Positions 1 through 64,000 of a stretch of DNA of 64,000 nucleotides are shown here, piece by piece. This DNA is from Cladocopium goreaui (taxonomy: Eukaryota; Sar; Dinophyceae; Suessiales; Symbiodiniaceae): positions 93,337-157,336 of the forward strand of contig CAMXCT020001382.1 of the NCBI GenBank assembly GCA_947184155.2. Direction: 5' to 3'. Under the pieces are notes generated by a model that was given only the letters and a program-made list of their open reading frames with translations, did not search any database and was not told the DNA's origin. The stretch's first letter is position 1. Each line of letters starts with the position of its first letter. The position numbers and the translations under genes were made by a program.

Positions 1-1
1 G

Positions 2-3000
2 CATAAGTTGTACCGATGGTTGGTTAGTCAAAGCCCTGCTTTCTTGCCTTACCACACGGTATATTTGGTGACGGACAATCGGGATTTGCAATCTGATAAG
101 GTCAAGTCTGAGCCTGGACTCAGTCATTGGCCAATGGTCGCTGCTTGGTGGAAAGAACGGTTACGCTATGTCGGCCCATATGGAGAACTCACCACAGTTG
201 TCTTTGTCCACATTTCAGCTGACACTGGTCTCCATAAGGTACACCCGACATGGGCAGGGACGTACATCCTTGATGCGTGTGTGTTCCTCTTCCCGGCCAT
301 CAACTTTGCATTGATTGACAGCGATTGTGTGCCAGTGACTCTCTTCGAGATACGGGAACTTTGGCTGGCGAGCACTGACCCAACCCATTCAGCTGCATCA
401 AGCACAGTTGTCAAGAGCAAACTGTCAAGCCCCATTGCGTCATCGCACAAACGTGCGCGATCTGTGGACACGGGAAGGGACATGCAGCAGCCTGGTCCAC
501 CTTCGAAGCTGTCTAGATCGCATAGCGCGGACCATCTTGCTGTTCGAAAAGCAGATCCACTGCGAGCCCCTCCGTTCACCTACGGTGCCAATTTGGCAGA
601 CGAAGTAGACTATGGTGATTCGCCAGACCCGAGTCCCCGAATGTCTCGTCGAGTGACGTCCAGCAGCGATGACTCTTCCCCGTCTGGGTCAGCTAAACCC
701 ACTCGGAAGGACAAAGCAGCCGTGGATGAAACTGCCACTGCGCCTAGGCCCAAAGGAGTCATCCTTGTGAGTGAGGCTTTCACTGAAATCAATGCTGGTC
801 TGGTCATTGTATTGGCTTCGGGTCATGAGAGTCCTGTACCTGTTACTGTCTTGGAGGACCCAGACACAGATCCTGACGAAATTGCCCGCGTTATTACCAT
901 TGCTTACCACAGACATGTCGAAGCCTACCTAGCTACTACATATCCACCTGCAGATGTCGAGAGAGCAGTCGCTAGTGGATTACTTGGCTCTCCTCTGCTT
1001 GGCACGTCCACACGGGTTACTGCAGATTGGTGCCATGCGTGGAGCTTGCTAGGCCAGTGGTCTGGACTAGTTACGTTTCCTGTCCCAGCCTCTGGAGTCT
1101 GGCCGCGCCATGGTCATTTACGGAAGATCCTTGATGGCTACCAAGGCAGGCAACCAAACTTCCATAAATGGGCTAGGCCCGCCTACGAGCAAGGGGCCCT
1201 TCCGACCCTTAGCCTGCTGCCCGGTGAGGTCAGTGTACGAGTGCTACCAGGAGACAAGATGTACCAAGCCATGGCAATCGAGCCACAGTACATGCGGCCT
1301 GTTATCCTTCATGGATTTGGCACCAGTGCCAAGAAAAGAATGCCGAACAGTCTCGCTGACCTCGCCCAATTTGGCTGGTTGCCGCTGGCTGCTGCTTTAT
1401 TTGGCACGAATGAATGGAAGCCCCAATGGCTACATCACAATTTCCTTCCAGTGGTTGGACTGCGGCTGCATGCCAAAGTGCCACCTCCCCCTCTCTCCCA
1501 AGCCCAACTGATCTTGCTGTGTGGATTGTGGCAACGAAAGGAACAATCGGAACCCTCATGTACATCGCTTCAGCAAGCAGCTCTCCTGAAGTTTGGTCTT
1601 CCGTTACCTTTCCGAGAAATGGCTAAATGGGAAATCACTGTCAATAAGCAGACTATAGATGTTGGAGAACTGTCCAAACAACGTTACATAGGAAGACAAC
1701 CCGAAGCTGAGATGCCTGCTACACTCAAGGACTCGGTTGACTGGGCATCCTGGGTCTTTTCCCTTGCAGAAGTCTGGCAAGATGACGCCCCGATGCAAGA
1801 CCGACCCCTTGAAGTGCATTGCAGTGGATTAGGAGGTGGCCTGCTTAGTAGCGAACACGAATATGATATTTTCCTGCAAAATCTTGCGCAAACAAAGGTG
1901 TATGGCCCATCGCTTGCGATGACAGACAATTGGGAAGAACATATCACCCAATTGGGCCTTACCAAAACAGTGCACGAATATGCTGTGTACCAGCTCCTTT
2001 CCACTGCTGATGGATGGACAGCTTGGCGTGATTTCCTCCCTGAACAGTTTTCTGATCCACAGCTGCTGCTCACGAGAGCGATCCGCCTCATTGAGGCCGC
2101 GACCATCCGGCCAGCCCACTCCAGGCCACCACATCCGACCTGGTCAACCGCGATTATGCAGATCTTCCGTTGCTACCATCCACAAGGGAAACAGCTTTTT
2201 CTGAAGTCATGTTTTCCACACTTGGTCACTACAGGGGACAACAGAGTGAGCAGGGACATTAACGTGTATGGTTTCTCGGCAGGGTCCTATACGGGCTTAG
2301 CAGTCCACGAGATCCTGAGTGAATTTGCTGCATTCCCTGGCCTCACTAAAGTTGCTGCGATTGCGACGCCGCCAGAGATGCTGCGACTTGCCACAGGCGA
2401 ACGCAGAGTCACACTGGTGCACTGCCTGGAAGACCGGCTATGTGTGTGGAGACCTGCTTCTCTGACTGAATTTAACTATCAGGTTGTTCTTATAGAGGGG
2501 CACCCCACCTGGAGTGGGCGTGCCAAACATTCCTATGGCCACTTGCTCTTCATTGACCTTGACGAAGGAGTCCACGAAATCCAGAGGCTACAAATCACCA
2601 CCCCGCAAGTTATTCCACATGGGGTACGGTGCGAGGGATTGCTGCGTGTACTCTCATGGGTTAGCTTTGACCTTCCTGAGCACCTTAAGACGACTCTAAG
2701 TGATTTGTTAGTAGCAGCAGGAGAAGGGAACATGGAGCTACAGAATATACCCATCGGTGGACGGGACATACGGGATGGTCAGCCTGAAACGGAAGCTGAC
2801 CTACAAGCAGCTCTGATTGCGATGATCCCCACACCGGGAGGCTCCCACGATGAGGGTGGGTTGCTGGTTCGCAACCTACTGGCGGAATTCCTGCGTGGGT
2901 TCTCATTACGAACCCTCATCTTCCTACTGGACATGGTTCTTCCGCAACTAGACGCGTACCATGTGGGACGGCAGCTCCAGCATCTCCAGCCCTGGGTCAG

Positions 3001-3949
3001 TGTGGAACTTGCGCAGCAGAAGAAGCGAGGACAAACAGGAACACGCTTGCAGCTCACCTACCAATACGAGGCTTATGCTGGGTTTCATGTTGTTCACCTA
3101 CATACTGATGGTGCCCCGCTCCTGCTGTTTAGTGCACCGTCGGATGTTCCAATGACCTCGCCGCGAGAACTCTGCGAGGCTGGGAATCTAGGCAACTTAG
3201 AAGCCAATGTGATGGCGGGCAGAGCATTACTGGGTGTCCTCCAGTTGCCAGATACTCAGCATCGGTGTGTCATAGTACTTGTACATGAAAAGGTGATGTC
3301 TAGCGGAACCAGTAAGAACCCTGCTCAGCGAGCTATCAAGCGCATTGCCCCGAAGTTGCTGGAGGTCGTTATCGTCTCGCTACCCATTGCTCGGACCTTT
3401 TGTGGGCGGCTCTTGGACCAATATCTCAAAACAATGGGTTACTTTGATCCTGCAAAGGACTGGCCGAAACCCATCGAAGACTATGCGTCCATGACCGTTG
3501 TATGGGAGGAGCTAGCTTTTCTGGGAGACACACGCAGCCGCCATGAACTCTTAGTGTTTGCGCAGGCTAACCAGTCGCGCTTACCACTGGCAATGGGCAT
3601 CGTGCAACCGCATATACCTGTTCGCCGCATGGCCAGCGAGCGCAAAACGCAGCTGACGGATGCATTAGTCAGAATATTGACACGGTTTTTGACACCAGCC
3701 ACAATATCAATGGATGGGGCCCATGACAGTTACTACTGTGAATATCTCCTTCCTTTAGCAGCCCACGGTGATGGACATGTCTTGACAGTTTCTATTGCAT
3801 TGTTACTGGCCATTCTGACAGGAAGATCTGACTTATGTATTGCCGGGGTTTTTGGTGCTGGCAAAACGCGGTCCCTTGCGGTCTTGCTCATTGCCCTGAG
3901 CTGCGAACTCAGGAATTTGTTGCCATCATCTATACGAAAGAAAATGTAG
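2..3949 (+). CDS. ORF2 of copy A, N-terminal part: GT8-like glycosyltransferase + alpha/beta hydrolase + helicase P-loop
   Basis: Open from the left edge, so the N-terminus is missing (copy B has about 150 more residues). Residues are counted from base 2. A GT-A/GT8-like domain is suggested by D106-S-D108 before LFEI, by NAGL at about 264, by EQGAL at about 396 and by HGFGTSAKK at about 437. These match the order of the DxD, FNAG, Q-rich and HxxGxxK boxes in retaining GT8 enzymes, which transfer sugar from UDP-sugars using Mn2+. An alpha/beta hydrolase follows, with nucleophile S759 in GFSAGS, D811 in EDRLCVW and H843 or H847 in KHSYGH. The segment ends in the helicase Walker A (G1282 to K1288-T). 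A frameshift near 3,905 moves the helicase into the next frame. Hydrolase and Walker A are clear; glycosyltransferase is a motif-level call. Confidence 0.75.
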   Translation, partial: HKLYRWLVSQSPAFLPYHTVYLVTDNRDLQSDKVKSEPGLSHWPMVAAWWKERLRYVGPYGELTTVVFVHISADTGLHKVHPTWAGTYILDACVFLFPAINFALIDSDCVPVTLFEIRELWLASTDPTHSAASSTVVKSKLSSPIASSHKRARSVDTGRDMQQPGPPSKLSRSHSADHLAVRKADPLRAPPFTYGANLADEVDYGDSPDPSPRMSRRVTSSSDDSSPSGSAKPTRKDKAAVDETATAPRPKGVILVSEAFTEINAGLVIVLASGHESPVPVTVLEDPDTDPDEIARVITIAYHRHVEAYLATTYPPADVERAVASGLLGSPLLGTSTRVTADWCHAWSLLGQWSGLVTFPVPASGVWPRHGHLRKILDGYQGRQPNFHKWARPAYEQGALPTLSLLPGEVSVRVLPGDKMYQAMAIEPQYMRPVILHGFGTSAKKRMPNSLADLAQFGWLPLAAALFGTNEWKPQWLHHNFLPVVGLRLHAKVPPPPLSQAQLILLCGLWQRKEQSEPSCTSLQQAALLKFGLPLPFREMAKWEITVNKQTIDVGELSKQRYIGRQPEAEMPATLKDSVDWASWVFSLAEVWQDDAPMQDRPLEVHCSGLGGGLLSSEHEYDIFLQNLAQTKVYGPSLAMTDNWEEHITQLGLTKTVHEYAVYQLLSTADGWTAWRDFLPEQFSDPQLLLTRAIRLIEAATIRPAHSRPPHPTWSTAIMQIFRCYHPQGKQLFLKSCFPHLVTTGDNRVSRDINVYGFSAGSYTGLAVHEILSEFAAFPGLTKVAAIATPPEMLRLATGERRVTLVHCLEDRLCVWRPASLTEFNYQVVLIEGHPTWSGRAKHSYGHLLFIDLDEGVHEIQRLQITTPQVIPHGVRCEGLLRVLSWVSFDLPEHLKTTLSDLLVAAGEGNMELQNIPIGGRDIRDGQPETEADLQAALIAMIPTPGGSHDEGGLLVRNLLAEFLRGFSLRTLIFLLDMVLPQLDAYHVGRQLQHLQPWVSVELAQQKKRGQTGTRLQLTYQYEAYAGFHVVHLHTDGAPLLLFSAPSDVPMTSPRELCEAGNLGNLEANVMAGRALLGVLQLPDTQHRCVIVLVHEKVMSSGTSKNPAQRAIKRIAPKLLEVVIVSLPIARTFCGRLLDQYLKTMGYFDPAKDWPKPIEDYASMTVVWEELAFLGDTRSRHELLVFAQANQSRLPLAMGIVQPHIPVRRMASERKTQLTDALVRILTRFLTPATISMDGAHDSYYCEYLLPLAAHGDGHVLTVSIALLLAILTGRSDLCIAGVFGAGKTRSLAVLLIALSCELRNLLPSSIRKKM

Positions 3950-5757
3950 CTGCCAAAGCACTTGCGGATCAATTGAGTGATCTCGCGCCCCCCACAATCA
4001 AGAGCTTTGGTAGGCTAATTGGACGCATGGAGGAAGGCAAAGGTGAAGCATATGCCTCCAAGATTGACGTTCGATGCAGTGATCGCAATAGAATCATCGC
4101 TCACAAGAATGTCCTCATTGCAACAGGTGGCTCGGCCACGGCGGAAATGGCGATGCGTTACTCCAGCTTTGGTCATTGGATCTCTCGCACCTGGCTTGCC
4201 TTCATGGATGAAAGTCAACAGTATGGCAACTACCATGAAATTGCAGCTCTCGCTGCTATTCAACAACCAACCCTAACTGTTTTCATTGGTGATCATAGGC
4301 AAACCCCAGGCGGATTGTCAAAAGGCCGAGCAGCTGCTGTCAATCGTCGCAAACTGTTGCAACGGCCGTTAGGGCTCCGAGCACTTGATAAGTCAGGAGA
4401 CTATCTCCCGCCGGCACGAATGACAGCACTTATAGCGCAGCTTTGGCCTGATGCGAGCCAAGATCCGGAGTCTGATCTCTTCAGTTTGCTGCGCCTTGCA
4501 AATAAGTCGCATAGTGGCCCATGGACATCCACTCCGCAAGACTACGAGCTGCCTGCTGCCCTGGGGCGTGTGCTTCACAGCCGAATCTCGTGCCAGCTGG
4601 ATGCACACAGCAGCCTGGTTGCGGCAGCTCTAGCAGTCCTGCTGATTGCCACAGCACCAGAGGAATTTGGAGTACCTGAGTGCACCACAACCCTTGCAGG
4701 GTTATGTGGACCTCACCGGTGGGGTATCATTCTCCCTAACAGCTCACGGGTCTCAATGCTGACTTACCAAGCTATTGTTGCAGTTCGATATCCTGAGTTA
4801 GTCCTCCACGAGCCCAATCACATCTACATTGGGCACTTCGTGCCACATGAGTCCACTGTGGCACAAGGAGGCTTCCGGACAGTACTGTGGAAGGCACCTA
4901 AAGATCTACGAGCTGCAGTCGAGGACGTCGTTGCTTTCTGCACTTATCTGAAGAATTATTATCGCAACTTGCAACAGGGAGCGACCTCGCAGCTGCTTGT
5001 CCTATGCAATCGTACGGCAGTGCACAACTTGCTGCTCCAACATGGTTTCCAGTCCGCTTGGTATGGTGGGCTTAGAGTCTCCACCACTTCCTCTGCCGCG
5101 GGAGCAACAGCACGCATTGCGGTCATTGTTCAAACAGGCGTTGGGTTTCTAAGTGGAGGACGTCGGGATGCAACAGCAGATGAGCGCGAAGACTGCTATG
5201 GGAGAGCAACTGTAGCGCTCACAAGAGCCATTGAACATACCTATATTGTTTCGCCTCTTGATATGGCAGGCATGATTGGCATGGCTCAGACACTAGGAGT
5301 GTACCATTATGGCTACTTCACTCTGAAAGGCCGCGACATTCAGTACCATGGCCCTTCAAAATACCCCAGTGACAAAAGTGCCATACTGGACTGGGGATTG
5401 GTGGACCCATTTATTTCCCAAGATAAACCTCCCCTTGCTATTGCCATGATAGTGACCACCAATGGCACGCGAGTGTGGCGACGATATCGGTTGGTTGTGG
5501 CATGCAGAGACAAGCTACGGCTACCCCCTGATGTCCTTGCAGCATTAGAGTCCCGCACACGTGATCATGTGCTGACGACCAGCGGGTTTTTCCCTTGCTC
5601 GATTGATCGGGAATACTTGTATGGTTATGCTGCTGATGGGTATAGATCACCTCTCTGGATCTGTGCGGCCTATAATGGGTCCCCAGCACTTGTTCATCGA
5701 CATCGAGGCCACAAGGTCTTTTTTCACGTGGGTATACGGATCGGCAACTTGTCGTAA
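3905..5757 (+). CDS. ORF2 of copy A, middle part: superfamily-1 helicase core
   Basis: Continues the polyprotein in the next frame after an indel near 3,905. Motif Ia is the IIYTKEN segment just after the shift. Walker B reads DESQQYG (about 4,207-4,227), motif III GDHRQTPGG (about 4,288-4,314) and motifs V/VI GRATVALTRA (about 5,200-5,229). These are the ATP- and nucleic-acid-contacting motifs of SF1 (UPF1/AAA_12-like) helicases. The Walker A lysine lies in the preceding segment, so the ATPase is split by the frameshift in this copy. After motif VI comes a beta-rich region with a repeated FFPCSIDREYLYGYA box present in A, C and E. A second indel near 5,740 shifts the frame before the IPGIHYFDAHR box. 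Confidence 0.8.
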
Positions 5758-7325
5758 TACCGGGTATCCACTACTTCGATGCCCATCGGTTGCAACCGGA
5801 CCGCTTGAACACATTGGATCGCCGGATTGATCCTGGGTCCATGAATTTTGCAAGCCCCGAGGGTGCAGGAGACACAGTGAATGACCCCTCCTCGGATGAG
5901 GAAGCGGCCTCTACCGATGACGAGAGTGACCCAGAGGACCCTACAGTTGCGTGGTGTCCACCTATACCTGATGCAGCTGAAGATCCTTCTGAAGATGAGA
6001 TCGCGAGTGCAGCTGACAAGCTAGCTATCCTGATCACTAATGTCCAACCTAACGGAAACCCTTTTTGCATGCCTGAAAACCTTGGAGTTCTCCCACAGTT
6101 ATGGCTACAGGCGAGATTGACGTTGTCATTGACTGCCATCCAAGAAAAGTTTTCGCGCATCCTGCTGAGTGTGGCCTGTGAACTGTGGTTGCGTGGACAA
6201 AGTGCCACAATGATAGAGGATGTCCTCCTGCAGACGGCAAGGGCTCTCACAATTCGTTTGGCAGAAAAGCTCGCCCAAGCGATGAGCTCGTTGATGAGAT
6301 TGGCTGAATGCATGGTGACTCCAGAAACTGAATGCTTGCTGTATGCCACGTACTGGTTTCGGCCCATCCTTTCTGAGCTCATCAGCTCGGCCCTTGAGAG
6401 CTCTGAGGTGAACCGGAGTCGAGCGCCGAGTGGCCCAGTAAAAGTCCTGGTCACTGATCGGCCGCATCGACGAACTACTGGGCTAGTGGACCTTACGAGT
6501 GGTGCCTCTGCCCTATTGGCATGGTTCCCGGCTAGCTGGGCTAGCAAAATTGCTCCCAAACTTCTTGAGAATGCCCCTGAGAATGCGCAGAAACCACAAG
6601 AAATCAACATCGCATGCCCGAAACGTTCCTGTGACGAGACTCCAGTGGAAGGAGCAAAACAGCTGCTCCAAGCAGTCAAATTTGCTGCCAAAACCATGCC
6701 TGGTTTTCGTCTTGGACTGGATGAAGACTTTCAAATGGCTGGATGCTTCCAGGAGCTCATCCATGGATACACATCAGGGCTCGTTGAACCATCCATGATG
6801 CGAGGTCTCCAACCACTGGGACCGACTCGCACTACTCTGGAAGTGATCGTACCTTCTCAAGAAGGGCTTACACCTGAAAAATGGAAAGAAACAGCCACAC
6901 TGTGCCCACTTGATTGGCCTTCCAATTTCAGTCTGTTGTTATTGTGGCATACCAATGGGAGCCTGCATCAAACGGTAGCGCGACTCAGGAATCAACTGTC
7001 GCACAGCCATATGTTTGCTGAATGGACAGTGCATATCAACAGATTTGTGGAGCGTGTTTTATTCCAGCAACCTGCAGTTTATGTAGCTGGACATGCCTTG
7101 CAAGCCAGCTTGCGGGAACGAACCTTCCCAGACAGGAGAGTCCGCAAGAGGGTTCCTCCGGAAGATCTGGATGAACATCAACGGGCGATTCGAGCGCTAC
7201 ATCAGCGAGCTATTGCTCAGCAAGCAGCTAACCCAGTTTCGTTTGCACTCACCAATGAATGGAACGACACTATCACATCGGACAAGAAGCATCACTTGGA
7301 ACATTTCATGAGAGGTACGACATGA
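5742..7325 (+). CDS. ORF2 of copy A, C-terminal region of unknown function
   Basis: Begins with an IPGIHYFDAHRLQP box that corresponds to LPGIYFFDGWRLHP in type-2 copies. Next are an acidic Ser/Asp/Glu stretch (about 5,890-5,950) and a long, mainly alpha-helical region of about 450 residues with conserved blocks such as TYWFRPILSEL and CPLDWPSN. It is nearly collinear with 26,459-28,066 of copy C and ends at a TGA at 7,323-7,325. I do not recognise the fold. No reverse transcriptase, endonuclease or zinc-finger motif is visible. The first ATG of the frame (5,841) is probably not a real start, because the homologous type-2 protein runs straight through. Confidence 0.6.
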   Translation, partial: RQLVVIPGIHYFDAHRLQPDRLNTLDRRIDPGSMNFASPEGAGDTVNDPSSDEEAASTDDESDPEDPTVAWCPPIPDAAEDPSEDEIASAADKLAILITNVQPNGNPFCMPENLGVLPQLWLQARLTLSLTAIQEKFSRILLSVACELWLRGQSATMIEDVLLQTARALTIRLAEKLAQAMSSLMRLAECMVTPETECLLYATYWFRPILSELISSALESSEVNRSRAPSGPVKVLVTDRPHRRTTGLVDLTSGASALLAWFPASWASKIAPKLLENAPENAQKPQEINIACPKRSCDETPVEGAKQLLQAVKFAAKTMPGFRLGLDEDFQMAGCFQELIHGYTSGLVEPSMMRGLQPLGPTRTTLEVIVPSQEGLTPEKWKETATLCPLDWPSNFSLLLLWHTNGSLHQTVARLRNQLSHSHMFAEWTVHINRFVERVLFQQPAVYVAGHALQASLRERTFPDRRVRKRVPPEDLDEHQRAIRALHQRAIAQQAANPVSFALTNEWNDTITSDKKHHLEHFMRGTT

Positions 7326-10032
7326 CCCCCCCAACACCATCTCCCATCTTTTCTCTATTTGTGTCCACCTTGTCTCTTCTTTCCCCCTTTTCTCTTTTCT
7401 GTTTCACCTCGCTTTGTCTTTCACACGACATTGGTTTTTGTTTCATCAGCAACGGAAGTGGGAGTTTATTTAAATCACTATTGGGTCTTTCGTCATTTCT
7501 ACTTCAGGTTACTGTCCATACTGGTGTGTCTGTCCAAAGATGTGACAGGTGCATTGGTATGCAGTCGGGGACACAGCTTTTCCTCATTTATAATTGTCAG
7601 GTTCCTCATGACCCATGCCTGGGAGGCTACTTCCACACTGGTGTGTCTGTCCAACGACGTGACAGGTGCACTGGTATGCAGTAGGTGACACAGCTTCTCC
7701 TCATTTATACTTATCCAAATGTTCTATCACATGCCTGGCCCCTACTGATTCAGACCTCCAACAGCCAGTATCCACACTCATGTGTTTTCATGTGGGAGTA
7801 ATAGCCTAGGCATAACAAGCCGAGCAGCATGCGTTCTCCTTGCACTAGTGCTTAGAATGAGTTGTCCAGCCGAGAGCTTAGATAACACTAAGGCCTCCTC
7901 ACACCATGCAGCCCACTGCATTAGTGCATGCTCGCACTCGGTGCCTGACAATCATAGGTGATGGAGTAACTGGTTTCGCTTTCCCCTGACATAATACTGA
8001 CGAAACTACCCTTCTCTTACCCGTCCCACTAGCTAAGGTCCGTGAACTCATCTTTTTATCCAGAGTTGATGCAATGTGCAGAGCTACAGTAGGCGTAGTG
8101 CCTCGGTTGGTGATTCTTTTCTGGTTGATTGTTTGGTCACTGCCTGCCGTCGCCCTCCCTCCCCCTCGGATGGTCCTCGTTGGCGCCTTGGTCCAGGTTA
8201 TACTGGTCCCTCCCTCTGGGTATCGTTGCTTCCGGCGATGGCCTGGTTGCCGTGCCTCTGCGCTTGGAGTGTTTGTTGCGCACTGTTTCCCCCCCTCATC
8301 ATGTCTCATGGCAACAAAGGCCTTGGCCCTGTGTGGGGATCTTTCCCTCTACACCATGCTTCATGTGTTGTTGGGGTGCTGTGTGCTCCCTCAAGGTATT
8401 CATCATGGTATGATCCTTGTCCCCTTCCTGGACTCCGCTAAGACACGTTCGTACCCCTTCTAGTGCGTGTGTGTCCTCTCTCTCTCTGTCCTGTGCTGCC
8501 TCCTGGCTCCTCTCCTCGTTTTCTCTGCTGGCTTGTTGTATTGCATGGGTTGTTCTTTGGCCGCTCCCCCCTCTTTGCGTCCCCCTTGATGGCAGGTTTC
8601 GTTTTGTTTGGGCGTACGGTGTTTTTGCTTCCTCTGTTGCCTGGATACCGAGGGTATAGCTCTGCACAGTAACCCATTTTTTCACCATGGCCACATTGAT
8701 CTCATCCTGTTGTGACGAAGGATTTATCCGAGGTGGGACAGCCTTTGCTCGCCGTCCCCCCCCCCTTTCTTTTAGTTGAGTTGATCCCCTTTTGAATTCG
8801 TTTGTTTGTTTGTTTGTTTGTGTTCTATTTGTCTGGTGGCTTCCTCTTTGGCTATATTGGGATGGGCCCCTCTCTCTCTGTTGTTTGTTTCCTTTGTGTT
8901 TTCTTTAGGGGCGGTAGATTCCCGGTAGAGCCATGGACTAGGCTGCACTGCAGTGAGCTCTACTGGCGCTGTCCAGTTGTGCTTCCTGCAGTTCAGTCTG
9001 GAGCGCCCGAGTGCAGCAAAGCCTGCCCACATGGTTCGTTGTGCGGATTTTTTGTATTGCTCTGGCCTATAGCCCACTCAATGGGAGAGTGGCTTTGTCT
9101 GGAAGATACAGATGCCTTCCTGGGCATCCGGTCCTCTCCGCAGAACTTGCTGGGACGATGATGCCTAGTGACTCCTGTCTGAGTATCTGGTGCTGGCGCA
9201 GCGAACCACCTCATCATTGATCGTTTTAGTGCACAAGACTTACAGCAATGCAAATGCGACTTTTGTATACCTACCTGCAGTATCATACTGGAAGTGCTCA
9301 CGAGCCCATGGTATAGTCGAAACATCAGTTTTCTGTCATGGCCGTACTGAGCCGGTCAGGCCTTTGCATTTTCACCCACGGCCTTAGGGTCTTGGGCACA
9401 ATCACGTGACGGTTTCTGCAAGTGCTTACAATGTTGCAGGCTGTCTGTGTCCTCCTCCCCGTTCTGGGGGGGAAATAGATTACAGTCCCTTGCGGTGGTG
9501 TATGCTGATAGGAATAGACTGCCTAGCATATGCTGTACCATACAGTGTGAACAGCAGAGCAGCGGAAGATTATTTATTGACAAATCGTCTATGCTGGCGG
9601 CCTTTGTTCCACACATCAAGTCTGCCTCCAAAGATGGACTCTCTTTGCTGCTCTCAGGTAAGACGATCTGGGCAATCAGGTACAACTCAGTGCACCGCCG
9701 CAATTAATTAGTTTGCATGTTTTTGATGATGATACAGTGGCTCAGGTCGCTGTATCCAAGGCAAATCTGAGAAATTTTTGTGTTGTTTCTTGTTGGGCCC
9801 TGCCCCTTTCTGTGTTGCTTCGCTGTTTTGCTTGGTGGCGAAACGCAAATCTGGCTGGGGGATTTGCGGGTCGTTTTTTGGCTGTGATTCTTGTTGTTTG
9901 ATTAGTTTCTCATGATGATTTGCCTGAGATTTTTGGACCACACGTGTCCTGTACACTACTGCTTTTCACTGCTTACGCAATTGTAAGGACCGTGCCTAGT
10001 GCGAATCGGCCAAACCGGAGGAAAAAAAAAAA
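7326..10032 (+). repeat. Type-1 non-coding 3' tail, copy A
   Basis: Pyrimidine- and T-rich stretch with no supported gene. Landmarks shared with 28,067-30,499 and 47,470-49,688 are a CTGTCC...GACAGGTGCACTGG block (present twice here, about 7,520 and 7,637), a GCAACAAAGGCC...TGTGTGGGGA block (about 8,310), a GGGCGGTAGAT...CCATGGACT block (about 8,910) and GCGAAACGCAAATCTGG (about 9,838). A (TTTG)n run lies at about 8,798-8,821. The tail ends with a stem-loop and A run. Confidence 0.8.
9987..10011 (+). promoter_or_regulatory. 3'-terminal stem-loop of type-1 tail (copy A)
   Basis: GGaCCG pairs with CGGCC around a variable loop, 10 bases before the A run. The same structure is at 30,453-30,478, 49,641-49,668, 52,922-52,948 and 53,504-53,530. 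By analogy with LINE and SINE 3' hairpins it is a candidate reverse-transcriptase recognition site. Confidence 0.5.
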
Positions 10033-11052
10033 GAGGTTCACTCCCGGGTGATGGACATCACTTCCACACGACACCGCTGAAGATCCATGGCCATGCGCCA
10101 CCGACGCAGGACAGAGAAGTACCACAATGACTCCTCCCTCGTGAGGAGTAATTGAGCCGGTAGGACATCCAGTGCCGCCAAGTTCAAGTAGATAGTGCTC
10201 TCGCTGCCCATTGCACCTCATACTCAGAGCTTGATAGCCTAGAGCGCTAGCAGTGTAGGATAGCTGCTATTCCCAAGGGTACCTTGGGTAATGGCGAGAC
10301 TCTTAACTACTACTCCGAAATGCGGTACACTGCCCCAAACCGGTGCCATCTTAGCGTTCTGTACTTCATTCGCGCCGAAACAGCCTTTGCCTTGCCTTAT
10401 ATGCCAGACGGCGGCATGCAGCCGTGAAGCTTTCTTTGGCCAGCAAGTCTTGGCGCTGGTGTCCTGGACGGAGTCCAACCGGAGCACCAGACATTAGTTT
10501 GCGATAGCTCGTACACCTGCGCGTCAAGTAAGCTGCTCTTGCACGGTCTTGCCTTTTTCTGCCAAGGCCCATGGCCTAAGGATCAGGTTTTTGAGCCACA
10601 AGTGTTACTCCAAAATCTATTAGCACAGAACAGCGCAAACTCTATGGGCGTCAACAATCAGTCACAGGTAGCTGGCAAGATTTTCTGACAAATAAGTTCT
10701 TGCACAGACCAGCCTCTTGGACAAACTACCCTCTAGGACATCGCAAGAGCTCCCAACGAAGATCAAGGACCATGGTAAATGTTGATGGAAGTACTTCCGC
10801 GCATCGATGCACTTAGGCCTCTTCGGATTGGTACAAGGCACAAAAAGGAGCTGTGGCCACGGTGAGCTCTCCAGTTGCCGCATTGAATCGGAATCACCAT
10901 CTGTCCAAAGGAAAGATATAAAAGGTATCCCTTTGACCCGCAGCTGTGCCCGATAATTGTAATTTACCATTATTTCAAGCTTTTTCACTTTTTTCGGGCA
11001 TATCCTTTTGGAAGGTTTTGATTGCGGGCCTTGTGACAAATACTGAGTGACC

Positions 11053-11385
11053 ATGGAATTATTCAATAATTTTTCAGAGATTGATGAACTCCTCAGACAT
11101 GCTGCTAACAGCTGCTGGAAAGACTGGTGTTTCCTAATTACTGGTGGCATAGCTCCAGCCAATGTCCTTGGCTCTGTACCACAGGGGTGTTTCTCTAGTC
11201 ATTGGCTGCCCTTAAGTAATTATCTGGGGATGACACTACACCAAATACTATTACATTGTTGTAACGGCTTCAACATTTGCCTCCTTACTGCCACAGTCCA
11301 ATCTAGACTTCCAAGTATGCAGGACGCTAAGAATAGCCGAATAGCCACTAGGGCCTCAAAACATACTATTGACATGTTACAGTAG
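11053..11385 (+). CDS. Possible small upstream ORF, 110 aa
   Basis: An ATG in good eukaryotic context (gaccATGGAA) opens 110 codons. The first part is helix-like (ELFNNFSEIDELLRHAA) and the rest is Cys-rich with no recognisable motif. It has no second copy in the window, so coding status cannot be tested by conservation. It overlaps an antisense ORF at 10,662-11,162 that has no better claim. It could be a chance frame in the leader of copy B. Confidence 0.2.
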   Translation: MELFNNFSEIDELLRHAANSCWKDWCFLITGGIAPANVLGSVPQGCFSSHWLPLSNYLGMTLHQILLHCCNGFNICLLTATVQSRLPSMQDAKNSRIATRASKHTIDMLQ

Positions 11386-11536
11386 GAGGTGCGTAAGTGC
11401 ATACATACTACCTGTCTATCTTTGTCAGTGCGTCCGTGAAATTTGGCTAGAGCTTACCCGCCTCTGTTTTTCCTGTCCACCACCCTGTTTGCTGCCGAAC
11501 GTCCATTAGCGCTGTACAGCATTTCGGACCTGATTC

Positions 11537-11806
11537 ATGCACAGGGCAGCGCGCAGCGCAACCGCTGACCATGTTCGTGCCTTACTCCAGCAGCTCCTTT
11601 TTGTCCATCGTGTTAAACTTTTGGCCATGAGATTGCAGTACCAGTTGGAGGAAACCATGGATGACCTGGACGACATAGGGTTTGACGAGCAAGTGCTAAG
11701 CGGAGTATTAGGAACCGCCCACCTGGAGATCAGTGCATTTATCGCCCGCTGTGACCGAACAATGCTCACGACGGAACAACGCATCCTGCGTATACTACTG
11801 CGATGA
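11537..11806 (+). CDS. Possible small helical ORF, 89 aa
   Basis: An 89-codon ATG-initiated frame predicted to be almost fully helical, with Leu-rich heptad-like stretches (LLQQLLFVHRVKLLAMRL) and an acidic middle (DDLDDIGFDE). Size and character resemble ORF3, but no convincing alignment was seen. No homologue is present elsewhere in the window. It sits about 0.9 kb upstream of ORF1 in copy B. Function unknown. Confidence 0.3.
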   Translation: MHRAARSATADHVRALLQQLLFVHRVKLLAMRLQYQLEETMDDLDDIGFDEQVLSGVLGTAHLEISAFIARCDRTMLTTEQRILRILLR

Positions 11807-12742
11807 AGTGCGGAGCAGCAATGTACAGATAGAATTTTTCAACTCGGCTAGTCTGAGTGCCCACCTGCTGCCAAAAAACAGTCAAGCAGTCAGCAATCCG
11901 TACTCCCTCGCAACCGCCCTAGGCCCCCTCCAACAGGTGAGTCGACACATTGTAGGTGTACCCCCCCGCTTAAGAATAGAACGGATTGAAACTGCTTCCC
12001 GCACTCAACCATCTATCTCAGCAGTCCCTCATGCCTTCACCCCCCGCTGTGCCCCTCACATCAGTAGGAACATGACACATGTGTCTTTCATTCCTCCACT
12101 GTTCCCAAGGGCACCTTGGGTAATGGTGGTTCAGCTTCGCTTTCACCCTACCAGGCACTCATCTCACATGGTTCACACACTCATGACTGTCACCCCTCCT
12201 CCCAATATCCTGACGGCCATATATCCTCTCACTAATGTGTACTCCTTGCTGATAGTGCTCCTCAGGGTCCATCGTTTCTAGCATATCTTGCACAGGTAGT
12301 CACCTCCTCCTGTCATGTGCTGCTGCCCCACCACTTGCCCTGCCCCTTGCTACCTCCTCCTGTGTCATGTCTCTACTACCGAACCACAATGCACCTTCAC
12401 TCCAATCCTGTCACCGGTTACATGTTGCACATACTTCCCACCGTTGCAGTGTCTGGTATTTTGTCAACTGTGCCTGAACCGAACATGATTCACTGTCTCC
12501 GTCAGCAGCCGTTGGCTCGAACTGTGAGGACATCGCACCTGCATAAGCCAGTGTTGCCTGGATCCTCATTGACCCCAACTTCTAATTTGCTCGCCCGTTC
12601 ATACATTCAAGCCAACACGGGGTTCTCGTTGTTTGGCCGCTGCCCGCAATAGCGAGTGGTTCCTGTCGTTTGGTCTAAACATACGCCGTGCAACTGCCTC
12701 CACTCCGGAGAGTGCTGCCACTGCAGGGTACCTGCTGCTGGT

Positions 12743-14314
12743 ATGCCGAAGCCAAACCCTTTTCCGTCTGGCCAAATCAGTGTTTCTGATCAACACCTAC
12801 TGGACATATCGGCTGGAATGAATTGGGACATGCCAGCAGCCAGCAAAGTTCGCTTTCTTGCAGTGAGGGGCACAATATGGGTAGGAGATTGCCAAACAAC
12901 ATATAACTTTACGCTGGTAGAATACCACTTGCATATTGACGAGGTGCCATGGATTCTCTTTTCTACTCTTGCAGACGTTCTTGAGAAAGAGTTTGACCCT
13001 GCCTTTTGGGAGACCGTTAATTACGGCCGGAAAGAGAGGTGGGGCTTTCTTGAACCACCCTGGGATGGGAAAGTCTACGGTGCTGCGCCACCGTATACCC
13101 AAGTCCGACTATCCATCTTTAATCGTGACGCTCACACCATGCGTGTCGTGCAACCTTTTGTGTGGAACCATACCCACCTGAAAGTTCACCCGAACGGAGC
13201 AATGATTTTCCATGAGCAAAAGAGATTAGCTTTCCTGCTGCCTTTGATCGTGGAAGCCCATGAGTTGCTACCGCCTAAGCCATTGTTCTGGGTCACTGAT
13301 GACAATACCATCCCATTGTGGAGAACCACCCTGTGGACGCATGAAGAAACTGTACAGTGGTTAGCTGAGACCGGAGAGCCGTACCCACCTGAGCTGCGGG
13401 ATGAAATTCAGCCACGCATTGACCGACTTAAATCGTCGCAGCATGTGAAATGGGCACTGCCTCCGCCTCCGCCGATACCAACCAGGTGGACGGAGCGATC
13501 CGCAGCAAAGCAGCCAGTACAAAAACTGCAAGCAGACACTCCACAGGACCCCAAGGGTACTCAGAGCACGCCACAGCAAGTGGCTGACCGAGAGCGGCAA
13601 TATATGGAATTGCAGTCTATCATTCATCAGGCGAACCAACAAACGTTGGCAGATAGTCGACCAGCGGAGGCTAGACAGACCCAAAAACCAGCCAATTTGC
13701 TGGCCGCAAGTCAACAAAGCACAGACAACGCGGCAACTGCCGCATCGTCCAATCCCAGTGCAGGCGTGGTGGCAGAAGCTCCAGCCCATCAGCAAAGCAA
13801 GCCACCTGACAAAATCAGTGCACAATCTTTATCTCACAGAAGACCAGGCCCACCATCGGCCCTGCCTGCGAACAAAGCGCAAACGGATACCCCGGGTACC
13901 GGCGTGTTATCCTCTGACTCTCACTCTGCAGCTCACAGCAAAGATGATGAGCAACAGCAACCTCCGGAACAGCCCGCAGCCCACGACGACACATCAACAG
14001 AAGAATCGTCGCCTGCAAATTCACCCAAAGAATCGCCAGAGACTCAAGCAACTGACACTGCTGGTGCTAGCAGCCCTGAGCCCGCCAGCGAATCCAGGCA
14101 GGACGTCGACCTCGCCGCAGTGGACATCCCGACGTTACAGAACATGGAGAAGACAGCCTGTGAAAGAGTAGCTTTCCATGAAACGCGGCTTGTCAATGCC
14201 CGCGAGCATCTCACGCGCATTAGAAAGCGCCTTAAAAGAATGCAAGATGACCAATCACCAGACACTCTGCAACCCTCTCCTGTTGCAGATATGGAAATGG
14301 AAATCATTGACTGA
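12743..14314 (+). CDS. ORF1 of type-2 copy B, Gag-like candidate with disordered C-terminus
   Basis: 523 aa from the first in-frame ATG (12,743); the frame is open back to 12,656 but that part is unlikely coding. About 230 N-terminal residues form a globular region (blocks VPWILFSTLADVLEKEFDP and FHEQKRLAFLLPLIV). A Pro/Gln/Ser/Ala-rich disordered tract of about 230 residues follows, then a short charged helix (RVAFHETRLVNAREHLTRI) near the end that may form a coiled coil. The globular part aligns in block order with the ORF1 at 50.3-51.4 kb (PWVLFLDVLPELDSFDTF), so it is a conserved protein of this element group. Its place before ORF2 suggests an ORF1/Gag-like nucleic-acid-binding role, which is inference. 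No zinc knuckle or RRM was seen. Confidence 0.6.
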   Translation: MPKPNPFPSGQISVSDQHLLDISAGMNWDMPAASKVRFLAVRGTIWVGDCQTTYNFTLVEYHLHIDEVPWILFSTLADVLEKEFDPAFWETVNYGRKERWGFLEPPWDGKVYGAAPPYTQVRLSIFNRDAHTMRVVQPFVWNHTHLKVHPNGAMIFHEQKRLAFLLPLIVEAHELLPPKPLFWVTDDNTIPLWRTTLWTHEETVQWLAETGEPYPPELRDEIQPRIDRLKSSQHVKWALPPPPPIPTRWTERSAAKQPVQKLQADTPQDPKGTQSTPQQVADRERQYMELQSIIHQANQQTLADSRPAEARQTQKPANLLAASQQSTDNAATAASSNPSAGVVAEAPAHQQSKPPDKISAQSLSHRRPGPPSALPANKAQTDTPGTGVLSSDSHSAAHSKDDEQQQPPEQPAAHDDTSTEESSPANSPKESPETQATDTAGASSPEPASESRQDVDLAAVDIPTLQNMEKTACERVAFHETRLVNAREHLTRIRKRLKRMQDDQSPDTLQPSPVADMEMEIID

Positions 14315-15017
14315 CCATACAGACAGCTAGTACTGCGTGCACCTGACTGTGTGAAAGCACCTGATCAGTGCCATTTCTAATGCCGCCTACTCCACAGATG
14401 CGCCAAGAGAAAAGCAGCTGCGTGCCAGGATAATTCCCCCCAAACCTACTGTAAGGGAGAGTACCCACTCAAGTATGACCCCCATAAATTGGAGTAAGAG
14501 GATTTAAGGGGATTTTTGTATGCTCAGCTGTCTTGGTTAGGCGTGTGTCCCAGGTCCTGTCACCGTTAGTCATCTCAACTTCTGTCGAACTAACATTTAC
14601 TTTGGGCAAAGAAGGTTGCATCAACTGTCAGTGGCTCAATTGTTCGCACTGCAGCTTTTGTGGCTCCACTAGTTTTCATAGCTAGGTCAGCCATCCGACA
14701 TCAATTCGCATACTAAGGTGTAAGACAAACCCTGATTGTTTTGTTTCCTACCTGTTTCACCTCCAACGAATTGGCCCCGCAGCGGGGAACCTTGACCCCG
14801 GGTGCCGGGTGTTCGGGGTTTCCCTAGCCCAGCCAATCCTGTTGACACATTTTGCACTCACTGCTCATATAGCATTCACTATTTTCGCCTGGTCACTTGG
14901 CACCTGACACCCGGGTACCGGCTGTTCAGGGTCAAGCCGGCGTCAACATGCTGCAACAGCTTATGGTACCGGCTGTTCAGGGTCAAGCCGGCGTCAACAT
15001 GCTGCAACAGCTTATGA
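14315..15017 (+). other. ORF1-ORF2 spacer of copy B
   Basis: About 700 bp without a gene. It holds a perfect 51-bp tandem duplication at its right end and GC-rich CCCCGGGTGCCGGGTGTTCGG sequence near 14,795-14,815. ORF2 has no ATG upstream of 15,120 in frame, so an unseen exon, trans-splicing or a non-ATG start may lie here. Confidence 0.4.
14914..15015 (+). repeat. Perfect 51-bp tandem duplication
   Basis: Two identical 51-bp units (14,914-14,964 and 14,965-15,015), each beginning GGTACCGGCTGTTCAGGG and ending CAACAGCTTAT, directly before the ORF2 frame of copy B. An identical pair implies a recent duplication. Confidence 0.9.
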
Positions 15018-17935
15018 CACCAAACAGGTTCATTGACGTCGCCTGACCCTGATGACTCAGATACAGACATCGAACCAGCAGAACCAACCGCCCCAGATAA
15101 CACAGTCGAGGATGTGTCAATGGACAGTGATACAGAATACTTTGACGCCCTCGAAGCAGAAGATGACGCTCCGTATTTCCAACAAGGGGCCGAGCCTCCC
15201 CCAAGGGAACGGTGGGAAATTGCCGCACCTATAGATTTCCTCAATGTCCAGGAGGTCACTCAATTAAGCCACCAGCTTGATGAACTTTTCCTCTCGCAAA
15301 AAGAGATTGAGACCCCGCTCGGCATGGACGATATCAAACAGAGGTGGAAATGGGACGATGTTGGCTCTTGTCGAATGCCCCGGTCACCCCTGACATACCC
15401 CGCACTCATGGTGGACGAAGGGAACGGCGTCCAACGCCCCGCAGCCAGCCAGGTCCATCATAAAACGCTCTTCCAGTGGATCATAGATAATCTCTCATGG
15501 TTACCACAGTATGCCACCGTTTATGTTTATGTGGACAACCGCAAACTGTCAGGCACTGATCCTCCAGCCTACTGGCCGCATTTTGCACCCTGGATCAAGG
15601 GCCGATGTACAGTAACTGGCCCTTACCGGGAGAAAACGACTGCCATTTATTTTCCCATTCATGCTGACACAGGTTTGCATCAGGTCCATTATACCTGGGC
15701 TGGTGCTGCAGCTCTGGAGGCGCTGTGCTTAATGTTCCCCACTGTAAATTTTGCACTCATCGACTCTGACTGCGTGCCGACCTCATTGTTTGAGATAGCC
15801 GAACTAATCAATCTTATGACGGATAAGGCAAGCAGAGCCGAAGCAATGCAACACAACACAATGGCCAGCTCTAACCAGTGCCCTCCGGCAGTACTCCTCG
15901 CCACAGAAGCCAAAGCTGAACTCAATGCCGGCTTAATCATTGTGACAGGGCATATCCCGACCAATGCAGCTGATGTTGAAATGGACCAAGAAACCCCGGA
16001 TGCATTCATGCCCCCGGCTACTGCCCAAAGCTCCTGTCCGAGTGATGCACCCGCCCCAAAGGCAAGACGAATAGCTCACCCTGCCAACCGCCGATCAGCA
16101 GATGACTGGGTCACCGCACTTAAAGATAGCCGAGCCAGTTTCCTTGCTACAACCGCTGTGCCAGAAGACCCTGCGGAAGCAATGAGGGGCGGGCTGCTTC
16201 TCACCCCCCTACTAGGATGTAAGGCTAGAACCCCGCTTGACTGGACACATGCATGGGCGATGTTGGGCGAATGGGCGGGAGCCATTGCATTCCCCATCCC
16301 GGAGCAAGGAGAATGGCCACGTCATGGAGATGGCCGATACCTTAGACCGGACTTTGTCGAGCGGACCCCGCCATTCCTTACCTGGGCGCGCCCCATTTTC
16401 GAGCAAGGTGCACTCTCCCCTATGTCAGTTTTCCCAGCCGACTTCCCCATACTCTGTCTTCCAGGAGACAAGTTGTTCCAAAGCAAGGAGTTAACCATAG
16501 GGTATAGCCTGCCGCCAATAGTGCACGCCTTCCATGGGAGTAAAGTAGGCCTAGGACACCAACTCAAACAGTGGCTAAGCAAAGGGCTGCAACCGCTTGC
16601 TGTGTCGCTCATAGGAGTCGACGAGGCACCACCGTTATGGACACACCCCACAGGCTGCGATTTTGTTCGAGGGAGTAAAATAGTCGCCAAGCCGCATGTC
16701 CCGCAAAACAGAAGCCTTACTAAGACGCAGGTGTTGCTTCTCCAGAGCCTTTGGACACCAGTGGACGCCCCCAACAGCAGCAATAACCATACACCTTGGC
16801 CCAAGGCTTGCGAGCCTGCCATTGTCTTCTGCGGTCAGCATGCGAGCCTCCAGCTTCCCACTGCCCCAATCCTCCCTCTGCTGGAAGCGCTGCAACGACG
16901 ACTGGAAATTGACCCTAGCAACGCAGAACTAGCCATCAATGAGGTTCTTGCTAGCCATACAGACCCCAAATACACTGATTGGAAAATCACTGTCATGGAT
17001 AACACCTCCTGGCAACTCAATGACGCTGACCCAGGGTCCCTGGAAGTTCAGTGCACTGGGTTGGGTGGAGGTGAACTTGATGAAGATTGGGACGTACTGC
17101 TAGCTTGCAAAAAGGAAGCGCATGTGTATGGGCCATCCCTTAGCAAACAGGACGATTGGAATGCAAGAGCTGGCACAGTAGCAGGCACTGCCCACACACA
17201 AGAATACCTGCTACTGCACATTGCCATGTTTCCCATAGGTGCACACTTCTGGTGCCGCGTCTTAGGAATGCCCAGTGCGAACCAATTGCAGGCGCAAATC
17301 ATCAGTCGGGCCATGAAACTGTTGCGCTTCTGCCCTATCATCCCGGCACACAGGAAACCTCCGTGGCCCGGGTACATACATGGCCTGCGGCTTTTCACTA
17401 CGTTACTAGTTGCACACCCGCTAGTCGGAGTATGTTTGCCCCCTGAAATCCGCCCAGTAGACCTTCTGAGATTAACAGGATACATGGTAGGCTCTATCTA
17501 CATCCGAGGGCACAGCGCTGGCTCGTTTGCAGGAATGGTATGGGAGACTATCCTCTCGGAATTCCCAGACATTGAAGGCAAAACCGTGCTAGCAGCCATT
17601 GCCCTGCCACCATCGCTGCTGACGACATACAACTGATCTCAGATGAGAGAGGTCCACCTCATTCACCATGCAGATGACAGACTTTGCGTATGGAACCCGT
17701 CGAACCATGACATTAAATTGCTTAGGCAACGGGGATTTGCAATTACGCATATCACAGGATGGAGAGCGTACCTTGGCACTGCACAACACAACTACTCGCA
17801 TTGGACACGAGTCGCCCTCCCTGAAGGACGACCAGATATGGAGCAGTTAGAAGGTACCCCTGGAGTGCTCCCCTTCGAAGTGTACTCACAGGCTCCCCTC
17901 CGTCTCATCTCATGGTGCAGTTTTGAACTTCCCAA
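15018..17935 (+). pseudogene. ORF2 of copy B, N-terminal part: GT8-like glycosyltransferase + alpha/beta hydrolase
   Basis: The frame opens after a stop at 15,015. The first in-frame ATG is 15,120, so the first ~34 codons may be non-coding. After an acidic N-terminus of about 100 residues, the glycosyltransferase-like domain shows DSD (15,762-15,770) before LFEI, LNAGLIIV, EQGALS, LPGDKLFQ and VHAFHGSK, the last resembling the HxxGxxK box of GT8. The alpha/beta hydrolase nucleophile Ser is 17,514-17,516 in GHSAGS. An in-frame TGA at 17,634-17,636 then interrupts the ORF where copy F reads through. The Asp (17,676-17,678, DDRLCVW) and His candidates (QHNYSHW, about 17,787-17,801) lie after the stop. 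A frameshift near 17,935 follows FELPK. Confidence 0.75.
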
Positions 17936-20280
17936 GAACAGCCAGAAAACTCCTGCGCGAATTAGCTGAGATGTGCGAGCTACCTGAAACCACGACACAG
18001 GCACTTGTCACCCACATTGCTGCCCATAACTCGGAGGTCAAAACTGAGCAAGAGGCAACCCAATACTTAGCCACGTTGGCAACAGTCACCATCTCCTCAA
18101 GGACCAAGTTGCTCAACTATACCACCATGGTACAACATTTCCTTGGCACCTTGCAATTGCCCATGGCTGTCTACATGTTAGATTATTATTTGCCCATGCT
18201 CAGCCCCAATGAAGGCTATAATGAAACAGGGTTAACAATGCAAAGTGCAGGACCTGTCCGGCAACCATCGCAACCCATCGCCCTTGAATTTCTTTTCAAA
18301 GGTAGCGAGTTTGGACACTGGAAAGTCAAAGGCGGACAAGATGCATTCGCGTTCCGACATCCAAGCCTGGGTAAAACTGAAGTGTTCAGCCTACTAGCCA
18401 GCGATGCGCACCATCACAAAGTCAGCCCCATTGGCACGGGTAGACTTATTGCCATGGTAGGTACAGCAGAAGCACCAGCTGATGACGGAGATGACCTTCA
18501 AATCCTGTTTGGCTTGGTCCTAGCCATCACGCCGCGCGCATCCAAAAAAAAGGATGAGCTAGCTGCCTCACGCATATATAGACAGTGCAACCCCAAATTC
18601 ATCGAAGTTGCTTTCCTTTCAGGACCAGCCATTGAATTTTTTGCAAAGGAACAACTCGAAGCCCTCCAAGACTGGTATAGTGCCTCCGGCCAGCACCTGG
18701 ACCCCATTGATGCGACCGTCCAGGGACAGAAAAGCCCGGTCCCAAAGACCTTCTTTCTACATACAATGTGGATGTTCGGATGTACTAAGCCTACCCGAGA
18801 GCTTACCGCTGTTGCGCAAACCTCCCCGTGCAGATACCACCTGGGATTAGGTATCTATAATGTACAAACGGCAGTGGAAGGAATGGAGGGCAACAAAAGA
18901 TCACATTTCTTGCATTTGTGCGGCCAGTTGCTACGCCTAGTGCTAATTCCATGTCACGTAGAGGGCGAGCTTCACCCCTGGACCCGCTCCACGGCACTAT
19001 CCTTTGCCGCTGAGATTGACGGACATGTTTTAGGCACACTCTGCGCAGTGACAATGGCGTTGCTCACCAATCGGCTAGATCTGTGTATCCAAGGGCTTTT
19101 CGGAGCAGGCAAGTCGAAATCGATGGCAATCCTCATCCTGGCCTTGATTGAAATCGACAATACCGACAGCCTCAAAATACTGTTCATTTGTAAAGAGAAC
19201 TCCGGCACTAGATCCTTTGCTGACCTCCTCCTATGGCTCGACCCCCCGTCGGGGGTGTTTGGGCGCATAGGTAGGCTGGTGGGAGACCAAGAGCGCAACA
19301 AAAGCAGTTACTCCCACACGAAATTTGATATCCACCCGAGAGAAAGAAGGCAAATGCTGAACAAGTGTCAGTTAATTTTTAGCCACCGGGGGAACGGTAG
19401 CCCAGGATCTTATCATGCAATGGTCCACCATGGGTGGTTTTATGCAAGAACTCTCCCTCCTGGTCATTGATGAAGGCCAGCAGTATGGTACCACCGGGGG
19501 AACGGTAGCCCAGGATCTTACCATGCAATGGTCCACAATGATTTTATGCAAGAGCTCTCCCTCCTGGTCATCATGCCAGCAGTATGCTGACCGCGAACAG
19601 CAGCCTGCTGACAGCAACCCCTGGTCTTGTGGACAGGAGACTCTGAGCAGACACCTGGCGGCATCGATCGGGCAGCTCGCAACGCAAAACGGTCACGACA
19701 ACTACTGCTAGCCAAAAAGCATGGACTGCGAAGCGACCGCAATTATTACATGCCAGCCAACCTTGCCGATGCAATGATCCGACTGCTGGACGGTTCGGCA
19801 AATGAAGGTTTAGCGGCTCTTAGTCAAATCCTCAAACGAGGACAGTCCACGTTAGGTCAGCTATGGACAAGTCACCTCTCGCCGCAGGATGAGGAAGACC
19901 TCAGAGCAGCCAGCACTGTGCTTCCAGGCCTCAAAGCCCAATTTGAAGCCGCCCAGCCCAATATGCAACGACACTCCCGATTTGTGGACTCAGAACTGCT
20001 GGAGGGTACCGCTCTAAATTTTCCACGGTCTCTCGTGCGCCTTGCCTGGATTTTGCAACATGCCGCTACCCTCCTACCCATGGCTGGTGACATACAAGCA
20101 GTCTTAAATTCCCAAACCGCCGGAGTGAGTGACATCCATGCTTGGGGGTTAATGCTTCCCTCCAGCTCCAGAGTTAGTCCTGTGACATACCATGCAGTGG
20201 TTGCAGTTAGATATCCCGATCTTTGCAGGCAGATCAATGGCCTATGGGAACTGGGAAGTTTTGCCTCGGGAGGACTTCCG
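17930..20280 (+). pseudogene. ORF2 of copy B, helicase part (disrupted by frameshifts and a duplication)
   Basis: Continues in a new frame from the RTARKLLRELAEMCE segment. The SF1 Walker A reads GLFGAGKS with Lys at 19,111-19,113, and motif Ia is ILFICKENSGTRSF. Just before Walker B the frame breaks (about 19,380), and a tandem duplication of about 105-110 bp (19,384-19,490 and 19,493-19,595) repeats the segment that encodes QDLTMQWST...IDEGQQYG. The second copy has small deletions that remove the DEGQ core. Motif III (TGDSEQTPGG, about 19,630) is back in frame. The homologous segment in copy F is cleaner. This copy cannot make an active helicase as read. Confidence 0.75.
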
Positions 20281-23213
20281 ACAAGCCACCAGGGTTCCAA
20301 TTAGTGCTTTGGGATACGAATGCTAGGATTAACGGGTTGGTAGCGACAGATTTAGAGACTCTTGTGTCAGAGGTGCTCACCCCCTTCCCTCACAATGCTG
20401 GATTTGCAGACGGGCTTTTTACTATGACCACCGCAACTGATCACAAGAACAACTTGAATCGCTCCGTGCTCAAAAGGGATTATGTTCGCACCCTGCGTGT
20501 CGAAACAATAGCCAATTCAGCAGGAGGAACAGCACAGGTATCAATCGTAGCTCAGCCCAGTATTGGATTTCTCAACACTAAATACTACTCCAATGGCTCT
20601 CCTACAGAAGATACTGAAGACTGCCTTGGCAGAATCACTGTGGGGCTCACCCGGTCCAAATCCTTAACAGTGCTAGTCTCTCCGCTGGACATGATGGGGC
20701 TCATGGGCATGGCGCAGGTGATTGCCACAATTGCATACGGCATCCGGGGCCTCCGGAGAGGAGTAACGACGTGGAGGTGGCCAGACTTTGACCCTGACCC
20801 GGTTCAAGAGAATCTCGCACAGTTAAGCCGATGGTCGCTGAATTCGGCACCAACCTGGGAGTTCCCTCCCCTTGCAATCGCCAATCAATACTACGACCAG
20901 CAAGCTGACGAAGTGAAGCGAGCGAGATACCGTCTGATATTGGTGCGAGGGTCAGACCTACGATGGCTTAACAGAGAGCGCCTCCAAGAAGTTGAAGCAG
21001 GTTTACGAACTCAACACAAGTGGCTCCCCGAGCAAGATCTCCCTTTCTCTGAAGTTGTCCTATATGCCTACGCTGCTGATTGCACACCCTCTCCCACCTA
21101 CGTGTGCCTACCCTCAGGACTGTACAAAGCACGCACCGGGCACATAGTAGCACAGTCGGGCCCAGAACAGGAGATCCTGTCCTTGCCTGGCATATACTTC
21201 TTTGATGGATGGCGATTACACCCGAAGTTACCAATCCCAGACCACTTGCCGCGCGCAAAAGAAGCGCCAGTCCAAGGTACTGCTCTCAATGCACCTGCAC
21301 CTGACACGGAACCCAAACGGTCGCCAGAAGAAGAGGCGAGAGACATCCTTGCAGTAGCTGCCAAGAACCAGCCCGAAGACGGGCCAAACACAAGAAGAGC
21401 AGCTGTCCGCGCATGCAAGTACTTAAGAGCCATGGTCAGTCAATATGAGACCACCATCCAAGCAGTGCATAGTGCCGCCCGCACCCACACGCAAAAAAGC
21501 AAAGGCACGGTAGGCCCTGCAGTTGACTATCGCCCGCAAGGAGAAGCTCTCCCAGTCATCTCAGCAGACCTAACCTCCGAATTATTGCACTGTTTATCCA
21601 CGCTCCCAGACCCTTGGCCCCTGGCTAAGATCACCATAGACATGGAGAAACCGAGCCAGTGGGTCTCAAAGTTGTGCAGACTTTACTTTGCTGACGAGTA
21701 TGCCAAGCGAACAGTTGGATTGCCCTCACGTAGGCATGTCCCGGACATCGTGGGTGCACTACGAGCAGTTCAAGCCATCCTCCCCAAACTCGAAGCCAAA
21801 ATGATTGAATTCTTAGCTGAATGGATGGTCACTCTTCTAATGCCAGCCTCGCACGTATTGGAAGTGAGGGCACCTCACCTTTCCTTTATGATGCTCAAGG
21901 AATACTGGTTTAGGGAACTGTACCTAGGCCTTAAAGTCACAGCATCCTTCGACCGCGCTGAATCATACACCAGAGTGATCGATGGTCAGGTAAGATGTAT
22001 CACGCCTGAAGTCAAGCCGCAAAATTTGCAGGTCATTTGGAACGTGCAGTTTATCACAGTCTTTGTGCCGGCATGGATGATCCCGCCCGTCTACCATAGC
22101 CTGCGCAGAGAAAGCATTAAAACCGCTAGTTCTGCAAGTCCCATAGGAGTCCAGTCAGTCCGTCCCACCTGGTTTGAAGACACAACACCCAAGGACACCA
22201 CATCTCAATCACCTCAAGACCCTCAAAAGGAGCAACCCCAGCCACTACATGGGCTGAAGTTAGTCATCAGAGAAGAGGTGTTACCAGCGAATGACCAACC
22301 CCAGTTCTCGTCGCTTGAGCTTTTGGCTGGCAGAGGCCTATTGGCACCTGACACATGGAAGTGCAAACGTGCTCAAGTCAGCCTCAAAGCAACTATTGAT
22401 GTCCCCATGTTGGGTACAATCATAGAGCAAAATGGTGACGGACTCCTGGAAGACTCTCACATGCCTGTGGGATGGCCACTCCACATCGATGGCGCTGTCA
22501 GACAATGTTGTATTCACAGAGCTGCTAGCTTGCAAGAATTAGATGATATGCTCAAAGAATATGACATGAAAAGGGATTCAGTGGAAATCAACTATGACGC
22601 GCCTCAATGGTCCCATCATGCAGTGTGGAACCGAAAGTATATGGAACCGAAACCAGGATATACACTGGAGCAACTATGGGCTGACTCCGAGCCTGCCATA
22701 AGCAAGAAAACGACCACGTCATATGATGTGCAAGCAAATGACGTCCAACGTGCCGTAGCGGCCATTCAGCGCTTCCCATCCCCCATTCCTCCCGACAGCC
22801 CCTTCCTACGAGCGTTAGGGACACCAGCTGCCCTGAAAGCCCCACCACAGACTGACACCCTATCGCAAAGAGCTCTGGAGGAATGGGAACGCACTTTGTG
22901 TGAAAACAAGGCGGTGGCAATCCTCGCCGAGATACAAGCCGGCCGACCAACTATAATCCACAAAGATGGTGGCGAAATGCTCATTGCCATTGTCCTTGAC
23001 AGGCCACTGGCGGAAGCGAAGGAGCTGGTTGATGACCCTGCGGCATTCACTCGCGAAATGACGCGGATCCTGAGTGACAAGCGAACCCACCCGCTCATCG
23101 CCCAAATGATGAAACCAGCGGAGAGCAGTGATCCCCCCCCCGCCACTGCTGCCGCCAGTGGTGCTAGTAGCAGTGGCGACCCTCGCACCACCTCACACGA
23201 GCAGTTCCAGTAA
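20270..23213 (+). CDS. ORF2 of copy B, helicase motifs V-VI and C-terminal region
   Basis: Frame resumes after an indel near 20,275 (an indel falls at the equivalent site in copy F) and stays open for about 980 codons. Motif VI reads GRITVGLTRSKS (about 20,627-20,662). Downstream are LPGIYFFDGWRLHP, then a helical region with TLPDPWPLAKI and FMMLKEYWFRELYLGLK blocks, and a final block ending EIQAGRP...DPAAFTREMTRIL with a Ser/Pro tail. D, and F after 42,695, match closely. The C-terminal fold is not recognised, and it replaces the type-1 C-terminus with only patchy similarity. Stop TAA at 23,211-23,213. Confidence 0.75.
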
Positions 23214-23668
23214 GCCACATGGGTGACGCAGAATACCCCAGTGTCCCATCCATGCATTCAGCCTGTAAGTTGACCTAGGTTGCGCGGCGTTGTCACCATG
23301 GGGTACTCATGGTTGATTACTGCCCGCTGCGACTACCTTTGCCGTTAGCATGCCGACGCCAGTATGGGACGGGAGGCGGTGGGGGGCGGTTATAATAATC
23401 CTTTTCTGGGTTTTTTAAGGTGTTTTTTGTTTGTTCGGGTTGATCTACCTTAATTATTGCATGGTAGTGTAGGGCGATGTCAAAGTACATCTAGCCATGG
23501 TGCCCGTCGCCGTTTGACCTTCGATCAACCAATCTTTCGACCGGCCAATGATCTTCACCACACCACCACATGCCCGTTCTCGACCAAGGTGGCAACACTG
23601 TGAACACCAGTTGAATACCCTGAAGCCTTAGTCCACCTACAAACCTGTAGACAACTTTGTCCGTTGGA
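23214..23668 (+). other. ORF2-ORF3 spacer of copy B
   Basis: About 450 bp without a gene. Conserved with D (32,677-33,128) and, more loosely, F. It contains a CCATGGGGTAC...CATGG near-palindrome (about 23,297) and the G-rich tract listed next, followed by TTATAATAAT. Confidence 0.6.
23366..23389 (+). promoter_or_regulatory. G-quadruplex-like tract between ORF2 and ORF3 (copy B)
   Basis: Runs of G separated by short loops on the coding strand. D has the same tract at 32,830-32,854. The F equivalent (- strand, 39,578-39,556) has a different sequence but keeps four G runs. Quadruplex formation is inferred. Confidence 0.4.
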
Positions 23669-24070
23669 ATGGAGCGACCGACTCCTATCAAAGACGCCGC
23701 TGTCCATCGTCTTGCACAGTCCATCACTCAAATGACACTCTGCCAGGTCACTACCAGTGAAGTCGATGATGCCACCAAACTTCTAGAGAAGGCCCGACAG
23801 AAGCTTCAAGGAATCCAAAACATCCCATCCCAGAGGGGGAATGACCTTGAGGCGGCTATACGCCAACTCCGTCAAATTGGCTGTATCTTGGATAGCTGTA
23901 CCATATCTGCCTGTTACGAAGTAACCCAGGCACAGAAAGCCTTACTACAGCTTCACCATACAGCCAAGGGAGCCAGCACCTCGTCCGAAGAACTCAATGC
24001 ACAGATATCACCACGCACCGATGACGAGTACAATCTCCCATACCATGAAGACGAGTTGCAAGAGCACTAG
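23669..24070 (+). CDS. ORF3 of type-2 copy B, small coiled-coil-like protein
   Basis: 133 aa from ATG 23,669 (the ORF is open a few codons further back with no better start). It is helical and charged, with an ATKLLEKARQKLQGIQ segment and a second helix LEAAIRQLRQIGCILDSC, then an acidic tail ending in EDELQEH. Copies in D (33,129-33,530) and F (39,297-38,897) keep the start, length and stop, with few amino-acid changes between B and D. This supports a real protein. The role is unknown; a coiled-coil accessory or structural protein is a guess from composition. It has no counterpart in the type-1 tail. Confidence 0.65.
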   Translation: MERPTPIKDAAVHRLAQSITQMTLCQVTTSEVDDATKLLEKARQKLQGIQNIPSQRGNDLEAAIRQLRQIGCILDSCTISACYEVTQAQKALLQLHHTAKGASTSSEELNAQISPRTDDEYNLPYHEDELQEH

Positions 24071-24834
24071 CACAATGGTGCCTACCGGAACCAATTTTGA
24101 TGCAGTATGATGATTGGAAAAGCAGATCTGAGCGGACTCTGAGTGTGCCCTGAGTGCCGTAGCCTCGACGTCTTTTTCACCTTAGATCATGGTTCACTCT
24201 CATGTTTCACTGCGGTAGTTTTTTCTCACCACTTTGTTGTGACCCGGCGTTGTCGGTGTTTGCTTCAAAGTGTCAGGGTGAATGTCATGCCGTGAAGGCT
24301 GCTCTTTGTGATCTCGGGGATCCTGGCTGGGGGGATCCCTGGTTTCCGCATTGAGCTTTGTTGCTTTTTGCACCCTTCAAGTGGCCCATGGTGTTTTTGT
24401 GGCTTTTTCGTTGTTGTCTTGTATTATGGGCCTGCGTAACATGACACATAAGTTGTCATCTGCATGCGCTGAGATGATACTAAGCTATCACCTCTTGCCT
24501 CAATAGATCTTTTTCACCCATCACTGGAACCTGACACGTCACTTCCGTGAGGTTGTGTGTTTTTTGGTTTGTTTGCTTGTTTGTGTTTTGTGTGGTTTGT
24601 TTTTGCTTGTGCTTGTTTTTTGTGTTGTTTTTGCTTTTGGTTCTTTGTGTTTCGGTTTTGTTCTTTTGAACGTGACCAGGGAATAGGACTATGTATCGGT
24701 CCTCTACCAGTTGCATGTTGCGGCCCTACAGCTTGGCCCCTGCGTGAATTAATTAATTAATCTCACATGCAACATGATTGGACACATGTTGAACGACCTG
24801 GCGAAAGCCATACGGCGTTGGACGGAAAAAAAAA
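24071..24834 (+). repeat. Type-2 non-coding 3' tail, copy B
   Basis: No gene. Shared with D (33,531-34,287), F and X. Landmarks are CCGTAGCCTCG...TTTTCACCTTAGATC, GGGGATCCTGGCTGGGGGGATCC, a T/G-rich tract, (AATT)n near 24,748, a GNRA hairpin and a terminal A run at 24,826-24,834. Confidence 0.8.
24799..24810 (+). promoter_or_regulatory. GNRA-capped hairpin near type-2 3' end (copy B)
   Basis: TGGC-GAAA-GCCA, 15 bases before the A run. Same stem in D (34,253-34,264, loop GGAA), F (- strand, 35,584-35,573, loop GAAA) and X (- strand, 47,150-47,140, loop AGA). Candidate recognition structure for copying. Confidence 0.5.
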
Positions 24835-25407
24835 CTGGTTGTGGGTTTCTTAGTGGTGAGCGCAGAGATGCCACTGCAGATGAACGTGAAGACTGCTATG
24901 GGAGAGCCACTGTCGCGCTCACGAGAGCCATTGAACATACATACATTGTCTCGCCTCTCGACATGGCAGGCATGATTGGGATGGCACAGACATTAGGGGT
25001 GTACCACTATGGGTACTTCACGCTCAAAGGTAGGGAGATCCAGTACCATGGCCCCACAACCTACCCGAGCGACAAAATTGCTGTACTGGAATGGGGACTA
25101 GGGGCGCCCTTCACCCCACAAGATAAACCCCCTCTAGCTATTGCCATGATTGCTACCGTCAATGGTACACGGTCTTGGAGAAGGTATCGGTTGGTGTTGG
25201 CACGTAAAGAGAAACTACGTCTCTCCTCTGCGGCACTGGCAGCGCTCGAGTCTCACACGCGGGCTCATATGCTGACAACCAGCGGTTTCTTTCCCTGTTC
25301 AATTGATCGGGAATACTTGTATGGTTATGCAGCTGACGGGTACCGATCTCCACTCTGGCTTTATGCTGCCTATAATGGACACCCAGCACTAGTGCATCGA
25401 CACAGCG
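24835..25407 (+). pseudogene. ORF2 fragment of copy C (helicase motifs V-VI onward)
   Basis: Open frame entering from the A run, with CGFLSGERRDATADERED and motif VI GRATVALTRA, then the FFPCSIDREYLYGYA box. It is nearly identical in protein to 5,140-5,710 of copy A but with many silent differences. It stops being homologous after VHRHS, where the hairpin-rich cassette begins. The frame resumes at 26,459 (DKIFFHSG...). There is no start codon of its own, so it is a truncated remnant. Confidence 0.8.
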
Positions 25408-26458
25408 GCTGGGTAGGGGGATGGGGTCCCCAATACCATGGCCGCAACGGGGGGAGGTGGACCCGAGAGGGTCCGGGGGGACGTTAAACTGTTATATAGC
25501 GCTGGGGAGTTGCTGAAGGCCCCCGTCCCTAACGAACCGTGAATTAACACGGTACCTTGGTACCCCCTAGTCGGCGTGTGTTGACATGTTGGGTTGCTCC
25601 TCATGTCACACCCTCGTTTGTGTTTGCGCACATCCTTGGGTGATCGTGCGGTATCTCGGGGTTCTCCCGGACCGATCGGTACACACGTGGTACGGGACCG
25701 ACGGGTCTCACCTTACCTTGTGTCTAGGGTAGCAACACCCAATGATGACACGGGGGAACAGGCAAGGTCGGTGAACCTCTTAGAGACTTGGGGACTTGTC
25801 TCGAGAGGGGTCAACGGGGCAACCCGTTGGCTAACGGTCAATATTCATCGTTGGGTAGCTAAGCTCGCGGTGGACAAGACCGTCGGTTCCTCCCTAACAG
25901 TGTTAGGGTCCTGTCGCAAGACAGGTGTATCCCCCTGGGATACATGGGATCGCTAACGACTGGGTCACCGACCGGTTCACTCTCAACCTTCGGGGAGAGT
26001 GGGCTCAATGTACAGTCTGGCCACAGTGAGGACCTTGTTTTTGGCTCTAAGGTCCGAGCTGTGCTCCATGGGGACTGGGGTCACTGAAAAGGTGACTAAG
26101 ACTGTCCACTCCTTTCTTGGATCGTCTTCTCCGGTAGTCGCTGGAGTCCGGGAACCTATGGGGGCATCATGAGTTGGTCTCTCTTGGATTGAGTGGTGAT
26201 CATCTTGGGTGAAACGAACGGGTTCCGTCTCCACGTCCATTCGGGGTGTACGGTTTACGCTGTACATCCTTGGTGGAAATGAATGGGTTCGGTTCCCACG
26301 TCACTCGGTGAGTGGATCCACTCTCCTTGGTTTGACCTGGGACTCGTGGTGTGGAAAGGGTACCGCCCCAGGGTGCGCCTGGTGCTTGCGTTGGGCCATG
26401 CTTCTGCGTGGATTTCGCCTTTTTGGCGTGGCCCTGCACCGGGAGCCCAAAGGTACCA
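25408..26458 (+). mobile_element. 1.05-kb hairpin-rich cassette inserted in copy C
   Basis: Interrupts the ORF2 codons between VHRHS and DKIFFH. A 4-bp direct repeat AGCG (25,404-25,407 and 26,459-26,462) flanks it and removing one copy restores the frame. It is GC-rich and unlike its host. It contains a string of compact hairpins, several with GNRA or UUCG loops (25,812-25,829; 25,892-25,908; 25,910-25,925; 25,926-25,944; 25,978-26,001; 26,310-26,323). Terminal inverted repeats are not convincing and the boundaries do not give GT-AG. An ORF at 25,594-25,956 (120 aa) and others are not recognised. It could be a structured-RNA-derived insert, a small transposon or an introner-like element. Confidence 0.55.
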
Positions 26459-28066
26459 AGCGACAAGATTTTCTTTCATTCGGGAATCCAGGATAGGCAA
26501 CTTGTTGTGATCCCGGGCATCCATTATTTTGACGCCCACCGAATTCAACCGCTGCTTGTGAAGTCGTTGGAACATCAAATTGATCCGAGGTCCATGAAAC
26601 TCGCAGGCCCTGAGGGTGCAGGTGATACTGTGAATGACCCCTCATCTGATGAGGAAGAAGTTTCCACGGATGCTGAAAGCGATCAAGAAGACCCCACGGT
26701 CGCATGGTGCCCACCGATACCTGATGCAGCTGAAGACCCTTCTGAAGCTGAGATCGCAAGTGCGGCTGACAAACTGGCTATCTTGATCTCGCATGTCCAA
26801 CCCAGTGGAAACCCCTTCTGCATCCCCGAAAACCTTGGAGCACTTCCACCGTTGTGGCTACAAGCGAGATTGACATTGTCTTTGACTGCTATTCAAGAGA
26901 AGTTTGCACGCATCTTATTGAGTGCTGCCAGCGAGCTGTGGTTGCGAGGGCAACTAGCCACTGTGGAGGATGTCCTCCTACGAGTTGCAAGGGCTCTCAC
27001 AATTCGATTGGCAGAGAAGCTAGCCCAGGCGCTGAGTTCATTGATGCGATTGGCTGAATCCATGGTAACTCCAGAAACCGAGTGCCTTTTGTATGCTACA
27101 TATTGGTTTCGGCCCATCCTCTCTGAACTTATCGGATCTGCCCGGGAAAGCTCGGATGTGAACAGAAATCGAGCGCCTAGTGGCCCAGTCAAAGTATTGG
27201 TCACAGATCGACCGCATCGACGCCTCACAGGAGTAGTTGACCTTACAAGTGGTGCTTCTGCCCTCCTGGCATGGTTTCCAGCGAGCTGGGCCAGCAAAAT
27301 TGCTCCGCGATTTCTTGCTAATCCTACTGAAATCAATATCACCTGCCCGAAACGAGCATGTGATGAGACTCCCATGGAGGGAGAGAAGCAAACGCTCCAG
27401 GCCGTCAAGTTTGCCGCCAAAAACATGCCTGGCCTGAATCTTGCACTTGACGAAGACTTCCGGCGAGCAGGCTGCTTTGAAGAGCTAGCACATGGGTACG
27501 TAATGGGGCTTGTTGAGCCGTGCATGATGCGAGGTCTCCAACCAGTGGGACCGAGTCGTACCACTCTGGAAGTTATCATCCCATCGCAGGCTGGGCTCTC
27601 TCCGGACAAGTGGAAAGAAACGGCCACGTTATGCCCATTAGATTGGCCTTCTAACTATAGCCTCCTGCGACTATGGCACACTAATGGAAGTCTTCACCAA
27701 ACAGAAGCGAGACTCAGGGACCAGTTGTCGCACAGCCACATGTTTGCTGAATGGACAGTGCACCCTCAGAGGTTTGCAGAACGAGTCTTGTTTCAGCAGC
27801 CCGCGGTATATGCGGCAGAGCATGCTTTGCAAGCAAACTTACGGGAGCTAAATTTTCCGGACAGAAGAGTCCGCAAGAGAGTTCCTCCAGCAGACTTAGC
27901 GACACACCAAGAGGCGATCAGGACACTTTACCAACATGCAATCGGACAGCAGCGAGTGAACCCAGTCTCATTTGGGCTCACCAATGAGTGGCTCGACACT
28001 ATCAAATCAGACAAACAACATTATCGTGAACACTTCGCGAAAAGTATGACAGGATCCCTTACCTGA
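26459..28066 (+). CDS. ORF2 C-terminal region of copy C
   Basis: Resumes the type-1 polyprotein after the insertion (DKIFFHSGIQDRQLVVIPG), then the acidic PSSDEEEVSTD stretch and the helical C-terminal region. It is open without a frameshift to TGA at 28,064-28,066. Compared with copy A it has a short deletion of the NAPENAQKPQE stretch and scattered substitutions. It provides the cleanest reading of the type-1 C-terminus. Function unknown. Confidence 0.6.
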   Translation, partial: SDKIFFHSGIQDRQLVVIPGIHYFDAHRIQPLLVKSLEHQIDPRSMKLAGPEGAGDTVNDPSSDEEEVSTDAESDQEDPTVAWCPPIPDAAEDPSEAEIASAADKLAILISHVQPSGNPFCIPENLGALPPLWLQARLTLSLTAIQEKFARILLSAASELWLRGQLATVEDVLLRVARALTIRLAEKLAQALSSLMRLAESMVTPETECLLYATYWFRPILSELIGSARESSDVNRNRAPSGPVKVLVTDRPHRRLTGVVDLTSGASALLAWFPASWASKIAPRFLANPTEINITCPKRACDETPMEGEKQTLQAVKFAAKNMPGLNLALDEDFRRAGCFEELAHGYVMGLVEPCMMRGLQPVGPSRTTLEVIIPSQAGLSPDKWKETATLCPLDWPSNYSLLRLWHTNGSLHQTEARLRDQLSHSHMFAEWTVHPQRFAERVLFQQPAVYAAEHALQANLRELNFPDRRVRKRVPPADLATHQEAIRTLYQHAIGQQRVNPVSFGLTNEWLDTIKSDKQHYREHFAKSMTGSLT

Positions 28067-30499
28067 CCCACCCTTCTTGGGTCTACCCCTTTCTACCCCC
28101 TGCTTTCCGCCTTCTCCTCCCTTTTTATTTGAATGCTTGTTTCACTGTCCCGACGGCCGTGCGTGCTGCTGTACTACAGTTGGGATCAACATTAGATTTT
28201 TGTGACTTCAGCCGGGATAGTTTGTCTTGGTGCTGCTGGTGTGTCTGTCCAGAGACATGACAGGTGCACTGGTATACAGTTCGGCTCTCAGCTTTTCCTC
28301 ATTTTTCGTTGTGAGATCTAGCCTGCTCTGTTAGCCCATTTCCCTACATCATCCTCTAGCCCCTCAGTAGAGAGCTTAGACCATACGAAGGCAGGCTACC
28401 AACGAGGGAGCCCGTTAACTTGGTAGGGGCATAATCCGTGCTAGGTCTTAACAACCATAAATGGGTGACTAAACAGATGCTGTCGTGCCCACCCCTGGTC
28501 TGAAGATCAAGACAGTCCATCACCTCATTTTTGAATTCGTTTGTTGTTTCCCAGGCAATTCCTTCTGACAGAGCTTGCTGCCCTATTACCTTGGCCGTGT
28601 GTTTGCCTTTCTTCTGTGTTGTTTTTGTGTCCGTTGCTGCCCCTACTTTGTGGAAGCCCCCCCTGCCCCCTCGGATAGCTCCCACTGGGCGTCTTGGTCC
28701 AGTTGTTGGTTACTGGTGCCTCCCTCCAGGTATCTGTTGCTCCTGGCGACGGCTTGGTTGCCTTGCCTTTGTGCTTGGGGTGTCGTGGTGCTTTGTTTCC
28801 CCTCTTCGTTGTGTCTCGTGGCAGCAAAGGCCTTTGGCCCTGTGTGGGGATTTATCCCTCTACACCACGTTGCATGCGCTGCTGGGGTTCTCTGTGCTCC
28901 GTCACTGAGGTATTCATCTGCGTATGATCCAGGACCCCCTGTGTGACTCCGCTAAGGCACTCTTGTATCCCCTCTGGTACATTTGTGTCCTTCCTCTGTC
29001 TGTCCTCTGCTGCCTCCTGGCTCCTCTCCTTCTCTCTTCTTTGGTGTTTTCGTGTGTGTGTGCGTGTGGTTCTGCCCTGCCCCGCTATGCTTCCCCCCTG
29101 TACTGGCTTGTTTGGTTTGCTGGGTCGATTGTCACTAAGGATTCCGAAATGCTATTTGCTTAGATGTGCTACTAAGGTCGCCATGTGTCGGCTTGCTGTG
29201 ACTAAGGATTTGCCTGCTTTACGGTGGCTTCTGGCTGCATCTTGTCCTCTACTTACTTGAATTCGGTTGGTACGGTTGTTGCTTTTGGTTTTTTGTCTGG
29301 CTTCTTCCTCGGGGTGGGCCTCTCTCTTTCTGGTGCGTTTCTGTTGTTTTTTCCGAGAGGGGCGGTAGATACCCGGTTAGAGCCATGGACTGGGCTGCAC
29401 TGCAGCGAGCTTTATTGTCCAGTGGAGCTCTCTGCAGTTCAGTCTAGAGCGCCCGCGAGCAGCAAAGTCTGCCAACATGGTTCGGTGCGTTGATGGGACG
29501 TAGTGATTCTGCTAATGGCCCACTCTAGGGGAGAGTGGCCCTATGTGAGATGCACTGCGAACCTCTGGAACATCTGACTTGCTGCAGGTTTTTGCTGGGA
29601 CGATGACACCTTGTGAATCCTGCTAGTCCATCTGGTGCTGGTACAGCGCACCTAGTCACCCTTTCAAGTTTGTGGCTTGAGCACGACTGCCATGCGAGAG
29701 CGGCGCAATTGTGTACAGGTCGCTAGTAGCAATCTTTCTTTGCTTGAGCCTACCCTCTGCACGAGTATATCTTATTCATCCGCAATGACCTTACGGAGAG
29801 AATCAGTTTTTTGCGGAAATCGTGTACCATTGGCACCTTCCCAGGTCCTCTTGGTTTCCTACGGTATGACGGCATCTGTGATGAGTTACAGTTATAGTCT
29901 TGCATGACCTACAGGCTGTCAATACCTACCCCCCCTTGAGGGGGGTATTGAGTCACATCGCTATTGCGGCAGTATCTTACTCCAGAGACAGGGTTCCAAC
30001 TACGCTGACCATTACAGGACCAACATTGACAATGAGAATGGCAATGGGCACCAGCTGTGCTATACAGCTACTTCTGCTTTGCCAAATTTTCTGAGAGCTT
30101 GCGTGACAGTCAAGGTGGTTTCTGGATGCTGACAGTTCTCGCACGTGGATGACGTTAGATGAACTGCCGCAATAGATAATTAGTTTGCATGTTTCTAAAA
30201 GTGATACTGTTGAATCGTTTTCAGTATCACATGGCAAATCTAAGTTGGGTGTTTTTGTTGGGCCTTGCCCCGTTTCGGTGTTGTTTCGCTGTGTTGTTTT
30301 TGTGGCGAAACGCAAATCTGGCTGGGGGATTTGCGGGTCGCTTTGGTTTTTGGTGTGTCTTGTTCTTGCTTTGAACTGATTTGCCATTCTTACAGGCCAT
30401 ACGTGTCCATTTTTTGTTTGTTCTCAGATTTTCACTGCTTACGCAATTGTAAGGACCGAGCCTAGTGCAATATCGGCCACGCCAGAGGAAAAAAAAAAA
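28067..30499 (+). repeat. Type-1 non-coding 3' tail, copy C
   Basis: Same landmark order as 7,326-10,032: the CTGTCC...GACAGGTGCACTGG block (about 28,245), GCAGCAAAGGCC (about 28,822), GGGCGGTAGAT (about 29,361), GCGAAACGCAAATCTGG (about 30,303), stem-loop (30,453-30,478) and A run. ORFs here are short and not conserved in frame among the three tails. Confidence 0.8.
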
Positions 30500-32676
30500 G
30501 ACTCTCCCTTTCTCTGAAGTCGTCCTATATGCCTATGCAGCTGATCGCACACCCTTTCCCACCTACGTGTGCCTGCCCTCAGGACTGTACAAAGCCCGCA
30601 CCGGGCAAGTAGTAGCGCAGACGGGCCCAGAACAGGAGATCCTGTCCCTGCCTGGTATATACTTCTTTGATGGATGGCGATTACACCCTACGTTTCGATC
30701 CCAGACCACTTGCCACGCACAAAAGAGGCGCCAGTCCAAGGTACCGCTCTCACTGCACCTGCACCTGGTACGGAACCCAAACGGTCGCCTGAAGAAGAAG
30801 CGAGAGACATCCTGGCAGCAGCTGCCAAGAATCAGCCCGAAGATGGGCCAAACACAAGAAGAGCAGCTGTCCGCGCATGCAAGTACTTACGAGCTATGGT
30901 CAACCAATATGAGACCACCATCCAAGCCGTGCATATAGCCGCCCGCACCCATACGCAAAAAAGCAAGGGCACGGTAGGACCAGCAGTTGACTATCGCCCG
31001 CAAGGAGAAGCCCTCCCAGTCATCTCCGCAGACCTGACCTCTGAATTGCTGCATTGCTTGTCCACGCTCCCAGACCCATGGCCCCTGGCCAAGATCACCA
31101 TAGACATGGAGAAGCCGAGCCAGTGGGTCTCAAAGTTGTGCAGACTCTACTTCGCTGATGAGTATGCCAAGCGAACGGTTGGACTGCCCTCACGTAGGCA
31201 TGTCCCGGACATTGCGGGTGCACTTCGAGCAGTCCAAACCATCCTCCCCAAACTCGAAGTCAAAATGATTGAATTTTTAGCTGAATGGATGGTCACTCTT
31301 TTAATGCCAGCATCGCACGTATTGGAAGTGAGGGCACCTCACCTTTCCTTTATGATGCTCAAGGAATACTGGTTTAGAGAGCTGTACCTAGGCCTGAAAG
31401 TCACAGCATCCTTCGACCGCTCCGAATCATACACCAGAGTGATCGATGGTCAGGTAAGATGTATCACGCCTGAAGTTAAGCCGCAGAATTTGCAGGTCAT
31501 TTGGAATGTGCAGTTTATCACAGTTTTCGTGCCGGCATGGATGATCCCGCCCGTCTACCATAGCCTGCGCAGAGAAAGCATCAAAACCGCCAGCTCTGCA
31601 AGTCCCATAGGTGTCCAGTCGGTCCGCCCCACCTGGTTTGAAGACACAACACCCAAGGATAATGCATCCCAACCACCTCAAGACCCTCAAAAAGAACAGC
31701 CCCAGCCACTACACGGGCTAAAGTTAGTTATCAAAGAAGAGGTGCTACCGACGAATGACCAACCAGAATTCCCATCGCTCGAACTGTTGGCTGCCAGAGG
31801 CCTTTTAGCACCTGACACATGGAAGTGCAAACGTGCGCAAGTTAGCCTCAAAGCAACTATTGATGTCCCTATGTTGGGTACAATCATAGAGCAAAATGGT
31901 GATGGACTCCTGGAAGACTCCCACATGCCCGTGGGATGGCCACTCCACATTGATGGTGCTGTCAGACAATGTTGTATTCACCGAGCCGCTAGCCTGCAAG
32001 AATTAGATGATATGCTCAAAGAATATGACATGAAAAGGGATTCAGTTGAAATCAACCATGACGCGCCTCAATGGTCCCATCATGCAGTGTGGAACCGACG
32101 GTATATGGAACCGAAACCAGGATATACACTGGAACAACATGGGCTGACTCCGAGCCTGCCATAAGCAAGAAAACGACCACGTCATATGAAGTTCAAACAA
32201 ATGACGTCTTGCGTGCAGTAGCGGCCATTCAGCATCTCTCATCCCCCACGCCACCCGATAGCCCCTTCCTAAGAGCGTTAGGGACAACAGCTGCTCTCAA
32301 AGCCCCACCACAAACTGACACCCTAGCGCAAAGAGCCCTGGAGGAATGGGAACGCACTTTGTGTGAAAACAAGGCAGTGGCAATCCTCGCAGAGGTGCAA
32401 GCCGGCCGACCAACTATAATCCACAAAGATGGTGGCGAAATGCTCATTGCCATTGTCCTTGACAGGCCACTAGCGGAAGCGAAGGAACTAGTTGATGACC
32501 CTGCAGCATTCACTCGCGAAATGACGCGGATCCTACGCGAAAAACAAACCCACCCACTCATCGCCCAAATGATGAGACCAGCGGAGAGCAGTGATCCACC
32601 CCCCGCCAATGCCGCAGCCAGTGGCGCTAGTAGCAGTGGAGAACCTCGCACCACCTCACACGTGCAGTTCCAGTAA
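30500..32676 (+). pseudogene. ORF2 C-terminal region of copy D (two frameshifts)
   Basis: Collinear with 21,040-23,213 of copy B and close in protein sequence. Frame changes occur near 30,695 (after GWRLHP) and near 32,140 (after PGYTLEQ). Both are single-base-scale indels in otherwise conserved codons. All helicase motifs are absent because of 5' truncation. Stop TAA at 32,674-32,676. It serves as a comparison for selection on the type-2 C-terminus rather than as a working gene. Confidence 0.75.
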
Positions 32677-33128
32677 GCCACTCGAGGTAACGTAGAGTAC
32701 CCAAGTTTCCCATACATGCATTCAGCCTGTAACTTGACCTAGGTTGAGCGGCGTTGTCACCATGGGGTACTCATGGTTGACTACTGCCCGCTGCGACTAC
32801 CTTTGCTGTCAGCATGCCGGAGCCAGTATGGGACGGGAGGCGGTGGGGGGGCGGTTATAATAATCCTTTTCAGGGTTTTTAACTTGGTTTGTTCGTGTTG
32901 TTCTACCTTAATTGTTGCATGGTAGTGTAGTGCGATGTCAAAGTACATCTAGCCATGGTGCCCGTCGCCGTTTGACCTTCGCTCAACCAATCTTTCGACC
33001 GGCCAAATGACCTTCACCACACCTCCCCATGCCCTTTCTCGACCAAGGTTGCAACACGGTGAGTGTCAACTGAATGCCCTGAGGCTTTACGTCTACCGAA
33101 AAACCTGTAGACAACTTAGTCCTTTGGA
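32677..33128 (+). other. ORF2-ORF3 spacer of copy D
   Basis: About 450 bp, matching 23,214-23,668 closely. Contains the G-rich tract (32,830-32,854), here with a seven-G run, then TTATAATAAT. No gene seen. Confidence 0.6.
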
Positions 33129-33530
33129 ATGGAGCGACCGACTCCTATCAAAGACGCCGCTGTCCATCGTCTTGCAAAGTCCATTACTCAACTGACCCTC
33201 TGCCAGGTCACTACCAGCGAAGTCGATGATGCCACCAAACTTCTAGAGAAGGCCCGACAGAAGCTTCAAGGCATCCAAAACATCCCATCCCAGAGGGTTA
33301 TTGACCTTGAGGCGGCTATACGCCAACTCCGTCAGATTGGCTGTATCTTGGATAGTTGTACAATATCTGCCAGTTACGAAGTAACCCAGGCGCAGAAAGC
33401 CATACTGCAGCTTCACCATACAGCCAGGGGAGCCAGCACATCATCAGAAGAACTCAATGCACAGATATCCCCACGCACTGATGACGAGTACAATCTCCCA
33501 TACCATGAAGACGAATTGCAAGAGCACTAG
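33129..33530 (+). CDS. ORF3 of type-2 copy D
   Basis: 133 aa, starting at the same ATG as copy B (MERPTPIKDA) and ending at the same acidic EDELQEH. It differs from B at only a handful of residues (for example K for Q, L for M, VI for GN, S for C). It is intact although its own ORF2 is truncated and frameshifted, so the integrity is inherited from the parent copy. Helical coiled-coil-like composition; function unknown. Confidence 0.65.
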   Translation: MERPTPIKDAAVHRLAKSITQLTLCQVTTSEVDDATKLLEKARQKLQGIQNIPSQRVIDLEAAIRQLRQIGCILDSCTISASYEVTQAQKAILQLHHTARGASTSSEELNAQISPRTDDEYNLPYHEDELQEH

Positions 33531-34287
33531 CACAGTGGTGCCTACCGCAACCGCAATTTTGATGCAGTATGATGATTGGAAAAGCAGTTCTGAGCGGACT
33601 CTGAGTGTGCCCTGAGTGCCGTAGCCTCGCTGTCATTTTCACCTTAGATCATGTTTCACTCTCCTGTTTCACTGCGGTAGTTTTTCTCACCACTTTCGTT
33701 GCGACCCGGCTTTGTCGGTGTTTGCTTCAAAGTGTCAGGGTGAATGTCATACCGTGAAGGCTGCTCTTTGTGATCTCGGGGATCCTGGCTGGGGGGATCC
33801 CTGGTTTCCGCATTGAGCTTTGTTGCTTCCTGCACCCTTTGAAGTGGCCCATGGTGATTTTGTGGTTGGTCCTGTTGTTGTTTTGTTTTATGGGCCTGCG
33901 TCAACATGACACATAAGTTGTCATCTGCATGCGCCGAGATGATACTAAGCTATCACCTCTTGCCTCAATAGATCTTTTTCACCCATAAACTGGAACTGTC
34001 ACGTCACTGCTTTGTGGTTGTGTGGTTGTTTGCCTTTTGTGTGTGTTGTTTTTGTTTGGTTTTGTTTTTGGTGTTGTTGTTGCTTTTGGTTCTTTGTGCT
34101 TCGTTTCTTGTTCTCTGATGAACGTGACAAGGGAATAGGACTATGTATCGGTCCTCTACCAGTTTACTTTTGCGGCCACTACAGCTTCGGCCCCTGCGTG
34201 AATTAATTAATTAATCCCATATGCAACATGCTTGGAAACATGTTGAACGACCTGGCGGAAGCCATACGGCGTTGGACGGAAAAAAAA
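33531..34287 (+). repeat. Type-2 non-coding 3' tail, copy D
   Basis: Matches 24,071-24,834. It contains the uninterrupted sequence CACCTCTTGCCTCAATAG (about 33,953-33,970), the empty counterpart of the target site occupied at 47,450-49,708. Ends with the hairpin at 34,253-34,264 and the A run. Confidence 0.8.
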
Positions 34288-35528
34288 AGGTTGTCAGGAT
34301 GATAGAAAACACTGGCGCTAGGCTGTGAACTGCTGATCATAGTGGCCAACTTGTCCGCAGCACCTTTGATTTCCTGTTCCGTAGGATCATCCATGGCCGG
34401 TGGGATTGGCGGGCACCATGGTTCCTCTGGAGGTGTGGCCTCGTCATCATCTTCACTTTCTGCCTCAGTTTCACTTGCAGTGGTGGCTTGTTCTTCATCC
34501 GACGAGGGATCGTCCACCTGCTCGCCAGCCCCTTCCGGACCTACCAGAGAGCTCTCTCTCATGTGTACTTGCAGTGCAGGAGCTTGTAATAGTAGTGGTT
34601 GCAGGCGGTGTGCGTCAAAATAGTGGATACCTGGGATGAGCAATATTCGCCGATCTTTGGTGGCTTGATGAAAAAACATCTTGCTTCCTCTGAGCCTATG
34701 CACCAGAACGGGGGAGCCATTGTGGGAAGCACACAACCAAAGCGGAGAACGATATCCATCGCCGGCATAGCCGTAAAGGTATTCCCTATCTATGGAGCAC
34801 GGAAAGAAGCTGCTCGCCGTGAGGCGGTGGTCACGACTGTGGGAGGCTAGCGCTGCAGTGACTTCCTGTGAGCCGCAGCTTTGATTTCTGTGCAATGACC
34901 AATCGAAACCTTTTAAGGGATCGTGCGCCATTCACGGTCACCACCATAGCTATGGCAAGAGGCGGTTTGTCTTGGGAACTAAACGGTGTATCTAGGCCCC
35001 ACTCAAGGACCGCTTCTGCATCAGATGGCACGTGCTTGGGCTCATGGAACTGGACAATGCGATCTTTAAGGGTATAATACCCGTAATGGTATACCGCAAG
35101 TGTCTGCGCCATCCCAATCAGCCCAGCCATATCAATGGGGGAGACAATGTACGTATGCTGGATGGCTCTAGTGAGCGCGACAGTGGCTCGTCCAAAGCAA
35201 TCCTCTTTGTCTTCTACCGTTGCCCCTCGCCGGCCCCCACTGAGGAAACCACATCCTGTCTGGACCACTACTGCTATTCGTGCCGTGGCTCCTGCTGCTG
35301 ACGAGGTGGTGGCAATCCGCAGACCACCAAACCAAGCAGCCTGGAAGCCATGCTGCAGAAGTTGTGTGTGTACTGCCGTGCGATTACACATGACGAGGAG
35401 CTGCGCCGTCGCTCCTTGATTGAGGTCTCGATAACACTTTTGAAGATAGTTGAGAAAAACCACGATATCCTCCTGACGCCTGTTTCACCCCTCCTCACCA
35501 CCTCTTTATCCAAGCGCCACCCGAAAAT
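34288..35528 (-). pseudogene. Type-1 ORF2 fragment, copy E (truncated at both ends, inverted)
   Basis: On the - strand this enters at the FRTVLW-equivalent segment (about 35,528), passes VVFLNYLQKCYRDLNQGATAQLL, CGFLSGGRRGATVEDKED and motif VI GRATVALTRA, frameshifts near 34,870, and continues through FFPCSIDREYLYGYA and the IPGIHYFDAHRLQP box. An acidic PSSDEEQATT stretch follows. It is cut at HPDNL, exactly where it meets the A run of copy D (34,287). It is more diverged than A and C are from each other. The 5' end directly follows the 3' end of copy F on the same strand. Confidence 0.75.
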
Positions 35529-35839
35529 CCGTCGAACGCTTTCATGGCTCTTTTTTCCGTCCAACGCCTTCATGGCTTTCGCCAGGTCGTTACAAACGTT
35601 CAACCGCAGCAGACAAGCTGAATTGTAATTGCTTGCAAGGCCGTCAATTGAGTAAGCAGCCTCAAAAGAGCTGGTAGTGGACCAATACAAAGTCCAGTGG
35701 GCAATCCCATCAAAGACAACACAAACCAGAAAAGAACCAACAAAACCAAAATTAAAGGACCGGATAACCCCACATGTTACCAACTTCTTTAGACTTAGAC
35801 TGACCATAGAAAAGCAAGAAGGGAAGAGGAAGTATAAGA
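35529..35839 (-). repeat. Distal 3' end of copy F tail, with duplicated terminus
   Basis: Left of the satellite the type-2 tail resumes: T/G-rich tract, GTATTGGTCC...CTACCAG, ACGACCTGGCGAAAGCCATGAAGGCG, 6 A's (35,556-35,551), then GAGCCATGAAAGCGTTCGAC again (from 35,550). The 3'-terminal ~20 bp are thus present twice around the A run. Confidence 0.65.
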
Positions 35840-36207
35840 GTGATGGAGCGGTGATGGTGGGTGAGTTTGTGTGTATGTATGTATGTTCATGTACAGTGAG
35901 TGAGTGAGAGTGTGAGTGAGTGATGTGAGTGTGGTGTGTGTGAGTGAGGGATGTGAGAGTGAGTGAAGTGAGTGAAGTGAAGTGAAGTGAAGTGAAGTTG
36001 AAGTGAAGTGAAGGGAAGTGAAGTGAAGTGAAGTGAAGTGAGTGAGTGGGTGAGCGAGGGAGCGAGGGAGCGAGGGAGCGAGGGAGCGAGGGAGCGAGGG
36101 AGCGAGGGAGTGAGTGAGTGAGTGAGTGAGTGAGTGAGTGAGTGAGTGAGTGTGTGCGTGTGTGCGTGTGTGCGTGCGTGCGTGCGTGAGTGAGTGAGTG
36201 AGTGAGT
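35840..36207. repeat. TGAG/GAAGT/GCGAGGGA microsatellite, left of minisatellite
   Basis: Purine-strand simple repeats: GTGAGTGAG runs, (GAAGT)n at about 35,960-36,040, (GAGGGAGC)n at about 36,050-36,110 and (TGAG)n to 36,207. Non-coding; long frames on the complement are spurious. Confidence 0.95.
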
Positions 36208-37911
36208 CCGGCCCCTTGGCAGCGCACATTGTCCCACGCCTGCCACGCAAGTTGACAGTGTCCCACGCCTGCCACACAAAAGAGGCGGAGACCAAGGGAC
36301 GCCAGGGCGTACATCCGACCCCTTGGCAATGCACATTGTAGCACGCCTGCCACGCAAAAGAGGCGGAGACCAAGGGACGCCAGGGCGTACATCCGACCCC
36401 TTGGTAGTGCACATTGTCCCACGCCTGCCACGCAAAAGAGGCGGAGACCAAGGGACGCCAGGGCGTACATCCGACCCCTTGGCAGTGCACATTGTCCCAC
36501 GCCTGCCACGCAAAAGAGGCGGAGCCCGAGGGACGCCAGGGCGTACATCCGACCCCTTGGCTGCTCACATTGTCCCACGCCGGCCACGCAAAAGACGCGG
36601 AGCCCGAGGGACGCCAGTGCGTACATCCGACCCCTTGGCAGTGCACATTGTCCCACGCCTGCCACGCAAAAGACGCGGAGCCCGAGGGACGCCAGGGCGT
36701 ACATCCGACCCCTTGGCAGTGCACATTGTCCCACGCCTGCCACGCAAAAGACGCGGAGACCAAGGGACGCCAGGGCGTACCCGATGGCGGTGCACATTGT
36801 CCCACGCCTGCCACGCAAACGAGGCGGAGACAAAGGGACGCCAGGGCGTACATCCGACCCCTTGGCAGTGCACATTGTCCCACGCCTGCCACGCAAAAGA
36901 GGCGGAGACCAAGGGACGCCAGGGCGTACACCGGACCCCTTGGCAGTGCACATTGTCCCACGCCTGCCACGCAAAAGAGGCGGAGACCAAGGGACGCCAG
37001 GGCGTACATCCGACCCCTTGGCAGTGCACATTGTCCCACGCCTGCCACGCAAACGAGGCGGAGACCAAGGGACGCCAGGGCGTACATCCGACCCCTTGGC
37101 AGTGCACATTGTCCCACGCCTGCCACGCAAAAGACGCGGAGCCCGAGGGACGCCCGGGCGTACATCCGACCCCTTGGCAGTGCACATTGTCCCACGCCTG
37201 CCACGCAAAAGAGGCGGAGCCCGAGGGACGCCAGGGCGTACATCCGACCCCTTGGCAGTGCACATTGTCCCACGCCTGCCACGCAAAAGAGGCGGAGACC
37301 AAGGGACGCCAGGGCGTACATCCGACCCCTTGGCAGTGCACATTGTCCCACGCCTGCCACGCAAAAGAGGCGGAGACCAAGGGACGCCAGGGCGTACATC
37401 CGACCCCTTGGCAGTGCACATGGTCCCACGCCTGCCACGCAAACGAGGCGGAGACCAAGGGACGCCAGGGCGTACATCCGACCCCTTGGCGGTGCACATT
37501 GTCCCACGCCTGCCACGCAAACGAGGCGGAGACCAAGGGACGCCAGGGCGTACATCCGACCCCTTGGCGGTGCATATTGTCCCACGCCTGCCACGCAAAC
37601 GAGGCGGAGACCAAGGGACGCCAGGGCGTACATCCGACCCCTTGGCAGTGCACATTGTCGCACGCCTGCCACGCAAAAGACGCGGAGACCAAGGGACGCC
37701 AGGGCGTACATCCGAGCCCTTGGCAATGCACATTGTCCCACGCCTGCCACGCAAAAGACGCGGAGACCAAGGGACGCCAGGGCGTACATCCGACCCCTTG
37801 GCAGTGCACATTGTCCCACGCCTGCCACGCAAAAGAGGCGGAGACCAAGGGACGCCAGGGCGTACATCCGACCCCTTGGCAGTGCACATTGTCCCACGCC
37901 TGCCACGCAAA
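36208..37911. repeat. 78-bp minisatellite, about 22 units
   Basis: Unit of 78 bp containing CACATTGTCCCACGCCTGCC, ACGCAAAAGAGGCGGAGACC and GGGACGCCAGGGCGTACATC. Units differ by a few substitutions, and one near 36,780 is shortened. Because 78 is 26 codons and the unit lacks stops in several frames, it creates large false ORFs on both strands. It sits inside the 3' tail of copy F. Confidence 0.95.
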
Positions 37912-37986
37912 ATGCACATGAGTGAGCGAGTGTGTGAGTATGTGAGTGTGTGAGTGTGTGTGTGTGTGAGTGAGTGAGTGAGTGGG

Positions 37987-38018
<32 letters not shown>

Positions 38019-38052
38019 TGAGTATGTGAGTGTGTGAGTGTGTGTGTGTGTG

Positions 38053-38126
<74 letters not shown>

Positions 38127-38360
38127 TGAGTGAGTGAGAGTGAGTGAGTGAGTGAGTGAGAGTGAGTGAGTGAGTGAGAGTGAGTGAGTGAGTGTGTGAG
38201 TGAGTGAGTGAGAGTGAGTGGAGTGAGTGAGTGAGTGAGAGTGAGTGGAGTGAGTGAGTGAGTGAGAGTGAGTGAGTGAGTGTGAGTGAGTGAGAGTGAG
38301 TGAGTGTGAGTGAGTGAGTGAGTGAGTGAGTGTGTGTGAGTGAGTGAGTGAGGGAGAGAG
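37912..38360. repeat. TGAG/GAGAGT microsatellite, right of minisatellite
   Basis: (GTGAGA)n, (TGAG)n and GAGTGAGTG runs, the same motif family as the left flank. The two flanks may be one microsatellite that was split by minisatellite growth. Confidence 0.95.
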
Positions 38361-38896
38361 GGAGGACGGGAAGGAGGACGACGAGGAGCGGATACAGAAC
38401 TAAAAACAAAAACCCCACACGTCAATGTGGGGAACAAACAACCAAAACAAAAACCAGCCAAAAAAGGACAGAGAATGGATTGCGACCAGCAGTTGGAATT
38501 CCATGCACGATGGCATCTTATGTGTCATCATAAGAATGGCCCAAAATCAAACACAAAACAGAACAAAACAAAAACACACCAATGGGCCACATCGGGTGAT
38601 AGAAGCAACAAAAGCTCCATGCGGAAACCGGGGATCCCCCCAGCCAGGATCCCCGAGATCACAAAGAGCAGCCGTACAGGCATGATATTCACCCAGTCAC
38701 TTCGAAGCAAACACCGACGACGCCGGGTCGCAACGAGAGTGGTGAGAAATGAGAGAACGGTGAAACAGGTGAGACATGGTCTAAAGTGAAAATGACAGCA
38801 AGGCTACGGCATTCAGGGCGCACTCAGAGTCCGCTCAGTAGTCCTTTTTCTATCATCAGCATCATGTAGCTGCGGTTTGCGGAAAGTTCCATTGCG
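38361..38896 (-). repeat. Proximal type-2 3' tail of copy F
   Basis: Reverse complement matches 24,071 onward: CCGTAGCC (about 38,797), GGGGATCCTGGCTGGGGGGATCC (about 38,630) and a T/G-rich tract that breaks into the microsatellite near 38,360. No gene. Confidence 0.75.
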
Positions 38897-39297
38897 CTAG
38901 TGCTCTTGCAGGCAATCTTCATGGTATGGGAGATTGTGCTCATCATCGGTGCGTGGTGATATCTGTGCATTGAGCTCTTCCGATGACGTGCTAGCTCCTT
39001 TAGCTGTATGATCCAGTAGAAGTATGGCTTTCTGCGCTTGGCTCACTTTGTAGCTGGCAGAGATTGTACAACTATCCAATATGCAGCTAATTTGGCGGAG
39101 TTGACGTATGGCAGCTTCGAGGTCAGTGACTCTCTGGGATGGGATATTTTGGATACCTTGAAGCTTCTGGGATGCCTTGTCGAGCAGTTTGGTGGCAGCA
39201 TCCATTCACTGGTAGTGACCTGACACAGGGTCAATTGAGTAATTGACTTTGCTGGGCGACTGACAGCAGCATCTTTCACTGGAGTTGGCTGGGCCAT
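38897..39297 (-). pseudogene. ORF3 of type-2 copy F (one frameshift)
   Basis: Starts MAQPTPVKDAAVSRPAKSIT at 39,297 and shifts frame near 39,200 (after CQVTTSE). It continues as ATKLLDKASQKLQGIQNI to the acidic end EDCLQEH at 38,897. It is the most diverged of the three ORF3 copies but keeps length, helical blocks and C-terminus. Position relative to ORF2 matches B and D. Confidence 0.65.
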
Positions 39298-39732
39298 ACC
39301 ACAGGGCTAAACTGTACGCTGGGTGTTCTGCAAGCGTAGAGCAGCTGGGCGGTTCATCCATCGCTGAGCTGCCAAATCATCGGAACAAAGGCACGGGGAC
39401 GTCCGTTTGGAGGTGTGCATGGCCGGTCAGTGTGTTGGTCGAGGTAATGTCAAACGGCAACGGGTTCCATGGCTTGATGTACTTTGACATCATCCTACAC
39501 TACCAGAAACCAACAAAACGGAAGTGTAGGCCCCCCCCAAAAAGTTTACTATAATCCCTCACCCCAATCTCCCTCCCCATACTTACCCAGGCAAGCTTAC
39601 CTCGTCGGCAGTTACGTTAGGCAGTAGTCAACCATGGGTACCCCATGGTGACAGCACCTATCAACACATGTCTAAACAGTGGTTCCCTGTCATGTGTGGC
39701 AACCGTGGGTACCCCACGTTGGCCGCATGAGA
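39298..39732 (-). other. ORF2-ORF3 spacer of copy F
   Basis: No gene. On the - strand it includes the CCATGGGGTACCCATGG palindrome (about 39,626-39,642) and a four-run G tract (39,578-39,556), both at positions equivalent to those in B and D. Confidence 0.5.
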
Positions 39733-42695
39733 CTACTGGAATTGCACGGGTTGACTGGCGCTGGGGCGTTCGTGGCTGCTTGCGCCACTGGCTGTGCTAT
39801 GTGCGGGGAGTGGGTCACCGCTTCCCGTCGGCCTCATCATTTGGGTAATAAGTGGATGGCTTTGCTTAGCAAGCAGAATCTTAGTCATTTCGCGAGTGAA
39901 GGCTGCAGGGTCGTCCACTAGCGCCTTAGCTTCAGCCAGTGGCCTATCAAGGACAATGGCAATGAGCATTTCGCCGCCGTCTTTCTGGATCAGGGCTGGT
40001 CGGCCGGCTTGCATTTGTGCCAGGATTGCCACAGCTTTGTTTTCACAGAGGGTGCGTTCCCACTCTTCTAAGGCTCTTTGCGCAAGAGTGCAGGTCTGTG
40101 GCGGGGCACTTTGGGCTGCCGGTGTCCCCAATGCACGGATGAAGGGACTGTCATGCAGGTGGGAGACGGCAGGTTTGTGAAGGCAGCTACTGCACGTAAA
40201 ATGTCTCCTTCTTTTATGTCATACGAAGCGGAAGATTTCTGTCCAATGGCCGGCTCGGAATCAGCCCAAAGTTGCCGCAGCGTGTATCCTGTCTTCGGTT
40301 CCATATACCTTCTGTTCCATACTGCGTTGTGAGACCATTGGGGTGCGTCATGGTTTATTTCAACCGAATCTCTTTTCATGTCATATTCTTTAAGCATGTC
40401 ATCCAATTCTTGGCGGGTCGCAGCTCGGTGAATACAACATTGCCTGACAGCACCATCGATGTGCAGTGGCCATCCTACTGGCATGTGGGAGTCTTCAAGG
40501 AGTCCATCACCATTTTGTTCAATGATTGTGCCTAGCATAGGGACATCAATTGTTGCCTTAAGGCCAACCTGTGCACGTTTGCACTTCCATGTATCAGGTG
40601 CGAGCAAACCACGCGGGAATTTCGGTTGGTCTTTCATCGGCAGTACCTCCTCCTTGATGACTAACTTGAGACCGTGTGGCGGTTGGGACTCTCGCCACTG
40701 AGGACCTTGGTGTGATTGGGGCGTGGTCTCTTTAGGCACGACGGGCATCGCAATGTCTTCAAACCAGGTGGGGCGGACCGACTGGACACCTATTACACTG
40801 GCGGAACTGGCGTTCTTGATGCTTTCCCTGCGCAGGCTGTGGTAGACAGGAGGGATCATCCATGCCGGCACAAAAACAGTGATGAACTGAACGTTCCAGA
40901 TGACCTGCAGGTTCTGTGGCTTAATTTCGGGTGTGATGCATCTCACTTGACCATCTATGACTCGCGTGTATGATTCGGAGCGGTCAAAAGATGCCGTGAC
41001 TTTTAGGCCAAGGTATAGTTCTCTAAACCAGTATTCTTTGAGCAACATAAAGGAAAGATGAGGTGCCCTCACTTCCAATACGTGCGTTGCTGGTATCAGA
41101 AGGGTGACTAACCATTCGGCCAAAAATTCAATCATCCTTGCTTCAAGGTTTGGGAGGATTCTCTGGACCGCCCGGAGCGCTGTTTCAATGTCTGGGACAT
41201 GTGTAGCCGAGGGCAGCCCGACTGTTCGCCTGGCATATTCATCAGCAAAGTAGAGCCGGCACAATTTGGAAACCCACTGGCTAGGTTTCTCCATATCAAT
41301 GGCGATTTTGGCCAGAGGCCATGGGTCGGGTAGCGTGGACAGACAATGCAGTAACTCTGAAGTGAGTTCTGGGGATATAACTGGGAGAGCCCCTCCTTGT
41401 GGTCGATAATCTACAGGTGCCCCTGCTGTGCCCTTGCTCATTTGTGTGTGAGTGCGGGCCGCCTTGTGTACTTCTTGTATGGTGGACTCATATTGGTTGA
41501 CTATAGCTCTTAAGTACTTGCATGCACGGACTGCTGCCCTCCTTGTGTTTGGCCCATCTTCGGCCTGATTCTTAGCAGCTGTCGCCAGGATGTCTCTCGC
41601 TTCTTCTTCCGGCGACCGAGTGGGTTCTGTACCAGGTGCAGGTGCAGTCAGAGCGATATCTTGGACTGGTGCTTCTTGGGTGCGTGGCAGGTGGCCGGGG
41701 ATTGGTAGCGTTGGGTGTACCCGCCATCCATCAAAGAAGTAGATACCTGGCAAAGGCAGGATTTCCTGTTCTGGGCCGGTCTGCGCCACCACTTGTCCGG
41801 TGCGCGCTTTGTACAGTCCTGAAGGCAGGCAGACATATGTGGGAAAGTGCGTGCGATCGGCCGCATAGGCGTACAGGACAACTTCTGTGAAAGGGAGAGC
41901 CTGGACAGGAATCCATTTATGTTGTGCAGCGAGGCCTGTTTTGACTTCTTGAAAGCGGTCTCTGGTCAACCAGCGTAGATCCGACCCTCGAACTAATATC
42001 AGGCGGTATCTTGCTCGCTTCACTTCGTTGGTTTGCTGGTCCTGGTATTGGTTGGCGATTGCGAGGGGAGGGAATTCCCATGAGGGTGTGGAATTCAATG
42101 ACCATCTAGTTATCTGTGCAAGATTCTCCTGTTCGGGGTCGGCATCGAATTCGGGCCAGTTCCATGTCGTCTCACCTCTTCGAAGACCCCGGATGCCATA
42201 TGCTATGGTCGCGACAACTTGAGCCATGCCCATGAGCCCCATCATGTCGAGCGGGGAAACCAAAAGGGTCAAGGATTTTGAGCGGGTGAGTCCGACCGTG
42301 ATTCGGCCAAGGCAGTCTTCCGTATCCTCCGTGGGAGAACCATTGGAGTAATACTTTGTGTTCAGAAATCCAATACTGGGCTGGGCCACGATTGCTACTT
42401 GTGATGTTCCTCCTGCTGAGTTGGCTATTGTTTCTACACGGAGCGTGCAGGCATAATCTTTCTTAAGCACCGAACGGTTCAAGTTATTCTTGTGGTCTGT
42501 TGCAGTGGTCATTACGAAAAGCCCATCGGCAAACCCGGCATTGTTGGGGAAGGGGGAAAGTACCTCTGACACAAGGGTCTCTAGGTCTGTCGCTACCAGC
42601 CCGTTAATTCTAGCATTGGTGTCCCAAAGCACGAATTGGAACCCTGGTGGCCGGTTTGGAAGTCCTCCAGAGGCAAAACTTCCCAGTTCCCACAT
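39733..42695 (-). pseudogene. ORF2 C-terminal part of copy F (helicase V-VI and C-terminal region)
   Basis: From WELGSFASGGLPN the frame is open to about 40,150, where an indel moves the last ~130 codons (MGTPAAQ... to VQFQ, stop at 39,733) into another frame. Motif VI GRITVGLTRSKS, LPGIYFFDGWR, the helical blocks and DPAAFTREMTKIL are all conserved with B. A deletion relative to B and D removes part of the segment before RGLLAPDTWKCK. One frameshift within 875 codons makes this one of the better-preserved C-termini. Confidence 0.75.
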
Positions 42696-44327
42696 GTCGT
42701 TGATGTGTCTGCAAGATCAGGGTATCTAACTGCCACCACGGCGTGGTATGTCACAGGACTAACTCTTGAGCTGGACGGGAGCATCAACCCCCAGGCATGG
42801 ATGTCACTCACCCCGGCGGTCTGAGAGTTTAAAACTGCTTGTATGTCGCCAGCCATGGGCAGGAGGGTAGCGGCATGCTGCAAGATCCAGGCAAGGGGCA
42901 CAAGGGACCGTGGAAAGTTGACAGTTGTGCCTTCCAGTAGTTCTGCGTCCACGAATGTGGAGGGTTGTCTTCGGGCATGTGGCAGGGCGGCTTCAAATTG
43001 TGCTCTCAGGCCTGGAAGGACGGTGTTGGCTGCCTTAAGGTCTTCCGTAGCTTGTGGCGAGAGTTGGCTTGTCCATAGCTGTCCTAACGTGTGCTGGCCT
43101 CGGCGGAGGATTTGGCTGAGGGTATAGGCCTTCATTGGAGGAGCCGTCCAACAGTCGGATCATTGCATCGGCTAAATTAGCCGGCATATAATAGTTCCGG
43201 TCACTTCGCAGCCCATGTTTTTTGGACAAAAGGAGTTGTCGGGATCGTTTCGCGTTAGGGGCTGCACGATCGATGCCTCCTGGCGTTTGCTCTGAATCAC
43301 CCGTCCACAGGACTAGGGGTTGCTGCCTCATCAGGCTGATGACTGCAATTTCCCGGTCAGTGCCATATTGTTGCCCTTCATCAATGACCATGAGGGAGAG
43401 CTCTTGCATAAAGCCTCCTAACGTGGACCATTGCATGGTTAGATCCTGGGCTACCGTACCCCCTGTAGCTAACACTAGCTGGCACTTGTTCAGCATTTGC
43501 CTTCTTTCTCTGTGATGAATATCGAATTTAGTATGGGAGTAACTGCTCTTGTTCCGTTCTTGGTCCCCCACCAACCTACCTATGCGCCCAAACACCCCCG
43601 ACGGGGGGTCGAGCCACAGGAGCAGGTCAGCAAAGGATCGAGTGCCTGAATTTTCCTTGCATATAAACAATATCTTGAGGCTGTCCGTGGTATCGATTTC
43701 AATCAATGCAAGGATGAGGACTGCCATCGATTTGGACTTGCCTGCGCCAAATAGTCCTTGAATACACAGATCCAGTCGATTGGTGAGTAACGCCATTGTC
43801 ACTGCACAAAGCGTGCCCAAGACATGTCCATCTACTTCTGCAGCAAAGGAAAGTGCAGTTGTGCGGGTCCATTGATGGGGTTCACCTTCTACATGATAGG
43901 GGATCAGAACCAGGCGGAGCAGCTGCCCGCACAAATGTAGCAAGTGTGATCGTTTGTTGCCATCCATTCCTTCAACTGCTGTTTGGACGTTATAGATGCC
44001 TAATCCAAGGTGGTATCTGCAGGGGGGAGTCTGCGCGACAGCAGTCACTTCTCTGGTGGGCTTGGTGCATCCAAACATCCACATAGTGTGGAGGAAAAAG
44101 GTGCCTGGGAGTGGGCCTCCGTTCCCCTGGACGGTAGCATCGATGGGTTCCAGGCTCTGGCCAAAGGCAACATACCAGTCTTGAAGGGCCAGGAATTGTT
44201 CATGGGCGAAAAACTCGATGGCAGGCCCTGAGAGAAAGGCTACTTCGATGAATCTGGGGTTACACTGTGTGTATTCGGGCGGCAGGCAGTTCATCCTTGT
44301 TTTTGGTTGATTTTGGCGTGATGGCAA
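42690..44327 (-). pseudogene. ORF2 helicase part of copy F
   Basis: The cleanest type-2 helicase core in the window. Walker A is GLFGAGKS (Lys codon 43,739-43,737), motif Ia ILFICKENSG, Walker B VIDEGQQYG (Asp-Glu 43,382-43,377) and motif III TGDSEQTPGG. Frameshifts lie at the left junction (about 44,275), near 43,130 (DGSSNEGLY) and near 42,700 (RYPDLADTS). The uninterrupted ATGGTVAQDLTMQWSTLGGF segment shows that the tandem duplication in copy B is private to B. Confidence 0.75.
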
Positions 44328-47124
44328 GGACTAAACCAAAAAGGATGTGCAGGTTTCTGACATCGCCCGCTGAAGCATCTGTGGTTCCTACCATTGCTAC
44401 GAGTCTTCCCGTGCCTATGGGGCTAACTTTGTGATGGTGTGCATCACTTGCTAAGAGGCTGAAGACGTCTGTTTGACCTAGGCTCGGGTGTCGGAACGCG
44501 AACGCATCCTGTCCTCCTTTAACTTTCCAGTGACCAAACTCACTGCCTTTGAAAAGAAATTCAAATGCAATTGGTTGCCATGGCTCACGAGTTGGTCCAG
44601 CACTTTGCATTGTCAGCCCCGTCTCATTGTAGCCTTCATTGGGGCTAAGCATCGGCAGATAGTAATCCAACATGTAGACCGCAATAGGCAATTGTAGGGT
44701 GCCAAGGAAGTGTTGAACCATGGTTTTATACGTGAGCAATTTGGCCCTGGACGCAATGCTGACTGTTGCCAATGAGGCCAAATATTGGGTTGCATCTTGC
44801 TCCGTGTGTACCTGTGGGTTTTGGATGGCAATATGGCTGACTAGTGCCTGTGTTGTAGTCTCTGGTACCTCGCACATGATTGCTAACTCACGAAGGAGAC
44901 GCTTAGCTGCCTTTGGGAGTTCAAAGCTGCACCATGATATCAGCCGCAGGGGGGCTTGTGAGTAAACTTCAAAGGGAAGAACCCCCGGGGTACTCTCCAA
45001 TTGCGCCATGTCCGGTCGTCCCTCTGGTAGGGTAACTCGTGTCCAATGTGGGTAGTTGTGCTGGGCAGTGCCTAGGTATGCCCGCCACCCTGTGATGTGC
45101 GTGATTGTGAACCCCTGTAGCTGAAGCAGTCTCATGTCTTGATTGGACGGGTTCCAGACGCACAATCGGTCATCTGCATGGTGGATAAGGCGTACCTTTC
45201 GGTGATGGGACAGTCTATGTGTCGTGAGAAGCGATGGTGGCATAGCAATGGCTGCTAAGACCGTTTTGCCTTCAATGTCCGGGAATTCAGCGAGGATGGT
45301 TTCCCATACCATTCCTGCATACGAGCCTGCACTGTGCCCTCGAATGAATAGGGAGCCTACCATGTAACCTGTTAGTTTGAGATACTCCACCGAACGGATT
45401 TCGGGGGGCAGGCACACTCCGACCAATGGATGCGAAACCAGCAGTTTGGTGAAGAGTCGCAGGCCATGCTTGTATCCTGGCCATGGCGGTTTCCTATGAG
45501 CCGGGGTAATTGGACAGAAATGAAGCAGCTTTATGGCACGGCTAATGATCTGTGCTTGCAGTTGATGGGCGTCGGGCACTCCAAGTACATGGCACCAGGT
45601 GTGGGCTCCGATTGGGAACATGGCTATATGCAGTAACAAGTATTCTTGTGTATGGGCAGTTCCTGCAATTGTGCCAGCTCTTGCATTCCAATCATCCTGC
45701 TTGCTGAGAGATGGTCCATAAACATGCGCTTCTTTTTTGCAAGCTAGCAGTACACCCCACTCTTCATCGAGTTCTCCTCCACCCAATCCTGTGCACTGAA
45801 CATCCAGGGACCCTGGGTCAGTGGGATTGAGTTGCCAGGCAGTGTTATCCATAATTATGATCTTCCAATCAGTGTATTGGGGGTCGGCATGGCTGGCAAG
45901 AACTTCGTTAATGGCTAGTTCTGCGTTGCTATGATCAATTCCCAGTCGTTGTTGCAGCGCTGCAAGAAGAGGGAGAATTTCGGCAGTGGGCAGTTGGAGG
46001 CTAGCTTGCTGTCCGCAGAAGACGTGGGCGGTCTGGCAGGTCTGGGGCCAGGGTGTGTGGTTGTTGTTGTGATTAGGGACTTCCACTGGCGTCCAGAGAC
46101 TCTGGAGCAGCAATACTTGCGTCTTGGTCAGGCTGCGCTGTCGTGAGACGTGTGGTCTGGCTACTAATTTACTTCCTCTGACGAAGTCGCAGCCTGTGGG
46201 GTGTGTCCATAGCGGGGGTGCTTCGTCAACTCCTATGAGCGAAACGGCAAGTGGTTGCAGTCCTTTACTTTGCCACTGTTGGAGCTTTTGTCCGAGACCG
46301 ACTTTGCTTCCATGGAAGGCATGTACTATGGGTGGCAGACTGTACCCTTTATCTAACTCTTTGCTTTGGAACAGCTTATCCCCCGGGAGGCAGAGTATGG
46401 GGAAGTTGGCCGGGAAGACAGACATGGGGGAGAGTGCTCCCTGCTCGAAGATGGGACGAGCCCAGGTGAGGAAGGGTGGGGTTCGCTCAACAAAATCCGG
46501 TCGTAAGTAGCGACCATCACCGTGGCGTGGCCATTCCCCTTGCTCAGGGATAGGGAATGCAATGATTCCAGCCCATTCACCTAGCATTGCCCATGCATGC
46601 GTCCAGTCTAGTGGGGTTCTAGCCTTGCATCCAATTAAAGGGGTAAGAACCAGTCCACCTCTAATCGCTTCCGCAGGGTCTTCTGGCACGGCTGTCGTGG
46701 CAAGGAAGTTGGCTCGACTGTTGCAAAGTGCGATGACCCACTCGTCCGCCGATCTGCTGTTTACTGGTTGGACTATGCGTCGTGCTTTGGGGGCAGGTGC
46801 ATCAGTTGCAGAGGAGCCGGCGGCATCGCTTGGTGGCATGCTAGCATCTGGGGTTTCCTGGTCCATGTCAACATCCGTTGTACTTATCTGAGCATGTCCT
46901 GTAACTATAATCAATCCAGCATTGAGCTCTGCTTTTGCTTCGGTTGTGAGTAGGACTGCAGGCGGGCATTGGCTGGAACTGGCCATAGTACAGTGTTGCA
47001 TTGCCTCGGCTCTGCTCGCCTTGTCCGTCATGAGATTGACCAGTTCAGCTATCTCGAAGAGCGAAGTGGGCACACAATCGGAGTCAGTGAGAGCAAAGTT
47101 CACAGTGGGAAAGACTAAGCACAG
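44260..47124 (-). CDS. ORF2 N-terminal part of copy F: GT8-like + alpha/beta hydrolase (5'-truncated)
   Basis: Open for about 950 codons with no internal stop. It starts by truncation within the LCLVFPTVNFAL strand just before the DSD box (47,085-47,077). It then shows LNAGLIIV, EQGALS, LPGDKLFQ and VHAFHGSK, then GHSAGS with Ser codon 45,333-45,331, DDRLCVW and QHNYPHW. Where copy B has an in-frame TGA, this copy reads HRLSHHRKVRLIHH. It is the best source for the hydrolase and most of the glycosyltransferase-like domain. It has no native start codon. Confidence 0.8.
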   Translation of the reverse strand: MCLVFPTVNFALTDSDCVPTSLFEIAELVNLMTDKASRAEAMQHCTMASSSQCPPAVLLTTEAKAELNAGLIIVTGHAQISTTDVDMDQETPDASMPPSDAAGSSATDAPAPKARRIVQPVNSRSADEWVIALCNSRANFLATTAVPEDPAEAIRGGLVLTPLIGCKARTPLDWTHAWAMLGEWAGIIAFPIPEQGEWPRHGDGRYLRPDFVERTPPFLTWARPIFEQGALSPMSVFPANFPILCLPGDKLFQSKELDKGYSLPPIVHAFHGSKVGLGQKLQQWQSKGLQPLAVSLIGVDEAPPLWTHPTGCDFVRGSKLVARPHVSRQRSLTKTQVLLLQSLWTPVEVPNHNNNHTPWPQTCQTAHVFCGQQASLQLPTAEILPLLAALQQRLGIDHSNAELAINEVLASHADPQYTDWKIIIMDNTAWQLNPTDPGSLDVQCTGLGGGELDEEWGVLLACKKEAHVYGPSLSKQDDWNARAGTIAGTAHTQEYLLLHIAMFPIGAHTWCHVLGVPDAHQLQAQIISRAIKLLHFCPITPAHRKPPWPGYKHGLRLFTKLLVSHPLVGVCLPPEIRSVEYLKLTGYMVGSLFIRGHSAGSYAGMVWETILAEFPDIEGKTVLAAIAMPPSLLTTHRLSHHRKVRLIHHADDRLCVWNPSNQDMRLLQLQGFTITHITGWRAYLGTAQHNYPHWTRVTLPEGRPDMAQLESTPGVLPFEVYSQAPLRLISWCSFELPKAAKRLLRELAIMCEVPETTTQALVSHIAIQNPQVHTEQDATQYLASLATVSIASRAKLLTYKTMVQHFLGTLQLPIAVYMLDYYLPMLSPNEGYNETGLTMQSAGPTREPWQPIAFEFLFKGSEFGHWKVKGGQDAFAFRHPSLGQTDVFSLLASDAHHHKVSPIGTGRLVAMVGTTDASAGDVRNLHILFGLVLAITPKSTKNKDELPAARIHTV

Positions 47125-47449
47125 TGCCGAACGCTTTCATGGCTCTGCCAGGTCGTTCAACATGCTTTATTGTCTGTTGCAAATGGGGATTAATTGATTA
47201 ATTATGTGCATACGCAGGCCGTCTGCGGTTGAGTGGCCTCAAAAGTGAACTGGGGAAGGACCCATACGTAGTCCTGTGTACTGTCACAATGTTCACCGAA
47301 TCGCACAGCGAAACACAAAAAACCAACACGCCAAAAACAACCAAAACACAAAAACACAAAAACACAAAAAACCAAACAAAACACAAAACAAAGAAAACAA
47401 CCCACACGAACAAAGCAGCAATGTGACAGATACCTTCATGGGTGAAAGC

Positions 47450-47469
47450 GGTAAATTGACGCAAGAGGT
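47450..47469. repeat. Target-site duplication, left copy
   Basis: GGTAAATTGACGCAAGAGGT, identical to 49,689-49,708. In copy D the equivalent sequence occurs once and uninterrupted (about 33,950-33,972). Confidence 0.9.
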
Positions 47470-49688
47470 CCCTTTCTTGCGCGGTCCATTAGGTTTTTGA
47501 ATCCAAACTTGTGTATCTGTCCATAGACGTGACAGGTGCACTGGTGTCTCATCCCCTTATTGAATTGTTTCTCTGTTTCTGTTGTGCTCCTCTCTGTGTT
47601 TGGGTGGGTCCTTCTCTGTCTTGCTGTTTGGCTCTTGTTGGCTCCCCTCCCTGTCAGTTGTTGCTTCCCCTCTCCCCGCGGTTGGTCCCGTGTGGTGCCC
47701 TGGCCCAGTCTTTACGCTGGTACCTCCCTCTGGGTATCTGGTTGCAGCTGTGACGGCTTAGTTGCCCTGCTTTAGTGCTGGGAGTGTGGTTGTGCTTTGT
47801 CGTCCCTCCGTCAAGTGTCTCATGGCAGCAAAGGCTAGTAAGCCCTGTGTGGGGTGTTTTTCACCCTCTCCACCATGTTGCAGGTGATGTCAGGGAGCTC
47901 AGTTTGGCCACACTGAGGTATTCATCAGGATGATGATCCAGGTCCCACATTGGACTCCGCTAAGCTGCCCTATTGCTATTCTAATGTGATTGGAGCAGCC
48001 TTCTCCGCCCCTGCCCTCCTCTGCCACCCCGGCGCCCCCCTCCTGGTTGTTTGTTGTTTGGCCAGTCTGCTTGGTTTTGCACTTGTTTGGTCGCCTTCTG
48101 CTGTTTTGCGGTGTGTTGGGACTAGGGTGCCCTCCTCTGCTTGTGCTACCCTCCCCTGCCCTCACTTAGGTGCGAAGCGACTGGAGCTTCGAGTGGATTG
48201 TGCGAGTATTGTTGACCGGTTTGATTAAGTTTGCTGACTCAGGTTATTGATTTGAGAGGCACTGACACAGCATTCTTGGGACCCACTAAGGTTACTCAGG
48301 ACGGCCAATTAGTTTGGTGCCCCTAGGGCCCGTCTTTTTTGCTTTGCCCCTCTTGCTGACTTGACCTTTCCTCCTTTAAGGGGCTTTCTGCTTAATTGGC
48401 TTTGAATTCGTTTGTTTTTTCTGGGTCTCCTTGGGACGTCCTCTGTCTGGGTACTCTACATGGGTAGCTGCATCTATCCGAGAGGGGCGGTAGGTAGCCG
48501 GCCGATGCCATGGACCAGACTGTGCTGCAGTGAGCTTCACTGGTGCATTCCAGTGGTGCTCCCTGTAGGACTGCCTGGGGCGCCCGCGAGCAGCATAAGA
48601 CTGCCTACATGGTTCGTCAGTTGGTGGATGGATTGTGGTGATTCTGCAGCCTGCCTATTCTGTGGGTGAGTGGCATTACGGACTTGGTTTCGCTACAATC
48701 TTCTTCTGTGCATACTGCAATGCACTGCAGGTCTTTCAGGGACGATGACATCCTGAAATGTCCTGAACAGTTCTGTAGTTTGTATGTTTCGCGAACCTAC
48801 ACCAAAGAGAGCTACGCTGCCTAAGACAGCACTTGTAAGGTGGAACTTGCGAATACAACTTTGCTACCTTTCGGCGCCTTTCGGCGCCGTTTTGTTGTCC
48901 GAGTGTGGATCATCGCCATTTGGCTTCATCCTACCTGCACAATGACAATGTTTTTTGCGTGCCTCTCAGCTTTGCGAGTATTGCCCAGGAGCTTCGTTGG
49001 CTGAGACCAATCAATCTGATAGTTGCATCTTCCCCTATGAAACTAGGGGCATGCTGGATTTTTGCGATGGTATTTTGGAAGTTTGTCCCTGGCCCTGCGT
49101 TGCTTCCCGCATGCCATCACTGTCCACCCCCCCTGTGGGGGGGGATCTGGCTCTTTCACCATCACGGCGTCGTGGTTACGGTTGACAGATATGGTGACGA
49201 CTCTGTCCATGGAGGCCCTCTGACGAGCTGATCTGAGAGGACGCTGTGAGAGGCATAAATTGTAGCCCTGTTTTCTTGTACAGCTTGGCACATGCCTGTG
49301 TAAACATACAAGCTAAAGCCTTCATGTTTGCCCGAATGCCGTGATTCTTAATTCAATGGCACGTTTTTGAGAGTGATGCAGTGGACAAGCCACTGCGTCC
49401 CATGGCAAATCGATTTTGTGGGTGTTCTGTTTGGGCTCTGGCCCCGTTTTTGCCGTTTTTGGTGTTTTGCCGTTTGCTTCGCTGTTTCCGCTGGCGAAAC
49501 GCAAGTCTGGCTGGGGGATTTGCGGGTCGTCGTGTTTGGTTGGTTTCTGTGGTTCTTGTGTGTTGTTTTAATCGATTTGCCTGCTCAAATGGACATGATT
49601 TGTCCTTGTACAAATGTCTTTCCTGCTTATGCTCATGTAAGGACCGAGCCTTTAGCGCGACATCGGCCACACTCGAGGAAAAAAAAAA
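47470..49688 (+). mobile_element. Nested 5'-truncated type-1 tail with target-site duplication
   Basis: A 2.2-kb type-1 3' tail: CTGTCC...GACAGGTGCACTGG (about 47,518), GCAGCAAAGGC (about 47,825), GGGCGGTAGGT (about 48,485), GCGAAACGCAAGTCTGG (about 49,494), stem-loop 49,641-49,668 and an 8-base A run to 49,688. It lies within tail X in opposite orientation and is flanked by identical 20-bp repeats. It has no coding capacity. It shows the family moves by RNA-mediated, A-tail-primed integration with staggered cleavage. Confidence 0.9.
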
Positions 49689-49708
49689 GGTAAATTGACG
49701 CAAGAGGT
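49689..49708. repeat. Target-site duplication, right copy
   Basis: Second identical copy of the 20-bp repeat, immediately after the A run ending at 49,688. Confidence 0.9.
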
Positions 49709-50009
49709 GACAACTTAGTATCATCTCAGTATGGTATGGCAGTACAACAAAACCAAATAAAAACACCCAGACCACCAGGCCATACCAGCGAGTGAGTGAA
49801 GCAACAAAGTACCACGCGGAAACCAGGGATCCCCCCCGCCAGGATCCCCAAGATCACATGGCACAAGCCAAGGCACCCCGGAGCAAACACCGGCAAGGCC
49901 GGGTCGCAGCAAGAGTGGTGAAATGCACAACAGGGTGAGACAAACGGTGAAACATGATCTAAGGTGAAAAGGGAGAACAAGGCATCTACGGTGTTCGAGA
50001 GAGGCCAGC

Positions 50010-50294
50010 TGGGTAGATGAGATAGATAGATAGATAGACAGGTAGATAGGCAGATGGCTAGAAAGGTAACTCTGTAGATAGATGCCGAAAGAGAGAGACA
50101 AAGAGAAAGAGAAAGAAAAAGACGCAAAGGCAGAAACACTCAACCACCTTTCAATCCATCAGTGGGTTCGTTCGCTCTGCCATTTTTGCGCCACAGCAAC
50201 TCACCTCTCCTATAGGTTTCCTATTTTTGAAACTTCCGCCACCGCCTTGTGCGGTACTACTGGTAAACTAGGAGAAGTACTCAGTTTCACGATC
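50010..50294. other. GATA/GAAA microsatellite and unassigned spacer
   Basis: (GATA)n at about 50,017-50,060 and GAGAAAGA-rich sequence to about 50,120. The rest (to 50,294) shows no gene or repeat match. It separates tail X from the ORF1-bearing element. Confidence 0.6.
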
Positions 50295-52660
50295 ATGTCC
50301 ACACGACACCTTGATGACAACGAAAGGACATCCCTTGCTCTCGAACTGATGTCTTTAAGATCAAGTACTTCTACCTCTCGAAAGCCCAAATTATTTTACG
50401 AATTGAAGGTGTTGATGTTGAAGTTCTAAGAAACCTATTCCACTGTTCAACGACGTATCTTCCCTTTGGGCAGAGACAGCAGTCATCCCAGGTAGTCCTT
50501 GGCCAAGTGAAACCGATGCATAATAATTGGTACTGTATGAATGTCTACTACTCACCAGTTGGGAGTATGCCTTTGTTTCCATTACAGATAGCTAGAAGTA
50601 AAGTTGCCTCCCTATGTGGACTCAGCAGATGATATTGCAGGGACTGAATTAGGATACTCACTCACGAAAGATTACTCAGCTAGCCGATTCGAATTCCGAA
50701 CTGTTATAGATGATAACAATTCGTACACATCAATGATTACATTTTGGGTCCCCCGGAGTGTTAATTTCTCATTTCCACGAGATCATTATTTCATTGACAA
50801 GAACGGCAAAAAGATCTCCTTCACTATTGAGCACTGCGGTAATATATTACCACACTCAGTAGCGCCGGGAGAGCCACCGAAACATGAAACCAAGAAAGAA
50901 CACTGGCGCAGAGTTGGCGAAAAGCGCAACCCTAGCTATAAGAACCGACTCACTGTTATCGCGCCAGTTAGCAGCCAGAGCTCTCCACAGAAAAGGCGAT
51001 TCGGATTACTGAAAGAATCTTTCTACGACGGAACACACAAACAAGTGTCCTACACCTATGCTGAGGAAACATACCCATGGGTCCTTTTTCTGGATGTGTT
51101 GCCAGAACTTGACTCATTTGACACCTTCATGACCTTGTTTGGACAGTTTGAGAATGTATTCAGTACACAAGGAGAGTTTCAGAAGCAAAGCAACAGCGGT
51201 TTAGAGGCTACCTCTAAGCAACCGCGGATCATAAGCTTCCACCTTGCGTCAGGACGACATATTCAACTCAATCGAGTTGAAGGTAAAGATAGCTCACCCT
51301 ATCTAACCAAGGTAGACGCACTGCAAATTCTACCCTTTACAAGTTGCCAGCTAGTCATCCTCGTCCCACCCTATATCGATTATCGCACACTCCTTACCTC
51401 ATCAACGCAGCTGTTAACTGGAGCTGTATGGACCTACGGAACATTTACTAGGGATAATCCACCAAGAGGGTCGACTAACACACCTACTAATACTGCTGCA
51501 CCTAATACCCCCCTGGCGCGGCCGAAAAATCAACAGCCCGCTACGCTTCACCAAATGTGTTGTCAGGTAACACGGATCATTCTAAGAGCGCAAACAGCCC
51601 TGTTCCTGCATACACTCCTTCCCCTGCTACACCACCGCCTCTTAACAATCAACTGCCCCAGAGTACACCTATCTCCACCTCTGCCAATGATAGTCTTAGC
51701 AACCCTGTCCCACCGGGGCAGAACACTGGCCAGTTAACAAGCCAAGAAGGAAGCCCCCCTGAAGCATTGACTAATGACCTCACCCGGGAACATGCCCGCA
51801 AACCGGCACCAACTGTGAGCCCTACAGCCACATGGACACACCCTCCCGGTACTCAAACTGCACCTGCCCACGAACTGAAAACAGATAATATGGCAATTGA
51901 TTTTGAAGGTATCGGCAAAGAAGATGCCAACCTTGAGAATGAAGACATTGATATGCAGTCAGGAAGCCCCAAGCAATTGTGCACGCCTGATGCCAAGAAC
52001 CCCAACAATGATGGAACACCTGTCAGCAGCCAAAAAGACTGCCGCCCTGCCCTGATACCTTCCAAGGAAGTTGCAAGTTCAAGTAAATCCTATGGGAATA
52101 GCCTTCTACCCAAAGAAGCCACATCACCAGCTGATGAGTCGCAGCAAAAAGCCGAATTGAAACATCATGCTTGTCCACCCCACTCTAATGCAAGGGCACC
52201 TTTATCCCACAACCCTGCGCCACCAACTGAGCTGACAGATGGTCACAATGGTGATAACAGGTCGGAGAACACTGACCCGATTACATTTACCCCTCCAAGG
52301 CAAAGAGATTGTCGAAGTGACGCAAATCCTGTAGTTTCTCTTGCAAGTGGTCAATGTGATGATGCTGTGCGCATGCTGAAGAACACTGACCAAGCTAGGG
52401 ATGCAGCTAAGAGCCTTGATAATGTCAAAGGAAAAGGAAAAGGTAAGCAGTCCCAGAAGCCTGCAGCTGCTAAGCATAGGGACAACCGCTCATACATGCT
52501 GCTTTGAAAAGGAGTGCTACTGCATCTGCTAACGATGAGACTCAGATTTGTATTGACATTACTGGAGAAAATGATGAAAAGGATCCAGACGGAACTCCTG
52601 AAACAGTCAGTGATGCACAAGAAGATCAGCGTAAATCGCACTCCCAATATGCTACCATCA
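50295..52660 (+). pseudogene. ORF1 of type-3 element, Gag-like candidate (frameshifted)
   Basis: The first plausible ATG is 50,295 (MSTRHLDDNER). Coding continues in a second frame (ILRIEGVDVEVLRNLF to about 50,630), a third from about 50,600 to about 51,560 (block PWVLFLDVLPELDSFDTF and KVDALQILPFTSCQLVILVP), then a Ser/Pro/Asn-rich disordered region to 52,507 and a last acidic piece (DETQICIDITGENDEKDPDG) in another frame. Block order matches the ORF1 at 12,743-14,314, which identifies a shared ORF1 family. A KGKGKGK run near 52,430 is a composition common in dinoflagellate proteins. The multiple frame changes suggest decay or short introns. Confidence 0.55.
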
Positions 52661-52967
52661 CCCCCTTTTTGAATGCGAGCGAAAAATGGTTTCCTGCCCT
52701 TAATGCCGATTTGAAGTGTATTTGGTGTGGCTCCGGCCCCGTTTTGTGTTGGTTCGCTGTTTTCTCTGCTGGCGAAACGCAAATCTGGCCGGGAGATTTG
52801 CGTGTCGTCGCTGTTGCCGTGTTTCTTTTTGTCGTTTTGTTTTTCCATGGATTTGCCTCATTTGTGAAGCCTAAGGGCTTCTTACTTTTTGCACACTATT
52901 TTACCGCTTCTCTCACTGTCAGGACCGAGCCTTAGAGCGAGATCGGCCGCAACAGAGGAAAAAAAAA
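52661..52967 (+). repeat. Short type-1-like 3' tail, type-3 element
   Basis: About 300 bp shared with 53,195-53,549 and with the last 300 bp of the type-1 tails. Ends with stem-loop and 9 A's. Confidence 0.75.
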
Positions 52968-53194
52968 TGTACCACCAGGATTTGACGACAGAGCTATGAC
53001 TTGTCCTTGGATTCCTGTAGCCTTCTGCGGAATGTACACCCATGCTTTTTTTGGCAACTGCAAGAACTCCCGAAGTTGATCAACCTTCTGGAAGATAGAC
53101 AAAGCACGTCTGAGAGGACTCTGAGGCGGCTGCTGTAGTGTACAGCTTGACATAGACCTTCGCAAGTTTGTTGCTGCTTTGCACAGTTGCACAG

Positions 53195-53549
53195 CTTTTC
53201 ACCCTTTTTCGAGCCATAGACTAGCTAATTCGTTTTGTGCATATTTCGATGACACGTTGGGCTTACCCCTTTCGTGTCTGAGGCAATCCTGTGTTTTCTG
53301 GTGTGGGTTTTTTGGTTGTGGCTCCGGCCCCTTTTCGTGTTGGTTTGCTGTTTTTCCTGCTGGCGAAACGAAAATCTGGCCGGGAGATTTGCGTGTCGTC
53401 GCTGTGTTGCCTGTTTTTTGCTTTTTTTTGGATTTGCCTCATATTGTGGAACCAAGGTGTTTCATAATGTTTACAATTTATTTAACCGCTTCTCTCATCG
53501 TCAGGACCGAGCCTTAGAGCGAAATCGGCCGCAACAGGGGAGAAAAAAA
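53195..53549 (+). mobile_element. Tail-only (SINE-like) copy next to copia pol
   Basis: A second 350-bp copy of the short tail (CACCCTTTTTCGAGCC... to stem-loop 53,504-53,530 and 7 A's at 53,543-53,549). It abuts the copia integrase region at 53,550. No target-site duplication was found by eye. The 52,968-53,194 stretch between the two tails has an open frame on each strand but no recognised protein. Confidence 0.6.
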
Positions 53550-54234
53550 GTCAGATTGAGAAAGCAGTCGGAGGAGATCAGCTCATCTTCCCATGCAATC
53601 ATCCACTTTACAATTGGGCTCTTCTGCATGCTGCTTGGCTGAGCAACAGATTCATCGTCAGACAAGACAACAGCTTTTGAGAGAACTTCAGACCGACCGC
53701 ATGTACACTGGCAAGCTTTGCATGTTTGGCGAGAGTGTGTTAGGGTACATCAAACCTGATAGAAAGGGAGCTCCAAGATGGTGCAAAGGTATCTGGTTGG
53801 GCAAAGCGCTGACGAATGACACTCACATCATTGGTTACAAAGAAAGCATTTTTGTGACGCGCAGTGTGCGGAGATTGCCAACTGCTTTCAACCTTGAGGA
53901 CCTTGGTGATGTGACCACGAGCCCGTGGGAATATGGATATGCAGCGCTTGGCCACAGAATGATGTACAACAGACATCTTTCTCCACCTTTGGCTCTTGGT
54001 ATGCCAATGATCGATGTTGAGGCCATTCAAGTCAAAAAGTACGCTGACGAGAATCCAAACGAGGATCTGGAACAAGAGCCTGCTTCTCAGGCGGGGCAGG
54101 AGTCCGTTTTGCCTCCTGACCCAGCTGGTGATTCAGTTGGTGCTTCAGCTGCTGAGGGCCACAAAAGGCCTGACTCAAGTGATGCAGCTGAGCCTCCAAG
54201 CCCAAAGAAAGCGCGTATTGGTGAAGAGCAGTGA
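53550..54234 (+). pseudogene. Ty1/copia integrase C-terminal fragment
   Basis: The first frame gives HPLYNWALLHAAWLSNRFIVRQ. After a shift near 53,670 it reads DRMYTGKLCMFGESVLGYIK, then RWCKGIWLGKALTNDTHIIG and FVTRSVRRLP. This is the integrase C-terminal/linker region typical of copia-type pol. The catalytic DDE core and everything upstream are missing, cut off at the A run of the tail-only element. A disordered linker with PSPKKARIGEEQ leads to a stop at 54,232-54,234. Confidence 0.8.
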
Positions 54235-54246
54235 GTCACCCCTCCA

Positions 54247-54865
54247 ATGGATGACACCATGGACTCCGTTACGGAGCGTTCACCAAAGGCTCCAAGACTG
54301 GCAGAATCACCAAAGCAGCAAACGATGCAAATCACCAGCACAGATCTTGAACTTTATGAACATGAAGATGCTGCAGTGCAGTTTGACTTTGAAGATGCAG
54401 ACCATGACAAGTTGGAACAGTACGAATTTGAGTTTTACGATGATGAATTTTTGGAGAGTGAGTCAAGTGATAATCAAGATGCTGAGATGGCCCGAATCTT
54501 ACAGCAGTTGACATTTCCTTTCAGTGCAAAGGAGCCAGACTTGTCAGCTGACGAGATGGGTGCGTCTTGACTCGCTTGCAGACCAATTGGAATTGCAGCG
54601 TTTGCAGAAGCTCCAAGTTTTGCAAAGCCTAGAGACGGTGCCAAGCAACTCAAAAGTGCTGAGCACGAGATTCGTGCGAACTTGGTGCGAAAAACATGAT
54701 GACAAAGGCAATGCAATTTGGCTCAGACGTTCAAGGTTTGTTGCCAGAGAGTTTGCTTGGTTGGAACCTGAGCGAGAAAGTTTGTTTTCGCCAGCTAGTG
54801 GTTCAATCATCAGCCGCATCTTGCCCACCATTTTCTTGGAAATGCGAGACATGTAAGATGCCATT
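54247..54865 (+). pseudogene. Copia pol linker and start of reverse transcriptase
   Basis: An acidic linker (DDEFLESESSDNQDAEMARIL) runs to about 54,550. A shifted frame then gives SNSKVLSTRFVRTWCEKHDDKGNAIWLRRSRFVAREF, the standard opening of a copia reverse transcriptase. An in-frame TAA at 54,854-54,856 follows MRDM. The frame continues directly into LASLDVRDAFL, so a single nonsense change separates this part from the main pol block. Confidence 0.8.
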
Positions 54866-57193
54866 TTGGCCAGCCTTGATGTGCGAGATGCATTTCTGAC
54901 AGTGCAACAGGAGTGCCCAACGCTTGTTCACACCAGTGACGCTGGAGGAAATGTAAGGAGCTTTGCATTGGGTCGCGTTTTGCCTGGACAACGTGATGGC
55001 AGCTTGTTGTGGTACAAAGCCATCACATCATACCTGAAAAAGACCCTTGACCTTGAAGAACATGCTCCTTATCCATGCGTTTTGAAATCAAAGGACAACA
55101 GTTGCATCATCATGATCCATGTTGATGATTTACTTGTTGCAGTGCGCAAAAGCTTTGTCCTTGGAAGGTTTGCCACGGAACTTCGCAAGGCCTATGACAT
55201 CTCAATGCAGTGTATGGAAAAACCTGGTGATGAGATTACGTTTTTGAAGCGGTTGCATGTCCTTCATCATGACGGCTGCATGACGATTCAGACTCACTGG
55301 AAGCACATCAGTCAGTTGTGCTCACTGCTTGGGATGAATCCCAAACATCAAAACAAAAAGACGCCTGCACATTCAGACATCGATCGTGAAGATGCAACAG
55401 AAGATTTGTCTGGTGATGTCGCAAGCATTTTCAGAACGTGCGTTGGTATCTTGATGTACCTGGCCAATGATGTTCCACATTGCCAATACGTGATTCGCCA
55501 TTTGTCAACATACAGTTCAAAGCCTACTCAGAAGAGCTTGACAGTTTTGAAGCATTTGGTTGCGTATTTGGCAAGCCACAGTGAAATCTCAGTGTCTCTG
55601 AAATGGAATGGCCGCAATAGCGGGATTTACCATGGGTACCCTGACATCAGCCAATGCGACAATGTGCTGGAGATATTTACTGACAGCGACTGGGCAAGCG
55701 ACAGGCAGTCGCGCAGAGGTGTTTCTTGCTGCGTGATTTTCTACGGTGGTTGCCTCCTCTTTTCTGCTTCAAGGACCCAGAAAATTATCAGTTTGAGTTC
55801 AGCGGAAGCAGAAGTCTATGCAAGCAGCAGCGGATGTTCTGATGCAATTCTTCTGTCAAGAATGCTTGCTTGGTTGACTGGTCGCCGCACAATCATCCAT
55901 GCATACACAGATTCAAGCGGCGCGAAAGGCATCCTCCAACGTCAGGGAGTGGGCCGCCTGAGACATCTGAGTTGCAGAATCCTATGGTTACAACAATTGA
56001 TTTCAGCTGGCATCATCAAACTTTGCAGCGTGAGTGGAAGCATCAACCCTGCAGACATTGGAACAAAACGACTTTCAGCACCGAGATTGAGATCATTGAT
56101 GTCAGTGTTGGGTTTGTCGAACCGCGACACAGGGGCTCTTGAAGGCAGTGATGATCCTGGAAAAGTGTTTATCAAGCGCTACAATGTACGCGCTCTTGTC
56201 TGCGCCTTGAGCCTACTGAATTTCCAGGGATGTGAGTCAACAGAGCCCGTTTCAAGTGATCAAGGACTTTTGGTCTTTACAGTTTTGCTTGGCCTTGTCT
56301 TGATGCTGCCACTGGTATTTTCATGGCTTGGTTGGTTTGCAATGCGTGCAACAGAGCAAGAGCCTGAACACGAGATCATGCCAGTTGCAAGTGGTTCAAG
56401 TGGTGACCCAGGTTTGCATGACACGTTTGATGGACCTGCAGAACCCGCAATGCCAAAGATGCCACCAATTCCATGTCTGATTGGAAGCAGCAGTGACCCA
56501 ATCACCACTGGTGCAAGCAGTTCAACTGATCCATCGACAGATGCTGGTGGATGGGACGATTCTGGCATGCCAAAGTTTTCAAGTTCGAGGAACTTACCAC
56601 TTCCAGGAGATGCATGGTCCCCGGAAGCAATGCTGACCTGGATGTACGAAAGATGCATGCGTCGCCACGAAGCTGCAACAACTGATGCCCGAAGAACTTT
56701 GTATGCTGAAAGACTTGCTGTTCTACGTGCTGTGATGCGAGAGTGCCGAAGCAATGATCCAGGACTGCGACACTCTGCGAGCCAAATGACTCGAACGATG
56801 AGTGACATTTCATCTGATGAGGAGTCGTCAAACAATGGCCTTTCAACAATCGACATGTGTGCAGTTTTGGATGACGCTGAAAGAGCTGTGAGCATTGGCA
56901 CACAGTTGGTTCAAACAATGGGAGCATCCTCGAGCAGCGCGCCAGCAGCAAGCTCACATGTGAATGCAGTTGCCGATGCCATGATCAACATGTTGGCATC
57001 GAATGGTTCAAATGGGCAAGAAGCAGCTGAAGAAGAGGAAATGGAAACAGACTCAGACTTTGAAATGGAAACCCAATCAGAGCGAGCACGACGCTACATA
57101 TCCAGCGAGATGTGCGAAGTAAGTGATCCAGAAGAATGGATGGTGTACCACCACGGCCAAAGCGATGATGACAACTCCAGCTCAGAAACTTAG
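54857..57193 (+). CDS. Copia reverse transcriptase and RNase H with Ser-rich, membrane-anchored C-terminal extension
   Basis: Reverse transcriptase palm: LDVRDAFL carries the first catalytic Asp and IHVDDLLVAV (about 55,120) the paired Asp, the copia form of YVDD. RNase H follows with FTDSDWASD (about 55,677), SSAEAEVYA (about 55,798) and YTDSSGAKG (about 55,905), supplying the D-E-D set, then the NPADIGTK box. About 330 further residues are unusual for copia. They include one strong hydrophobic segment (LLVFTVLLGLVLMLPLVFSW, about 56,268-56,328) and a Ser/acidic tail. The frame has no ATG of its own and joins upstream pol. No LTR was identified. Confidence 0.85.
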   Translation, partial: DAILASLDVRDAFLTVQQECPTLVHTSDAGGNVRSFALGRVLPGQRDGSLLWYKAITSYLKKTLDLEEHAPYPCVLKSKDNSCIIMIHVDDLLVAVRKSFVLGRFATELRKAYDISMQCMEKPGDEITFLKRLHVLHHDGCMTIQTHWKHISQLCSLLGMNPKHQNKKTPAHSDIDREDATEDLSGDVASIFRTCVGILMYLANDVPHCQYVIRHLSTYSSKPTQKSLTVLKHLVAYLASHSEISVSLKWNGRNSGIYHGYPDISQCDNVLEIFTDSDWASDRQSRRGVSCCVIFYGGCLLFSASRTQKIISLSSAEAEVYASSSGCSDAILLSRMLAWLTGRRTIIHAYTDSSGAKGILQRQGVGRLRHLSCRILWLQQLISAGIIKLCSVSGSINPADIGTKRLSAPRLRSLMSVLGLSNRDTGALEGSDDPGKVFIKRYNVRALVCALSLLNFQGCESTEPVSSDQGLLVFTVLLGLVLMLPLVFSWLGWFAMRATEQEPEHEIMPVASGSSGDPGLHDTFDGPAEPAMPKMPPIPCLIGSSSDPITTGASSSTDPSTDAGGWDDSGMPKFSSSRNLPLPGDAWSPEAMLTWMYERCMRRHEAATTDARRTLYAERLAVLRAVMRECRSNDPGLRHSASQMTRTMSDISSDEESSNNGLSTIDMCAVLDDAERAVSIGTQLVQTMGASSSSAPAASSHVNAVADAMINMLASNGSNGQEAAEEEEMETDSDFEMETQSERARRYISSEMCEVSDPEEWMVYHHGQSDDDNSSSET

Positions 57194-59220
57194 CCGTGAA
57201 GTGGGGTCCATCCAATAATTCAGAAAGTTTGGTAGCTTTGATTCTTAGTGACAAGAGCTTCAAACTGACTTCAAAGAAGTCTTGCAAGTAGTGGCACGCC
57301 ACAGTGCGCCCCAGCGGCATTCGTTTGGAGCTCCTAGTGACTTTCAACATTTGCGTAGGTGCATGGTGCCATTTCAAACATTTGATGCCTTGTTGACACA
57401 CGCATCAAGGCGGGGTGCAACATATTGTCGCCTGTTGTAGCTGTGCAGTTGCATGTGTTGCATCCCATGTCACATAGGAATTTGATCAGGTAGTATCAGT
57501 TCTTATCGTGAGGCGCTTGTGACTCAAGCAAAACAAACAGATCTGCAATCCGGATATGTTGGACTCCACAGACGCATGCTAGACGCGAAGGAGGCTTTTG
57601 AATGTTTGTTGTAAAGGCGGTTTTTTTTTTCAATTTCCTATCTGAATATGTGCTTCGGAATCAAAAACAAGTGGTTTTCTCATTTCAACATGTCTCGTGC
57701 AAGGGAACGTTGCGGTGTTGCTGTTGAAAAAACGGTGCAAATCTTACTTTGTGACCTTGTGGCCGTTTACGCTTTTATCAGCTTGACATTTGCGGGTGTT
57801 TAGCTGGTTGACTTGACATTCAATGATGGCAACCAACATAAACCCCAAGCAACAAACAAACACAATAAACTGCACATGGAGGCAAAACAAACTAACCAAA
57901 AAGGACAATTTCCCGATTCCCATTGATTAATACACTTGAAACATTAACATCATATGGTTTCGGAATAATTGAACTGAACGCCCGCGTTTCAACAATGTCG
58001 GGTCAGAACCTAAGTTTTGTGTTTTCGACATTGCTGTATATAATTGTGTTGTGTTTTGACATATTTCAGGCGAAGATGGCGGCAACAAGCAGGCACGTGT
58101 GGTTTGTGGGAAAGCACCAAACATGACAGCTGTGTTGCCCAAATTGTCCCAAGGCTAACAACAGGTGGCGGGTCTTGGCAGGTGTTCAATCCTCAGAATG
58201 TTCAGATTTTTCCAATGAATTTCCGTTGGAGTGGCTGGACAGCTGAGGCATCTGTGGTTTCCACTTCGATTGGGCTCTATTTGAGGTGTCTTGAAACACA
58301 CTAAAGTTTTGTGCATATTTCAGCATCCCAAAATACAGCGGTTTGGCTGTTTTGGATTTTTCCCGACATGTTTTTGGTAACATGATTTGGACATTTGTCA
58401 CCAGACATGTGATGAAAATTGGCACGGGCAGGTTTCATCACCTGCTGTCCATCGCCAGCTTGAGGAGGACATGCAAATGATCACCAGAGTCACCATGAGT
58501 TCGTTGTTACAGCAGGAATCATGACAGCATCGTTGAGATGGTCGACCAACATCCAGTTTTGGCGCCACTTTGCTACGTTCAAACCTCAGCCAAATGTGAA
58601 ACAACCAAAAATCATCCTACTGATATAATGTTCCTGTGTGTTTGGTTCAAACTCCGAGACTTGAAACGTATTTTTCCATGTTTGCCATTTTTTTTTCCTG
58701 TTCATTTTCATTTTTCCACATCCATGGACAGGGTCAAACTGAGTGACCGGTTGCCCAACATCCAATTGCCTGAGATTGGCGTTCTTGTTGCTGTGATCGG
58801 CATCACTTGTCCAGGCCAGGATGTGCCAAGTGTGTGTGAAAATGGGGAACTCCAAGTTATCGCCATGAAATAAGAGGGATGATGATTAGCCAATGGATAT
58901 ACCTCATTTTTCAGACAAACATCCCGGATGACACGCATTTTTTGTGGATGGATAGTTGAACCACAAATAAATCCTTGGCCAAAAATCCGATAATATGTGA
59001 TCTATGTTCACAATATTCTACATATCATGATCATATTGGTTATGTCCTATTTATATATGATGAAGTTCCAGAATGGATCGAATAGTCTATGCAGATAGTG
59101 AGCATGGGAGCATGCGTGTGACTTTGTTTCATCTTGCAGTTTCAATTCAAGGGTGGTAGTGTGGTGGGATTGGCCATTTTCTTTAGTGGGTGCTTCAAAA
59201 GAGGCTTAGGGGGGCGAGCT
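57194..59220. other. Two-kilobase stretch with no recognised gene
   Basis: AT-richer than its surroundings, with T runs near 57,620 and 58,690. The frames are short and give no recognisable protein on either strand. A 3' LTR of the copia element and the 5' end of the recombinase unit could both be here, but no repeat pair within the window defines them. A TTGCAG (59,134-59,139) resembles a splice acceptor. Confidence 0.5.
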
Positions 59221-61566
59221 ATGGATGGAGACGTTGAGGAGGTGCATTCAGATGAATCAATTGATGCAGACGATGGTTGGAGTGCTGTTGGTTTTCCCGA
59301 TGATTTTCAATGTGGTGGTGACCATGGAGATGTTGTGCCTCGAGAAAATGAACCAAATTTGTCTGATTTATTTGGCCCCCATGACACCCCTGATCTTTTT
59401 GAAGATCTCCCTGCTGGGCACTCAGTACCGGACACAGATGGCATGGCTGAAGCTGGATTTGTTCAGGCGTCCTCAGATCTTTTTGTTCATGGACATGCTT
59501 GGAATAGTGAGATTGCGTTTTCTTCAACTCAACACCGTTCAGTTGATTCGCATCTTCTTTTGCCCTGGGAGACTGGAGTAATGGCCGAGATCTTTGGAGA
59601 TTTAGAAGTAGGTGCAAGGTTGCCGGAGAACATTGGTTTGGCTGAGTTGGCATTGCCTGCAACTCACGAGGAGACAGCACCAGCAAGCGCTGTTTCTACT
59701 GAGCTTGAATCATACGGTGATGCTTGTTATATACATGCAGTACAGAACCTCAAAGATTTGGAGTACTTTGAATCCAAGTCTCAACAGCTTGATTTGGCAT
59801 GCGCGCTATGGTTGGAGGTTCTGTCACAGGACTGGACTGCTTCAGGAGTTGGCACTAAATGTGCATTGGCACTGCAGCAAGATGCATCTGGTGCCTCTGC
59901 GGTTGAGACCTTAAAAGCTTGTTTCGGTGTGAAGAGCCCCTCAACCATTTTGAAGCGTGTTGCGTCCTTCAAGAAATTTTTCAGTTGGCTGGCAAACCAT
60001 TCATCAAATCCTTGCTCAACTTCTGCGTTGAATTTGCATGAGTCTGACGTATGGGATTACTTCAATTGGCTGAGAGAAAAGAGACAGCAGGCGGGTCAGG
60101 GCTTTACAGTGTGTAGCTCATTCCTGGAAGCAGTGCGTTTTGCAAAATTTGTGGTGGAGCTACATTGTGCTGACAGCATTTTGCACTCTGCCCGTCTGCT
60201 GGGCTTTGCATCTTTGGAGAAAAAACTGAAGGGACCTACGCGTCAGGCACCTAGTTTAGAGCTGGAGCATTTGAAAAGACTCCACGAGATCCTGAGCAGT
60301 GAATCAAACCTCACTGACCGATTGGGAGCTGGATGTTTCCTAGTATGTGTCTATGCAAGGGCTAGATGGAGCGATGTTCGCTTTGTGTCGCATGTCGAAG
60401 TTGACAAGAAAAGGAATGGGTCATTCACCTTGTTTACAATGGAACACAAGACATCAAGCGTTGGCATGCGACGAGAACAATATCTGCCATTGGTCATTCC
60501 ATGGGACGGCGTTGTGCGTGAGGACTGGTTAAGCCAATTCTTGCAGGTGTATGAAGAATGCGGCCTCGACATCAACAAGAGTCCGCTGGGGCCTTTGCTA
60601 CCAGCGCCAAAAGCTGGTGGAGGATTTTGTGCACGTCCTCTCACCACTTCAGAAGCCTCTGCATGGTTGAAGAAACTTTTACAGGGTACAAAGAATGCAG
60701 CTGAGCTCCGTTCTCATTCGTTAAAGGCCACACTGTTGACTTGGTGTGCCATGGCAGGATTCGAGAAGGAGCTGAGGGCAGTTCTGGGCCATCATTGCTC
60801 CGCTGTATCTGGAAGTGAGGTTGTGTATAGCCGTCATCTCCAAGTCCGAGCCCTCAGGAAGCTGGCAATGTTGCTCAATAGAGTACGGCTTGGCTTGGAC
60901 ATCGAAGATGACATGATGAAGAACTATGGAATCAGTTCTACTCCACCTCCCATGACTCCAGGTGTAGGACCGAGGACTCCTGCTGGGGTGTGCAAGCCTG
61001 CAGCGGTGCTGCCTGAACGCAGGGTGAGTGGCCATGATGGACAGCAAGAGGAGGCGCCAAGTGCCATTGGGGCCTTAAACAATGCTTTAGATGAAATGCA
61101 GAATGTGGAGGATTTGCAACAAGTTAAGAATGAAGAGTTTGACTCGAGCAGCATGGAACAGCATGCTTCTAGCTTGACCCTTTTTGGCACTGAAGTTACA
61201 GCAAACGGGCTGGTTGAGATTAGCTCGTCAAGTGGCAGCAGTTCGGATGGGAGTTCAAGCTCCACGAGTTCTACAGAGGAAGTGGTACTGCCACCTTCTA
61301 AGGTTGTCAGTTTTTTTGAAGAAGTGCCTGCAAACCAAGATTACCACAGACATTTGAAGAGCGGCATTGTGCACTCGACTGCTCGAGATGGTGAAGTGAC
61401 AAAATGCAAGATCAAGCTCTCAGACAGGTACCGCATGCTTGACAGAGTGTTTCACGTTAAGTACCCAAAGTGCATTCGCTGTTTTCCTCAAAACCACAAT
61501 CGTTTGAGGAGTGTCAGTGAGCTGACAAAAGCCTTTGATGACATCGCCAAAAGACGAAGGTCTTAA
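59221..61566 (+). CDS. Tyrosine recombinase of a mobile element
   Basis: 781 aa from ATG 59,221; the frame is open to 59,134 but that part begins after TTGCAG and may be spliced sequence. An acidic N-terminus of about 180 residues is followed by a core-binding-like helical region and the catalytic domain: ARARWSDVRF (Arg I, about 60,353), HSLKAT (60,715-60,732) in place of HxxR, LGHH, and VVYSRH with the nucleophile Tyr at 60,826-60,828. A Ser-rich tail and a basic C-terminus end it. The HxxK form is how I recall similar dinoflagellate recombinases. Intact, no stop or frameshift. Likely integrase of the unit that includes the next two genes; DIRS-like or Crypton-like is inference. Confidence 0.8.
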   Translation: MDGDVEEVHSDESIDADDGWSAVGFPDDFQCGGDHGDVVPRENEPNLSDLFGPHDTPDLFEDLPAGHSVPDTDGMAEAGFVQASSDLFVHGHAWNSEIAFSSTQHRSVDSHLLLPWETGVMAEIFGDLEVGARLPENIGLAELALPATHEETAPASAVSTELESYGDACYIHAVQNLKDLEYFESKSQQLDLACALWLEVLSQDWTASGVGTKCALALQQDASGASAVETLKACFGVKSPSTILKRVASFKKFFSWLANHSSNPCSTSALNLHESDVWDYFNWLREKRQQAGQGFTVCSSFLEAVRFAKFVVELHCADSILHSARLLGFASLEKKLKGPTRQAPSLELEHLKRLHEILSSESNLTDRLGAGCFLVCVYARARWSDVRFVSHVEVDKKRNGSFTLFTMEHKTSSVGMRREQYLPLVIPWDGVVREDWLSQFLQVYEECGLDINKSPLGPLLPAPKAGGGFCARPLTTSEASAWLKKLLQGTKNAAELRSHSLKATLLTWCAMAGFEKELRAVLGHHCSAVSGSEVVYSRHLQVRALRKLAMLLNRVRLGLDIEDDMMKNYGISSTPPPMTPGVGPRTPAGVCKPAAVLPERRVSGHDGQQEEAPSAIGALNNALDEMQNVEDLQQVKNEEFDSSSMEQHASSLTLFGTEVTANGLVEISSSSGSSSDGSSSSTSSTEEVVLPPSKVVSFFEEVPANQDYHRHLKSGIVHSTARDGEVTKCKIKLSDRYRMLDRVFHVKYPKCIRCFPQNHNRLRSVSELTKAFDDIAKRRRS

Positions 61567-62006
61567 CTTAGGCTTAAGAGCCTTGTTGCCAAAGGGCATT
61601 GTGCGAGAAAAACAAAGAGAGACCCAGCATTGCTGGGGTGCGGAAAGCCGCCAGCTGAAAGCAGCACCAAGTATTCGTCTGTTGCACCTTCTTTTTGAGA
61701 CTTTTGTGCAAGTGATCTTTCTCACCTTTTCATGTACGTTCTCCTCTTTTCCAGCTTGTTTGATCTTCATTTTGCATGCTCGGAGTTTTGCAGTTGACAT
61801 GGAAAGCCATGATAAGTGATAGCTTGCTGAGAGCAAAGGCTCAAGTGGTTCACGTTCACCAAGCTTGCTTACGTATGTTTGGCATGTTCCGTGACCTGTT
61901 TTTAAGCTTGAAACTTGTAGGCTTTAGTTCAATAACCATGACTCAGGTTTTGCACAGAGCTCAGATTCTACTTGTTGAGTTTTACTTTGCGCTTTCAATT
62001 GCCGCC
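61567..62006 (+). other. Intergenic spacer, recombinase to Gag-like gene
   Basis: 440 bp, no gene. The Gag-like frame is open from 61,776 but its plausible start is the ATG at 62,007 in GCCGCCATGA context. Confidence 0.5.
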
Positions 62007-63212
62007 ATGACTAATCTGGTGGATAGCACTGCACAGTTTGAGAGTCGGTTGAAGGAGATTGGGCTAAACCAGCCATTCATTGATTTGGTCAAAGGTCATG
62101 GTGTGCAGACCCTGTCACAGCTAGGATTCGCAGTGGGCCAGCCAGGCCAACCCATCAACAATGGTGACGTTGACCAGTTCCTCACAGGAGCTCTTGGACG
62201 TGTGCCCACAATCAATGAAGCTGCTTGCATCAAACGTGCCGCTTTTGAGGCGCACACCATGATGGTAGCAACCATACGGCAGTCAGTTGATCGTAGTGAC
62301 GATGTTCCTAAAAAGATTCCTTTCGCTGAGCGAGTTGTAAGGATGCAAGCGTTGGAAGCTGAGCTTGCAGGAATTTCCATCACTGGCGAACACGATCCTG
62401 CACATGGCTTGTTGGACAAGGCTTGTAACATCTATGACAGCAACACTCTCAAGTATCTGGACCCGGCTTCATGCATTAGCCGTGCTTTGGAGATCCAAGG
62501 GGGCTCCAAGAATCAGGAGCTGACTTTGCAGAAAGGCAGCTTGGTCCTCAAGGCCATGGACGACAAGCTGACAAGTCCAACAGACTCAGAGATCAAGGTG
62601 CACTATGCGATGGTACGCCGAGCCATTGCATTCAGGTTTGCAAAACTGATGTCATTTTCTCAGCATTGTGAATGGGAGAATTTCTTGTTTGAAGCATTGC
62701 ACCGCGATGCACCGCCGGGGTACAGCAAACCAACCCTGAGCCAAGCTCTCATGTGTGACAGGGCAGCATTCAGTCGACTGACAGAAAGAGCTACGGAAGT
62801 GAGACAGAGGGCCGATCAGACTTATCCACTTGGTGAAGCGCTACTTGCCTTGCGCAACGATCCAAACCTTGCGTTGTACCTGAGCCCTTTAGCGACCCGA
62901 TCAACTGGTGGTGCTCCTTCTCAGTCATCTACATGGAGGCCTCAGCCTTACCAACAAGAGCGGCCAGGAAAATCCAAAGGTAAAGGCAAGTCCAAGAAAG
63001 GACGCAGTGGTCCTCCAATTCCAAATGAATTGCGGGGAAAATATCACAAGACACCCAGCGGCGAGCCTATCTGTTTTGGATTCAATTGTTCAACTGGATG
63101 CAGTGACAAATCAGTGCAACCTGGGGGCCGCTGCGCCCGAGGCCTGCATGTATGCGCTGAGCCAAAGTGTGGACAACCTCATTCATTGCAGAACCATGGC
63201 AAACAGAACTGA
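62007..63212 (+). CDS. Gag-like protein with C-terminal Cys/His zinc-finger region
   Basis: 401 aa starting at ATG 62,007 with a strong Kozak-like context. It has about 300 mainly helical residues, then a basic GKSKGKGKSKKGR tract (about residue 327) and a C-terminal CFGFNCSTGC...CARGLHVC...CGQPHSLQNH region suited to zinc and nucleic-acid binding. Small Gag-like proteins with this lysine-glycine tract are common in dinoflagellate mobile elements. It is followed 60 bp later by the methyltransferase-like ORF in the same direction, after the recombinase. Intact. Confidence 0.65.
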   Translation: MTNLVDSTAQFESRLKEIGLNQPFIDLVKGHGVQTLSQLGFAVGQPGQPINNGDVDQFLTGALGRVPTINEAACIKRAAFEAHTMMVATIRQSVDRSDDVPKKIPFAERVVRMQALEAELAGISITGEHDPAHGLLDKACNIYDSNTLKYLDPASCISRALEIQGGSKNQELTLQKGSLVLKAMDDKLTSPTDSEIKVHYAMVRRAIAFRFAKLMSFSQHCEWENFLFEALHRDAPPGYSKPTLSQALMCDRAAFSRLTERATEVRQRADQTYPLGEALLALRNDPNLALYLSPLATRSTGGAPSQSSTWRPQPYQQERPGKSKGKGKSKKGRSGPPIPNELRGKYHKTPSGEPICFGFNCSTGCSDKSVQPGGRCARGLHVCAEPKCGQPHSLQNHGKQN

Positions 63213-63272
63213 TGCCAGACAAGACAAGTGGCTTTTAAGTCGTGGACAGGTTTCGGTATCCATCAATCTTTT

Positions 63273-64000
63273 ATGATCGAAATTTTTTGCGGTGCAGGGA
63301 CGCTCTGTGCTACAGCAAAACTGCTTGGCATGGGATCATCAATCGCTGTTGACAAAGTCAAGAAAGTTGGTGCACGCTGTGCTGTATATGCTTTGGACCT
63401 AACCCTGGAGCGAAATCAAAAGCTGCTTGAGAGTTGGTTAGACTCTCCACTACTTGCATGGATTCACTTGGCTCCGGTTTGCGGAACATCCAGCAGGGCC
63501 AGAGACATTAGGCGCTTTGATACAGATCCAAAACCTCTTCGAAGCGCCTCAGAGCCGGAAGGGCTAGCAGGACTCAGTGCAAGTGACTCTAAAAGAGTAT
63601 ACCTGGCGAACCTGTTGTATGAATATACAACAAATTTTCCACTTGGCGTCAGAACGCGGCATTGTGGTGACAGTTGAGAATCCCAGCAACTCATATTACT
63701 GGCTCACCAAATGGGTGAGGGACTTGATGTTGACCTGGGCTATTTTCTTTGCCGATTTTCAGGCATGCATGCTAGGCTCTTCGCGAAACAAATGGACGAA
63801 ACTGGTTTCAAACATTCCACAAATTGAGAAGATGCGCATTGCTTGCGATGGGTCACACACCCATGCACCTTGGGGATTTACTTTTGATGATGCAGGCAAA
63901 CAGGTTTGGGCTACAACAACTGAAAGCCAATATCCCCGAAAGTTCTGTATAACGCTTGTGCAGGTGGTCACTGAATTTCTGGTAGAACAAGGACTTTTAT
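63273..64000 (+). pseudogene. Cytosine-C5-methyltransferase-like ORF (one frameshift, runs off the edge)
   Basis: From ATG 63,273 the sequence reads IEIFCGAGTLCATAKLLGMG (motif I, S-adenosylmethionine binding), then LAPVCGTSSRARDI (motif IV, with the catalytic-position Cys but PVC instead of PPC). After a frameshift at about 63,600-63,650 it reads VVTVENPSNSYYWLTKWVRD (motif VI, ENP for ENV). The rest continues open to the window end. Methyltransferases of this class are known passengers of dinoflagellate retrotransposons. The order with recombinase and Gag-like gene supports a single mobile unit whose reverse transcriptase, if any, would be to the right. Confidence 0.65.

Follow-up and report, generated by a model that had tools for sequence, protein, structure and literature searches.

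Glycosyltransferase-hydrolase-helicase units chained in the Cladocopium goreaui genome most likely belong to a giant multicistron LINE or to a LINE with a fixed partner

HeT-A consists of units that lack a reverse transcriptase (RT) and are chained head-to-tail, and CR1-type LINEs carry an esterase as ORF1. In several clades of non-LTR elements, ORF1 is a GDSL esterase (PMC5408684). Terminons are giant Penelope-like retroelements of bdelloids (PMC6431247), and Symbiodinium harbors SymbioLINE-Dnmt elements, which are self-standing LINEs with a DNA methyltransferase ORF and target-site duplications (TSDs) and without poly-A (PMC5890265). Here we compare with these systems a window of 64,000 nucleotides from Cladocopium goreaui, in which a first-pass annotation had proposed a new RT-less class of retroelement akin to HeT-A.

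Units of two ORF2 lineages, A and C, were found in the window in head-to-tail chains that mix both lineages, as that annotation had described; the lineages share about 29% amino acid identity. Unit A1 (1 to 10032, forward strand) is cut by the window start. Its 5' end lies at C1382:87484, directly behind the A-run that terminates A0, a further A unit, and it closes with A11 (10022 to 10032, forward) after the stem-loop GGACCGTGCC...AATCGGCC. Unit C1 (10033 to 24834, forward) has lost ~1.07 kb from its 5' end in comparison with C1425, a full-length unit, since window position 10030 aligns with C1425 position 6240 and the C1425 unit starts at 5173; it closes with A9 (24826 to 24834, forward) after the stem-loop AACGACCTGGCGAAAGCC...GGCGTT. 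Unit A2 (24835 to 30499, forward) is 5' truncated within ORF2, carries a 1-kb insertion at about 25409 to 26440, and has a terminal A11 at 30489 to 30499. Unit C2 (30500 to 34288, forward), also truncated within ORF2, starts at the point corresponding to C1 position 21037, ends in A9, and is 91% identical to C1. The right border of this chain is a remnant of A-lineage ORF2, A3 (34287 to 35484, reverse strand). Unit C3 (38502 to 47136, reverse) is 5' truncated within ORF2 and lies head-to-tail behind C4, with no A-run remaining at the junction. The 3' end of C4 (47126 to 47469, reverse) is split by the insertion of A5, its other part lying at about 49689 to 49972. Of A5 (47470 to 49688, forward), the 3' untranslated region (UTR) with an A10 tail alone remains, flanked by a 20-bp TSD, GGTAAATTGACGCAAGAGGT (47450 to 47469 and 49689 to 49708). 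Farther right, an A-type 3' end with A9 (52710 to 52967, forward) is preceded by an ORF1-like frame (50592 to 52504), and a second short A-type 3' end (52968 to 53549, forward) follows directly.

A stem-loop and a run of A9 to A11, the closing structure already noticed in the first reading, terminate units at 10032, 24834, 30499, 34288, and 49688. The next unit starts at once behind the first three, the end at 34288 is followed by the opposite-strand A-lineage remnant, and the end at 49688 is followed by the TSD. The five units C1, A2, C2, C3, and A5 begin at different points of the unit, which is variable 5' truncation. TSDs were found around A5 (20 bp) and around C1425 (16 bp), both of which are units without a LINE; none was found for six other window tails, three of them belonging to chained units, or for copy C4976 beyond its A-run. 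The window units are true retroelement copies, in agreement with the first-pass annotation. CpG observed/expected ratios were 0.62 to 0.64 in the element (for the C4976 unit, its first 4.5 kb), 0.61 for the copia stretch, and 0.53 between 58 and 64 kb, and do not distinguish the element from its surroundings among the window stretches and the C4976 unit.

A telomeric element that extends chromosome ends in the manner of Terminons or HeT-A would also produce chains in which 5'-truncated units from different lineages follow one another. We regard this as extremely improbable: A5 and C1425 both inserted internally, with TSDs, one inside another unit and one inside sequence that looks copia-like by eye, and none of the junctions read showed a conspicuous telomere repeat. 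The units resemble HeT-A in being RT-less and chained head-to-tail and differ from it in that both tested insertions lie internally and carry TSDs and in that a longer, RT-bearing form exists, as described below.

ORF2 was described in the first-pass annotation as a frame of 2,400 to 2,700 residues. Such frames exist outside the window, whereas every ORF2 copy within it is frameshifted, stop-containing, or truncated. The 1.17-Gb genome searched for copies holds 2,834 first-look ORF2 candidates; of 48 copies scored, 10 have open frames of 2,600 to 2,744 amino acids (two of these copies being near-identical), and a frame of 2,555 amino acids is open in an A-lineage copy immediately to the left of the window. 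A1 ORF2 (2 to 7325, forward) starts left of the window and survives in three frames (2 to 3949, 3832 to 5757, and 5676 to 7325), encoding in order the GT-A, hydrolase, helicase, and C-terminal regions. C1 ORF2 (14948 to 23213, forward) has several frameshifts and stops, with frames at 15018 to 17633, 17851 to 19467, 19612 to 20301, and 20211 to 23210. Its start ATG is at 14948 or 14999, owing to a short duplication, and its relatives begin with MLQQLMTPNRF. In most comparisons, ORF2 dN/dS was about 0.06 to 0.14 (0.075 to 0.077 for A1/A2, 0.093 for A0/A1, 0.057 to 0.091 for C1/C3, and 0.18 for one C1/C2 stretch), these ranges leaving out 3 of 12 comparisons in which dS was saturated (inf). ORF2 is under strong purifying selection. 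In the tree, long branches join one another, and the deep branching order is therefore uncertain.

AlphaFold modeling of ORF2 predicted a GT-A glycosyltransferase fold at model residues 171 to 531 and an alpha/beta-hydrolase fold at residues 550 to 943. For the GT8-like boxes read earlier, the model supports a GT-A fold, with GT8 in particular being a putative assignment; the hydrolase, also seen in the first reading, is by predicted fold of the carboxylesterase/LYPLA type. Superfamily 1 (SF1) helicase motifs (Walker A/B and III to VI) were read by eye in both lineages, in agreement with the first-pass annotation, and this part gave Pfam matches to AAA_19, AAA_30, DEAD, and Viral_helicase1, all below the curated cut-offs. 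The model of the helicase C-half and C terminus was poor (pLDDT 44), and as far as structure tells, the last 650 residues may conceal a polymerase. No family reached its cut-off in Pfam and NCBIfam searches of ORF2 parts, and PDB sequence searches of these parts gave nothing convincing (one match, E 0.36). Genome contigs from other sources yielded no relative, the one exact pattern match (L001) being in a bacterial metagenome-assembled genome, and among the papers listed by full-text searches, none named a glycosyltransferase-hydrolase-helicase retroelement in its title or abstract opening. Like CR1-type LINEs, the family combines a LINE with a hydrolase domain; unlike theirs, the hydrolase has an alpha/beta-hydrolase fold and lies inside an ORF of 2.7 thousand residues, not in a GDSL ORF1.

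Endornaviruses combine a glycosyltransferase with an SF1 helicase. This same pairing, together with Viral_helicase1 among the weak matches, would fit an integrated RNA-virus-like polyprotein copied by LINEs, a reading that we consider highly improbable given that Pfam scans of ORF2 parts revealed no RdRp-like domain, that coding selection extends over many genomic copies, and that the units are linked to an endonuclease (EN)-RT LINE. Viral contigs likewise held no relative in a search with one protein, by which close relatives are detectable. The complex domain set and the strong purifying selection would suit a host gene family, domesticated or ordinary, that is not itself mobile and has left mRNA-derived retrocopies. 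That explanation is very unlikely in view of the two separate ORFs per unit, the variable 5' truncation, the head-to-tail chains, the TSDs, the 2,834 candidates in one genome, and the same LINE upstream in six of seven copies; moreover, the dinoflagellate spliced leader (DinoSL) pattern showed no excess over chance in the window.

C1 ORF1 (12743 to 14314, forward) encodes 523 amino acids from the first ATG of a 553-amino-acid frame. Its second half is rich in P, Q, and S, and a Pfam search gave no match. ORF1 sits at the same place in four copies, with dN/dS of 0.19 to 0.23; the C lineage has a 552-amino-acid frame there, and the A lineage has two ORFs, one with ankyrin repeats. The 5' end of A1 aligns with the C-unit 5' UTR from position 596 (78% over 218 nt). 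The 3' UTRs contain a hairpin with the loop TGGCTGGGG, at 9844 to 9868 in A1 (loop at 9852 to 9860) and at 24316 to 24340 in C1 (loop at 24324 to 24332; stem GGGGATCC/GGATCCCT), both on the forward strand. None of 500 shuffles matched it in paired cells, cells changed on both sides, or covariation score; its pairs with a change on both sides (187 of 500) and further pair types (316 of 500) were not beyond shuffles.

The claim that no RT is present holds for the window units: among 91 of 174 window frames (at least 90 amino acids) and an overlapping set of 20 larger frames, the only RT detected was of the copia type, at about 54.9 kb. For the family it is not confirmed. The first-pass annotation had suggested looking upstream of ORF1 for an RT in longer copies, and this search was positive. 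At six of seven full-length C-unit 5' ends observed in other parts of the genome (C4976, C32, C1299, C2424, C3402, and C343, the seventh being C1425), the 3' end of one LINE lies immediately upstream, which argues against a new RT-less class; C4976 and C2985 were counted once because they are near-identical (99.6%). In the two copies followed far enough upstream, C4976 and C2424, the LINE has EN and RT. The upstream ORFs of C4976 matched RVT_1 (1.4e-13) and RVT_3 RNase H (9.6e-5, over the Pfam cut-off), and the pol frame of C2424 matched EN PF03372 (3.6e-10) and RVT_1 (4.9e-14), both over cut-off; the RVT_3 match was below cut-off in C2424 and C32. In the longest copies, the pol frame spans 2,094 amino acids with APE endonuclease, RT, and RNase H. 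Upstream of it lies a 2,419-amino-acid frame with methyltransferase- and protease-like motifs read by eye; the whole frame had no Pfam match at E 0.1, and a 361-amino-acid piece matched PF00145 at E 0.18 (11.6 bits versus a cut-off of 22). The LINE frames had dN/dS of 0.11 to 0.19.

The alignment of C4976 with C2424 extends for 12.2 kb at 94% identity, and about 11.4 kb of this length precedes the unit. Homology between C32 and C4976 begins within the last ORF of the LINE and runs through its tail into the unit, the pattern expected of a 5'-truncated composite of LINE and unit. Across the six copies, LINE and C-unit identities covary (r = 0.85, equaled by 8 of 720 label permutations; n = 6, with C343 compared over 243 to 244 nt of LINE). 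The LINE subgroups match the unit subgroups, three and three, with unit identity higher for the between-group pair C2424/C3402 (0.846) than for the within-group pair C4976/C2424 (0.824). The LINE tail forms a stem-loop followed in six of six copies by an A-rich spacer, with longest runs of A7 to A10; the six spacers differ, and since C1425 begins with A10, the spacer may belong to the downstream unit.

The units are most likely part of a giant multicistron LINE, some 30 kb long or longer, or of a LINE with a fixed partner, and not a new RT-less class. We slightly favor the reading in which a giant LINE-type retrotransposon gave rise to them as copies truncated at the 5' end. That this is a single LINE of four or five cistrons and about 30 kb or more, with virus-like coding capacity and spreading also as a 15.8-kb subunit, seems to us evenly balanced. 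The pol frame is tentatively placed in the element by its adjacency to the unit and its co-divergence with it, from which we infer a joint RNA. It is possible, if rather doubtful, that the ORF1-ORF2 unit is instead a separate, nonautonomous retroelement of 15 to 16 kb, moved in trans by EN-RT that a DNMT-type LINE supplies. The frequent adjacency would then arise when this enzyme, having reached the 5' end of the unit RNA, switches to the 3' end of the mRNA that encodes it or lands in the A-run there. C1425, a 15.8-kb C unit that starts with A10, lies without a LINE between the copies of a perfect 16-bp TSD in a target that looks copia-like by eye. Its insertion without the LINE makes RT supply in trans possible for at least some copies. 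LINE and unit each end in a stem-loop and an A-rich run, and other tails also precede units (an A-type tail before the C unit of C946; in the window, A1 before C1, C1 before A2, and A2 before C2). RVT_1 is abundant as well, with 4,498 first-look candidates in the genome and 150 of 150 scored exceeding the cut-off. Against movement in trans stand the recurrence of the same LINE family at six of seven full-length 5' ends, the agreement of LINE and unit subgroups, and the terminal 3' stem-loops of LINE, A unit, and C unit, which are three different sequences. Against a single element stand C1425, the tail-like stem-loop and differing spacers between LINE and unit, the description of SymbioLINE-Dnmt as a self-standing LINE (PMC5890265), and the two A units checked, A0 and A1, which had no same-strand LINE upstream; a distantly related pol precedes A0 on the opposite strand.

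The giant LINE would read, 5' to 3', as the 2,419-amino-acid frame, the 2,094-amino-acid EN-RT-RNase H frame, the stem-loop and A-rich spacer, ORF1, and ORF2 (about 2,700 amino acids), with LINE and downstream unit on one RNA. The EN-RT protein would nick the target and copy from the 3' stem-loop and A-run by target-primed reverse transcription. Copying would often halt early and lose the RT end, which would explain why many copies seem RT-less, and the A-runs of older copies could serve as landing or template-jump sites that give rise to chains. The helicase may aid the copying of a very long RNA, and the glycosyltransferase and hydrolase may act on a host envelope, a membrane, or an RNP.

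The upstream LINE resembles SymbioLINE-Dnmt, which also has a large methyltransferase ORF (here such motifs were seen by eye) before an Exo_endo_phos/RVT_1/RNase H ORF, with TSDs and purifying selection (PMC5890265). It differs in the A-rich run behind its tail, which is perhaps part of the downstream unit, and its methylase match to Pfam is below cut-off (E 0.18). The available text of PMC5890265 mentions no ORFs beyond the RT ORF, and its main text contains neither "helicase" nor "glycosyl". Terminons are similar in their length of tens of kilobases, accessory enzyme ORFs including an esterase/lipase, 5'-truncated copies, and head-to-tail arrays (PMC6431247). They differ in that the element described here has an APE-endonuclease LINE, stem-loop/A-run ends, TSDs, and other extra domains; no Rfam family, hammerhead families included, reached its gathering threshold in the window.

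This family illustrates that truncated copies can imitate an RT-less class. If the giant LINE is real, the coding content known for a LINE family would increase about twofold, and the element could explain part of the unannotated ORFs in such genomes. It would also offer testable cases for the retrotransposition of very large RNAs with a helicase inside the element and for why strong selection maintains a glycosyltransferase together with an esterase in a retroelement.

The window holds two lineages of ORF1-ORF2 retroelement unit, A and C, and a self-comparison of the window found their ORF2 proteins (giant polyproteins with glycosyltransferase-like, hydrolase-like and helicase-like parts) to be ~29% identical. 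On the plus strand, A1 (to 10032), C1 (10033-24834), A2 (24835-30499) and C2 (30500-34288) form a gapless chain in which every unit closes with a stem-loop and A9-A11 and each successor begins immediately, at a differing point of its own unit sequence. The chain extends leftward beyond the window, where another A unit, A0, closes with A9 at C1382:87483 and A1 begins at 87484. Neighbors belong by turns to two diverged types, so simple tandem duplication does not account for this chain. Elsewhere, C3 (minus strand) adjoins the 3' end of C4 with no A-run at the junction, and A5 sits within C4, flanked by a perfect 20-bp target-site duplication (TSD). The A2 ORF2 carries a 1-kb insertion at 25409-26440, part of which (26275-26463) is 87% identical to sequence immediately preceding the first ORF of A0 (L029:37-225). 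An A-type 3' end is preceded, at 50592-52504 (+), by ORF1-like frames that run from a globular part through an S/P/T-rich part to KGKGKGK; no similarity between these frames and C1 ORF1 was found.

The proteins of these units are real. ORF2 dN/dS was 0.057 to 0.091 over the compared parts of C1 versus C3 and A1 versus A2 and 0.18 for a short C1/C2 stretch (12 comparisons in the window, three saturated ones excluded). In the 1.17-Gb genome to which the window belongs (at C1382:93337-157336), ORF2 had 2,834 first-look candidates; all 48 that were scored matched, and 10 of these carried open frames of 2,600 to 2,744 aa. For ORF2, dN/dS was 0.082 to 0.138 among five copies in the genome that keep a long open frame (10 comparisons); for ORF1, it was 0.186 to 0.232 among four copies (6 comparisons). 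Homologous ORFs were plentiful in public data, with at least 100, 34, and 167 proteins at E 0.001 in partly overlapping searches of ~8,000 candidates each and clusters of up to 517 members. The C terminus fell at the same residue as in the reference protein in 8 of 50 aligned database proteins.

The first-pass annotation had proposed a class lacking reverse transcriptase and a search for longer copies carrying one upstream of ORF1. We examined 18 copies, using 25 kb around six (22 kb for one, at a contig end) and a 2.5-kb 5' window for 12 others (0.5 kb for one); C2985 was a near-duplicate of C4976 (99.6%). The full-length C-unit 5' end was present in seven distinct copies (C1425, C4976, C32, C1299, C2424, C3402, and C343), C946 and C3710 began later, and in eight others the 5' end lay outside the stretch or was unrecognized. 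The full C unit measures 15.5 to 15.8 kb, and in C1425 and C4976 both ORF1 (552 aa) and ORF2 (2,735 to 2,736 aa) are open. Immediately 5' of the unit in six of the seven full-length copies was the same LINE 3' tail (TTCCCACCCAGGGGAAA.GGTGG), with a short A-rich spacer between tail and unit. C4976 and C2424 were 94% identical over 12.2 kb, of which ~11.4 kb is upstream of the unit and encodes a 2,419-aa frame (seen complete in C4976). The upstream pol frame (2,094 aa in C2424, two pieces in C4976) contains endonuclease (PF03372, 3.6e-10) and reverse transcriptase (RVT_1, 4.9e-14) domains, with RNase H in C4976 (RVT_3, 9.6e-5). Measured from where the first frame begins to the unit's A9, C4976 covers 29.8 kb, its outer 5' end lying beyond the stretch examined. 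The search for longer copies was thus positive, and the claim of a class without reverse transcriptase is not supported; that appearance most likely results from 5' truncation.

The LINE frames had dN/dS values of 0.11 to 0.19. Pairwise identities of the LINE 3' part and the unit 5' part were correlated (r = 0.85; 8 of 720 permutations as high), with one between-group value exceeding one within-group value. In C32, LINE homology begins within the RNase H ORF, the pattern that a composite lacking its 5' part would show; in C1299, an 8.9-kb stretch is inserted into the LINE part, and the visible LINE portion is 1.1 kb in C3402 and 0.25 kb in C343. By eye, the 2,419-aa frame has methyltransferase-like motifs (PF00145 E 0.18, below the cutoff), a likeness to SymbioLINE-Dnmt of PMC5890265. 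The motif GTAGTTAT(C/T)GCTGA is shared by the LINE 3' UTR, the C-unit 5' UTR and the A1 start (stretches L016, L010, and L028). Genome-wide, RVT_1 gave 4,498 first-look candidates; all 150 scored ones exceeded the cutoff, and the longest open frame reached 2,133 aa; a large number of LINEs may therefore be intact.

C1425 contains no LINE. Its sequence opens with A10-GGTTTC, closes with A7, and is flanked by two copies of TTGTCTATAGCCCAAC, a second TSD, outside which the frames look copia-like by eye. Therefore, a C unit can be inserted alone; it would then be either a composite cut short at the A-run or an independent element mobilized in trans. The 5' A10 would be compatible with a jump onto a tail; alternatively, it may have been inherited from the source.

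Before ORF2, A0 and A1 carry two further ORFs, one reaching at most 429 aa and the other with ankyrin repeats (Ank_2, 9.8e-9 and 4.9e-6); dN/dS values for these ORFs were 0.07 and 0.24. The N-terminal part of the ankyrin-repeat protein (L029:1759-2970 and L028:7509-8666) looks ubiquitin-like by eye. Because its 5' end is homologous to the interior of the C 5' UTR (78% over 218 nt), A1 is probably also 5' truncated. No same-strand LINE was found in the 10 kb upstream of A0, which A1 directly follows. The terminal stem-loops differ between A and C; common to both lineages is a hairpin inside the 3' UTR whose loop is of the TGGCTGGGG type. Both sides of its stem changed between lineages in five of eight pairs, and 98.4% of cells pair. 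Its covariation score was unreached by 500 shuffles or any slid version in a set of eight distinct rows that are effectively two lineages; doubly changed pairs (187/500) and pair types (316/500) were not beyond shuffles.

Other elements also lie in the window. A degraded copia-type pol occupies 53560-57190 (+), with RVT_2 at 54857-57190 (9.4e-4, below the cutoff) and an RNase H-like motif by eye. By eye, the frames at 59122-63674 (+) suggest a tyrosine recombinase, a gag-like protein and the beginning of a methyltransferase, a set also described from DIRS-type elements of Symbiodinium that carry DNMT; the putative recombinase and gag-like frames had no Pfam match. A minisatellite at 36000-38400 (78-bp units, 8-bp periodic flank) generates long meaningless ORFs in several frames. 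The first-pass annotation placed the element in dinoflagellates; spliced leader sequence was not above chance in the window.

Coding constraint, tails, truncation, two TSDs, chains and adjacency to the LINE were all observed. From these we infer that a single RNA would carry LINE plus unit and that the LINE's endonuclease and reverse transcriptase would perform target-primed reverse transcription. Chains may arise when new copies land in A-runs or when the enzyme jumps between templates, and the helicase, glycosyltransferase, and hydrolase presumably have roles in the element. The element is a real, unusual retroelement, probably of the LINE kind, whose downstream polyprotein was not expected. 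Both the LINE and the methyltransferase-like elements here fit what PMC5890265 describes for Symbiodinium, and the LINE load fits that given in PMC8045281.
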